A stretch of 64,000 nt of DNA from Sipunculus nudus (Eukaryota; Annelida; Sipuncula; Golfingiida; Sipunculidae). Each line of letters begins with the position of its first letter. The first letter of the stretch is position 1. Under the pieces are notes generated by a model. The model searched no databases. It worked only from the letters and a program-made list of their open reading frames with translations, and was not told the origin of the DNA. Made by a program: the position numbers and the translations under genes. Shown in pieces: positions 1 to 64,000 of this stretch. The stretch spans positions 30,443,340 to 30,507,339 of the forward strand of contig CM049322.1 of NCBI GenBank assembly GCA_026874595.1, written 5' to 3'.

Positions 1-2081
1 TGCATACATATTGATCATGAGCTGTTCCATCAGTTTCTGCAGAGAGGGTGCGCCACCTCTATTTTTTTCAAATTTTTATGAATTTTTTTTCTCTTTTTTC
101 GAGACCTTTGAAGATGTGGTTATCTATCAAGAGGGTACAAATTGCAACAACTGGACCTAGAAACTTCATTCTTGTCATGCAAGGAGGCCCATGAAGAGTG
201 CCTGTGGAAACTTGAAATTAGGTCTCTGTTACCCATATCCTTCAAGCTATAGGACTCTGAAGTATCCCTCAGAATAATGGACAATTTGATACAAAAGCTG
301 AAGTATCTGAACAACTAATATGGAGATCATCATGATTCTTTGCATGGATATTGACCATTAAGTGTTTTTAGCTCAGCTGACTGTAAGTCATCTGAAGTAT
401 CCCTCAGAATAATGGACAATTTGATACAAAAGCTCAAGTATCTAAACAACTATTGCAGTGATCACCATGATTCTTTGCATGGATATTGATCATGGAATGT
501 GTCATCAGTTTCTGCAGTATGGTGGCGCCACCTGTATTTTTTTTTATTTTTACGAATTTTTTTCTCTATTTTTGAGACCATAAGATGCGGTCATCTGTTA
601 ACATGGCACAAATCGTAACAACTGGACCTAGAATCTTCTCTCTTGACATGCTGAGAGGCCCATGAAAAGTTTCCTTAAAAACTTGAAATTAGGTCTCTGT
701 TACCCATAACCTCTGAGCTATGGGGCTCCGAAGTACCCCCCAGAATAATGGAAAATTTGATACAAAAGCTCAAGTATCTGAACAATTATTATATTGATCA
801 CCATGATTCTTTGCATGGATATTGATCATGAAATGTTTCATCAGTTTCTGCATTCTGGTGGCGCCACCTGTATTTTTTCAATTTTTAGCTCAGCTGACTG
901 AAAGTCATCTGAGCTGTAGGGATCACCTTTTGTCCGTCGTCCGTCCGGCCATCCAGGCGTCTGTCTGTTAACAGGGCACAAATCGTAACCACTAGACCGG
1001 GAATCTTCTTACTTGAAATCCTGGGAGGTCTATGGAAATTCTCCTTGTAAACCTGAAATTAGGTCACTGTGACCTATATTCTTCGAGCTATGGGGTTCTG
1101 AAGTACCCCCCAGAATAATGCAAAATTTAATACAAAAGCTCAAGTATCTGAACAACTAATGCATTAATCACCATGTTTTTTTGCATGGATATTGATCATG
1201 AAGTGTTTCATCAATTTCTGGAGATTGGTGGCGCCACCTATATTTTTTTTATTTTTTACAATTTTTTTTCTCTACTTTTGTGATCTTTAAACATTTGGTC
1301 ATCTGTAAACAGGGCACAAATCATAATGACTGGACCTAGAATCTTCTGTCCTCCCCTCCAGGGAAGCCCATAAAAGGTCTACATGGAAACCCGAAATAAG
1401 GTCCCTGTTACCCATATTCTGTGAGCTATGGGGCTCTGAAGTTCCCCCAGAATAAAGATTTGGTCATATATTAACAGGGCACAAATCATAATGACTGGAC
1501 CTAGAATCTTCTGTCCTCACCTCCAGGGAAACCCATAAAAGGTCTACATGGAAACCCGAAATAAGGTCCCTGTTACCCATATCCTTCATGCTCTGGGGCT
1601 CCGAAGTACTCCCCAGAATAAAGATTTGGTCATCTGTTAACAGAGCACAAATTATAATGACTTGACCTAGAATCTCCTTTCTTGATATGCTGGGAGGCCC
1701 CTGAAAAGTCTCCTTGTGCACCTGAAATTACATCTCTGTTACCCATCTCCTTCATCCTATGCGGCTTTCAAATACCCCCCAGAATAAACATTTGGATTTG
1801 TTAACAGGGCATAAATCATAATAACTGGACCTAGAATTTTATTTTTTGACATGCTGGGAGACCTCTGAAAAGTCATCTTGTAAACCTTGAAAATACGTGT
1901 CTGTTACCCATATCCTTCATGCTACAGAGCTCCATAGTACCCCAATGAATATTGGATGATTTTATACAAAAGGTCAAGTTTGGAAAAAGTATTTCATTCA
2001 AATTTGACATTCAGATGATAAAAATACTTTTGTCAATGTCTTCCTGGTCAGCTGAGCGTCATGACCCCTGGGTCACTTGTT
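1..2081 (+). mobile_element. E-type Helitron2-like non-autonomous element, 3' part (copy 1)
   Basis: This is an array of diverged units of roughly 300-350 bp, each with the phrases GGCACAAATC, ACTGGACCTAGAATCTTC, TTAGGTCTCTGTTACCCATA and usually GGTGGCGCCACC. An internal 5' end (TTTTTAGCTCAGCTGACT, a hairpin with CTGAGCT, then TGTCCGTCGTCCGTCC) lies at about 890, and a truncated 5' end at about 366. The 3' end at 2049-2081 reads CAGCTGAGCGTC, then a TGACCC/GGGTCA hairpin, then CTTGTT. GCTCAGCTGAC at the 5' end and GTCAGCTGAGC near the 3' end are inverted repeats. No protein is encoded. The left part lies outside the window. Assignment to Helitron2/Helentron-associated elements is inferred from end structure only. 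Confidence 0.65.
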
Positions 2082-2514
2082 ATTTGTTTGCTCCAATATT
2101 CATTTATTTTCCATCCTGTATTCCTGATGCAATCATTATATTTTACCCGGGTTTTATGGGGCAAAAATAGGAAAAATATGTTTTTCATATAATCTATATA
2201 CTTCCCTCATGTATTATAAAAATAAACATCAGTAAATTACAGATAAATGTAGAAAAAGGTGAGTCATGCATTGTTCTTTCATTTGACTGAAATACTGAGT
2301 TTTATTTGAACCTTGAGTTTCTGATGCAACCATCGTAAATTGGTATGGTTTCCAGGGAGAATATAAAAAGAAGACGTTTTTCATTTATCATTGTACTACA
2401 CTGATGTAACTTAATAAACTTAGTTAAATGATAGTCAAATGAAGGAAAAGGTCATCCCATGCTATTCCTTGCTTTTAACTTTCAATATTGAACTTTATAG
2501 CAACATAGCAACAT
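2082..2514. other. AT-rich flank downstream of the piggyBac relic
   Basis: There is no recognisable gene here. It follows the E-element 3' end and precedes, in + coordinates, the C-terminus of the minus-strand piggyBac pseudogene, so it may be that element's 3' non-coding part. A short ATAGCAACATAGCAAC direct repeat sits at about 2499-2520. Confidence 0.4.
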
Positions 2515-3197
2515 AGCAACAGTTGCTACCTGGTTTCCCTATACACAAAAATTCTTTACAGTACCTACACCAATGGACAGTCTTACTGCATTTTCGTTTT
2601 TTCCTTTTCTGATGCATCTGTATTCCTCTGTAATGCTCAGAGAAACTTCTCTCTGCAAACTGCACATTGTTGGCAGTGGCATGGGCAGGCCTTTCAGTGT
2701 CATGATGTGCATCACGTTTCAGTCGTGCTTCATCACAAATACCAGCTAGAATTTATTTTGGAGGAGCTGTGGGATTTCTGGTATCTCCAACAAGACTCTC
2801 ACACAGATCCTCAAGAATCATATGGAAGGTGTACACAGCTTTGTTTGGAGGTGCATGTGGCTTTTCAAATCCCATCTGAACATATGCAATATATGCACCC
2901 CACATGAAAAAATTCGTGATCAAACGTGTGGGCAACCTGTAATGGTGGCGATACTTTTGTAGTCTGGTCATCTGATCATTCATATCAGTACCTCCCATGT
3001 GTTTATTGTAGGCCTTGACTGCTTCTGGGCAGGTAAATGGTATTCTTTTGTGCTGTTTTGCATAATATCTAGGCACAATAGATGAGGGAGCAGATATCAT
3101 GGTGGATGTGACAAAGTATATTGGATGCTTGTCCTTCCAAAAATTGCCTGCAACATTACCATTGAAGAGCTGATGATATTCCCCCCTGACCATTTTT
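2515..3197 (-). pseudogene. piggyBac-type transposase, C-terminal half (unit A)
   Basis: The minus strand encodes a 146-residue open stretch (2753-3193) typical of the C-terminal third of the piggyBac DDE domain: a W-K-D-K-H-P-I-Y-F-V-T-S strand, F-T-C-P-E-A-V-K-A-Y-N, and the family signature MGGTDMNDQ followed by YRHHYR. A TAA stop ends this stretch, but the same frame continues to about 2515 and encodes a cysteine-rich tail (C-S-K-T-V-H-W-C-R-Y-C-K-E-F-L-C), which is the usual piggyBac C-terminal zinc-binding domain. The upstream half is missing here because a B element interrupts the gene at 3197 and the duplication junction follows that element. It is non-functional. The family call is confident. 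Confidence 0.85.
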
Positions 3198-5833
3198 TAG
3201 CTCAGCTGACTATAAGTCATCTGAGCTATAGTCGTGGTCCATTGTCCGTCGTCCGTCCGTCTGTCCGTCCGTCCGTCCGTCCGTCCGTCCGTCCGTCCGT
3301 CCGTCCGTAGATGTGGCACGTTTTGAAACCGTAAGACCTAGGAATCCAAAATTCGGCATAATGTTAGATGTCCCCAAGATCTCCTACCAAGCCGAAAACT
3401 GGGTTTTTGCAACTTCGTTCCTTTGAGAAATTAAGGAAAAACCTCAATTTTTTATTAAAAACCTATTTTCACACTTCAGGACTGCCTAATATCAAAACCA
3501 CTCATCTGTATTACCTCATATTTACCATAAATATTCCTCTATATAGTTCCTATGTACATGCCAGAGATTATGTCTGTATTATTTAATTTAAAAAAGTTAT
3601 GGGCCCAAACATAATGCATTTTGTAAAAAATCAGAAAAGATATTTGATCACTTAACACAAAAAATGTTAATGCTATGGACCTTTTTTCCAGTAATATAAC
3701 TTTAATTAATCAAAATTAAATTGTATACCCAAAATTAGATGAAAATCTTTTAAATTTTTTAAAATATTAATAAAAATAAAAAATTGGTACCTTAAATTTT
3801 GCCCAACTTTGACCATGGCACGTTTTTTTCCTGTAAGTACTGTGGGTTTAATTTTCACAGCATGTTTTTGTTAGCATTTCAACTGTTAACACAACAAATT
3901 TGAAACCAGTTGATCAAAAACTGTAGATTTTAATCAAGTTTTCAAGCACCATGTAACATATTGTTTACATCAAGCTAGTGTTATGCAGTTTGCAAGAGCT
4001 CAGCTCCCCAGCTTCAGCTCTAAGTTCCTTAAATTCGGCATACAGTTAGATGTCTCCAAAATGCCCTACCATGCCAAAAAAAATTTGGTCACTAGGACAT
4101 TCGAGATATTAATGAAAAACTTCATTTTTCCATTAAAAACCCATTGTTACACTTCAAGACTGTCTAATATCAAAACCACTGATCTGACTTTAATCATAAA
4201 TAATATACATATTTTTCATTCTCTATGCACATGCCAGAATGATGTCAGTATTGTGTAATTGTTTTAAGTTATGGGCCCAAACATAATGCACTTTGTAAAA
4301 AATCAAGAAATATATTTACTCCCTTAACAAGAGCATTGCTGAAGCTAGAGATTTTTTTGTCAGGGATGTAACATTATTTAATCAAGATTCAATTGAATAC
4401 CCAAAATTAGTTCTGAATTTTTCAAATTTTATTTAGTATAAATATAAAATTAGTACCTTAAATTTTGCCCAACTGTGACCATGGCACGTTTGTTTCCCGT
4501 GAGCACTGTTGATATAATTTTCATATCATGCACACATAAGCATCTCAGCTTTTTAGTATAGAAAGCTGAAAGAAATTGGCCAAAAATTGTAGCTTTTATT
4601 AATGTTTTTTTATGAGACCCTGTCAGACTTTGGCTCTCTCCAGCCCCTCTTGAGTCACCTGTATGCTGACCTTGTTGACCTTTCATCAAATTATGCACGC
4701 TTGAGGCGAGGCATACATGGAATCCAGGCAGCTTATGGCAAGCCACAGTTGATCCAGGTGTCCAACCCAACTCATCTAGTAGTTTTAACCAAGAACATAA
4801 CAAAAAACAATAAATTAATAAATTTTTATTGGTTTTTAATAACAAATTAAAGAAAAATAGAAAAGGAATTTGTTAGTTTATAATAACAGGAAATTAACTT
4901 GCAGTTACTGATGATATAAGAATCTTGTATCGATGGGTAGAATGTCACATATTCCAAATAACACCATGCAGTCACCTATGGCATTTTTCAGTTCAATTTT
5001 AATGATAAAGAAGTAAATCATATTATTCATTACTAATCATTAGGGATCATATGAAGGAAATTAGACAAAGATGCAGTTGATAATATTAATCTAGATTCCT
5101 GCTGTGTCTAGTGTGTACAATGATGTGAAATTAGTCCAAAATGAATTTTTTACAGTTATTTTTTAATATAAATAAAAGCCATAAAACCAGGTACTTATGA
5201 TCATTATTTAAATGTGTGAATTTTGTATATTCTGGATTCTCAACATCATTGTTTGGTGAAAACTGAATAAATTCCAGACATGGTGCAAATACTTTGTAAT
5301 TGTATTTAAATACAAATATGATTTGTACTCCATTATAAAATTTCTTGCATAAAGAATGGGAATTCAGGTAAAAATGAAAATATATGAATACTCGTGCAAA
5401 TACTTTCAAAATGTATTCATGAATGCATTCATGAATATATTCTTTAATATTACTTTAATAATCATATCAGTTATATTTCATTTTAAAAAATCATATGATT
5501 CTCTTATTATTTTTAATAAAAATTATATTTGGGACAATATTTGTATTTTTTTAATAAATAGTTAAACTCTTATATTATATGTTCTGCTTATAAGTTATAT
5601 GGCCAAGTCAAAATCTGTGTGACAATAGTACTCCATTTGTTAATAAAATAAATGAAATCAATCCTCTTCTCTGTCTCCAAAGGTACTATCAAAATCATAC
5701 ATAAGCTAAACAACAACAACTCATAATACAGCTTATATTTATTACCACACAAAACCAGCATGTGCCTCATTTCTAAATAATATTTTTTTATCATATATAA
5801 CAGCTGAGCGTCGTGACCCATAGGTCCCTTGTT
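3197..5833 (+). mobile_element. B-type Helitron2-like non-autonomous element (copy A)
   Basis: The 5' end TTAGCTCAGCTGACTATAAG forms a hairpin with TCATCTGAGCT and is followed by a (CCGT)n microsatellite at about 3247-3309. The body holds two diverged units of about 650 bp (starting near 3340 and 4010, each with ATTCGGCAT and TTAGATGTC phrases), then AT-rich DNA. The 3' end at 5801-5833 is CAGCTGAGCGTCGTGACCC, a GACC/GGTC hairpin, then CCCTTGTT. GCTCAGCTG and CAGCTGAGC form the asymmetric inverted repeat. It is inserted in a T-tract inside the piggyBac coding sequence with no clear target-site duplication. No coding capacity is seen. Confidence 0.7.
3247..3309 (+). repeat. (CCGT)n microsatellite of the B element
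   Basis: A near-perfect run of the tetranucleotide CCGT follows the 5' hairpin. The other unit's copy (about 10698-10764) is 4 bp longer and has several substitutions, as expected of a slipping microsatellite. Confidence 0.9.
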
Positions 5834-8800
5834 ACGATTTTTTCCTCTATTTTTGAGACCTTTAAGGATGCTGTCATCTGTTAGCATGGCACAAATCGTG
5901 ACTCTGGACCTAGAATCTTCACTCTTGACACACTGAGAGGTCCATGAAAAATATCCTTGTAAACCAGAAATTAGGTCTCTGTTAACCATATCCTTCGAGC
6001 TATGGGGCCCCAAAGTACCCCCCCCCCCCCAGAGTAGTCAAAAATTTCATACAAAAACTTCAATATCTCAATAACTACATCACTGATGTTCATGATTTTT
6101 GGCATACATATTGATTATGAAATGTTCCATCAGTTCCTGCAGACTTGTGGCGCCACCTGTATTGTTTGATTTTTTACGATTTTTTCCTCTATTTTTGAGA
6201 CCTTTAAGGATGCTGTCATCTGTTAACGTGGCACAAATCATAACGACTGGACCTAGAATCTTCATTCTTGACACACTGAGAGACCTATGAAAAGTCTCCA
6301 TGGAAACCAAAATTAGGTCTCTGTTACCCATTTTCTTCGAGCTATGGAGCCCCAAAGTACCCCCAAGAAAAGTAAAAAATTTCATACAAAAACTTCAATA
6401 TCTCATTAACTACTTGACTGATGGTCATGATTTGTGGCATAACTATTGATCATGAGATGTGTCATCTGTTCCTGCAGACTGGTGGCACCACCTGTATCGT
6501 TGGATTTTTTACGATTTTTTCCTCTATTTTTGAGACCTTTAAGGATGCTGTCATCTGTTAGCATGGCACAAATCGTAACGACTGGACCTAGAATCTTCAT
6601 TCTCAACACACTAGAAGACCTATGAAAAGTCTCCATGGAAACCAGAAATTAGGTCTCTGTTACCCATATCCTTTGAGCTATGGGGCCCCAAAGTACCCCC
6701 CCAGAGTAGTCAAAAATTTCATACAAAAACTTCAATATCTCAATAACTACATCACTGATGTTCATGATTTTTGGCATACATATTGATTATGAGATGTTCC
6801 ATCAGTTCCTGCAGACTGGTGGCGCCACCTATATTGTTTTTTTTTTTTTACGATTTCTTCCTCTATTTTTGAGACCTTTAAGGATGCTGTCATCTGTTAG
6901 CATGGCACAAATCGTAACGACTGGACCTAGAATCTTCATTCTCAATACACTGAGAGACCTATGAAAAGTCTCCATGGAAACCAGAAATTAGGTTTCTGTT
7001 ACCCATATTCTTTAGGCTGTATGGCTCCAAAATACCCCCCAGAATAATGGAAAATTTGATACAAAAAGTGCAATATCTCAATAACTACAACACTGAAGGT
7101 TATGATTTTCGGCATAACTATTGATCAAGAGGTGTTCCATCAGTTCCTGCAGACTGGTGGCACAACCTGTATTTGTTTGGGTTTTTTTTTAAGAATGTTT
7201 TATCTATTTTTGAGACCTTTAAAGATATAAACATCTGTTAACAGGGCACAAATCATAAAAACTGGACCTAGAATCTTCATTCTTGACACACAGGGAGACC
7301 CATGAAAATTCTCCATGGAAACCTGAAATTAGGTCTCTGTTACCCATATTCTTTAGGCTGTATGGCTCCAAAATACCCCCCAGAATAATGGAAAATTTGA
7401 TACAAAAAGTGCAGTATCTCAATAACTACAACACTGATGGTCATGATTTTTGCATACATATTGATCATGAGCTGTTCCATCAGTTTCTGCAGAGAGGGTG
7501 CGCCACCTCTATTTTTTTCAAATTTTTATGAATTTTTTTTCTCTTTTTTCGAGACCTTTGAAGATGTGGTTATCTATCAAGAGGGTACAAATTGCAACAA
7601 CTGGACCTAGAAACTTCATTCTTGTCATGCAAGGAGGCCCATGAAGAGTGCCTGTGGAAACTTGAAATTAGGTCTCTGTTACCCATATCCTTCAAGCTAT
7701 AGGACTCTGAAGTATCCCTCAGAATAATGGACAATTTGATACAAAAGCTGAAGTATCTGAACAACTAATATGGAGATCATCATGATTCTTTGCATGGATA
7801 TTGACCATTAAGTGTTTTTAGCTCAGCTGACTGTAAGTCATCCGAAGTATCCCTCAGAATAATGGACAATTTGATACAAAAGCTCAAGTATCTAAACAAC
7901 TATTGCAGTGATCACCATGATTCTTTGCATGGATATTGATCATGGAATGTGTCATCAGTTTCTGCAGTATGGTGGCGCCACCTGTATTTTTTTTTATTTT
8001 TACGAATTTTTTTCTCTATTTTTGAGACCATAAGATGCGGTCATCTGTTAACATGGCACAAATCGTAACAACTGGACCTAGAATCTTCTCTCTTGACATG
8101 CTGAGAGGCCCATGAAAAGTTTCCTTAAAAACTTGAAATTAGGTCTCTGTTACCCATAACCTCTGAGCTATGGGGCTCCGAAGTACCCCCCAGAATAATG
8201 GAAAATTTGATACAAAAGCTCAAGTATCTGAACAATTATTATATTGATCACCATGATTCTTTGCATGGATATTGATCATGAAATGTTTCATCAGTTTCTG
8301 CATTCTGGTGGCGCCACCTGTATTTTTTCAATTTTTAGCTCAGCTGACTGAAAGTCATCTGAGCTGTAGGGATCACCTTTTGTCCGTCGTCCGTCCGGCC
8401 ATCCAGGCGTCTGTCTGTTAACAGGGCACAAATCGTAACCACTAGACCGGGAATCTTCTTACTTGAAATCCTGGGAGGTCTATGGAAATTCTCCTTGTAA
8501 ACCTGAAATTAGGTCACTGTGACCTATATTCTTCGAGCTATGGGGTTCTGAAGTACCCCCCAGAATAATGCAAAATTTAATACAAAAGCTCAAGTATCTG
8601 AACAACTAATGCATTAATCACCATGTTTTTTTGCATGGATATTGATCATGAAGTGTTTCATCAATTTCTGGAGATTGGTGGCGCCACCTATATTTTTTTT
8701 ATTTTTTACAATTTTTTTTCTCTACTTTTGTGATCTTTAAACATTTGGTCATCTGTAAACAGGGCACAAATCATAATGACTGGACCTAGAATCTTCTGTC

Positions 8801-9532
8801 CTCCCCTCCAGGGAAGCCCATAAAAGGTCTACATGGAAACCCGAAATAAGGTCCCTGTTACCCATATTCTGTGAGCTATGGGGCTCTGAAGTTCCCCCAG
8901 AATAAAGATTTGGTCATATATTAACAGGGCACAAATCATAATGACTGGACCTAGAATCTTCTGTCCTCACCTCCAGGGAAACCCATAAAAGGTCTACATG
9001 GAAACCCGAAATAAGGTCCCTGTTACCCATATCCTTCATGCTCTGGGGCTCCGAAGTACTCCCCAGAATAAAGATTTGGTCATCTGTTAACAGAGCACAA
9101 ATTATAATGACTTGACCTAGAATCTCCTTTCTTGATATGCTGGGAGGGCCCCTGAAAAGTCTCCTTGTGCACCTGAAATTACATCTCTGTTACCCATCTC
9201 CTTCATCCTATGCGGCTTTCAAATACCCCCCAGAATAAACATTTGGATTTGTTAACAGGGCATAAATCATAATAACTGGACCTAGAATTTTATTTTTTGA
9301 CATGCTGGGAGACCTCTGAAAAGTCATCTTGTAAACCTTGAAAATACGTGTCTGTTACCCATATCCTTCATGCTACAGAGCTCCATAGTACCCCAATGAA
9401 TATTGGATGATTTTATACAAAAGGTCAAGTTTGGAAAAAGTATTTCATTCAAATTTGACATTCAGATGATAAAAATACTTTTGTCAATGTCTTCCTGGTC
9501 AGCTGAGCGTCATGACCCCTGGGTCACTTGTT
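5834..9532 (+). mobile_element. E-type element, 5'-truncated (copy 2)
   Basis: It begins abruptly inside an E repeat unit, directly after the CTTGTT terminus of the B element. It has about five closely related units of roughly 330 bp up to 7450 and is then nearly identical to 1-2081, including the internal 5' end at about 8340 and the 3' terminus CTTGTT at about 9527-9532. The same array is found at 15822-20077, where the true 5' end is kept. Confidence 0.65.
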
Positions 9533-9965
9533 ATTTGTTTGCTCCAATATTCATTTATTTTCCATCCTGTATTCCTGATGCAATCATTATATTTTACCCG
9601 GGTTTTATGGGGCAAAAATAGGAAAAATATGTTTTTCATATAATCTATATACTTCCCTCATGTATTATAAAAATAAACATCAGTAAATTACAGATAAATG
9701 TAGAAAAAGGTGAGTCATGCATTGTTCTTTCATTTGACTGAAATACTGAGTTTTATTTGAACCTTGAGTTTCTGATGCAACCATCGTAAATTGGTATGGT
9801 TTCCAGGGAGAATATAAAAAGAAGACGTTTTTCATTTATCATTGTACTACACTGATGTAACTTAATAAACTTAGTTAAATGATAGTCAAATGAAGGAAAA
9901 GGTCATCCCATGCTATTCCTTGCTTTTAACTTTCAATATTGAACTTTATAGCAACATAGCAACAT

Positions 9966-10648
9966 AGCAACAGTTGCTACCTGGTTTCCCTATACACAAA
10001 AATTCTTTACAGTACCTACACCAATGGACAGTCTTACTGCATTTTCGTTTTTTCCTTTTCTGATGCATCTGTATTCCTATGTAATGCTCAGAGAAACTTC
10101 TCTCTGCAAACTGCACATTGTTGGCAGTGGCATGGGCAGGCCTTTCAGTGTCATGATGTGCATCACGTTTCAGTCGTGCTTCATCACAAATACCAGCTAG
10201 AATTTATTTTGGAGGAGCTGTGGGATTTCTGGTATCTCCAACAAGACTCTCACACAGATCCTCAAGAATCATATGGAAGGTGTACACAGCTTTGTTTGGA
10301 GGTGCATGTGGCTTTTCAAATCCCATCTGAACATATGCAATATATGCACCCCACATGAAAAAATTCGTGATCAAACGTGTGGGCAACCTGTAATGGTGGC
10401 GATACTTTTGTAGTCTGGTCATCTGATCATTCATATCAGTACCTCCCATGTGTTTATTGTAGGCCTTGACTGCTTCTGGGCAGGTAAATGGTATTCTTTT
10501 GTGCTGTTTTGCATAATATCTAGGCACAATAGATGAGGGAGCAGATATCATGGTGGATGTGACAAAGTATATTGGATGCTTGTCCTTCCAAAAATTGCCT
10601 GCAACATTACCATTGAAGAGCTGATGATATTCCCCCCTGACCATTTTT
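9966..10648 (-). pseudogene. piggyBac-type transposase, C-terminal half (unit B)
   Basis: This is the duplicate of the minus-strand piggyBac fragment in unit A: same 146-residue open stretch (10204-10644) with MGGTDMNDQ, same in-frame TAA, same cysteine-rich tail. Unlike unit A, its missing upstream half survives at 13292-13806, on the far side of the B element inserted at 10648. The gene was therefore broken by that insertion, before the tandem duplication. Confidence 0.85.
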
Positions 10649-13291
10649 TAGCTCAGCTGACTATAAGTCATCTGAGCTATAGTCGTGGTCCATTGTCTGT
10701 CGTCCGTCCATCTGTCCGTCCGTCCGTCCGTCCGTCCGTCCGTCCGTCCGTCCCTCCGTCCGTAGATGTGGCACGTTTTGAAACCGTAAGACCTAGGAAT
10801 CCAAAATTCGGCATAATGTTAGATGTCCCCAAGATCTCCTACCAAGCCGAAAACTGGGTTTTTGCAACTTCGTTCCTTTGAGAAATTAAGGAAAAACCTC
10901 AATTTTTTATTAAAAACCTATTTTCACACTTCAGGACTGCCTAATATCAAAACCACTCATCTGTATTACCTCATATTTACCATAAATATTCCTCTATATA
11001 GTTCCTATGTACATGCCAGAGATTATGTCTGTATTATTTAATTTAAAAAAGTTATGGGCCCAAACATAATGCATTTTGTAAAAAATCAGAAAAGATATTT
11101 GATCACTTAACACAAAAAATGTTAATGCTATGGACCTTTTTTCCAGTAATATAACTTTAATTAATCAAAATTAAATTGTATACCCAAAATTAGATGAAAA
11201 TCTTTTAAATTTTTTAAAATATTAATAAAAATAAAAAATTGGTACCTTAAATTTTGCCCAACTTTGACCATGGCACGTTTTTTTCCTGTAAGTACTGTGG
11301 GTTTAATTTTCACAGCATGTTTTTGTTAGCATTTCAACTGTTAACACAACAAATTTGAAACCAGTTGATCAAAAACTGTAGATTTTAATCAAGTTTTCAA
11401 GCACCATGTAACATATTGTTTACATCAAGCTAGTGTTATGCAGTTTGCAAGAGCTCAGCTCCCCAGCTTCAGCTCTAAGTTCCTTAAATTCGGCATACAG
11501 TTAGATGTCTCCAAAATGCCCTACCATGCCAAAAAAAATTTGGTCACTAGGACATTCGAGATATTAATGAAAAACTTCATTTTTCCATTAAAAACCCATT
11601 GTTACACTTCAAGACTGTCTAATATCAAAACCACTGATCTGACTTTAATCATAAATAATATACATATTTTTCATTCTCTATGCACATGCCAGAATGATGT
11701 CAGTATTGTGTAATTGTTTTAAGTTATGGGCCCAAACATAATGCACTTTGTAAAAAATCAAGAAATATATTTACTCCCTTAACAAGAGCATTGCTGAAGC
11801 TAGAGAATTTTTTGTCAGGGATGTAACATTATTTAATCAAGATTCAATTGAATACCCAAAATTAGTTCTGAATTTTTCAAATTTTATTTAGTATAAATAT
11901 AAAATTAGTACCTTAAATTTTGCCCAACTGTGACCATGGCACGTTTGTTTCCCGTGAGCACTGTTGATATAATTTTCATATCATGCACACATAAGCATCT
12001 CAGCTTTTTAGTATAGAAAGCTGAAAGAAATTGGCCAAAAATTGTAGCTTTTATTAATGTTTTTTTATGAGACCCTGTCAGACTTTGGCTCTCTCCAGCC
12101 CCTCTTGAGTCACCTGTATGCTGACCTTGTTGACCTTTCATCAAATTATGCACGCTTGAGGCGAGGCATACATGGAATCCAGGCAGCTTATGGCAAGCCA
12201 CAGTTGATCCAGGTGTCCAACCCAACTCATCTAGTAGTTTTAACCAAGAACATAACAAAAAACAATAAATTAATAAATTTTTATTGGTTTTTAATAACAA
12301 ATTAAAGAAAAATAGAAAAGGAATTTGTTAGTTTATAATAACAGGAAATTAACTTGCAGTTACTGATGATATAAGAATCTTGTATCGATGGGTAGAATGT
12401 CACATATTCCAAATAACACCATGCAGTCACCTATGGCATTTTTCAGTTCAATTTTAATGATAAAGAAGTAAATCATATTATTCATTACTAATCATTAGGG
12501 ATCATATGAAGGAAATTAGACAAAGATGCAGTTGATAATATTAATCTAGATTCCTGCTGTGTCTAGTGTGTACAATGATGTGAAATTAGTCCAAAATGAA
12601 TTTTTTACAGTTATTTTTTAATATAAATAAAAGCCATAAAACCAGGTACTTATGATCATTATTTAAATGTGTGAATTTTGTATATTCTGGATTCTCAACA
12701 TCATTGTTTGGTGAAAACTGAATAAATTCCAGACATGGTGCAAATACTTTGTAATTGTATTTAAATACAAATATGATTTGTACTCCATTATAAAATTTCT
12801 TGCATAAAGAATGGGAATTCAGGTAAAAATGAAAATATATGAATACTCGTGCAAATACTTTCAAAATGTATTCATGAATGCATTCATGAATATATTCTTT
12901 AATATTACTTTAATAATCATATCAGTTATATTTCATTTTAAAAAATCATATGATTCTCTTATTATTTTTAATAAAAATTATATTTGGGACAATATTTGTA
13001 TTTTTTTAATAAATAGTTAAACTCTTATATTATATGTTCTGCTTATAAGTTATATGGCCAAGTCAAAATCTGTGTGACAATAGTACTCCATTTGTTAATA
13101 AAATAAATGAAATCAATCCTCTTCCCTGTCTCCCTGAAAGGTACTATCAAAATCATACATAAGCTAAACAACAACAACTCATAATACAGCTTATATTTAT
13201 TACCACACAAAACCAGCATGTGCCTCATTTCTAAATAATATTTTTTTATCATATATAACAGCTGAGCGTCGTGACCCATAGGTCCCTTGTT
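10648..13291 (+). mobile_element. B-type Helitron2-like element inside piggyBac (copy B)
   Basis: It is essentially identical to the element at 3197-5833. Because piggyBac coding sequence lies on both sides (10204-10647 and 13292-13806, minus strand), its ends can be set from the interruption: the 5' side joins a T-tract followed by AGCTCAGCTGACT and the 3' side ends CCCTTGTT. No target-site duplication beyond ambiguous Ts is seen. Confidence 0.75.
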
Positions 13292-13806
13292 TGTTATTTC
13301 TAATCAGTGTCTCGGGGGAATTCTCTTCTGTTGGTCATGGCTGTACCACAGATTCTAATGTCTTTGTGATCCAAAAGATATTCAGCTAACTGAACTGAAG
13401 TGTAGAACCTGTCCGTAAAACACAGTAAAGTTCTGTCCTGAATAGTCATCAGTCAGTCTCACTACCAAATTCCATGTTACGGTTAGCTCAGGAATTTCTG
13501 CATCATCGGTTCCAACTCTTGTGTATACTTCCGCTCTGCATATGTAGCCATTATCAATGGCACACAGTAAAAATGAATAGGTTTATCTTTGATATATTGT
13601 TTGAAAGACAGGTGATTTTTTTTAGGAATCACACTCTCATTGAGGAATAGATTGTTCCCAGGGATGTAATAATACTTGAATTTCTCTAGTAAAAACTGAA
13701 CAATGGCCTTGCCTTGTAACCCTTGTATGTTTTGTCAACTTGAGCATCATTTTTATTTACACAATGAAAAAAAGACCATATTGCAAAATATTCATCTCTT
13801 GTCATC
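13292..13806 (-). pseudogene. piggyBac-type transposase, upstream/catalytic part
   Basis: Minus-strand conceptual pieces match the piggyBac DDE domain in order: M-T-R-D-E-Y-F-A-I-W near 13806, Y-Y-Y-I-P-G-N-N-L near 13670, L-S-F-K-Q-Y-I-K-D-K-P near 13600, I-D-N-G-Y-I (a likely catalytic aspartate region) near 13550, and F-T-D-R-F-Y-T-S (second catalytic aspartate) followed by I-C-G-T-A-M-T-N-R-R near 13340-13420. These pieces fall in different frames and stops occur near the B-element insertion point, so the gene has several frameshifts. The extreme N-terminus was not found upstream of 13806. It pairs with 9966-10648 as one broken gene. Confidence 0.8.
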
Positions 13807-13941
13807 ACACACTATAAGCTGTAAAACAAATTTCAACAATTAAATGAGACTTACCTGTAAGTTGAAACTTGATTGGAATTCAACTGAAACATAGCTGAGT
13901 ATTAAAGGGTCATGTGAGATTGTGCAATGATCTCACCAAGG
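13807..13941. other. Short unassigned spacer
   Basis: AT-rich sequence between the piggyBac and reverse-transcriptase relics. No feature recognised. Confidence 0.3.
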
Positions 13942-14700
13942 TCAATATTTATAGCTTAATTGCAAAGTGGGCACTGCCAAGCAGGGTGGGTGATCAGGTA
14001 AGGCACGTGATCCATTATACTTAAATTTAAGAAAATCCTGATCTGTTGTACTCACTGGCAAAGAGTAATAGGCATCTTTTAAGTCAATGGAGGCCATGAA
14101 CCAATTTGGCTGAACCAAGGTCAACATTGTATGCAAAGTTTCCATTTTAAAATGTTTGTACACAATAAAATTATAGAAATTTGATAAATTTAATATAATT
14201 CTGTATGTACCATCCTTCTTGTTTCTAATGAAAACATTAGGGGAAAAAACCCTTCCTATCAGGTTTACATGGTATGACCACACCCTTTTTTAACAGTTTC
14301 TCTATTTCAGCTTTTACAATGTCAGTTTCTTTGTCAGAAAATTTAATCTTTTTTGGGGGAATGACTTTGTATGATCTACATGAAAAATTTTAATTTGCAC
14401 CAAATCATGTATCCAAAATTCACTTGTCTGAAGTGATGTTTTCCCATTTCTGATGGAAACATGAAATACAGCCTGCTTTAAATTTGGCTGCTTCTTGCTG
14501 TAGGAGTTGCTTGACAGAGTCAATATTAATCTTAAGGTGCTCAGTAGTAATTGTTCTTACCTCAAACACAGTTGAAGGCATGTCATTCAGTATCTCACCT
14601 TTACTGTGCTTTTGGCTTGTGGAGGGGGTTTCCCCCATGCAGCTTGACCTTTCCCAAAAAATGCCTCTTGGGTGTGTGTGGTCACAATTGCTGTAGGTAT
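13942..14700 (-). pseudogene. DIRS-like (tyrosine-recombinase retroelement) reverse transcriptase fragment
   Basis: The minus-strand open stretch 13942-14283 contains reverse-transcriptase signatures: N-V-F-I-R-N-K-K-D-G-T-Y-R-I-I-L-N-L, then F-K-M-E-T-L, then S-I-D-L-K-D-A-Y-Y-S-L-P-V, the first catalytic aspartate motif. The F-K-M-E-T-L and S-I-D-L-K-D-A-Y combination is typical of DIRS/Ngaro-like polymerases. Upstream pieces in other frames (14284-14640) give a segment resembling the linker before the polymerase (W-E-N-I-T-S-D-K; E-I-E-K-L-L-K-K-G-V-V). The polymerase is cut off soon after motif A, so no YxDD, RNase H or recombinase domain remains. It is a dead 5'-side fragment. Confidence 0.7.
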
Positions 14701-14940
14701 TATCACCTGAACTTGCAAATACACCTTTATATTGTTGATAGGCATAGCTATATACATATATGATTAGTTAATCCGCCCGCCATGCACAGCCCCGCGGACC
14801 AGAATAAAGTTATACTTTCCTGTCATCAACTTGACTCCACAGGCCAGGATGACAATCCAATCACAAAAGTAACTGTTTCTATTCACACAGATATAACCGT
14901 GGTTTGGGGAAGAAGACCAGTAGACGCCCGGCTGTAAAAT
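14701..14940. other. Unassigned sequence
   Basis: A moderately GC-rich stretch (about 14770-14935) leads into the minisatellite. I recognise no gene, RNA or repeat family. Confidence 0.3.
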
Positions 14941-15345
14941 TTCCAAGCTTTCCATGGAAATCCATGCTTGATTTCCATGGAAATGAAGCATGGAGTATTG
15001 GCACTCTTTTTCCATGCTACATGGAAAAAAAAAATCACTGATACATGCATGGAGTCCATGGAAAACCAGGGCTTTCTATTTCCATGCTGTCCATGGTGTC
15101 CGTGCTGTCCATGGAAAAGCACAGCTTTTTTGTCCGTGGTGTCCATGGTGTCCGTGCTGTCCATGGAAAAGCACGGCTTTGTGTCTGTTGTGTCCATGGT
15201 GTCCATACTGTCCATGGAAAAGCATGGAGTATTGGCACTCCTTTTTCCCTGCAGTATGGACACCATGGAAAATGTGCAGGTCCAGTCCATGCTGTCCATG
15301 CTGCCATATCGTCCACTGAAAAGCAAGGACAAGCATGGAAAAGCA
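14941..15345. repeat. CCATGG/GTCC-rich minisatellite
   Basis: Repeats built on TCCATGG, GTCCGTGCT and AAAAGCA. The clearest units start at about 15107, 15159 and 15210 (period about 51-52 bp). The phrase AGCATGGAGTATTGGCAC occurs near both ends of the block (about 14990 and 15223). Because the repeats seldom form stop codons, several frames on both strands are open and give tryptophan/proline/cysteine-rich strings. These are not credible proteins. Confidence 0.8.
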
Positions 15346-15377
15346 TAAAACAAAAATAGGATTTGAGAAAAATTGTG

Positions 15378-15379
<2 letters not shown>

Positions 15380-15438
<59 letters not shown>
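15380..15438. repeat. (TA)n(GA)n compound microsatellite
   Basis: A run of TA dinucleotides followed directly by GA dinucleotides. Confidence 0.95.
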
Positions 15439-15443
<5 letters not shown>

Positions 15444-15821
15444 ATGATAGTTACATATGTTTCCTTGAGCTTTCACTAATGTAATTAAGAACAATGTACC
15501 TCTCACCCATGTCAGGGTTTGTTGCTGTTTGTTGATCATTAGCAAAATGTTTAGTTTCAGCAAGATTAGGAATTCTGTCTTCTTCTCCTTGCCAAAATAC
15601 CACTACTAGCAAAAAACTTAGTTGGGTTTTGCAGAAATCCTGAACTAAAACATGAAAGAAAACTCTGGAAAGCCACCACACAAAAGTAAAAAAGTAAATG
15701 TGAATGCAGGTTTCCTGCTTTTATTCCACCAATGACAGTTACTTCCACCTCGTGTTTCTGCAGGGCTTCAAAAATTCAGCAGTCTTCACATTTATCATAG
15801 TAGTTTTAACTTCAGGCCATT
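15439..15821. other. Unassigned sequence
   Basis: Short open stretches exist on the minus strand, but none resembles a known domain. It forms the left flank of the E element that starts at 15822. Confidence 0.3.
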
Positions 15822-18800
15822 TTTAGCTCAGCTGACTGAAAGTCATCTGAGCTATAGGGATCACCTTTTGTCCGTCGTCCGTCTGGCCGTCCGGCCGTCC
15901 GGGCGTCTGTCCGTTAACAGGGCACAAATCATAACCGCTTGAACTGGAATCTTCTTACTTGACATCCTGGGAGGTCCATGAAAAATCTCCTTGGAAACCA
16001 GAAATTAGGTCTCTGTTACCCATATCCTTCGAGCTATGGGGCCCCAAAATACCCCCCAGAAAAGTCCAAAATTTCATACAAAAACTTCAATATCTCATTA
16101 GCTACTTGACTGATGGTCATGATTTTTGGCATACATATTGATCATGAGGGGTTCCATCAGTTCCTGAAGACTGGTGGCGCCACCTGTATTTTTCAATTTT
16201 TAAGAATTTTTTTCTCTATTTTTGAGACCTTTAAAAATGTGAACATCTGTTAACAAGGCACAAATCCTAATGACTGGACTTAGAATCTTCCTTCTCGACA
16301 CACTGAGAGACCTATGAAAAGTCTCCATGGAAACCAGAAATTAGGTCTCTGTTACCCATATCCTTCCAGCTATGGGGCACAAAACTACCCCCCAGAAAAG
16401 TAAAAAATTTCATACAAAAACTTCAATATCTCATTAAATACTTGACTGATGGTCATGATTTTTGTCATACATATTGATCATGAGATGTTCCATCACTTCC
16501 TGCAGACTGGTGGCGCACCTATATCGTTAAATTTTTTACGAATTTATTTCTCTATTTTTGAGACCTTTCAAAATGTAAACATCTGTTAACAAGGCACAAA
16601 TCGTAAAGACTGGACCTAGAATCTTCATTCTTGACACACTGAGAGACCTATGAAAAGTCTCCATGGAAACCAGAAATTAGGTCTCTGTTACCCATATTCT
16701 TCGAGCTATGGAGCCCCAAAGTACCCCCAAGAAAAGTAAAAAATTTCATACAAAAACTTCAGTATCTCATTAACTACTTGAATGATGGTCATGATTTGTG
16801 GCATAACTATTGATCATGAGATGTGTCATCTGTTCCTGCAGACTGGTGGTGCCACCTGTATTGTTCAATTTTTTACGATTTTTTCCTCTATTTTTGAGAC
16901 CTTTACGGATGCTGTCATCTGTTAGAATGGCACAAATAGTAACGACTGGACCTAGAATCTTCATTCTTGACACACAGGGAGACCCATGAAAAGTCTCCAT
17001 GGAAATATGAAATTAGGTCTCTGTTACCCATATCCTTTAAGCTGTGGCACTCCAAAGTACAGCTCAGATTAATGGAAAATTTGATATAAAAGCTGAAGTA
17101 TCTGAACAACGAATGCAGGGATGACCATAATTGTTTGCATGGATTTTGATCATGGAGTGTGTCATCAGTTTCTGCAGCCTGGGTGCGCCACCTCTATTTT
17201 TTTTTTTTATTATTTTTTACGAATTGTTTTCTCTTTTTTTTTGAGACCTTTAAAAATGTGAACATCTGTTAGCATGGCACAAATTGTAACGACTGGACCT
17301 AGAATCATCATTCTCAATACACTGAGAGACCTATGAAAAGTCTCCATGGAAACCAGAAATTAGGTCTCTGTTACCCATATCCTTCGAGCTATGGGGCCTC
17401 AAAGAACCCCCCCAGCGTAGTCAAAAATTTCATACAAAAACTTCAATATCTCAATAACTACATCACTGATGGTCATGATTTTTGGCATACATATTGATTA
17501 TGAGATGTTCCATCAGTTCCTGCAGACTGGTGGCGCCACCTATATTGTTTGATTTTTTTTACGATTTCTTCCTCTATTTTTGAGACCTTTAAGGATGCTG
17601 TCATCTGTTAGCATGGCACAAATCGTAACGACTGGACCTAGAATCTTCATTCTCAATACACTGAGAGACCTATGAAAAGTCTCCATGGAAACCAGAAATT
17701 AGGTCTCTGTTACCCATATCCTTCAAGCTATGGGGCCCCAAAGTACCCCCCAGAGTAGTCAAAAATTTCATACAAAAACTTCAATATCTCAATAACTACA
17801 TCACTGATGGTCATGATTTGTGGCATAACTATTGATCAAGAGGTGTTCCATCAGTTCCTGCAGACTGGTGGCGCCACCTATATTGTTTGATTTATTTACG
17901 ATTTCTTCCTCTATTTTTGAGACCTTTAAGGATGCTGTCATCTGTTAGCATGGCACAAATCATAACGACTGGACCTAGAATCTTCATTCTTGACACACAG
18001 GGAGACCCATGAAAATTCTCCATGGAAACCTGAAATTAGGTCTCTGTTACCCATATTCTTTAGGCTGTATGGCTCCAAAATACCCCCCAGAATAATGGAA
18101 AATTTGATACAAAAAGTGCAGTATCTCAATAACTACAACACTGATGGTCATGATTTTTGGCATACATATTGATCATGAGCTGTTCCATCAGTTTCTGCAG
18201 AGAGGGTGCGCCACCTCTATTTTTTTCAAATTTTTACGAATTTTTTTCTCTTTTTTCGAGACCTTTGAAGATGTGGTTATCTATCAAGAGGGTACAAATT
18301 GCAACAACTGGACCTAGAAACTTCATTCTTGTCATGCAAGGAGGCCCATGAAGAGTGCCTGTGGAAACTTGAAATTAGGTCTCTGTTACCCATATCCTTC
18401 AAGCTATAGGACTCTGAAGTATCCCTAAGAATAATGGACAATTTGATACAAAAGCTGAAGTATCTGAACAACTAATACGGAGATCATCATGATTCTTTGC
18501 ATGGATATTGACCATTAAGTGTTTTTAGCTCAGCTGACTGTAAGTCATCTGAAGTATCCCTCAGAATAATGGACAATTTGATACAAAAGCTCAAGTATCT
18601 AAACAACTATTGCAGTGATCACCATGATTCTTTGCATGGATATTGATCATGGAATGTGTCATCATTTTCTGCAGTATGGTGGCGCCACCTGTATTTTTTT
18701 TTTATTTTTACGAATTTTTTTCTCTTTTTTTGAGACCTCATAAGATGCGGTCATCTGTTAACATGGCACAAATCGTAACAACTGGACCTAGAATCTTCTC

Positions 18801-20077
18801 TCTTGTCATGCTGAGAGGCCCATGAAAAGTCTCCTTAAAAACTTGAAATTAGGTCTCTGTTACCCATAACCTCTGAGCTATGGGGCTCCGAAGTACCCCC
18901 CAGAATAATGGAAAATTTGATACAAAAGCTCAAGTATCTGAACAATTATTATATTGATCACCATGATTCTTTGCATGGATATTGATCATGAAATGTTTCA
19001 TCAGTTTCTGCATTCTGGTGGCGCCACCTGTATTTTTTCAATTTTTAGCTCAGCTGACTGAAAGTCATCTGAGCTGTAGGGATCACCTTTTGTCCGTCGT
19101 CCGTCCGGCCATCCAGGCGTCTGTCTGTTAACAGGGCACAAATCGTAACCGCTAGACAGGGAATCTTCTTACTTGAAATCCTGGGAGGTCTATGGCAATT
19201 CTCCTTGTAAACCTGAAATTAGGTCACTGTGACCTATATTCTTTGAGCTATGGGGTTCTGAACTACCCCCCAGAATAATGCAAAATTTAATACAAAAGCT
19301 CAAGTATCTGAACAACTAATGCATTAATCACCATGATTCTTTGCATGGATATTGATCATGGAGTGTTTCATCAATTTCTGGAGATTGGTGGCGCAACCTA
19401 TATTTTTTTATTTTTTACGATTTTTTTTTCTCTACCTTTTGTGATCTTTAAACATTTGGTCATCTGTAAACAGGGCACAAATCATAATGACTGGACCTAG
19501 AATCTTCTGTCCTCACCTCAAGGGAAGCCCATAAAAGGTCTACATGGAAACCCGAAATAAGGTCCCTGTTACCCATATTCTGTGAGCTATGGGGCTCTGA
19601 AGTACCCCCCAGAATAAAGATTTGGTCATCTGTTAACAGAGCACAAATTATAATGACTTGACCTAGAATCTCCTTTCTTGATATGCTGGGAGGCCCCTGA
19701 AAAGTCTCCTTGTGCACCTGAAATTACATCTCTGTTACCCATATCCTTCATCCTATGCTGCTTTGAAATACCCCCCAGAATAAACATTTGGATTTGTTAA
19801 CAGGGCACAAATCATAATAACTGGACCTAGAATTTTATTTTTTGACATGCTGGGAGACCCCTGAAAAGTCATCTTGTAAACCTTGAAAATAGGTGTCTGT
19901 TACCCATATCCTTCATGCTACAGAGCTCCATAGTACCCCAATGAATATTGGATGATTTTATACAAAAGGTCAAGTTTGGAAAAAGTATTTCATTCAAATT
20001 TGACATTCACATGATAAAATTACTTTTGTCAATGTCTTCCTGGTCAGCTGAGCATCATGACCCCTGGGTCACTTGTT
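15822..20077 (+). mobile_element. E-type Helitron2-like element with 5' end present (copy 3)
   Basis: The 5' end at 15822 reads TTTTTAGCTCAGCTGACTGA, then a hairpin, then a CCGT/CCGG-rich stretch. About eight closely related units of roughly 330 bp follow, most with GGTGGCGCCACC. Further internal 5' ends appear at about 18525 (truncated) and 19046 (with CCGT stretch). There is one 3' end, at 20045-20077 (CAGCTGAGC, TGACCC/GGGTCA, CTTGTT). The 3' half is about 98% identical by eye to 1-2081. It abuts a different element at 20078. No protein is encoded. Confidence 0.7.
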
Positions 20078-21325
20078 AAATTATGGGTCCAAACATAATG
20101 CACTTTTTTAAAAATCAAGAAATATATTTACTCACCTTAGATGAGAATTGCTGAAGCTGGAGACTTTTTATCAGGAATATAACTTTATTTAATCAAGATT
20201 CGATTGTTTACCTAAAATTAGATCTGAATTTTGCAAATTTTTCAAGTTATTAGCTTAAATAAAAAATCAATACCCTAAATTTTGTCCAACTTTGGCAATG
20301 GCATTTTTTTTCCTGTAAGCACTGTTGATTTAATTTTCACAGCATATATACATAAGGATTTAATCTTTTAAAATCTGAAATTTCAAAGGAATTGATTAAA
20401 AAGAGTAGCTTTTATTCAAGTTTTCATACACCATGTCAAGTGTTGTTTACATCTAGCCCACCTAGTAGTAAAGCCTTCACTTGCATTATGTAACCCAACC
20501 CAGGCAGCTTGTCTTGGCTCAGCTGGGCCACTACTAGCAGGCTTCCCCTCTGCCCTGCACACACACACCCCCCCTAGATGATGCATTAACTAGATGAATG
20601 TTATAATTTTCTGTATTTCATTTTATTCTTGGCTATGCTACATTTTAGATTTTGTATTTACCACCAGGGTTACAATGATTAAAGTGCACATTTAATTGTG
20701 TCCACAAAGTGGTGTATTGCTATGAAAGTGTGGATGTTCATCAGATAAGTAATTCCTTCCTTGAGAAGAGTAAAAACTTCACCAGGTGTGAAATTGACTA
20801 TTAATTCCAGGAATAAATTAAAGCTTAGATTGTAATTAGCATGATGATATTGTTTGTCCCTCATTCAACCAACAGTGTGTATACTTTATTTGAAAAGATG
20901 TTTTTATTTTACCAAATTTACAGAAGCTTATTTTATTTTGGTGAATAAGATTATGCATGTACTGAAAACTCCAATGTGCAAAACTTTTTAATAGTGATTC
21001 AAGGAATAATCTTGCAGATGCCATGTTGTGGCATTATTTTCTTTTAAATTAAGTTTAAAAATTTGTGATTTAAAAATAATAAAAATATATGTGTATGCAT
21101 AATATGACCCAATACGAGCTACACTCTGGATGTATAATGATTGCAACTAAGAATTCTAATATTTTAACTTATATTTTCAGTGTTTTTTTAAAACAAATTT
21201 ATAAAACTTTTAAATAAAAAAAATTAATCTGATAAAAACTATTTTAATGGAAAAAGTGGATATGCTTAAATAATATATAAACTTAAATGTATTATTCCCT
21301 TGAATGTGAAATAAAGGTATCAGTC
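20078..21325 (+). mobile_element. B-related element body (subtype D), first copy
   Basis: It carries the B-type phrases (ATGGGTCCAAACATAATGCA, AATATATTTACTCAC) and then a segment with a C-run (20567-20575) and CCACCAGGGTTACAATGATT. It is homologous over its length to about 50430-51655. It begins exactly after the CTTGTT of the E element and joins a B-type repeat at about 21326. Confidence 0.55.
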
Positions 21326-22348
21326 CAGACCTAGAAATCCAAAATTCGGCATAATGTTAGATGTCCCCAAGATCTCCTACCAAGCCGAAAACTGAGTCTT
21401 TGCAACTTCGTTCCTTTGAGAAATTAAGGAAAAACCTCAATTTTTTATTTAAACCTATTTTCACACTTCAGGACTGCCTAATATCAAAACCACTTATCTG
21501 TTTTTCCTCATTTTTACCATAAATATTCCTCTATATAGTTCCTATGTACATGCCAGAAATTATGTCTGTATTATTTAATTTAAAAAAGTTATGGGCCCAA
21601 ACATGATGCATTTTGTAAAAAATCAGGAAAGATATTTGATCACTTAACACAAAAAACGTTAAAGCTATGGACCTTTTTTCCAGAAATATAACTTTAATTA
21701 ATCAAAATTAAATTGTATACCCAAAATTAGATGAAAATCTTTTAAATTTTTAAAATATTAATAAAAATAATAAATTGGTACCTTAAATTTTGCCCAACTT
21801 TGACCATGGCACGTTTTTTTTCCTGTAAGTACTGTGGATTTAATTTTCACAGCATGTTTTTGTTAGCATTTCAACTGTTACCACCTAAAATTTGAAACCA
21901 GTTGATCAAAAACTGTAGATTTTAATCAAGTTTTCAAGCACCATGTAACATATTGTTTACATCAAGCTAGTGTTATGCAGTTTGCAAGAGCTCAGCTCCC
22001 CAGCTTCAGCTTTAAGTTCCTTAAATTTGGCATACAGTTAGATGTCTCCAAAATCCCCTACCATGCCAAGAATTTGGTCACTAGGACTTAATACCTTCGA
22101 GATATTAATGAAAATCTTCATTTTTCCATTAAAAACCCATTGTTACACTTCAAGACTGCCTAATATCAAAACAACTGATCTGACTTTAATCATAAATAAT
22201 ATACATATTTTTCATTCTCTATGCACATGCCAGAATGATGTCAATATTGCGTAAATGTTATAAGTTATGGGCCCAAACATAATGCACTTTGTAAAAAATC
22301 AAGAAATATATTTACTCCCTTAACAAGGGCATTGCTGAAGCTAGAGAT
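21326..22348 (+). mobile_element. B-type element, 5'-truncated body
   Basis: Two units matching 3340-4340 (TTAGATGTCCCCAAGATCTC at about 21357; TTAGATGTCTCCAAAATCCC at about 22038), with no 5' hairpin or CCGT run. It is interrupted at about 22349 by a second B-type 5' end. Confidence 0.6.
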
Positions 22349-24949
22349 TTTTAGCTCAGCTGACTATAAGTCATCTGAGCTATAGTCGTGGTCCATTGTC
22401 CGTCGTCCGTCCGTCTGTCCGTCCGTCCGTCCGTCCGTCCGTAGATGTGGCACGTTTTGAAACCGTAAGACCTAGGAATCCAAAATTCAGCATAATGTTA
22501 GATGTCCCCAAGATCTCCTACCAAGCCGAAAACTGGGTCTTTGCGACTTCATTCCTTTGAGAAATTAAGGAAAAACCTCAATTTTTTATTAAAAACCTAT
22601 TTTCTCACTTCAGGACTGCCTAATATCAAAACCACTCATCTGTTTTTCGTCATATTTCCTATAAATAATCCTCTATATAATTCCTATGTATTTGCCAGAA
22701 ATTAGGTCTGTATTATATAATTTAAAAAAGTTATGGGCCCAAACATAATGCATTTTGTAAATAATCAGGAAAGAAATTTTATCACTTAACACAAAACTTG
22801 TTAAAGCTAAGCTCTTTTTTTCCAGTTATATTTCTTTTATTAATCAAAATTAAATTGTATACCCAAAATTAGATAAAAAATCTTTTAAATTTTTTAAAAT
22901 ATTAGCAAAAATAAAAAATTGGTACCTTAAATTTTGCCCAACTTTGACCATGGCACGTTTTTTTGCTGTAACTGCTGTGGATTTAATTTTCTCAGCATGT
23001 TTTAGTTAGCATTTCAACTGTTAACATAAAAAATTTGAAACCAGTTGATCAAAAACTGTAGATTTTATTCAAGTTTTCAAGCACCATGTCACATATTGCT
23101 AGTGTTATGCAGTTTGCTAGAGCTCAGCTCCCGAGCTTCAGCTCTAAGTTCCTTAAATTTGGCATACAGTTAGATTTCTCCAAAATCCCTACCATGCCAA
23201 GAATTTGGTCACTAGGACTTAATTCCTTTGAGATATCAATGAAAAACTTCATTTTTCCATTAAAAACCCATTGTTACACTTTAAGACTGCCTAATATCAA
23301 AACCACTGATCTGACTTTGATCATATATAATATACATATTTTTCTATACATTTGCTATGCACATGCCAGAAATGATGTCAGTATTGTGTATTTTTTTTTA
23401 AGTTATGGGCCCAAACATAATGCACTTTGTAAAAAATCAAGAAATATATTTACTCCCTTAACAAGGGCATTGCTGAAGCTAGAGATTTTTTTGTCAGGGA
23501 TGTAACATTAGTTAATCAAGATTCAATTGAATACCCAAAATTAGTTCTGAATTTTTCAAATTTTATAAGTTATTAGTATAAATATAAAATTAGTACCTTA
23601 AATTTTGCCCAACTGTGACCATGGCATGTTTGTTTCCCATGAGCACTGTTGATCTAATTTTCATATCATGCACACATAAGGATTTCAGCTTTTTAGTTTA
23701 GAAAGCTGAAAGAAATTGGCCAAATATTGTAGCTTTTATTAATGTTTTTTATGAGACCCTGGTAGACTTTGGCTCTCTCCAGCCCCTCTTGAGTCACCTG
23801 TATGTTGACCTTGTATCAAATTATGCACGCTTGAGGCGAGAATCCAGGCAGCTTATGGCCAGCCACAGTTGATCCAGGTGTCCAACCCAACTCATCTAGT
23901 AGTTTTAACCAACAACATAACAATAAATTAATAAATTTTTATTGGTTTTTAATAACAAATTAAAGAAAAATAGAAAAGGAATTTGTTAGTTTATAATAAC
24001 AGGAAATTAACTTGCAGTTACTGATGATATAAGAATCTTGTATCGATGGGTAGAATGTCACATATTCCAAATTACACCATGCAGTCACCTATGGCATTTG
24101 TCAGTTCAATTTTAATGATAAAGAAGTAAATCATATTATTCATTACTAATCATTAGGGATTATATGAAGGAAATTAATGATAGACAAAGATGCAGTTGAT
24201 AATATTAATCTAGATTCCTACTGTGTCTAGTATGTACATTGATGTGAAATTAGTCCAAAATGAATTTTTTTACAGTTATTTTTTAATATAAATAAAAGCC
24301 ATAAAACCAGGTACTTATGATCATTATTTAAATGTGTGAATTTTGTATATTCTGGATTCTCAACATCATTGTTTGGTGAAAACTGAATAAATACCAGACA
24401 TGGTGTGAATACTTTGTAATTGTATTTAAATACGAATATGATTATGTACTCCATTATAAAATTTCTTGCATAAAGAATGGGAATTCAGGTAAAAATGAAA
24501 GTATTTGAATACTCGTGCAAATACTTTCAAAATGAATTCATCAATGCATTCATGAATATATTCTTTAATATTATTTTAATAATCATATCAGTTATATTTC
24601 ATTTTAAAAAATCATATGATTCTCTTATTATTTTTAATAAAAATTATATTTGGGACAATATTTGTAATTTTTTTAATAAATAGTTAAACTCTTATATTAT
24701 ATGTTCTGCTTATAAGTTATATGGCCAAGTCAAAATCTGTGTGACAGTAGTTCTCCATTTGTTAATAAAATAAATGAAATCAATCCTCTTCCCTGTCTCC
24801 AAAGGTACTATCAAAATCATACATAAACTAAACAACAACTCATAATACAGCTTATATTTATTACCACACAAAACCAGCATGTGCCTCATTTCTAAATATT
24901 TTTTTATCATATATAACAGCTGAGTGTCTTGACCCATAGGTCCCTTGTT
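22349..24949 (+). mobile_element. B-type Helitron2-like element, full length
   Basis: It has the 5' hairpin TTAGCTCAGCTGACTATAAG, a short (CCGT)n run (about 22397-22442), two body units, the AT-rich segment, and the 3' end CAGCTGAGTGTCTTGACCC plus CCCTTGTT at 24917-24949. It is collinear with 3197-5833 and clearly more diverged than the two copies in the tandem duplication. Confidence 0.7.
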
Positions 24950-25327
24950 TTAATAATCATATCAGTTACATTTCATTTTAAAAAATCATATGATTCTCTT
25001 ATTATTTTTAATAAAAATTATATTTGGGACAATATTTGTAATTTTTTTAATAAATAGTTACTCTTATATTATATGTTCTGCTTATAAGTTATATGGCCAA
25101 GTCAAAATCTGTGTGACAATAGTACTCCATTTGTTAATAAAATAAATGAAATCAATCCTCTTCCCTGTCTCCAAAGGTACTATCAAAATCATACATAAGC
25201 TAAACAACAACAACTCATAATACAGCTTATATTTATTACCACACAAAACCAGCATGTGCCTCATTTCTAAATCATATTTTTTTATCATATATAACAGCTG
25301 AGCGTCGTGACCCATAGGTCCCTTGTT
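24948..25327 (+). repeat. Tandem duplication of the B-element 3' terminal 376 bp
   Basis: The sequence from TTTTAATAATCATATCAG (24574) to the terminus CTTGTT (24949) is repeated immediately at 24948-25327, about 97% identical by eye. The second copy also ends CCCTTGTT. The junction lies exactly at the element's 3' terminus, with a TTTT overlap. Confidence 0.85.
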
Positions 25328-25702
25328 GGAGAATGTGGGATATCAAATGTCATACTTGTCAGAAATCCATTATGTCTGCCAGTTAGCCACCTTGGAAATT
25401 CTTTCTTCAGTGCAGTTTCAGTAATTTTTCTTTAATGTTTGGTCCGATTTAGAGAATGTTTGTTGTCTGATTTCAGACTTGTCAGAAGTCCAATATGGCC
25501 ACCAGGCAACCATCTTTTAATTCCTTTTGATCACATTATCTCAAGAACAGTTAAAGTGAATGCAGTTGGATGTATATTTATGTAATCTTGTAAAGGATTG
25601 GGTCAAATATTTCTGAATAAATATTACCATCATTTATAAAAGTGCAGTACAGTTGGCTTGTATTGAATAAAAATTCATACAGAAGCACCTGTTTCTCAAT
25701 AA
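25328..25702. repeat. Duplicated segment S, left part (copy 1)
   Basis: It starts GGAGAATGTGGGATATCAAA and matches 54078-54451 closely. Segment S continues at 26878-27197. In this copy an X element splits it at 25703. Confidence 0.85.
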
Positions 25703-26877
25703 TTGTATCCGCCAAAACAGAGTTTTGTGGATACTATGTTTTCAGCTGCACGCCGCCGCCGCGTAGGTGTCTGGAAAACTCCTCCATAACCGCTGGGCGG
25801 AATTTTACGAAACCCGGGATTATGTTCAGGTCACATGTGAACTGCTGTGCCCCGATTTTGTTTTGACCTCTGACCTTTCCTCTGCGCTCTGCGTCAGTTT
25901 GTGCGTCTGTTTCCACACATAAACCCACATCTCGGGAACTGTTTGACCAATCAGGAAAATTTTTTTGCACAAATGTAGCCCTTGGAGAGCTTTATAGCAT
26001 ACACAAAAAATGGTGGCGCCAACTGCAACCATGTTTGCACAGTGTCCATCTGTTCGTCTGCCTTCGGTTAAAATCACTCATATCTCTGCAGTGGTTTGAC
26101 TAATTCACCTGAAATTCAGCATGCGTATACATCCTGGACACCTTTTCTGATTTTATGACAGGTGGCGCCACCTACATTAACGTTTACGCTGCAGACATCC
26201 AAGCTCATATCTCAGGAACCGTTTGACCGATTGAGCCAAAATTTTGCATGTGTATAGATCTCACATAGCTCTGTATCATAGGCAAAACTGGTGGTGCCAC
26301 CTGCAGCCATTTTTGCACAGCTCTGGTCTATTTGTCTGCCATGGGATAAAATCACTCATATCTCTGCAGTGGTTTGACATATCTACCTAAAATTTTGCAG
26401 GTTTATACATCCCCGAGAGCTCTCTTGATTTTATGACAGGTGGCGCCACCTACATTCTACATTTATGCAGCAGATATCCAAGCTCATATCTTGGGAACCG
26501 TTTGACCGATTGGGCCAAAGTTTTGCATGTGTATAGTTCTCACATAGCTCTTTATCATACGCAAAACTGGTGGCTCCACCTGCAGCTATTTTTGCACAGC
26601 TTCCATCTGTTTGTCTGCCAAGGGCAAAAATCACTCATATACATGTAGTGGTTTGACTTATCTGCCTTAAATTTTGCATATGTATACAACTTGGACAGCT
26701 TTCTGGATTTTGTGGTAGGTGGCGCAACCTACATACACAATTGGGCTGCAGACATCCATGCTAATATGCAACACTTCACTCTATTTCCCCTTGCCACTCA
26801 ATCCATGCCTGACTTCACCCGTTCCACTCTGATTTAGGCGGATACACGTAGTCGCTTGTCGACTACCCGTATTCTAG
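25703..26877 (+). mobile_element. X-type Helitron2-like element (copy 1)
   Basis: The 5' end GTATCCGCC (with AAAAC/GTTTT and GGATAC making a hairpin) recurs as GGCGGATAC near the 3' end (about 26838). It is followed by the hairpin GTAGTCG-CTTGT-CGACTAC and the terminus ATTCTAG. The body has repeats with CTCATATCTC, CCGTTTGACCGATTG and GGTGGCGCCACC. The paralogous empty site is intact at about 54447-54462 (CAATAATTCTTGCATG), which shows precise insertion with no target-site duplication beyond ambiguous Ts. Non-coding. Confidence 0.8.
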
Positions 26878-27197
26878 TTCTTGCATGTATTTCCTTGATT
26901 TTTGCTATATATTTTGATCTTATATTTGCCCTTTGTGGAGTTCTTTTTGAGACTGACAGGTTTCAAGCAGGCTGTTGGAATAGTTCCTGATAGCTTAACA
27001 ATCATGCATTTTCCTCAGACCATCAATTCACTGTGTTTTAACCAGACATAGGTGATATATATTTGTGTTGTCATAGAAAATTTTCAACAAATTGGCAAAT
27101 TGGTTCTTCAAAATTTGACTGGAAGTTGTGAATCTCAGTCCATGATGTCACAGGTCATGCTTGGCAGCTGAGCGTCATGACCCATGGGTCACTTGTT
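26878..27197. repeat. Duplicated segment S, right part (copy 1), ending in an E-type 3' terminus
   Basis: It matches 54455-54488 plus 57083-57366, and is uninterrupted where copy 2 carries a Y element (CTATATATTTTGATCT at about 26904). It ends at 27165-27197 with CAGCTGAGCGTC, the perfect palindrome TGACCCATGGGTCA and CTTGTT, so segment S is probably the 3' portion of a larger E-type element. Confidence 0.75.
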
Positions 27198-28561
27198 ACG
27201 CCTTTTAATACCCCCTTAATTGCCACTTGACATTACTGTAAGCATTATAAGTCAAAAACTAATGGACAGATTTCTTTCATATTATGCACTTGTAGAGAGA
27301 TGGGTTATGGGATGAGGTCTTTTTACATTTGAGACACGACCTTTACCATGAGAGTGGCCTTGACCTTTAATGTGTCCATATTTGGTGAAAATCACACACC
27401 TCTTATGATATCTCCAATGTTAATAGCCATATGGATTTCAAACGTGACTTATGTATGGCCCACCACTAAAGTAAGAACCCTATAGGTTCTAGGGTCATGA
27501 GGTCAAAGGTAAAGGTCACTGGACTTGCATCTTAAAAGATACTGTGGATGCATTTAAAGCCAAACTTTCATCCCAGACCTTCCATCTTGAATATATAGCT
27601 CACTTGCCAATAGTGGATGATCTATATCAATTTTGGGGTCACATGGTCAAAGGTCAAGGTCACAGGACACATTTTTTAATAGATGTGGATGCATTTTCAG
27701 CCAAATATTTCATCTCAGATCTTTCATCTTGCACATATAGTTCACCTGCCAAGAGAGGAAGAACCCTATCAATTTTGAGGTCACAAGGTCAAAGGTGAAG
27801 GTCACAGGAGCAATCTGTCCAAAAATTAGTTTCTGGATGATAATTCCTGCGTTTATTGATGTATGGATTTCAAAATTGACTTGTATATGTCCCATTGTAA
27901 AGGAAGACCCGAATTGATTTTGGGGTCATGAGGTCAAAGGTCAAGGTCACAGGACACATCTTTAAAAAGACTGGATGCATTTTCAGCCAAACATTTCATC
28001 TCAGACATTTAATCTTGCACATACAGTTCCCCTGCCAATAGAGGAAGACGCCTGTCAATTGTGAGGTCACAAGGTCAAAACTGAAGGCACAGGAGCCATC
28101 TGTCCAAAAATTAGTTCCTGAGATGATAATTCAAGCTTGGATTAATATATGGATTTCAAACCTGACTTAAATATGGCCCATCAATAAATCTAGATCTCTT
28201 ATTATTTTATATATAAAAGTAGATGATCAATATCAATTTTGGGGTCACAAGGTCAAAGGTCAAGGCCACAGGAGCCATCTGTCAAAAAATTTGTTTCTGG
28301 ATGATAATTCCTGCTTTAATTGATGTATAGATTTCAAACTTGACTTATATATGTCTTACTGAAAAAACAAGACCCCAATTGATTTTGGGGTCATGAAGTC
28401 AAAGGTCAAGGTCACATCACCAACGAAGATGGAAGAAACAATAATTGCTTGCCAAGTGTCAGTATATGCTGCTAAAAATGGGGGTCTATTCTTAAAGGGC
28501 GGGGGGGCTGTACTATGTTTGGAGATACTCTGGCACCTGCGGTGCCAAGATATATCTAGTT
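27198..28561 (+). mobile_element. Y-type Helitron2-like element, 5'-truncated
   Basis: It starts inside the Y body (TTTAATACCCCC) directly after a CTTGTT terminus and ends GGAGATACTCTGGCACC, hairpin GGCACC-TGC-GGTGCC, then ATATCTAG at 28554-28560. Units of about 290 bp carry AGGTCAAAGGTCAAGGTCA-like clusters (perfect at 27931-27949). It is collinear with the complete copy at 54489-57082. No credible protein. Confidence 0.7.
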
Positions 28562-28940
28562 AAATTAATGGCCAAATCGTTCTTATATGCATCTTCTGTT
28601 TATACACAATATTGCACATTTATTTAGGGGTTGGTCACATGCTTGGTCTGTAAAACATGGACTTTCTCCAATAATTCATATTTGGTGATTTGCATTAGTT
28701 CTAATTCTGAAGAACATTCAACACTCCCAGGATCAGAACTGTCCAGATTCTATTCCATTATTCTGATTTCAAGTAATGATGCATTACTCTAGAATAATTT
28801 ATATCTCGCAGAAATTCTATATGATTATATTCATAATATAAAGTCACTGATTCATGTGAGATGCATTTGCTGTTCACCTCTCTTTCTTGATCACATTGCT
28901 GTTGACTGTTCTATCAGTGTGTCTCTACATGATATATTGA
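28562..28940. other. Unassigned single-copy-looking sequence
   Basis: No open frame, repeat or RNA recognised. Confidence 0.3.
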
Positions 28941-31234
28941 AATTTTAGGGTAACTTGTATCATGGATATAGTATATATAAATAGTGACAAACACTTACTG
29001 CAGAATTTTATGCCCTAAGGGTTTGGGTAACCCGTTTCCCAGATATAGCATATATTAATAGTGACAAACACTTTCTTTAGTTTTTCTTGCCTGAAGGGTC
29101 AGGGTAATCCGTATTCCTGATATAACATATATAAATAGTGACAAACACTTATTGGAGTATTTCATGCCCGATTGGTTAGGGTAACAGGTATCCCGGTTTA
29201 GCATATATTAAATGTGACAAACACTTATTGAGGTATTTCATGCAGGAAGGTTTAGGGTTACCCGTATCCCGGATATAGCATGTTAATAGTGACAAACACT
29301 CGTGTATTCATGCCTGAAGGATTAGGGTAACCCGTGTCCCGGATAAAGCATAAATTAATAGTGACAATTACCTACTGGAGTATTTCATTCAGAAAGGGTT
29401 AGGGTTACTCCATTCCCGGCTATAACATATATTAATAGTGACAAACACTTACTGGTATGTTTCATGCTCGAAGGGTTAGGCTAACCTGTATTCGCATATA
29501 GCATATATATTAATAGTGACAAACATAACCAGCTTCTGTGGCTTAGGGGTAGAGCACTATACCTAAAGCTGGGAGATCGCGAGTTTGAATCTCAGTTGAG
29601 GCAATTAGATTTTTCACGGACCGCCCCCACTCAGGGTGAGTGTTCTGCAGGCTTAATGGGAAAGCCATGCCCCAATGCCGTGTTTCACTCACAAACGAGT
29701 GCGCCTTATAGGGGTACCTCAGTGGTATGTCCCAGCAATAGGGATGATTTCCCACCCAAGTCCTGGAGGTGCAGTAGTCACCGGGCCTGGTTGACCCGAG
29801 GGTATGAAATGAGAGTATATGTGTGATACTCTCTGTCTTGTAGTCCTAAACATGAACTGATTTCTGCAGATGTCCATATACGTAGTTAGTGAGCATAAAA
29901 AAATGGAGGCGGTTACCTCCACCAAAAAAAATATAAAAAACATAATACTGACAAACACATACTGGAGTAATTCATATACGAAGGTTTAGGGTAAAACGTA
30001 TCTAGGATATACCATATATGAATAGTGACAAACACATATCTCCAATATTTCATGACTGAAGGGATAAGGTAACTGGTATCACGGGTATAGCATGTATTAA
30101 AAAAAGAAAAACACTTATGAAGCATTCATGGCCGCAGTATTAGGGTAACCCGTAACATGATATAGCATATATTAATAGTGACAAACACTTACTGGAGTAT
30201 TTAATGCCCAAAGTAAGGGTAAACCGTATTCCGGATATAGCATATATTACTGGTGGGAAACACTGACTGGAGTATTTCATGTCTGAAGGCAAACTGTAAC
30301 CTGTATCCCAGATAAGCATATATTAATAGTCACAAACACTTACTTTTAGTATTTCATGTCCGAAGGCTCAGGGTCAACCGTATCCAGAATATACCATATA
30401 TTAACAGTGACAAACACTTACTGGAGTATATCAAGTCAGAAGGGTTAGGATAACCCGTATCCCGGATAAAGCATACATTAATAGTGACTAACACTTACTG
30501 GAGTATTTCATGCTCGAATAGTCAGGGTAACCCGTATCCTGCATAAAGCATATATTAATAATGATAAACGCTCTCATGTCAAAGTGTTTGGCAACTCGTA
30601 TATAGCTTATACTAATAGGACGAAGACTGACTGATGTTTTTCATGCCCTAAGAGTTAGGGTAACCTGATTCCCAGGTAAACCATATATTCATAGTGACAA
30701 ACACTGGAGTAAACACTTACTTGTGTACTGGTGTATTTTATGCTCAGAGGAGTAGGGTCACCCGTATCCCGGATATTCCATATATTAATAGTGACAAACA
30801 CTTCCTATGGTATTTCATGCCCGAAGGGTTAGGGTAATCGTATCCCGGATATACATATATTAAATGTGACAAACACTTATTGGAGTATTTCACGCCTGAA
30901 GGGTTAGGGTAACCCCTATCCTGGATATAGGATACATTAAAAGTGACAAACATTACTGGAGTATTTCATGTCCAAAGGCTTAGTGTCACCCATATCCAGG
31001 ATATACCATATATTAATAGTGACAAACACACACACACAAACAACTGGAGTATTTCATGCCTGAATTGTTAGGGTAACACGTATCCCGGATTAGCATATAT
31101 TAAATGTGACAAACACTTATTGGGGATTTCATGCAGGAAAGGTTAGGGTTACCCGTATCCCGGATATAGCATGTTAATAGTGACAAACACTCGTGTATTC
31201 ATGCCTGAAGGGTTAGGGTAACCCGTATCCAAGA
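28941..31234 (+). repeat. About 78-bp satellite with TTAGGG-like core
   Basis: Roughly 25 imperfect units of the form: TAATAGTGACAAACACTTAC, TGGAGTATTTCATGCC, GAAGGGTTAGGGTAACCCGT, ATCCCGGATATAGCATATAT. The core GGGTTAGGGTAACCC is an inverted repeat (GGGTTA/TAACCC). A SINE (29529-29937) and a BEL/Pao element (from 31235) are inserted. The array resumes at 44733. Confidence 0.85.
29521..29945 (+). mobile_element. tRNA-derived SINE
   Basis: The head (29531-29605) resembles a tRNA: A box TGGCTTAGGGGTAGAGCA and B box GAGTTTGAATCTC with proper spacing. A conserved-looking middle domain (about 29650-29800) and an A-rich tail with a GGAGG/CCTCC hairpin follow. The likely 8-bp target-site duplication AAACATAA flanks it at 29521-29528 and 29938-29945. 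A second, headless copy of the middle and tail is at 33950-34262. The head is too degenerate in its stems to be called a functional tRNA. Confidence 0.8.
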
Positions 31235-31916
31235 TGTAAATGCACATAATTACTTTGTAACAAGAACATACATATTTGTTGTTTACAATAAGAAAATTAG
31301 AAACAAAAAAAAATGTATGTCATTGCTGGGGTTTGAACCAGGGACCTTCGGGTTTCAGGTGTGGCCTGCCCCCTGTTGAGCTAACTTATATAATGTTTGT
31401 TATGTCATGGTTCATATCACACAGGGTAATGACCAGAGGTCACTGTGTACAGACACTATAATCATGTGACAGTTAGATCATTTTCTGTTTGTAAGACCAA
31501 AGCAGCATAGCAGTATGACCATAGCTCCTTGTAACCTTGTGTACCCTTAGGTAGAGCCCACACAGATGTAGGTCACGTGGACATTATTGTAGCCTATTAA
31601 TGAACTGTAATAATCAACAGTAAAGGTTTGTAGCATATATTACCACAGTATAGCAATATCTTTTTCACAGAATGTATGTTAACAGTCTTGATATATGCAG
31701 GTTTCATTACATTCACTGTGTATCGGTTAACTGTCTGAGTAAAGCAACAGTATTCGACTATATACAGTTATTGATAACAGTTATTGTTGAATGGATTATC
31801 TTTGCACTTATTTAAGGACGTAATGGTTTATGTATGCACTAGTACATTGTAGAGTATTATATTTCATCTGTATTTCCTCCCACTTAGATATTTCTTACTT
31901 TCTCTTTTGTCCACTA
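31235..31916 (+). repeat. BEL/Pao 5' LTR, left part
   Basis: It matches 43789-44463. The LTR is cut at the TA at 31915-31916 by a DNA transposon and resumes at 36957. Without that insertion the LTR is about 950 bp. Confidence 0.9.
31321..31386 (-). other. tRNA-like segment within the 5' LTR
   Basis: The minus strand reads TTAGCTCAACAGGGGGCAGG (A-box-like) and, 35 bases later, GGTTCAAACCCC (B-box-like). This resembles a tRNA or tRNA-SINE head. The stems are imperfect, so it is a relic or a chance match. The equivalent segment of the 3' LTR is 43873-43938. Confidence 0.4.
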
Positions 31917-32965
31917 CCGTAAAATCTCCACTTAAAACCGCGGTTTAATCAAGAAATTCAAAATATTGAAATCAGGTTGATTTCCTATAAGCACTGTGTG
32001 GTTTATACTAGAAGGGTTTCCTGAATATCTTCCTGACAGTCATTGTTTTTGGGCCGGCGCTTGGGCGATAATATTGCAACTTTCAAAGGCTGTTCTTAGC
32101 ATGCATGGGAGCCGTGTGTAAATGTATTATTTACGATTATTTGTTATTTATAAATTAAATATTGCTGATTAGTTTTCGTGTGATATATAACTTGTTATAA
32201 AATCTTGGTAATTGTCACCAAATAATGGGCCATTTTCACAAAAAGTGACAAATAATGGTAAAGACATTTTCAAAAATTTTTTGATCAGGAATTACAATAT
32301 TTTTACACAGAAATAAAATATATGTCCTCACAAAATTTGTGTAGAAACAGCAAAGCTAGATTAGAAAATTCAACAGAAATGATACAAAAAATATTTTTTC
32401 CATTTTGTCTTTGCCATTATGACAATAACGGTAAAGACATGAAGTTTATATTTATACCATTAAAAAGATGTAAACAATATTTAAATTTATTAAAAGTCAA
32501 TCATGAGTCAGGGTAACAAAATATTTTTTCAGTTAAAGATAATTCACTAACACAAAATTAATCATGAGCTGAATAACAATATAAATTGTTTGGAATAATT
32601 AACCTTGACGTCTTTACCGTTATCAGTTGAAGTCTTTACCATTATCTCATTAACAAGACAAGTTTCAGTGTCAGCAACCTTGTAGCTGTTACATGTGAAA
32701 CCTTTCTACATATATCCAGCTTGTTTTACTGAATTTTAAAAACCAAACAAAGTAAAATAGATCACCCATGGTTGTTACTCATATACAGTTTTCTCAATGT
32801 TGAAATAACATAAGTACCTGCTCTCTTTGTATAACATAATATATTTAAAACATTCAAATTACACAAACCTAGTCTGAATGCTATTATATAAAACTTATTA
32901 CATCTTAAAAGAACATTAGTTTGTGTAAAATCTTTACTTTATTCTACTGGAAGTGGAATATTTTT

Positions 32966-33700
32966 TTTAGCTCAGCTGATTTTAGCATGCTGACCATAGT
33001 GATGGGTCTTTGTCTTTTTTCCGGTTATCCAGCTGTCCCTCCCTTAGCAAGGCACTAGTCCTAACTTTAAGACACAGAAAATTCATGCTTGAGAGACATA
33101 AAGGTCCGGGTAAATCTCCTTGGAAACACCCAAAATAAGGAAACCGTGACATATATAATGCTAGCTAAATAGCAAAAACATGTTTTGAGCACTGTGGAAG
33201 TCAACCTTTTCTGAAGTGGGAGGCCGTTGAACAAAAATTTTCCATTGGACAAATGGCTCCAGTTCTTCAAAATTATTACCATTTATTGTAATAAAATATG
33301 GTCTGCTCACTGATAATAGAGAGTTGATGAGCTAAGTAAAATATGTGGTTCCACCTGTACTTTTTCTGTTATTCTAATTGAATTTTTCTATATTTTTAAG
33401 ACTGCTTAAGTGAAGCAAATTAAAGCAAATTGTGCCAGTTTCTCAGCAGTGATTTCAAGTGTTTCCCCCAAAAAATGTGATATGCCTATTGATTATATAG
33501 ATATTCTTATCAGTTGAACAAGTGGTAGCAGCATTGTGCCACCTATTTACATGCCATTTTATTTTTATTTTGAGACTTCTAAGTTATACCAGTTGTGTAT
33601 TTTCCTGAGATGATGGTTCATGCATTTCCTGAAATTTTGTATGCTTAGTGATCATGGTTAGTGTAATTGGCTTAACAAAACAGATGACTAGAGGTCACTT
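32966..33700 (+). mobile_element. Diverged E-type element fragment
   Basis: TTTTTTTAGCTCAGCTGATT followed by a CCGG/TCC-rich stretch and TTAGCAAGGCACTAGTCC is a degenerate E-type 5' end. The body is AT-rich and poorly conserved, and no 3' terminus was identified, so the right boundary is approximate. Confidence 0.45.
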
Positions 33701-33949
33701 TTTCCAAATATTAGGCATCTATTAATTGTATTTATCCTTGACTTTTGAGACTGCCAAATTACAGCAACTGTGTCAAATTAGTACTTTTATGTATGACACT
33801 GACAGGAAGCAGTGACATATATCAGAGTATTTGCAGGTATTCTTTTTATATTAGACTATCAAACTGAAATCATGTCCATTAATCAGACATCATTCGATTA
33901 AAATTGTCCATTAATTAGAAATTATTACATCAAATTTTTAACAAGACTG

Positions 33950-34262
33950 GCCTCCACCCATGGTAAGCACTCTTAAGGCTTAATGGGATAGCTGTGCCCC
34001 AGGCCACATTTAATCGCAAACAAATCCACCTTTCGGGGTTTCCTCAGTCCTATGACCCAGCAATTGATGTGATAACACACCCAGGACCTGTAAGTGTGGT
34101 AGTCACTGGGCCTGGTTAACAGGACATAAATCATAATTGAGATGAATCGTGTGCAACCGCCCTGTTAAAGTCTTAAAATAATAGTTACATACATAGTTAA
34201 GTTAGTACTTAAGAAATGAAGATGTGTACCTGCACCAAAAATGATAAAAACAAAAAAAAAAA
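33950..34262 (+). mobile_element. SINE fragment lacking the tRNA head
   Basis: It matches the middle and tail of the SINE at 29529-29937 (AGGCTTAATGGGA, CCCAGCAAT, GTAGTCACTGGGCCTGGTT, A-rich tail) but starts after the tRNA-derived part. Confidence 0.65.
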
Positions 34263-36956
34263 CAAAAAACGTATTTGTCAGTGTCTTGGGAACTCCAAAT
34301 CCCAATTTTTTTGCCTACAATTTCAGGAAACATGTCAGACTGCACTCTCATGTAATACCAAAAAGGATTGTGTAACCAAGCACATTTAATGAGGTTAAGT
34401 GCTTTACAAGTTTCTTTTGGATTACTGATTTACACTCACAGAAATTCTAACATAAAAAGTTAAATAAATGCCACCTTAACTTGTGAATTGCTCAGGGGTT
34501 TTAATCATCCATTAAGTGCACTGATTATTTTATGCATTTTTACATCAGTTAGCTTGGTATACCTAAGTAAAGAATGCAGAGTGGAGTTCTGATGAATTCT
34601 GATGTCAACAGGTTAACTTTAGAATATCAGATGTACACAAGGCTACATCTGAAATGTGAAAAGTGAACTTGCTTTGAATGCAGATTATAGACATAAGGCA
34701 TGATCATCCCCAAGTCTGAATTGACATTCTTACTTGTTAATTCAGACAAGTAAATATTTGGTTTTTACCAAAGGTATCATGGCATTTTCCCCCAAAAATA
34801 CTCTCCTTTGTAAGCTTGATGTGAAGGGCTAAAACAATAAACAGTTTACAACTTCATGAGGAAATATGTCATATGACCTCTAACAGATGCATGGTATGTT
34901 TGATTATTTGGTGTTCCTTTTTTAAGTAGAGGCATATTCTTGTATTATCATATAAAATATATTTAATTTCTTTCTCTCTAAATAAACTGACACATAATAT
35001 TATTATACAGAAATACTGTGGCAAGGTTACAGCAATAAATTGTACATAGTGTGAGCTCAAGCTCCGGGTCTTTGTCACACCAGTCTTTACCATTAATACA
35101 TATTCACAACGGTAAAGACAGATCAAGATAACGGTAAAGACACAAATATGGCATGTAGGATATGGTTATGTACAACAGCTTGAAAAGTAGTTCCTCAACA
35201 CAGCCTAAACACTATGCATATTCAACAGTGACAGATCCTGTCATTTAACTCCTGATGATTCCATGTCTATCAATGATAACGGTAAAGACATCCAATTGTT
35301 GTGACACCCACTAACACTGTGGTTTGAAACCAACTTTTACAGTATAAAAAACACTAGCAGGGTCCTGCTTGTGGTCAGTATACCTGCTGATTCTTGTGCA
35401 GATGACATTACCTGTGAGCTTATTAAAAAATTAAGTTCAAATCTCATAATTAGCATAATATGATAACAGTAAAGACAAGCACATGTATAATTTATGGTCA
35501 CACAAAAAAGGACTTCCCATTTACATGTATTTTGTAATACCATAATCATGACATGTTTCAGCACCAATTCAAGTGATATACTTAAATAACAGATATAGTC
35601 CCAGGTGGCCTCTTTACTAAAAGTAATTATTTTCTATCTTTTAAATTGTTGTAATCAATTTTGGACATATAACGGTATGGACATTTATGTTACTAATGAT
35701 TTCAAAAATCTTTAAAAAAATGTAAATATATACCTATTCAATTTTTTTTAGTTTCCGCATTTTAGTTTATACATGACAGAATACCAAAATTGAAAAAATG
35801 ATAAAGTATAATAGATTTTAAAATGATGGACATTTCTTTACCGTTATTTGTCACATTTTGTGAAAATGGCCCTAATACGTTTACAACAACCCTGCTGTTA
35901 CACACAGCGGTCCACTTCGTTGGGCATGGTCAAGCAAAATTGAAATAAAAGCCTACTTTAAACCCAATTGCGGCATTATTTAGCAATGATTATTTGTTTA
36001 AAACGTAAAATGAATAAAAAGCTGACATCGTAAAGAGTCACGTTATAAAATCAAGTCTGAGTGCCGCCATGTGCTGAAACACCCCGGTATTCTGCTAAGA
36101 ATATTTTGAACGGCTGTACGCGGTGGGTGGTAAATAGAACAGCCACCTATTTCGTCCCAGCATGCCTTGCGCGAACACTGCCTTGACAAAATGGCTCTCC
36201 ACACGGAAACTTTCTTTAGGAAAAAAACTTACTAACCCGGACTGGCCACTTTAATTTTACCTTAAAATCACTCGTTTTCAAGCGTCACGTTTCCTATACG
36301 TGCGTATCTCGAAAAGGTAACTTCAGTTACTTTGTTATTTAGTTAAGTTGACCAGCGATGTTTTCAAATGCACCAGCAAATTGTGACATGCAGCGATGTC
36401 AACGTACGATGTGACGAAGATAATACTGAAGTAACCGGTATGAAAATGATTTGAATCTTCCGAGTAATTCCAGAAAATGGAATTTTCATACAAAATTAAG
36501 ATTTCAAAATATTACACTTTTAGAATTAAAATATACAGTGACTTGAAATGGATCAGCAGAATATTTTTTTTCCAAAATATAATGACAAATCAGTAGCAAA
36601 CAAGAATACGGCACGGAATATAAAATCTGTGTAAACAGGCAGAGGTTCACCGGCCCTTACGTCATCCCAAACTTCATGCTTGAGTGACCCTGCAAAAAAG
36701 TGTTATGATGTGTTTAAATAAAATGCCCAAGGAATTTTTAAAGTGGACAGGAATGGCCGAGTCGCAACCTACACGTGTTCATTTCTAGATGATTGCTTGA
36801 TTGTGTCTTTTGTCAAATCATCCCGTAGCGAAAGTTGGTGCGGTTTTAAAGGGGGGTTCTTAGTATTTGAGCCCCTCGCGGTGTCTCGCCTGGAATTTCG
36901 GCGAAGTCTGGGTGCGGTTTTAATCGGAAGTGCGGTTTTAAGTGGAGATTTTACGG

Positions 36957-37229
36957 TAGTTTCCAAACGTGTTCTGTGTTCCGTGTTCCATTTCAACGTC
37001 TTACGTTCCAAGTGGCAATTGTTATCATCGAGACACCATAGTATGCCAGCCATTATAAGGAACATATGTGTGCTATTGTACAACGATTCAACGTCTATTC
37101 AACGTGTTAGTGCATATTACAAAAGAAAGATGGAACTTTAGGAATATAGTCTTGGTCTCTGTGTTATTGTGTGGCAAAAGGATTATACCAGTGTGTGTGT
37201 TGAAATGTCCTAATGCAACTGCACCAACA
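36957..37229 (+). repeat. BEL/Pao 5' LTR, right part
   Basis: It matches 44462-44732 and ends ACTGCACCAACA. A TGG-beginning stretch at about 37236 just inside the LTR could be the primer binding site, but I cannot match it to a tRNA. Confidence 0.85.
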
Positions 37230-37555
37230 TTAGTTTGGAAACTCTGGGCTCAGTGTTATAGTGACCGATGTAATGAGACTGTAGCCAAGTAGTTCGTCCA
37301 TGTGACTCATACAGTATCTATATGTGCAAGAATCAAAACAGACTACCGTTATAACAATGAACATGTACACAAAACCGTCTGCTATACTGCATGCTTATAA
37401 TGCTATGATATGCATTTAAGTGAACGCAACGCTGTGAACAAATGATCGTCAGTTTGAATTTATGCGTCTCACTTCTTGTTGCATAATACAGAGACCTCCA
37501 GTCTGTGCATACAAGTTAAGTCTTCTGGTGATTTGTGATTGTGATATATTCTATC
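37230..37555 (+). other. BEL/Pao leader
   Basis: Non-coding sequence between the 5' LTR and the likely gag start at 37556. Confidence 0.5.
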
Positions 37556-39610
37556 ATGGATGGTACAGCCAGTGTTCATGATAAGGTTAGCAGTTCTCCT
37601 GATATGATTCAGCCTGGACTATCTACTACAGATTGTGACTCTTACCGAACAAGAACTATGACGGATAAGGGTCGGGCAGAAATGCAACGTATATTAAAAA
37701 ACAGCGAAATGAACTCTCAAAATTTATGTCTGATGTAAATAATTTGCATCTAGTTAAATCGGGCCTTGATAGCTTGAATGAAATGTTTCTTAGTTATTAA
37801 CAGTGTTACATAGCCCATTTTTATGTGTTAACCTCTGTAGACGAACAAGACTCTAAAAGTAGGCGTTTCGATGAAAAAGAAGCTTCAGTTTTACAATTTC
37901 AGGACTCTGTGAGAAAGTGGATAAGCCAAGCTGAACATGAAATGTCTGAACAAACAGAGGGTTCTGTGGTTGCCCATTTTTATGTGTTAACCTCTGTAGA
38001 CGAACAAGACTCTGAAAGTAGGCGTTTCGATGAAAAAGAAGCTTCAGTTTTACAATTTCAGGACTCTGTGAGAAAGTGGATAAGCCAAGCTGAACATGAA
38101 ATGTCTGAACAAACAGAGGGTTCTGTGGTTGTGTCCCATTAGTCACATAGGTCCACTACTAGTGCTAGGTCTTCAGCTGCATCTGCTCGTGCTAGAGAGA
38201 AGGCAAAGTTAGCAGCCTTAATGGTAGAGCGTGATACTCTGGCAGAACGCCATGCGCTGGAAGCGAAAACTAGACAGCTTAATTTAGATATTGAAAAAGC
38301 TAAAACTCAAGCTAGAGAAAATGTTTTTGCTGAGGCAGAACTGATGGAAACACATCAAACCACCCTGCCACCCTAAAGTAATACTCTGAAAAAATCTTCA
38401 GAGCCCTCAGCAGCGCAAGCAAATACTGTTAATACTGTGACTTCTAGGAATATACATGTGCGTCATCTGTATCCCCCCCCTGTAAATCCAGCATCTCATA
38501 TTGAAGGCATTGATACTAGTTCACCAAATGGACATAGAACAACAGCACTTGATCCTGCTGCTGAAATACTCACTCCCAAACCGCTGCTAAGTGATTCAGT
38601 TAGGCAGAAAGCTATCAGCTCAAGCCAATACCAGGATCAACAGATGGTAGGCATTTGTCAACAGCTTGCCACTGCTTCTACATTACCCCAAATGGAAGTT
38701 CCAAAGTTCAAGGGTTACGTCATGGAGTACAACGCATTCATCATGGCCTTTGATACCAGAATAGCTTGGCGGGCGTCCAAAGATGCCGACAGATTGTACT
38801 ATCTGGATCAGCACCTTCAAGAAGATCCTAAATCCCTAATAGGTGGTTGCTTGTATATGGAACCAAGTATAGGTTACCTCACAGCCAGGTCGTTACTCCA
38901 TAAAGAATATAGTGACCCTTACAAAATCCGCATGTCAATAAATTGTTGAAATGGCCTCAAATAAAGTATGATAATTGTCTCTCACTGAGGCATTTGGCAC
39001 ATTTCTTGGTTAAATGCTTAAATGCGTCAAAGACAATTCCTCACATGGAAGTGCTTAATCATGCTCCTAACATGCAGGCTATTGTGTGTAAACTTCCAAC
39101 AAACTTGCAGAACAAGTGGTGTGACAAAGCAACAAATGTCAAACGTGAAAGTGCAAGAGTTTCTCATTCACAGACTGGTGTCTTGTTTTGTTCAACAAGC
39201 AGCTGAAGCTGCTAGTGATCCTGTCTATAGCAGAGAAACATTGAGAAAGAGTGATGCACAATTTAAGTCCACAGGCAGGACATCCTCCAGTTATAAACAA
39301 AGTTTTGCAACGTCTGTGAACACCAGTGGTAGTATGAAACAAGATCAAACTATGGTAAGGCATAAAGATGTAATGAAACATAAAGTGCCCTGTATCTTAT
39401 GCCAGAAAGAACATGATCTTGATGAGTGTGATGAATTCTTGAAAAAGGATCTCACAGAGAGACAAAATTTTTTGAAAGACAAGCGTGCTTGTTTTGGGTG
39501 CTATGGGCTAAATAATATATCCAAAGGATGTACACGTAAACACATGTAAACAGTGTGGAAAGAGACATCCAACAGCAATACATGATGAAGCGTTCATTGC
39601 TACAAGAACT
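37556..39610 (+). pseudogene. BEL/Pao gag relic
   Basis: It starts at ATG 37556 (M-D-G-T-A-S) and is broken by frameshifts near 37735, 38140, 38376, 38945 and 39200. Pieces: an N-terminal region; a 53-residue block present twice in tandem (37814-37972 and 37973-38131); an Ala/Glu/Lys-rich predicted coiled coil (38164-38360); a capsid-like region with L-P-Q-M-E-V-P-K-F-K-G and L-Y-Y-L-D-Q-H-L (38690-38900), the typical BEL gag core; and zinc-knuckle-like clusters C-I-L-C-Q-K-E-H (39390) and C-F-G-C-Y-G (39490) with C-K-Q-C-G-K-R-H (39548). It would package the element RNA if intact. Confidence 0.8.
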
Positions 39611-39639
39611 GTAGCAAACACAGTTCCAGCCATTGAAGA

Positions 39640-39935
39640 TTATAATAACATTGCAAGTTCTAACATGTTACGGAGCACTTGTAATGCCACAGATGCTGAC
39701 TCCAGAATACTACATCCTTCCTGTTAAGATATGGCAAAAAGGCAGTAAACAGGTTGTATCAACTTATGCCCTTTATGATAAGGGAAGCAGTGAGTGTTTC
39801 ATTACAGACGAACTAAAGTCGAAACTAGGTGCCAGTGGTAATGAAGTCAAACTACAATTACAGACAATGCACAGGCATTCTTGCGTTAAGACGAGCGCAA
39901 TCAATGATCTAATTGTCTCTGATTGGTGAGGTGGG
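39640..39935 (+). pseudogene. BEL/Pao aspartic protease relic
   Basis: The stretch V-S-T-Y-A-L-Y-D-K-G-S-S-E-C-F-I aligns with the Pao-type peptidase active site, normally D-[ST]-G-S. Here lysine replaces the residue after the catalytic Asp, so it is probably inactive. It ends in a stop at 39927. Confidence 0.7.
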
Positions 39936-41100
39936 AACCCAAAACAACTACCAAAGACCTATCAGAGAACAGAGATACCTGTTGACCATCAAAACATTCC
40001 GTGCCCCGAAGTCCTTGGTAAGTGGCCACACCTGAAAGACGTTAAAAAGATCCCAACATATATACCAAATATGGCCATAGGCTTTCTTGTGGGTAGTAAT
40101 TGTCCAGCTGCCCTAGAACCAATACAGGTAATACCTACTCAAGGTGATGGGCCATTTGCTGCAAAGTTACGTCATGGTAGGACTGTGAACAGCCCAATAT
40201 GTATACAATCTAATGCAGAGACTGTCACTTGTAGTCGAATCCTTGTGAGAGAAGTGGAGCATACAAAGGAGCTCATTTCTCCTACTACAGTTTTGAGATT
40301 ACTTGAACTTGATTTCAATGAGAAACCAACAAAACAGCCAGGTGAACGAGGCCTCTCACAAGATGACATTCATTTCTTGGCTAAAGCTGATCAAGGTATT
40401 CATATGTCAGATGGCCACTATGAAGTACCCCTACCATTTCGCAACGTGAATGTCATCATGCCTGACAATAAGGAGCAAACTATCAAACGTGCACAATGGC
40501 AGAAAAGGAAAATGCTCCGAAATGACAAGTACCGAGAAGACTATGTGGCCTTTATCAACAACCTACTAAAGCAAGGTTATGCTCGAAAAGTCCCAAATGA
40601 TTGTGTGGAAACAGATACAGGGAAGGTTTGGTACCTCCCACATCATGGGGTATACCACCCTAAAAAACCTAACAAGATACGTGTGGTCTTTGACTGCAAC
40701 TTTTGATGGAACATCCCTAAACGATCGGCTACTGCAAGGTCCTGATCTGACCAATTCTCTCATTGGAGTCTTAACCTGATTCAGAGAGGAACAGATAGTA
40801 TTCATTGGAGACGTGGAAGCAATGTTCCACCAAGTACACATTCCTCATAGCCAGTGCAATTTCTTACGCTTTCTGTGGTGGCCAGATGGCGACCTAGGTG
40901 AGGATCTCCATGAATATCGAATGACTGTTCACCTGTTTGGGACCGTATCCTCCCCCAGCATATGCAATTATGCACTGAGAAAAATCACTGAGGACTTCAG
41001 TCTGAAACCATCAGTTGCTCACACAATCAAACGAAATTTCTATGTGGATGACTGTCTCAAGTCTGTAGCTACTGAACAAGAGGCTATTAAGTAAATACAG
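39936..41100 (+). pseudogene. BEL/Pao reverse transcriptase relic
   Basis: The upstream linker and fingers are open at 40071-40706 (H-Y-E-V-P-L-P-F-R, then [10 protein letters not shown], then R-V-V-F-D-C), a typical Pao signature. A frameshift follows near 40703. The palm is at 40813-41094, with G-D-V-E-A-M-F-H-Q-V (motif A aspartate) and F-Y-V-D-D (catalytic YVDD). Stops at about 40780 and 41092 confirm decay. Confidence 0.9.
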
Positions 41101-41960
41101 GACTTGCGTTCTGTGTGCAAAGCAGGCGGGTTTAACCTAACCAAATTTGTTAGCAACAGTTGAAGCGTTCTTGAATCTATTCCTCCAGCAGACAGGGCTA
41201 AGGAGTTACAAGCTATCAACCTTGACCGTGACGAATTGCCAGTCGAACGCACTCTAGGCATTCAGTGGTGCATATATACAGATCAGTTCAGTTTCTCGTT
41301 TATCCTCAATTCTAAATCAGCAACAAGAAGGGGGATTTTGTCCATTGTGTCTTCTGTCTTTGATCCGCTGGGCTTTATTGCACCTTTCATCTTACCAGCA
41401 AAGAAACTCATTCAAGAACTATGCAAAGAACAAAACTTAGGTTGGGATGACGAGATATCAGAGCAATACCAAGTACACTGGCAAAGATGGTTAGGAGAAC
41501 TAACATCACTGGGGAAAATTTCTATTAGTAGATGTTTAATACCAAACGGTTTTGAGCCTATTGCCTCTAGCCAGTACAATTGACTATGCCTCTGTAGCTT
41601 ATCTACGGCTTTGCAACACTGAAGGCAAAATCCACTGCTCCTTTCTATTAGGGAAAGCCAGGCTAGCTCCTGTTCAACCAGTTACGATACCATGCTTAGA
41701 GCTTACAGCTGCTGTAGTGTCAGTACATATAGGTCAGATGATGCTAAATGAACTGGAAAACAAACCAGACAAGGTAGTGTACCATACTGACTCTACTACA
41801 GTAATGCACTATATTAGTAGTAACAAGAAACGATTCCCTGTTTTGGTTTCAAACAGAGTACGTGTGATCAGAGTTTTTTCTGAGCCAAGCCAATGGAGAT
41901 TCGTAGCAGCTGAGAACAATCCTGCTGACGACTGATCTCGAGGTGTCAATGGCTACCAGA
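41101..41960 (+). pseudogene. BEL/Pao RNase H region relic
   Basis: The connection region (S-I-V-S-S-V-F-D-P-L-G-F-I-A-P at about 41340) is a strong Pao-family mark. RNase H follows in another frame (41580-41935) with P-C-L-E-L-T-A-A and Y-H-T-D-S-T-T-V, containing the expected acidic residues, and ends N-N-P-A-D-D plus a stop. A frameshift lies near 41570. Confidence 0.85.
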
Positions 41961-43666
41961 TGTTAGAACGGAAAAGCTGGATCCAGGGACCAGAATTTCC
42001 GAGGTTGGCCGAGGAGAAATGGCCAAACAGCCTGAGCCACCGCATTTTATGTGCCCTGATGATAATGGAGATGAACATACAGTCAACACAGCGGTAACAT
42101 CAGTAAATGAAAAAATCAAGCCATTGGACAGGTTAATTCAACACTTTTCTAACTGGTATCATCTCAAGAAAGCAGTAGCCTATTACCTGAGACTTCGGCA
42201 AATATTACATAATAAGCAACGCTGCTTACCTAGGCCAGGTGACACCAAAGGTCAACCACTAACAGTGGATGAATTAAAAGAAGCAGAACTGTCAATCTTG
42301 AAACATGCACAGGCTCAACAGTTCAGCTCTGAAATCATGTCGCTGGAAAGCTATACCAACAGAGTCCCCCTAGCCAATTGGGGCCGAGCAGTACAGTCTG
42401 GTGTTTCGAAGAAAAGCCCTATCTACCGTTTAGATCCTTTTCTCGATGATGGTGTGATCAGAGTTGGTGGATGCCTTACTAGATCAATTCTTCCAGATGA
42501 AATGAAAAATCCTGTGATACTGCCACAAAAGAGTTACATAACAACTCTCATCATCAGATATGTGCACCAACAGATGGGACATGCTGGTCGCAATCACGTA
42601 CTTGCCAAGTTGCGAGAACAGTACTGGGTAATCCGAGGTAATGTGGCAGTTCGCAATGTCATAAATCATTGTTTAACATGTCGCCGTCACCAAAAACCTG
42701 TCAGTGAACAGAAAATGGCAGAAATGCCTGTCGCTCAAATCAGTCCAGGACCACCATTTACCTTCACTGGAGTCGACTATTTTGGACCTTTCATAATCAA
42801 AGAAGGTAGAAAGGAACAAAAGCGATATGGGGTGTCATTCACATGCCTAGTTAGCTGAGCAATCCATCTTGAGTCGTCAAATAAATTGAATACTGATTCT
42901 TTCTTCCATGCTCTAAGACGCTTTCTGGCAAGACGGGGCCCCATCTAAGAAATTCAATGTGACAATGGCACAAATTTTGTTTCAGCCGAACAAGAATTGT
43001 GCAAAGCTGTCAACGAAATCGATCAAGATTCTGTCAGAGAGACATTGCTAAAACACAACATCAAGTGGATCTTCAATCCAACAGCAGCTAGCCACATGGG
43101 TGGCGTGTGGGAGAGACAGATCAAAACTGTTCGGAAGGTACTATCACATTTGTTTCATTAATATGGCTATTACATAAACAATGAGTCATTCAGGACATTG
43201 CTATGTGAAGTGGAAACAATAGTGAACTCAAGCCCCCTCACTACTGTATCTGATAATCCAGATGACTTCGAACCACTTACTCAGAGTCATCTTCTGACCC
43301 ATAAAACTTGTTGTTCCTCCGCCTGGACAGTTTTAGCAGGCTGATGTTTATGCCCGGAAATGCTGGAGAACAATACAACACCTGGTAAACGTATTTTGGC
43401 ACAGATGGCAAAGAGAGTATTTGCTAACTCTGCAACAAAGACAAAAATGGAATCATCCAAAGAGGAATCTTCAGATAGGAGATGTTGTCCTACTCAGGGA
43501 TGACAACCTTCCCAGGTGTGATTGGTCTTTAGGTCGGGTTATGGTAACAGAACCAGACAGTAAGGACTTAGTTCATAGTCTGCTAGTGAAAACCCAGAAC
43601 TCAGAACTACGCAGACCTATTTCTAAACTTGTGCTTTTGCTGCCCACTGAAAGGGGTATTAGTTAA
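41961..43666 (+). pseudogene. BEL/Pao integrase and C-terminal domain relic
   Basis: The longest open piece (42019-42858) has the zinc-binding H-x-H/C-x2-C region (V-H-Q-Q-M-G-H-A-G then C-L-T-C-R-R-H) and the first catalytic Asp in G-V-D-Y-F-G-P-F. After a stop at 42856 the core continues with C-D-N-G-T-N-F and the glutamate motif W-E-R-Q-I-K-T-V (about 43110). The last part (43421-43666) resembles the DUF5641-type tail of BEL integrases (Q-I-G-D-V-V-L-L-R-D-D; W-S-L-G-R-V). In-frame stops at about 42946 and 43159 confirm inactivity. Confidence 0.9.
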
Positions 43667-43788
43667 GATGGTTAGCCTTTATTCTACTACTCATTGTTTA
43701 AATATGTCTGATTTGTTTACAGTTGTTGTGCATTTATTAGTATTGTATGCAGGTTATCTATATGAACCTATGCATAAGAGGCTGAGAG
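43667..43788 (+). other. BEL/Pao 3' non-coding region with possible polypurine tract
   Basis: AGAGGCTGAGAG immediately precedes the 3' LTR (43777-43788) and is the best polypurine-tract candidate, although pyrimidines interrupt it. Confidence 0.45.
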
Positions 43789-44732
43789 TGTAAATGCACA
43801 TAATTACTTTGTAACAAGAACATACATATTTATTGTTTAAAATAAGAAAATTAGAAACAAAAAAAATGTATGTCATTGCTGGGGTTTGAACCAGGGACCT
43901 TCGGGTTTCAGGTGTGGCTTGCCCCCCGTTGAGCTAACTATGTTTGCATGTTAGGTCATGGTTCATATCACACAGAGTAATGACCAGAGGTCACTGTTTA
44001 CAGACACTATAATCATGTGACAGATCATTTCCTGTTTGTAAGACCAAAGCAGCATAGCAGTATGACCATAGCTCCTTGTAACCTTGTGTACCCTTAGGTA
44101 GAGCCCATACAGATGTAGGTCACGTGGACATTATTGTAGCCTATTAATGAACTGTAATAATCAACAGTTCAGGTTTGTAGCATATATTACCACAGTATAG
44201 CAATATCTTTTTCACAGAATGTATGTTAACAGTCTTGATATATGCAGGTTTCATTACATTCACTGTGTATCGGTTAACTGTCTGAGTAAAGCAACAGTAT
44301 TCGACTATATACAGTTATTTATAACAGTTATTGTTGAATGGATTATCTTTGCACTTATTTAAGGACGTAATGGTTTATGTATGCACTAGTACTTTGTAGA
44401 GTATTATATTTCATCTGTATTTCCTCCCACTTAGATATTTCTTACTTTCTCTTTTGTCCACTAGTTTCCAAACATGTTCCGTGTTCCGTGTTTCATTTCA
44501 ACGTCTAACGTTCCAAGTGGTAATTGTTAACATCGAGATACCATTGTATGCCAGCCATTATAAAGAACATGTGTGCAATTGAACAACGATTCAATGTCTA
44601 TTCAACGTGTTAGTGCATATTACAAAAGAAAGATGGAACTTAAGGAATATAGTCTTGGTCTCTGTGTTATTGTGTGGCAAAAGGATCATACCAGTGTGTG
44701 TGTTGAAACGTCCTAACGCAACTGCACCAACA
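43789..44732 (+). repeat. BEL/Pao 3' LTR
   Basis: 944 bp, TGTAAATG...CCAACA. It is uninterrupted at the site (44462-44463, TA) where the 5' LTR carries the DNA transposon. Confidence 0.92.
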
Positions 44733-45004
44733 CCAGATATAGCATATATTGATACTGACAAATACCTACTGGAGTATTTCATGCAGAAAGGGTTAGGGTA
44801 ACCAGTATCCCGGGTATACCATATATTTATAGTGACAAACACTGGAGTAAACACTAACTGGAGTATTTAATGCTCAGAGGAGTAAGGGCACCTGTATCCC
44901 GGATATTCCATATATTAATAGTGACAAACACTTCCTATAGTATTTCATGCCCAAAGGGATCCGGTAACCCGTATTTCGGATATACGTATATTAAATGTGA
45001 CAAA
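44733..45004 (+). repeat. 78-bp satellite, continued
   Basis: About three and a half units of the satellite seen at 28941-31234 (TAGTGACAAACAC, GGATATTCCATATATTAATA). Confidence 0.85.
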
Positions 45005-46400
45005 CACTTTTTAGCAAACCTGTGAGCTTATGCGATGGTGTGGCGTCGTCCTTTGTCTGTACGTAAACCCATACTATCTTGAAAACGGCACGAATTAGCA
45101 TCACAAAATTTTATGCATAAAATTAGTCATTTAAAAAACTCTATTGGATTTTGCTTATTTTTTGGCTAACTGCATTTTCTTAGATTTTATAGGGAAAAAG
45201 CTTAAAAAAACTTTAAAAATCTTCTCCTCTGAATCTGTTCAGCAAAATTGTCCAATATTTTACAGAAATGATTCCTGGAACAATCTCTTTCAAGTTTTTT
45301 TGAATGGTTTAAGTTCGGTGATTTTTGGCCGAGTTACAGGAAGTTGAACTTAGTCATCTGTCCAAAAATGCATACTAAAATTACAATCTCAGAAATGGCT
45401 TGAGCTATCATCACCAAATTTTATGCCAATGTTGTTCACATGAGTCATATCTGAAATTGAGGTATTGGTGGCGCCACCTGCATCGGCCTTTTTTGTACAG
45501 GGGTCATCACTGCCCGTATCATACTGACAGCTACAAATAACTTTTTCTCTAAAACGAAATGGCCAAATTGTTTAATATCGCACAGAAATGATCTTAGGGT
45601 AGTGCTTGCTGAAGTTTGTTCAAATGGTCTCAGTTCAGTGACTTTTTAGCTAAGTTATGGGAAGCTGAATTTAGTCATATGCCATAACAGCCCATTTTAG
45701 CTAAGTGGCTACAAAAATCTTCTCAAAAACCACTGGGCCAAATTCTTAAATCTCACACATAAATTATCCTTAGATGTTGATAATTCAAGTTTGTTAAAAT
45801 GGTCTCAGTTCAGTGACTTTTGGCTGAGTTATGGGAAGCTGAATTTAGTCATATGCCATAACAGCCCATGTATGCTAAGTGGCTGCAAAAATCTTCTTCT
45901 CAAAAACCAATGGGCCAAATTCTGAAATCTCACACAATAATTATCCTTAGATGTTGATAATTCAAGTTTTTGTTCAAATGGTCTCAGTTCAGTGATTTTT
46001 GGCTGAGTTATTGGAAGCTGAATTTAGTCTTATGCCATAACAGCCGATGTTAGCTAAGTGGCTACAATAATCTTCTTCTCAAAAACCAATGGGCCAAATT
46101 CTTTAATCTCACACAATAATTATCCTTAGAAGTTGATAATTCAAGTTTGTTCAAATGGTTTTGGTTCAATGATTTTTGGCTGAGTTATGGGAAGCTGCAC
46201 TTTGCCATTTTGCTGTATTTTCCCATATTAGTTATAAACCTACAAAATGTTTTTCTACTGATGATACTGAGGCCAGTTTGTTTAATATTTTGCAAGAATA
46301 ATTCCCTGAATCATTCTAATAATAATTGTCTTTTATGGTTCCAAAAATGAATTCTTGGCTGAATTATAAAGATTGAATTGAGTCATTTTACCATATATGT
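45005..46400 (+). repeat. Tandem repeats of about 175-180 bp
   Basis: About six diverged units share TCAAGTTTGTTCAAATGGTC, CAGTTCAGTGATTTTTGGCT, GAGTTATGGGAAGCTGAATT and AACCAATGGGCCAAATTCT. The start (AGCAAACCTGTGAGCTTATG, then TGGCGTCGTCCTTTGTC) looks like the 5' end of another interspersed family. One GGTGGCGCCACC lies at 45477-45488. No 3' terminus was identified. Confidence 0.7.
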
Positions 46401-47160
46401 TAGCTGTGTGAAGCAGATACATCTAGCCTAGCACCAGTTTATCAGCATCCATTACATCATGCCTCTAGACATTTAGATTTCAGTATATCTATGGAAAATA
46501 TTGACAAGAATGTTTTTTAAAAGCTTTTAAAAAATGTAGATTTATGATTTTAGATATTCCTCATGCCAGGCAATGTTTACAATCACAGGTATACAGCTCT
46601 CTGTGGGTATATAAAGACGGCTGTACCTGGATTATAAATAATTGGTATCCATACTGTAGATTCTTTATCTAAAGCCGCATGTCTGTTATAAGCCGCACCC
46701 AGACTTTCCCGTTCTCTGTTGGTGATGCACCTAGAAAAGCAAATTCTGGAAAAAAACCCCAATAAAGCTGCACCTAGACTTCCCGGCCCATGGCCAGATT
46801 CCAACTTGAGCCATTAAAGTAATTCCTGCAGGTTTGCTGGTCGTTGAAATTATGAACCCAAACAATGATAAATCAAATGAAGTAGTTAATGTATTTAATC
46901 AAAATTAAATCTAATACCCTTAGATTATGACTCCGACATGGCATTTCCGGACACAAACAAGGATGCCGACGTATTTTCCAACTTGATAATCCGACCGGTA
47001 TATTATACTTTGATGTTAGTTGTCAGGTTTCGTGCACACTCCACCCTGGTCAATTTAGCGTGAAATTCTGCGATGCGTATTGTTCTAACCATATACTAGA
47101 GCCAATCATTCCGTCAATTTGGCTCACTAATTTAGTCAGTTTGGATCCGTATATGGCCGA
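46401..47160. other. Mixed unassigned sequence with a possible DNA-transposon end relic
   Basis: 46660-46800 contains AAGCCGCACCCAGACTTTCC and, farther on, AAGCTGCACCTAGACTTCCC. These resemble the right-end sequence of the TA-flanked transposon (reverse complement ACCGCACCCAGACTTCGCC at about 36907-36925). The rest is unrecognised. Confidence 0.35.
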
Positions 47161-47540
47161 CATGAACTTCTCTGTGCGTTGAACACGTGGAGGTGGAGAA
47201 CGAGGTCAGGGACCTTATCCAGGCACTCAACAGCGCTGACCACATGACGCTGTCAATGGTCAAAGTAGACGGAGGCGACAGTGACAGCGAGTCTGATGGA
47301 GACGTTGATCCTCCTAAGCCAGTACCTCCCAGGGACACGATTGGGGGAATTAAAAAGGGCTATGGTATATGGAGGAGCAAATCTTGGCTGAAGGGGGCAT
47401 TGGTGCCGATGGCGGACTGCTTAGAAAATTCTGTGAAAATCAAAATAAAAGAACCAGATATCAGACAGATATGCTTGCATTCTTTAGACGTACATGAACT
47501 CAGTAGTTCAACCGCTGCTTCATTTATTATATACATTTAG
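47161..47540 (+). CDS. Short unrecognised open frame (117 codons from 47187), probably a relic
   Basis: An unusually GC-rich stretch for this window encodes a hydrophilic, acidic segment (D-S-D-S-E-S-D-G-D-V-D) followed by P-P-K-P-V-P-P-R. The frame is open upstream of the ATG as well, back into a V-E-H-V-E-V-E-N-E-V-R run. Acidic tails like this occur at the C-terminus of pogo/Tigger-like transposases, but I see no diagnostic motif. It may be a transposase tail or an exon fragment. I do not claim a function. Confidence 0.25.
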
Positions 47541-47733
47541 TGAATGCTTTTTTAGAAATATAATCTCATTATGGAAGAATCTGCATAGGTCGTAAATCTT
47601 GATGAGCGCTGTATATATAGACATTTATATAAGAAATAAAATAGTAATATATATATATAATATATATGCATTTAATTATCTGTATATGAAGTCATATATT
47701 TATATTTCATCTGATATATATCATTTATATCTA
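47541..47733. other. AT-rich spacer with TA tracts
   Basis: Low-complexity (TA)n-rich sequence around 47640-47730. Confidence 0.6.
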
Positions 47734-47981
47734 TTTTTAGCTCAGCTGACTATAAGTCATCTGAGCTATAGTCGTGGTCCTTTGTCCCTTGTCCGTCCAT
47801 CTGTCTGTCTGTCCGTCTGTCTGTCCGGATGTCCGTCCGTAAGACTGGCACGTTTTGACACCATTAGACCTACGAATATGAAATTTGCCATACAGTTATA
47901 TGTCCCCAAAATCTCCTACAATGCCGAAAATTGGGTCAATAAGACTTCATTCCTTCGAGATATTAAGGAAAAACCTCATTT
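47734..47981 (+). mobile_element. B-type element, 5' end fragment
   Basis: It has the 5' hairpin AGCTCAGCTGACTATAAG, a CCGT/CTGT-rich stretch and the start of the first body unit, then stops at a second, E-like 5' end. Confidence 0.7.
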
Positions 47982-49080
47982 TTAGCTCAGCTGACTTTCA
48001 GTCATGCTGGGCTATAGCGATGAGTCTTTGTCCGTCTTCCTTCCGTCTGTCCGTCCAGCTGGCCGTCCGTTAGCAGGGCACAAATCGTAACCTAGGGGCT
48101 AGGGCCATGAACCCTATGCAGTCTTAGAGGTTCTAAAAAGATCTCCTTGCAAACCTGAAATTAGGTCACTGCGACCTATATTCTCGAAGTTATGGGGTGT
48201 GTTTGCACCCCTCAGAAATAACTCTTTGAGACAAAATTTTCATCCCAAAATGATGAAAGCTCACCTACCAACAGGGGAAGAACCATAATTTTTTTGAGGT
48301 CAAAAGGTCAAAGGTCAAGGTCACAGGAGCCTCTTCTTTGAAAAGCCTGTGGATGCATTTTAAGCCAACCCTTTCATCCCAATTCTTTGATCTTTCACAT
48401 ATAGCACACCTACTAAGTTGGAGAAGAATCCTATAGATTTTGAGGTCACAAGGTCAAAGGTCAGGGTCACAGGATCCACTTCTTTGAAAAGGTTGTGGAC
48501 ACATTTCAAGCTAGACTTTTCATTCCAAACCTCTCAGCACTGATATCGCTTCTCTGCCAACAGGGGAAAAGACCTGTTGATTTTAAGGTCAAAGGTCAAG
48601 TTCACAGCACCCACTTCTTGCGTGGAGTCATTTTCAGGCACACTTTTCAATCTGTACCTTCCATCTGTCATATATGGCTTACCTACCAATAAGGGAAGAA
48701 GCATATTGATGTTGAGGTCAAAAAGTCAAAGGTCAAGGTCACAATATTTAATTGTTCTAAATGCTTGTGAGCATATTTCAAGTGTAACTGTTCAACCCAA
48801 ACCTTCAGTCTTTCACATATGCCACATCTATGCATCACTCAGTTTGACTCAAACTTCATATTTATGGGTCTTTTTGCTTGAATAAATAACTTATTGATTT
48901 TGGGGTCAGCTGGTCAGCAGGTTAAAGGTTGCAGGTCAAAGTCATTCACCCATTGGTTGCCAAGTAATTACACCAGATTTAAGTGGTTAGTAGTTACCTA
49001 TCATTTAGAAAGAATCCAGTTGATATATAGGCAAAAGGCCAAGGTCATAGGTCAGGGATGTTCACAATTACTTATTTTAT
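47979..49080 (+). mobile_element. E-like 5' end joined to an AGGTCA-repeat body
   Basis: TTTAGCTCAGCTGACTTTCA and a CCGT-rich stretch are followed by GGGCACAAATCGTAACC (E-type) and then, from about 48280, by units of about 135 bp with GAGGTCAAAGGTCAAGGTCA-like clusters (perfect DR1 plus half site at 48305-48323). The body style is that of Y elements, so this copy links the E and Y groups. No clear 3' end found. Confidence 0.55.
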
Positions 49081-49346
49081 AGACCATCTCCATTTTTCTT
49101 GTATATATAACCATCCCACTCCAGCTGGTACATCTCCCTGTGTGGCTGTAATTGTGAGTGACACTGGTGACAAATGACTCCCTTTTGTATCAGCCTTTTA
49201 AGTGATAAGGCTCAGAGATAAGTACCTCGTTACTTCATAACAAAAACACTGTTGTCAGAATGCTTCAGCCAGGCATTAAGACTATGAGAGTATAGTATTA
49301 AGGTTTAGCTACTGATTTATAAGATGATAGGGGCATTTTGCAGTTT
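49081..49346. other. Unassigned sequence
   Basis: No feature recognised between two repeat elements. Confidence 0.3.
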
Positions 49347-52300
49347 ATTAGCTCAGCTGACTATAAGTTATCTGAGCTATAGTCATGGTCCATTGTCCGT
49401 CGTCTGTCCTTCTGTCCGTCCGTCCGTCCGTCTGTCTGTCTGTCCATCTGGTTGTCCGTCCGTAAGACTGGCACGTTTCGACACCGTTGGACCTACGAAT
49501 CTGAATTTCAGCATACAGTTAGATGTCCCCATAATCTCCTACCATGCCAAAAATTGGGTCAATAGGACTTCGTTCCTTTGAGATATTAAGGAAAAACCTC
49601 AATTTTTGATTAGAAATCTATTTTCACACTTCAGGACTGCCTAATATCAAAACCACTAATCTGGTTTTCTTCATATTTACCATAAATATTCCTCTATATA
49701 GTTCCTATGTACATGCCATATATTAAGTCAGTACTATATAATTTAAAAAAGTTATGGGCCCAAACATAATGGACTTTGTAAAAAAATCAGGAAGATATTT
49801 GGTCACTTAAGACCAAAAGTGTTAAAGGTAGGGACTTTTTTCAAGTAAAACAATTTTAATTAATCAAAATTTAATTGTATACCAAAAATTAGATCAAAAT
49901 TTGTTAAATTTTTTTAAATATTGGCAAAAATATAAAAATGGTACCTTAAATTTTGCCAAACTTTGGCCATGGCACGTTTTCTTCCTGTAAGTACTGTGAA
50001 TTTAATTTTCACACCATGTATACATAAGGATTTTATCTGTTAAAATCTGAAATTTGAAAATAAAAGCTGCAAAATTAGGCTAGTTATTGAATTTTTTTGG
50101 AGGCTCTTGTTGTATTCCTTTACATTGTCAAGCAGTCCACTTTGATGACTGTAGGTCATTCAGTGCACATCTCTATGCTCCCCAGGCTGTTGACATAATT
50201 TTAGATGTCCCCAAAATCTCCTACCATACAGAAAATTGGGTCATTAGGACTTTGTTCCTTCAAGATATTAAGGAAAAAAAACTCTGTCTTCCATAAAAAA
50301 AGCCATTGTTACACTTCAAGGCTGCCTAATATCAAAACCACTGATCTGTTTTTGATCGTATTTAGTATTCACATTCTTTTATACATTTTCTATGAACATA
50401 CCAAAAATTAGGTCAGTATTGAGTATTATTTTGAAGTGATGGGCCAAAACATAATGCAATTTTTAAAAAAAATCAGGAATATATTTACTCACCTAACATG
50501 AGAATTGCTGAACCTAGAGACTTTTTTTCAGTAATATAACTTTATTTAATCAAGATTCAGTTGTTTACCCAAAATTAGATCTGAATTTTGCAAATTTTTC
50601 AAGTTATTAGCATAAATAAAAAATCAATACCTTAAATTTTGTCCAACTTTGGCACTGTTGATTTAATTTTCCCAGCATATATGCATAAGGATTTAATCTT
50701 TTAAAATCTGAACTTTCAAAAGAAATTGATTGGAATGAATAGCTTTTATTCATGTTTTCATACACCATGTCAAGTGTTGTTTACATCTGGCCCACCTAGT
50801 AGTACAGCCTTCACTTGCATTATGTAACCCACCCCAGGCAGCTTACCTTGGCCCAGCTTGGCCACTACTAGCAGGCTTCCGCTGTGCCCTGCTCTCATCC
50901 CCCCCCCCCAAGCTGGTGCATAAACTAGATGAATGTTATGATTTTTCTGTATTTTATTTTATTCTTGGACATGCTACATTTTAGATTTTGTATTGAACCA
51001 CCAGGGTTACAATGATTAAAGTGTACATTTAATTGTGTCCACAAAGTGGTGTTTTGCTGTGAAAGTGGGGATGTTCATGAGATAAGTAATTCCTTACTTC
51101 AGAAGAGTAAAAACTTCACCAGGTGGAAATTGACTATTAATTCCAGTAATTAATTTAAACTGGGATAGTAATTAGCACAATGATATTGTTTGTCCCTCAT
51201 TCAACCAACAGTGTGTATACTTTATTTGAAAAGATGTTTTATTTTATCAAATTTACTTTTATTTTATTTTGGTGAATAAAATTAAGCATGTCCTGAAAAC
51301 TCCATTGTGCAAAACTTTTTAATAGTGATTCAAGGAATATTCTTGTAGATTCCATGTTGTGGCTTTATTTTCTTCTTAAATCAGTTTAAACATTTATAAT
51401 AAAATATATGTGTAAGCATAATATGACCCAATGTATGTTACTCTGTATATATAATGATTGCAACTTTTGCAACAATTCTAATATTTTAACTTATATTTTC
51501 TGGTTTTTTAAATTAAAAATTTATAAACCTGTAAATAAAAAAATGATTCAGATAAAAACTTCTTAATGGAAAAAGTGGATCTGCTAAAAAAATAGGATTA
51601 TATATAAACTTAAATGCATTATTCTCTTGAAAGTGAAATAAAGGTATTAGTCCATTCTGTCCACTTGCCTGTCCATCTGTAAATTTTTGTATGCAACACA
51701 GTATCTCAAAACTTTTACTGTTTTTCTTCATGACAGTCTTGTCAGAGTATTAGTTTGCAATCATATATTTAGAACTTTACTATAACCAAGTAGGAGGGCC
51801 CCTTTCCTCTTAGCTTTTCATATTCTTATATAAATGAAAAACATTACAATAGTATATTTCTACATCCACCTTCGTGCTGCCCTCACTTTTCCCTTCTCCG
51901 AACCCCATCCCAAAGTCAGCCTCAGTAAGCAAGAACAAGATGAATCAGATATATTCATACTTTAATATTTGTATCCGCCAAAACGAAGTTTTGCGGATAC
52001 TATGTTTTTCACCGGGTTCCGCAAAACAAAATTTTTACACAAATGTAGCCCTGGGATAGCTTTATAACATACACAACAAAAGGTGGCGCCACCTGCAACC
52101 ATGTTTGCACAGTGTCCATCTGTTCATCTGCCTGGGGTTAAAATCACTTATATCTCTGCAGTGGTTTGACTAATTCACCTAAAATTCGGCATGCGTATAC
52201 ATCCTAGATAGCTTTCTCGATTTTTTGACAGGTGGCACCACCTACATTCACGTTAACCCTCCACACATAAACCCATATATCTCGGGAACCGTTTGACCGA

Positions 52301-53725
52301 TCCAGAAAAAAAATTTACACAAATGTAGCCCTGGGAATGCTTTATAACATACACAACAAAAGGTGGTGCCACCTGCAACCATGTTTGCACAGTGTCCATT
52401 TGTTCATCTGCCTGGGGATAAAATCACTCATATCTCTGCAGTGGTTTGACTAATTCACCTAAAATTCGGCATGCCTATACATCCTAGATAGCTTTCTTGA
52501 TTTTATGACAGGTGGTGCCACCTACATTCACGTTAACGCTGCAGACATCCAAGCTCATATCTCGGGAACCATTTGACCAATCAGGAAGAAAAATTTACGC
52601 AAATGTAGCCCTTGGATAGCTTTATAACATACACAAAAATGGTGGCGCCACCTGCAGCCATTTTTACACAGCGTCCATCTGTTTGTCTGCCTTTGGTTAA
52701 AATCACTCATATCTCTGCAGTGGTTTGACCAAATTACCTGAAATTCAGCATGCTTATACATCCCGCATAGCTTTCTTGATTTTATGACAGGTGGCGCCAC
52801 CTACATTCACGTTCACGCTGTAGACATCCATGCTTATATCTCTGGACTCATTCAACCAATCAGGAAATTTTTTTTACACAAATGTAGCCCTTCGATAGCT
52901 TTATAACATACACAAAAATGTTGGCGCCACCTGCAGCCATTTTTGCACAGCGTCCATCTGTTTGTCTGCTGTGGGATAAAATCACTCATATCTCTGCAGT
53001 GGTTTGACTTTTCCACATGAAATTTTGCTTGTGTATATATCTTGGATAGTTTCAAATAACAGGTGGCGCCACCTACAATCATGTTTATGTGGCAGAGATC
53101 CATTCTAATATTTAACACATGTAACTCTATATCCCCTTGCCACTCAATCCATGCCTTACTTCACCCGTCCTTCTCTGATTTTGGCGGATACACGTAGTCG
53201 CTTGTCGACTACCCGTATTCTAGTTTGTATAACTATTCGTCCATAGGTACCTATGTACATGCCAGAAATTATGTCAATATTGTGTAATATGTAGACATAG
53301 TGGGCATCACAATAATGTACCTTGTCAAGACTAAAGAGATATTGTGTCATACAGTCACATATTCATAAATCACTTCATCAGCATAGTTAATCATAACATC
53401 ATATCTGTCAAATTGAACACTTGCAGACCACCATTCTACTACTGCTTATTACTGCTGTCATTGCATTCATATTTGCTCAAATATATCACAATTTTCAACC
53501 CCTCCTAAATAAATAAAAAATAAACCACTTTATTTGACTCTATTAATCCATCAGTCAGGTAATTTCATTTTTCATTTACTCACATATTACATTAAATTCC
53601 TTTATAATAGCCCAACATGTACATGATATTCACAAGCTTTATCGACTCAATATAGGATCACAGTGGAGAAACATTTATAGTCCAATCACGATCAGCTGAG
53701 CCCCGTGACCCATGGGTCCCTTGTT
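49347..53725 (+). mobile_element. B-type element (subtype D) with nested X element
   Basis: The 5' hairpin and CCGT/CTGT run at 49347-49465 are followed by B body units, the D segment homologous to 20078-21325 (about 50430-51655), the nested X element, and a 3' end at 53693-53725 (CAGCTGAGC, TGACCC-A-TGGGTC, CCCTTGTT). No coding sequence. Confidence 0.6.
51969..53223 (+). mobile_element. X-type Helitron2-like element (copy 2)
   Basis: It has the same ends as 25703-26877: GTATCCGCC at 51971, inverted GGCGGATAC at about 53183, hairpin GTAGTCG/CGACTAC, ATTCTAG at 53217-53223. The body has more repeat units, with perfect GGTGGCGCCACC at 52082, 52641, 52790 and 53062. Confidence 0.8.
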
Positions 53726-54488
53726 TTATGGAATCCTAGCAATAAACTTAGTTTCCTAGATATCTGAATATTTTAATATATATCACCACATATAAGAGCA
53801 AGTGTTTGTTCTCATAATATATGGATGTGTACCTTGATTTAGGATGGCTTTTTGTTTTATTTCAAGACTCATAGTCATGCTTTCTGCATTTCTTTTCTTT
53901 CAGGTTTGGCAGTTTACCTACCCTGCTGACCCCATTGAAAAGCAGAGTGATAATAAAAAAATATTGGTCTTTCTAATTTGCATATCTATAAATCTGATAT
54001 GAGGGCCTGGACATGCCTTTTGAATTATTTTGGGCATTCATTACTGGATAATTTGCCCCAAGTTTGGTCTCTTATTGGAGAATGTGGGATATCAAATGTC
54101 ATACTTGTCAGAAATCCATTATGTCTGCCAGTTAGCCACCTTAGAAATTCTTTCTTCAGTGCGGTTTCAGTAATTTTTCTTTAATGTTTGGTCTGATTTA
54201 GAGAATGTTTGTTGTCTGATTTCAGACTTGTCAGAAGTCCAATATGGCCACCAGGCAACCATCTTTTAATTCCTTTTGATCATATTATCTCAAGAATAGT
54301 TAAAGTGAATGCAGTTGGATGTATGTTTATGTAATCTTGTAAAGGATTGGGTCAAATATTTCTGAATAAATATTATCATCATTTATAAAATAGCAGTATG
54401 GTTGGCTTGTATTGAATAAAAATTCATACAGAAGCACCTGTTTCTCAATAATTCTTGCATGTATTTCCTTGATTTTTGCTATATATTT
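53726..54488. repeat. Duplicated segment S, left part (copy 2)
   Basis: 54078-54451 matches 25328-25702. The extra left portion (53726-54077) is kept only here and includes a pyrimidine-rich tract ending in CAG (about 53890-53905). The X-insertion site is empty at 54447-54462. A Y element follows at 54487-54489. Confidence 0.8.
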
Positions 54489-57082
54489 GTATCCCCAGAC
54501 AAAGTCGGGGGATACTATGTTTTCAAACCGGTCCCCCCGCTGCCGCCGCATATAAATCTTGTTGCCGTGATAACCCAAAAAATATTTCACAGAACTTTAC
54601 CAAACTTGGTATATGTATAGATATGGGTAAGAGGACGACGCCTATTTAAAATGAGGTCATGACCTTTACTAGGAGAGTGTCCTTGACCTTGAATAGGTCC
54701 AATTTTGTGGAAAATCACACAAATTCTTTAATATCTCAAGAAATCTTGCATGGATTTATCCCAAAATCAAGTTGATGGAAGATCATGGATAGGGTTGTCA
54801 TGTTCCAGAAACAGGTGGCGCCACCTATTATTCTTTACTTGTTTTCGTGCCGTTTAATACCCCCAAAATTGCCACCTTACAGTACTGTGAGCATTATAAG
54901 TCAAAAACTAATGGACAGATTTCTTTTATATTATGCATATACATAGGTATGGGTTATGGGATGATGTTTATTTAAATTGGGGTCATAAACTTTCCTATGA
55001 TAGTGGCCTTGACCTTGAATATTGCCATATATGGTGAAAATCACACACCTCTTATGATATCTCCAGTGTTGATAGCCATATGGATTTCAGACATGACTTA
55101 TGTATGGCCCACCACTAAAGTAAGAACCCTATAGGTTCTAGGGTCATGAGGTCAAAGGTCAAGGTCACTAGACTGGCATTTTAAAAGATACTGTGGATGC
55201 ATTTTAAGCCAAACTTTCATCCCAGGTCTTCCATCTTGAATATATAGCTCACTTGCCAATAGTGGATGATCCATATAAATTTTGGGGTGACAAGGTCAAA
55301 GGTCAAGGCCACAGGAGCTATCTGTCTAAAAATTAGTTTCTGGATGATAATTCCTGCTTTTATTGATGTATTGATTTCAAATTTGACTTATATATGTCCC
55401 ATTGAAAAAGCAAGACTCCAATTGATTTTGGGGTCATGAGGTCAAAGGTCAAGGTCACAGGAAACCTCTTTAAAAAGATTATGGATGCATTTTCAGCCAA
55501 ACATTTCATCTCAGACCTTTCATCATGCAAATATAGTTCACCTGCCAAGAGAGGAAGAACCCTATCAATTTTGAGGTCAAAGGTGAAGGTCACAGAGCCA
55601 TCTGTCCACAAATTAGTTACTGGATGATAATTCCTTCTTTTATTGACGATGGATTTCAAACTTGGTTGGTATTTGACCAATTGGAAAAGCAAGACCCGAA
55701 TTGATATCTGGGTCATGAGGTCCAAGGTCAAGGTCACAGGAAACCTCTTCAAAAAGATTGTGGATGCATTTTCAGCCAAACAATTCATCTCAGACCTTTC
55801 ATCTTGCACATATATTTCACCTGCCAAGAGAGGAAGACCCCTATCAGTTTTGAGGTTACAAAGTCAAAAGGCAAGGCCACAGGAGCCATCTGTCCAAAAA
55901 TTAGTTTCTGGATGATAATTCCTTCTTTTATTGATGTATGGATTTCAAACTTGACTTGTATTTGACCCATTTTAAAAGCAAGACCCGAATCGATTTCTGG
56001 GTCACGAGGTCAAAGGTCAAGGTCACAGGAATCTTCTTAAAAAGATTGTGGATGCATTTTCAGCCAAACATTTCATCTTAGACCTTTCATCTTGCAAATA
56101 TAGTTCACTTGCCAAGAGAGGAAGAACCCTATCAATTTTGAGGTCAAAGGTGAAGGTCACAGGAGCCATCTGTCCACAAATTAGTTTCTGAATGATAATT
56201 CCTTCATTTATTGATGTATGGATTTCAAACTTGACTTGTATTTGACCCATTGGTAAAGCAAAACCCGAATTGATTTTGGGATCATGAGGTCAAAGGTCAA
56301 GGTCACAGGAAACCTCTTTTAAAAGATTGTGGATGCTTTTTCAGCCAAACAATTCATCTCAGATCTTTCATCTTGCACATATAGTTCTCCTGCCAAGAGA
56401 GGAAGAACACTATCAATTTTGAGGTCACAAGGTCAAAGGTGAAGGTCACAGGAGCCATCTGTCCAAAAATTAGTTTCTGGATGATAATTCCTGCTTTTAT
56501 TGATATATGGATTTCAAACTTGACTTGTATATGTCCCATTGGGAAGCAAGACCAAAATTGATTTTGGGGTCATGAGGTCAAAGGTCAAGGTCACAGGACA
56601 CATCTTTAAAAAGATGTGGATGCAGTTTCAGCCAAACATTTCATCTCAGATCTTTCATCTTGCATATATAGTTCTCCTGCCAAGAGAGGAAGAACACTTT
56701 CGATTTTGAGGTCACAAGGTCAAAGGTGAAGGTCACAGGAGCCATCTGTCCAAAAAAATTAGTTTCTGGATGATAATTCCTGCTTTATTGATGTATAGAT
56801 TTCAAACTTGACTTGCATATGTCTCATTGGAAAAGCAAGACCCAAATTTATTTTGGGGTCATGAGATAAAAGGTCAAGGTCACAGGACACATCTTTAAAA
56901 AGATCAAGGTCACAGGACCAGCATCTTCAGCAAGATTGTGGATTGTTAGATGGAAGAAACAATAAATATGCCAAGTGTCAGTATATGCTGCTAAAAATGG
57001 GGGACTATTCTTAAACGGTAAAGGAGTGGAGGCTACTATGTCTGGGGATACTCTGGCACATGCGGTGCCAAGAAATGTCTAG
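54487..57082 (+). mobile_element. Y-type Helitron2-like element, complete
   Basis: The 5' end GTATCCCCAGAC (54489) is repeated inverted as GTCTGGGGATAC (about 57040), followed by the hairpin GGCAC-ATGCG-GTGCC and the terminus GTCTAG (57077-57082). The body has roughly eight units of about 290 bp, each with two AGGTCA-rich clusters and CCATCTGTCCAAAAATTAGT. One GGTGGCGCCACC lies at 54824. The empty site in the paralogous segment (26904) defines the insertion. Minus-strand open frames are repeat artefacts. Confidence 0.8.
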
Positions 57083-57366
57083 TTTGATCTTATATTTGCC
57101 CTTTGTGGTATTCCTTTTGAGACTGACAGGTTTCAAGCAAGCTGTTGGAATAGTTCCTGATAGCTTAACAATCATGCATTTTCCTTAGACCATCAATTCA
57201 CTGTGTTTAACCAGACATAGGTGTTATATATTTCTGTTGTCATAGAAAATTTTCAACAAATTGGCAAATTGGTTCTTCAAAATTTGACTGGAAGTTGTGA
57301 ATCTCAGTCCATGATGTCACAGGTCATGCTTGGCAGCTGAGCGTCATGACCCATGGGTCACTTGTT
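57083..57366. repeat. Duplicated segment S, right part (copy 2), with E-type 3' terminus
   Basis: It matches 26911-27197 and ends at 57334-57366 with CAGCTGAGCGTC, the palindrome TGACCCATGGGTCA and CTTGTT. Confidence 0.8.
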
Positions 57367-57370
57367 TACA

Positions 57371-57653
57371 GATTTTTTGCTCGGCTGACTATAAATCATC
57401 TGAGCTATAGCCGTGGTCCATTGTCCGTCGTCCGCCTGTTGTGCCATCCGTCTGTCCTTAGATATGGCATGTTTTGAAACCGTAAGACCTAGGAATCCAA
57501 AATTTAGCTTAATGTTAGATGTCCCCAGGATCTCCTACCAAGCTGAAAACAGGGTCTTTGTGACTTTGTTTCCTTTGTGAAATTAAGGGAAAACCTCAAT
57601 TTTTTATTAAAAACATATTTTCACACTTCAGGACTGCCTAATGTAAAATTAGG
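57371..57653 (+). mobile_element. B-type element, 5' fragment
   Basis: A diverged 5' hairpin (TTGCTCGGCTGACTATAAAT), a short CCGTCC stretch and the beginning of the first body unit, cut off at about 57650. Confidence 0.65.
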
Positions 57654-58300
57654 ACTGTAAAATTTATGAAATATGATATGACACTTTTATTTTTGTACAT
57701 TTTTTATTACTATAAATTACATATTGTTTGGCAGGTCCTTACTGTTATAGTTATATACAAACTACTTTATATATTATAAGCCAACTTAGGTGTCACAGCC
57801 ATTGATTACATCATAAACATTGGTGATGATATATCATTCATATATCAATCTGTAACAGACTTATGGTAATGGAAAATAAAAGGATCAAATTGTTAAATTT
57901 GTAAAGGCAAAACTAGTTGTTTTATAGTAATATTCTTTTTTTTGCTTTTCAGGCCCTACAACACAAGGTATGTTTTTTTAATTTATATTTATATGTACCA
58001 TGATTGACATAATAATGTGATAGCTTGTTGTCAGCAGCCCTGGCCAGGAGGGTTTGAGCTGACGTTTTTGTATAAGTACTTGAGTGAATACAATAGTTAC
58101 AGCAAATCGTGTGTCTTCGTATCGCTCGTTGTGCATTTGTTCCAAGTCAGGAGCAATTGATGTGAATGGAATTATTGTGGCAATCAGACTAATATGAATA
58201 TTCCAATACACCTCTGAGACAGCTTTTGAAAAAGCAAACAGTTCAACTCGATTTCATTCACAATTTAAACCAAATGGGCAAGATGTCATGATTTATGGTT
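57654..58300. other. Non-repetitive-looking AT-rich sequence
   Basis: No gene recognised, apart from a possible microexon at 57953-57967. This may be true host intronic or intergenic DNA. Confidence 0.4.
57953..57967 (+). other. Candidate 15-nt microexon
   Basis: GCCCTACAACACAAG is preceded by a pyrimidine-rich tract ending TTGCTTTTCAG and followed by GTATGTTT, giving a strong acceptor and donor. It is 15 nt and would add A-L-Q-H-K in one frame without a stop. No partner exon is visible. Confidence 0.3.
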
Positions 58301-58970
58301 TAAAATTTACAGTGTTTGTGATATTAAAACATGATATGTTGGGGAGGTTCTGGTTCAGCTCCCCCTAGTGATCATATCCGGAAAAAAGGAAAAATCATTT
58401 CGATATATTAGTGTAAGACATAAGTTATATCAGTTTCAAAAGGATTCCATCAAAACTGTGGCCTGTAGAATGCTATATGTAAGACGCAAGAGCAAGCAGG
58501 GGAATTTGAGGACAACTGACAAACAGACAGACATACTGACAATGTGACACAAGATAGTGACCAGATGACTACACCAGGTTATGGAGAAGACTCAGAGAAA
58601 GAAAATAAGCAAAAGTTTCTGTAACTGAGGCTTATAATTTTGGAGATATGGCCGAAATATGATAAGTTGATAAGGTTTGCATCAAGCACCCCCTAGCGGC
58701 CTTATCTGAAAATTGAAAAAACAAGTTTGAGATAATCATGAAAGACTTGCAATATATCAGTTTCAAAAAGATTCCTGCAGAACTGTTGCCTCCAGGGCAA
58801 AATAAAGAAAACTCGCAATATCTCGTTCGACGAGATATAATACGAGATATTGCGAGACTTGTCATAAAATCATGTAGTACTAATTGAATGCTACCTAATG
58901 CAAAAAACTAGACCTCTCTAGCGTTAAAACTGACAAATTAGTGCATTGATTTTCAAATATCCTCATTTTC
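58301..58970 (+). repeat. 330-bp satellite units (left block)
   Basis: About two units matching 61510-63200: GTTATGGAGAAGACTCAGA, GGAGATATGGCC, GCACCCCCTAGCGGCC, GTTTCAAAAAGATTCC. A 15-bp inverted repeat lies at 58812-58856. Confidence 0.7.
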
Positions 58971-59410
58971 TGAAAAAATGTGTTGCTATGGAAACGTTAA
59001 ATTTGAGTCTGGTACCCACCAGAAGAAAGGCCATTGGAAGACGATTAAAATGAGCTATAGTTTTAGTACATACGACTAATTGTTACATAGATATGAAGAA
59101 AACCCGTTTAGTATACTTTTGATGACCTTGACCTTAACCGTTGACCTATATTAACCAAAAACAATAGGGCACCTAGAAATTTTGTTTTCCATTATCCCTG
59201 TAAGTTTCAAGGTGATTGTGGCAAAATTGTGGCCAGGACAGCGCAGACAAACAAACAAACAGACAGACAAGATGACCAGAGGTCACGCGCTTGCCGGAAA
59301 TGGAAATGATACAGACAGATAGACAGAGAGTGCATGTAGAAACAGTCATATGAATGAGCAACATTGTGGGGGCAGCAGAAACGGATAATATGTTTATTTA
59401 TGCATGCTGA
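58971..59410 (+). repeat. Linker module M (copy 1)
   Basis: Shared by three places (here, about 60965-61400 and 63238-63825): a GGAAACG/GGTTACGGC start, GACCTTGACCTT, AACAATAGGGCACCTAGAAA, GTAAGTTTCAAGG, ACAAACAAAC runs, CGCTTGCCGGAAAT. Confidence 0.75.
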
Positions 59411-60964
59411 CCTTTAACAGCTGCATATCTTTCTAGTGTAAAAGGGACCAAGTTCAAAATTTTTCATGAAATCCCGTTAATCTCGTTTGACAAGAAGCAG
59501 TGAGACGTTTTCAGGTTTGTCATGTCAAGCTGGCCAAATGATATGAAATGCCGAAAACTAGACCTGTCTAGCTATAAAAGCCGCTGAGTTATAAGCATTT
59601 GCATGAAATGTCATGTTTTCTCGTTTGACGGGAAATGGTGCGAGCTTTGGCGAGATTTCCAGTTTTGTCATGTCAGGTTTGTCAAATATTACAAAATGCC
59701 GGAAACTAGACCTGTCTAGCTGCAAAAGTCGCCGTGTTATCAGCATTTACGTGAAATCATGTTTTTTTTCTCGCTTGACGAGATATTGTACGAGATTTGG
59801 CAAGACGAGCAGTTTTATTATGTCAAGACGGCCAAACGTTACGAAATGGCGAAAACTAGATCCGTCTAGCTGTAAAAGTCACCGAGTTATTAGCATTTAT
59901 GTGAAATCTCCTTTTTTATCGTTTGACGAGATATGGTGCAAGATTTGGCCTGACTTGCATATCTATCGTGTCAAGCTGGTCATGTGGAAGGAAATGCCGG
60001 AAACCAGACCTGTCTGGCTGTAAAACTGGCCCAGTTATAAGCATTTCCCTGAAATTTCGTGTTTTCTCGTTTGACGAGATACGGTGCGAGATTTTGCCAG
60101 ACTTGCATATCTGTCGTGTCAAGCTGGTCTAGTGGAACTAAATGCCGAAAACCAGACGTGTCTAGCTGTAAAACTGGCCCAGTTATAAGCATTTCCGTGA
60201 AATCCCCTGTTTTCTTGTTTGACGAGATACGGTGCGAGATTTGGCCTGTCTTGCAGCTCTGTCGTGTCAAGCTTGTTTGGTGGAACGAAATGCCGAAAAC
60301 CAGACCTGTCTAGCTGTAAAAGTCGCCGAGTTATAAGCATTTCCGCGAAGTCTCGTTTTTTCTCGTTTGACGAGATATGGCACGAAATTTGGCGTGACTT
60401 TCAGTTCTGTCGTGTCAAGCTGGTCATGTGGAACAAAATGCCGAAAACTAGATCTGCCTAGCTTAAAAACTGACAAAGTTACAAAAAATGGTCGTGTTAT
60501 TTCCAATTTCCATGATTTTTGCCCAAAAAATGTAACCATGGTAACGGCACTTGCATATCTGTCGTGTCAAGCTGGTCTAGTGGAACTAAATGCCTAAAAC
60601 CAGACGTGTCTAGCTGTAAAACTGGCCAAGTTATAAGCATTTCCGTGAAATCCCGTGTTTTCTCGTTTGACGAGATACGGTGCGAGATTTTGCCTGTCTT
60701 GAAGCTCTGTCGTGTCAAGCTTGTTTGGTGGAACGAAATGCCGAAAACCAGACCTGTCTAGCTGTAAAAGTCGCCGAGTTATAAGCATTTCCGCGAAGTC
60801 TCGTTTTTTCTCGTTTGACGAGATATGGCGCGAGATTTGGCGTGACTTTCAGTTCTGTCGTGTCAAGCTGGTCATGTGGAACAAAATGCCGAAAACTAGA
60901 TCTGCCTAGCTTAAAAACTGACAAAGTTACAAAAAATGGTCGTGTTATTTCCAATTTCCATGAT
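59411..60964 (+). repeat. About 148-bp satellite, with a three-unit higher-order repeat
   Basis: About ten units share TTATAAGCATTTCCGTGAAA, TCTCGTTTGACGAGATA, GTCAAGCTGGTC, AAATGCCGAAAAC and CAGACCTGTCTAGCTGTAAA. Blocks from about 60105 and 60551 are almost identical over roughly 440 bp, showing a trimeric higher-order unit. The many open frames on both strands are artefacts of repeat periodicity. Confidence 0.85.
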
Positions 60965-61509
60965 TTTTGCCCAAAAAATGTAACCATGGTAACGGCAAAT
61001 TTGAGTAAGCTACATGTCAAAAGAAAGGCCAGGTGATGACGAAAAAAATGAGCTATTGCAGAAGTGGATAAGCCTATTTATGGCGAAGTTATAGTGCAAA
61101 AACCGTTAACCATACCTGTCGTGACCTTGACCCTTGACCTTGGAGCATTGTTGACCAAAAACAATAGGGCACCTAGAAATCGGTTTGTCAATCAAGCCTG
61201 TAAGTTTCAAGTTGATTGATGCAAAAGTGTGACCTGGAGAGTCGTGACAAACAAACAAACAAACAAACAAACAAACAAACAAACAAACTAGACGACCATA
61301 GGTCGAACGCTTGCCGGAAATCGGAAGTGAAACACAGACGGACAGACAGAACATATTGTCGGTTTTCTATTAATAGAATGACTCTCAGGGACATTGCTGA
61401 GAATATGTGGCCCGTAGAATGACAAATGAACAGGCAAGCAGACAAAGCTGACAACAAAAGACGAACAGACAGACATACTGACTTTGTGAGACAAGATTGA
61501 CACCAGATG
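60965..61509 (+). repeat. Linker module M (copy 2) with (CAAA)n
   Basis: It is homologous to 58971-59410. The pure (ACAA)n run is at about 61248-61288. Confidence 0.75.
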
Positions 61510-63237
61510 ACATAACCTGGTGATTGAGAAGATTCAAAGGAAGAAAATGAGTTATAATTTATGTAATTTAGATTTATAGTTTTGGAGGTATGGCGAATTA
61601 ATGATATACTTGGGAGGCTCGACTGTAGCGCCTTCTAGCAGACATATTTCGATGACGACAAATGCGTTTCGTATTATTAGTGTATGACATCAGATGTCTC
61701 AGTTTCAAAAGGATTCCGTCAAAGCTGTGGCCTGTCGAATGCATTATGTAAGGCGTAAGAACCAGCAAGCAGGCACTTTGAGGATAACGGACAAACAGAT
61801 GGACACACTGACAAAGTGACAGAAGATTGAAACCATATGCCTTAATCAGGTTATGGAGAAGACTCAAAGGAAGAAAATAAGCTATAGCTTATGTAACTGA
61901 GGCTTTTGGTGTAGAGATATGGCCAATACAATGGTATGTGTGGGAGGGTCGTGTGCAGCGCCCACTAGTAGCCATATCAGGAAAATGAAAAATTTATTTC
62001 TAGAAATTAGTGTAAGACATAAGATGTAATAGTTTCAAAAGGATTCCATCAAAACTGTGGCCTACAGAATGCTATATGTGAGACGCAAGAGCCAACAAGC
62101 AGGCGAATTTGAGGACAACTGACAAATAGACGAAAACACTGACAAAGTGACTCAAAATTGAGTCCAGATGACTTCTCCAGGTTATGGAGAAGACTCAAAG
62201 GAAGAAAAAAGCTACAGTTTATGTAACTGAGGTTTATAGTTTTGGAGATATTGCCAAAGCATGATATGTTGGGAGAGGTTCGAGTTCAGCGCTCCCTAGC
62301 GGCCATATCCGGAAAATGAAAAATTGGTTTCGAGATATTAGTGTAAGACTTAAGATGTAACAGTTTCAAAAGGATTCTTTCAAAACTGTGGCCTGTAGAA
62401 TGCTATATGTTAGACGCAAGAGCAAGCAGGCGAATTTGAGGACAACTGACAAACAGACAGACACGCTGACAAAGTGTCACAAAATTGTGACCAGATGACT
62501 ACACTAGGTTATGGAGAAGACTCAGAGGAAGAAAATAAGCTATAGTTTATGTAATTGAGGCTTATAATTTTGGAGATATTGCCAAAACATGATATGTTGG
62601 GAGAGGTTCGAGTTCAGCGCCCCCTAGCGGCCATATCCGGAAAATGAAAAATTGGTTTCGAGATATTAGTGTAAGACTTAAGAAGTAACAGTTTCAAAAG
62701 GATTCTTTCAAAACTGTGGCCTGTAGAATGCTATATGTTAGACGCAAGAGCAAGCAGGCGAATTTGAGGACAACTGACAAACAGACAGACACAATGACAA
62801 AGTGACACAACACTGAGACCAGATGACATTATCAGTTTATGGAGAAGACTCAGAGGGAAAAAATAAGCTATAGTTTATGTAATTGAGGCTTTGGGTTTTA
62901 GAGATATGGCCAATGTAATGATATCTGTGTGAGGGTCGTGTGCAGCGCCCCCTAGCAGCCATATTAAAAAAATGAAAAAACAATTTCGAGATACTAGTCT
63001 AGGACTTATGATATGTCAGTTTCAAAAAGATTCCTGCAATAATGTGGCCTTTGGCGCAAGATGAATGAAATCTCGAAATATCTCTATTCACAAGATATTT
63101 TACGAGATACTGCAAGACTTGTAATAAAATCTTGTAGTACTAGTTGAATGCTACCTGATGCAAAAACCTAGATCACTCTAGCTTTAAAACTGACAAAGTT
63201 AGAAAAATAAGATCCCTTTTTTTCGAATATCATGACT
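61510..63237 (+). repeat. 330-bp satellite units (right block)
   Basis: About five units, spaced 327-331 bp by the phrase GTTATGGAGAAGACTCA (61851, 62180, 62511 and 62837). Most contain CAGCGCCCCCTAGCGGCCAT or a close variant. Confidence 0.85.
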
Positions 63238-63825
63238 TTTCCCCAGAAATTTGTAACCATGGTTACGGCAAATTTGAGTCAGCTACACACCAGATGACAG
63301 GCCTTGGAATGACGATTAAAATGAGCTATTGTTGAAGTAGATACGACTAATAGTCACAAAGATATGAAGAAAAAAACGTTTTGAGAAGTTTTGACGACCT
63401 TGACCTTGACCTTTGACCTATTTTAACCAAAAACAATAGGGCACCTAGAAATTATGTTTTCGAACATCACTGTAAGTTTCAAGGTTATTGTGGCAAAATT
63501 GTGGCCAGGAGAGTGGTGACAAACAAACAAACAGACAAACAGACAAACAGACATACGCGACTGACCAATATGCTTGCCGAAATCTTTGATTCCGGCAAGC
63601 AACAAACAGACAAAGAGACAAACAGACATACGCAACTGACGAACATGCTTGCCGAAATCGAAGATTTCCGGCAAGCAACAAGATGACCAGAGGTCACGCG
63701 CTTGCCGGAAATGGAAATAATACAGACAGATAAACAGAGAGTGCATGTAGAAACAGTCATATGAATGAGCAACATTGCGGGGGCAGCAGAAACGGATAAT
63801 ATGTTTATTTATGCATGCTGACGTT
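63238..63825 (+). repeat. Linker module M (copy 3)
   Basis: Third copy of the module, with an internal tandem duplication (about 63530-63675) of ACAAACAGACATACGC, ACTGAC and GCTTGCCGAAATC. Each duplicate carries a hairpin whose arms are GCTTGCCG and CGGCAAGC. Confidence 0.75.
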
Positions 63826-64000
63826 TAACAGCTGTGAAAAAGGGACCAAGTTCAAACATTTCCATGAAATTCCGTTAATCTCGTTTGACAAGAGGCAGTG
63901 AGACGTTTTCAGGTTTGTCATGTAAAGCTGGCAAAATGATATGAAATGCCGAAAACTGGACCTGTCTGGCTATAAAAGCCGCTGAGTTCTAAGCATTTGC
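63826..64000 (+). repeat. 148-bp satellite restarts
   Basis: It matches 59415-59600 closely. This shows that the whole block 59.4-63.8 kb repeats with a period of about 4.4 kb and continues beyond the window. Confidence 0.8.

Follow-up and report, generated by a model that had tools for sequence, protein, structure and literature searches.

Repeat families of a Sipunculus nudus genome window have the ends of Helentron-associated elements, and one end type coincides with Rep/helicase/endonuclease genes

The repeat families E, B, X, Y and Z, found in a 64,000-nucleotide stretch of Sipunculus nudus DNA (the window), are non-coding copies of a known rolling-circle kind, the Helentrons. Their end design is genuine and belongs to the Helentron-associated elements (HINEs). 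It is very probable that all five are non-autonomous HINEs whose shared ends are recognised by a Helentron Rep/helicase/endonuclease; end anatomy, copy number, the insertion sites of X and Y, and a coding parent with E/B ends argue for this reading. The relevant features of the window are as follows.

2047–2081, + strand: E-type 3′ end; second copy at 9498–9532, in a tandem duplication of ~7.45 kb
5801–5833, + strand: B 3′ end CAGCTGAGCGTCGTGACCCATAGGTCCCTTGTT; further copies at 13259 and 25295
15820–20077, + strand: E stretch with TTTTTA and 5′ hairpin GCTCAGCTGAC...GTCATCTGAGC, a GTCC-rich stretch, ~336-bp tandem repeats and 3′ GTCAGCTGAGC...TGACCCCTGGGTCACTTGTT; further E 5′ motifs inside it at 18528 and 19048
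25317–27197, + strand: duplicated block carrying X and ending with an E/B-type 3′ end; paralogous to 54066–57366, which carries Y
25705–26879, + strand: X copy 1, with 5′ hairpin GTATCCGCCAAAACAGAGTTTTGTGGATAC, ~279-bp tandem repeats, 3′ GGCGGATAC, a hairpin and CTAGTT
27200–28561, + strand: Y copy 2, 5′-truncated, with terminus CTAGTT; its left junction adjoins an E/B-type CTTGTT end
47740–49361, + strand: three more E-type 5′ motifs, at 47740, 47985 and 49351
51971–53225, + strand: X copy 2, with the same ends as X copy 1
53693–53725, + strand: E/B-type 3′ end of another subfamily
54489–57084, + strand: Y copy 1, with 5′ hairpin GTATCCCCAGAC...GGGGGATAC, ~289-bp tandem repeats, 3′ GTCTGGGGATAC at 57040, a hairpin and CTAGTT
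57334–57366, + strand: E/B-type 3′ end, paralogue of 27165–27197; an E-like 5′ motif GCTCGGCTGAC follows 12 bases on
59266–63708, − strand: Z, with 5′ hairpin GCTTGCCGGAAATCTTCGATTTCGGCAAGC and 3′ TTTCCGGCAAGC, a hairpin and CTTGTT or CTAGTT

The first-pass annotation had ascribed one end design to E, B, X and Y: a 5′ terminal motif, the same motif inverted just inside the 3′ end, a short 3′ hairpin and a fixed terminus. Z is a fifth family that shares it. In X and Y the 5′ end is a GTATCC hairpin, whose motif recurs inverted near the 3′ end, followed by a hairpin and CTAGTT; the X motif GTATCCGCC at 25705 and 51971 is paired with its inverted copy at 26837 and 53183. E starts with TTTTTA-GCTCAGCTGAC. 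In the window this motif occurs 13 times, preceded by TTTTTA in 12 copies and by TTATTA in one, and is therefore subterminal, not terminal; GTCAGCTGAGC occurs three times. For B a 5′ end was identified in no copy, and the family is known by its 3′ end alone. The motif and its inverted copy are confirmed by coordinates in the window for E, X and Y. Palindromic, asymmetric subterminal inverted repeats are present at both ends of E, X, Y and Z. The 5′ motif itself forms a hairpin in E, X, Y and Z, and in each case none of 200 shuffles folded as well. A 3′ hairpin is predicted for all five families. Its predicted energy is unremarkable for E and B (90 and 51 of 200 shuffles folded as well, respectively) and somewhat better for Z, X and Y (15, 9 and 3).

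The termini CTTGTT (E, B) and CTAG (X, Y) are real, but the latter reads CTAGTT in full. This holds for all four X/Y ends of the window, whose CTAG ends at 26877 and 53223 (X), 57082 (Y copy 1) and 28559 (Y copy 2), and for 2,931 of 2,994 X ends genome-wide. CTWGTT is consequently common to X/Y and E/B. Moreover, both termini are found within one type, Z; the third Z copy ends in CTTGTC, and at 63677/63676 a Z 3′ end is directly joined to a Z 5′ end. The E/B tail CAGCTGAGC...CTTGTT occurs nine times in the window, always on the + strand, with several occurrences being copies within duplicated blocks.

Genome counts of the E/B, X and Y ends are far above chance. Exact E/B 3′ ends number 30,476 (15,223 + 15,253 on the two strands; reversed-pattern control 0 + 2), exact X 3′ ends 2,994 (1,470 + 1,524; control 0) and exact Y 3′ tails 1,702 (865 + 837; control 0). 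The Y 12-mer occurs 4,492 + 4,480 times versus 22 + 29 for its control, and the B 3′ end sequence 1,523 + 1,476 times in exact form.

Insertion at T-rich sites without duplication, the remaining part of the earlier description, was borne out for X and Y. Empty sites for five independent insertions (L061, L071, L076, window X1 and window Y1) indicate that insertion at an ATT target adds TT in net terms, and a target duplication longer than TT is absent. The blocks 25317–27197 and 54066–57366 are each the empty site for the other's insertion, and L041 provides a further empty site for both X1 and Y1. L079 repeats the X1 event and was left out of the five; for L076, the net TT gain agrees with one of two paralogues, the second having a different T run. 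The flanking TT may be a 2-bp duplication of the target or a terminal TT owned by the element, and these two readings cannot be told apart.

The former reading leads to MITE-like cut-and-paste elements with short terminal inverted repeats, a TT target duplication and a DDE transposase. Such elements would account for the inverted motifs at both ends and for the TT flanking X: among 20 fetched copies, TT follows CTAG in all 20 and precedes the 5′ end in all 10 for which that end could be located. They would also account for one exceptional copy, L108, with CT on both sides. It was one of eight non-TT copies with a located 5′ end, drawn from the 26 of 2,994 X ends that read CTAG[ACG]; in all 14 of these 26 that were fetched, the second place is T. 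In the other seven of the eight, the two sides do not match. The 5′ side is TT in six of the eight, CT in one and AT in one, and the six that keep TT look like point mutations. Furthermore, the motif at the 3′ side lies inside the element, followed outwards by a second, dissimilar hairpin and CTWGTT, and the E/B ends coincide with Rep/helicase/endonuclease elements. Symmetrical inverted repeats combined with a target-copied duplication, as sought for DDE/TIR (MITE) elements, were not found. A MITE-like origin is very unlikely.

A coding parent was found for the E/B end type, as the first-pass annotation had proposed to look for. The Rep profile PF14214 gave 143 matches over the cut-off in the genome, some of them pieces of one gene, and none in 14 control genomes. 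The 3′ flank was read at 13 candidate loci, and in nine of them an E/B-type 3′ end stands on the sense strand with no more than four mismatches; two of the nine are copies of one duplicated region. At C8:29795282 the end is degenerate (seven mismatches), and it is absent from the stretch read at C11:50963065, C3:32120125 and C13:9109249, the first of which failed to align with the other candidates. Four loci (C5:42912065, C10:71600289, C9:52348152 and C17:35630192) are 97.6–98.6% identical over ~1.4 kb, comprising the ORF end and ~1 kb beyond, and lose matching within 1–2 bases of the E-type CTTGTT. Two others, C8:33935689 and C8:22655190, which were read at the two flanks, open with an E 5′ end followed by GTCC-rich sequence and repeats of the E type, and their flanks differ. 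Antisense E/B ends occur in two of ten three-kb stretches around candidate loci, so that the local background exceeds the genome average.

Four of the seven group II Rep domains (L015, L016, L018 and L020) contain FYRVEFQQRGSPHIH; L017 has the variant FYRVEFQERGSPHIH and L021 FNRVEFQQRGSPHIH, and the script found no motif in L022. FYRVEFQQRGSPHIH agrees with the Helentron signature, a motif 2 with F/Y-x-R and G-S-P-H, given in passages of PMC4067079. Rep, PIF1 and endonuclease occur together in the C17 and C13 proteins. The C13 endonuclease matches Exo_endo_phos_2 with E 4.8e-8, and that of C17 matches Exo_endo_phos with E 3.2e-4 and 20.9 bits, below the Pfam cut-off of 24.5; a group I endonuclease on C11 gave E 3.8e-13. 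Among the frames scanned, which were the Rep/helicase frames only, those of C7 and C3 showed no endonuclease, and the C7 frame ends short of that region. The placement with Helitron2/Helentron elements is thus supported by the E/B coding parent and the X/Y empty sites, while the label Helitron2 is not: because the parents carry an endonuclease, the appropriate name is Helentron and not strict Helitron2.

These genes also bear on a canonical Helitron1 family, with 5′ TC, 3′ CTRR, A|T insertion and no subterminal inverted repeats. Rolling-circle Rep/helicase genes are indeed present, and X and Y have CTAG just ahead of the terminal TT. However, there is no 5′ TC; the 5′ ends are palindromic and the subterminal motifs inverted, E/B and part of their parents end in CTTGTT, X/Y empty sites gain TT at a TT target, and the group II Rep combines the G-S-P signature with an endonuclease. 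A Helitron1 assignment is extremely improbable.

For X and Y, six loci read at length and ten at their flanks, out of the 143 Rep matches, yielded no coding partner with X/Y ends of its own. Group I Reps were dropped as partners of X/Y or Z. Beyond the ORF, four of their copies stay alike for 3.7 kb with ends not reached; the Z-like sequence at these loci is on the opposite strand and is found again from copy to copy. The one group III copy fetched, C3:41770464, ends in GTGTCGTTCCGACACATCTAGTT, a hairpin plus CTAGTT, beyond which a repeat also present in the window continues. Its tail lacks the inverted X motif, and a 5′ end to match it was looked for without success; group III offers a plausible 3′ end for an X/Y partner but no 5′ end. 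The chances are about even that X and Y are Helentron-like and moved by another rolling-circle lineage than E/B, for example group III. The differing subterminal motifs and the group III hairpin with CTAGTT favour this, whereas the incomplete group III ends and the use of CTWGTT by both end types oppose it.

Under the preferred Helentron reading, a protein comprising Rep (HUH nuclease), Pif1-type helicase and endonuclease would recognise the shared ends, nick after TT at the 5′ boundary and displace a single strand. The 3′ hairpin with CTWGTT would halt displacement, and the strand would be joined after TT in the target. E and B would be moved by the protein of the coding parent found here; X and Y presumably use a related Helentron protein.

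Several known systems share parts of this picture. According to passages of Vojvoda Zeljko et al. 2020 (PMC7492417), Cg_HINE of Crassostrea gigas likewise has a subterminal repeat of 11–12 bp, to which an arm close by on the 5′ side is complementary, satellite-like central repeats, a 3′ palindrome and TT insertion without target duplication; its GTCC microsatellite is shared by E and lacking in X/Y. Genome and sequences are different, and in the passages seen no autonomous Helentron could be related to it, whereas the E/B ends coincide with Rep/helicase/endonuclease. The corresponding parts of Thomas et al. 2014 (PMC4067079) describe Helentrons and HINEs of mite, Culex and Drosophila with palindromic subTIRs that lie a few bases inside the 5′ end, a 3′ stem-loop, T strings at the boundaries and TT targets, the HINEs being shortened relatives of Rep/helicase/endonuclease elements, as here; the sequences differ, and X/Y lack a known partner. 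Helitron2, in the same source, shares asymmetrical terminal inverted repeats and palindromes at both ends, but its proteins are described as lacking the endonuclease domain that the E/B parents on C13 and (weakly) C17 have. The oyster HINE studies, in the portions consulted, describe abundant elements with no coding source tied to them (PMC7492417) and no autonomous element detected (PMC7992393). In contrast, one genome here links the commonest end type, with >30,000 exact E/B 3′ ends, to a coding parent.

Neighbouring copies of different families are co-oriented more often than expected: on C1, copies from different lists 3–100 kb apart share their orientation in 176 of 230 pairs. Replication and transcription are candidate causes. 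Conceivably, though rather doubtfully, Helentrons insert strand-specifically by replication direction, for example into the lagging-strand template, which would align unrelated families nearby. A possible model is IS200/IS605, bacterial elements for which passages of PMC5371812 describe single-strand transposition, as proposed here, and an insertion orientation that recapitulates replication direction. If orientation follows replication forks, this would be a eukaryotic counterpart to that behaviour, and the E/B copies, in their tens of thousands, would let fork direction across an animal genome be read from sequence. Among the matches listed in a literature search, no work on region- or replication-dependent Helitron orientation was recognised. 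Alternatively, and with somewhat better prospects though still short of probable, orientation follows the transcription strand of surrounding genes, through insertion or retention. The agreement is confined to ~100 kb, a plausible gene scale, and an intron orientation bias is known for other transposons (PMC3517506, in part); the start of C1, partly satellite arrays where sampled, is nevertheless biased over ~1 Mb.

There, between 64,036 and 1,048,401, − and + E/B ends stand at 75 to 4 among the matches listed, this interval being taken from the listing as complete on both strands. An apparent change of strand near 1.2 Mb on C1, common to all families, was discarded: among the 100 matches listed, which seem to end separately for each strand, − ends reach only to 1,048,401, although − copies lie beyond. 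A/T composition was likewise rejected as the cause of the bias. Four 5-kb samples, which are few, contain 1,895 AA and 1,662 TT on the + strand; three consist of tandem arrays throughout or nearly so. The fourth is mostly ordinary sequence with 491 AA and 550 TT, and composition therefore favours no 75 to 4 excess of − insertions.

All motifs that the first-pass annotation had named for the repeat families E, B, X and Y are present in the window. X and Y start with GTATCC, and their first 27-30 bases are predicted to form a hairpin; in E, GCTCAGCTGAC is predicted to pair with GTCATCTGAGC. In E, X and Y alike, 0 of 200 shuffles gave an equally good fold of these 5' hairpins. The E motif had been taken for the 5' terminus, which it is not: it is preceded by TTTTTA in 12 of 13 copies and by TTATTA in one. 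Near the 3' end, all four families carry the inverted motif again, then a second predicted hairpin and finally the terminus, CTTGTT in E and B and CTAGTT in X and Y (four of four X/Y ends in the window). For B, the proposed end design holds at the 3' ends, which were identified; a 5' end was identified for no B copy. The bodies contain tandem repeats of ~279 bp (X), ~289 bp (Y) and ~336 bp (E). Family Z, the fifth to follow this plan, and further repeats are listed below.

Additional repeat features in the window and at two loci fetched from the genome (C1-C17 are contigs of the same genome)
59266-63708 (~59.3-63.7 kb), minus strand: family Z, same end plan, ends CTTGTT and CTAGTT
31232-44463: BEL/Pao-like LTR retrotransposon remnant, two direct repeats of ~680 bp, 96% identical, around ORFs
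28945-31235 and 44733-45010: tandem repeat of ~77 bp containing TTAGGGTAACCC-like stretches, adjoining the LTR-like repeats
L037 (C10:71593989-71596989), ~1386-1463 in gene orientation, and L085 (C1:152660-152992): stacked 3' ends

One Z 3' end is joined directly, head-to-tail, to a Z 5' end at 63677/63676. The identical junction occurs at a C11 locus; it is the arrangement expected from a rolling-circle concatemer or from insertion at the terminal TT. In the stacked 3' ends, a B-type tail of ~45 bp starting with TATCATATATAA directly follows another 3' end (CTTGTT or CTAGTT), perhaps due to read-through or solo-end insertion. The ORFs between the ~680-bp repeats encode Pao peptidase and integrase zinc-binding domains. 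At positions 1-14900, a unit of ~7.45 kb, E and B copies included, is duplicated in tandem.

In the 1.43 Gb assembly, exact E/B 3' ends were found 15,223 and 15,253 times on the two strands (backwards-read pattern: 0 and 2), X ends 1,470 and 1,524 times and Y ends 865 and 837 times (control patterns: none). A single B 3' sequence gave 1,523 and 1,476 exact matches.

The insertion sites of X and Y could be deduced from paralogous sequences. On the flanks of the two insertions, identity between the blocks 25317-27197 and 54066-57366 is 96.6-96.9%; since the former contains X and the latter Y, each block represents the empty site of the other. Both blocks terminate in the 3' tail common to E and B (E/B-type end), so the target of these two insertions, X1 and Y1, appears itself to be an older E/B-type copy. 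Empty sites were available for five independent insertions: X and Y of the window and three X copies from C1, with L079, a repeat of the X1 event, counted once. In all five, a target containing ATT became ATT[GTATCC...CTAG]TT, with TT as the net gain; Y1 can be placed only to within a run of four Ts, and for L076 the paralogue at window position 4231 fits the gain, whereas the one at 23358 has a different T run. TT follows CTAG in all 20 X copies fetched from C1, whose flanks differ by eye except for L079 and X1, and precedes the 5' end in all ten of them in which this end was locatable in the fetched stretch. Across the genome, CTAGTT was the sequence at 2,931 of the 2,994 X ends. The flanking TT may belong to the element or be a 2-bp duplication, and the data fit both; an element-owned TT would be the simpler reading if Rep nicks after TT at both element ends.

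The Helitron Rep domain PF14214 has at least 143 matches in the genome, a lower bound that includes fragments of single genes, and none in 14 control genomes. The 20 domains read fell into four groups, I-IV, of 11, 7, 1 and 1. Among the seven of group II, the candidate parents of E/B, FYRVEFQQRGSPHIH is present in four and differs by one residue in two; in one the script did not find the motif. It fits the Helentron signature given in PMC4067079. In group II proteins, Rep is combined with a PIF1 helicase and an endonuclease; the endonuclease domain scored above the curated cut-off on C13 (Exo_endo_phos_2) and below it on C17 (Exo_endo_phos), and the C7 frame as read stops upstream of the endonuclease region.

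A search for a Rep/helicase element with the same ends, proposed in the earlier annotation, succeeded for the E/B type. It covered the 3' flanks of 13 candidate loci in two sets (10 and 3); assignment to group II is based on the Rep sequence for six and on coding-flank alignment for the rest except C11:50963065. A sense-strand E/B-type 3' end with at most four mismatches follows in nine of the 13. Four loci (C5:42912065, C10:71600289, C9:52348152, C17:35630192) are 97.6-98.6% identical over ~1.4 kb, comprising the ORF end and ~1 kb beyond, and lose identity within 1-2 bases of an E-type CTTGTT. C8:33935689, C8:22655190 and C4:28846328 share the subterminal repeat and the hairpin of these four, with the terminus CTAGTT or CTAGTA; C7:71189229 and C7:70980080, copies of one duplicated region, end in CTTGTT. 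One locus has a degenerate end with seven mismatches, and at C11:50963065, C3:32120125 and C13:9109249 no E/B 3' end was found within the stretch read. At ~15,000 ends per strand, a sense-strand end is expected by chance in ~3% of 3-kb stretches. Antisense ends occurred in two of ten such stretches, which indicates a higher local background; for this reason, more weight falls on the common stop of the four near-identical copies. At the 5' side, both C8 loci begin with the E 5' end, followed by a GTCC-rich stretch and E-type repeats, with 76-83% identity to window E in the first aligned part. As read at their two sides, these elements would span ~12.1 and 11.5 kb; the sequences that flank them differ (45 bases of flank in one case). 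A coding source was found for this one end type, E/B.

The C5, C10, C9 and C17 elements contain an X copy nested in the 5' region, and its right junction is the same in all four. X has therefore apparently been amplified also as cargo of E/B-type Helentrons. None of the loci read showed a Rep element that itself has X/Y ends: the single group III locus has a 3' hairpin and CTAGTT without the X/Y motif, a 5' end was looked for there and not found, and the stretches read for group I stop short of the element ends.

The placement among Helitron2/Helentron elements can now be narrowed. Helitron2, as described in PMC4067079, lacks an endonuclease; the E/B parents, which have one, are therefore better named Helentron. 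E matches every part of the plan listed for Cg_HINE, the non-autonomous Helentron-associated elements (HINEs) of Crassostrea gigas, in PMC7492417; X and Y match it too, but a GTCC microsatellite is not evident in them. The authors of that paper were unable to relate an autonomous Helentron to Cg_HINE, and PMC7992393 states that an autonomous element was not detected in the C. gigas genome. It is well supported that E, B, X, Y and Z are a new set of Helentron/HINE members, of a kind already known.

Within the window, the 3' ends of E/B, X and Y all face one direction and those of Z the opposite one. On C1, 75 E/B ends between 64,036 and 1,048,401 are on the minus and four on the plus strand among the matches listed, one of the four (at 517,650) resembling a chance match; X (three of three) and Y (four of four) ends are all minus as far as 1.16 Mb. 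Among 20 E/B copies fetched from this region, the 19 available 3' flanks showed weak similarity in two pairs only, so these copies seem mostly to be separate insertions. Large tandem arrays with periods of ~119 and 64 bp lie between them (L101, L103, L104; C1:600001-605000, 780001-785000, 536001-541000).

This strand bias prompted a pair test on one chromosome, C1, at 3-25.9 Mb, with pairs below 3 kb and copies outside the region excluded. At 3-100 kb, 62 of 84 pairs agreed in orientation for the first three lists (X, 87 copies; Y, 35; one E/B subfamily, 41). With B (76) added afterwards, 176 of 230 cross-list pairs agreed, compared to 115.7 (sd 8.3) for rotated strand labels; the values for three distance classes within this range were 36/41, 54/71 and 86/118. 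Agreement was 116/153 for X or Y versus the two E/B subfamilies and 60/79 for disjoint nearest pairs (one-sided binomial, 2.1e-6). At 100-200 kb it was not above chance (97/185 cross-list pairs). Composite elements could explain some of the agreeing pairs, namely part of those below ~15 kb, but cannot account for pairs at 20-100 kb. Within lists, B (21/22), Y (5/7) and the E/B subfamily (6/9) agreed, whereas X reached only 16/34, which counts against a simple regional rule. Replication and transcription are candidate causes of the local agreement among Helentron-type families; for bacterial IS200/IS605, PMC5371812 links orientation to replication.
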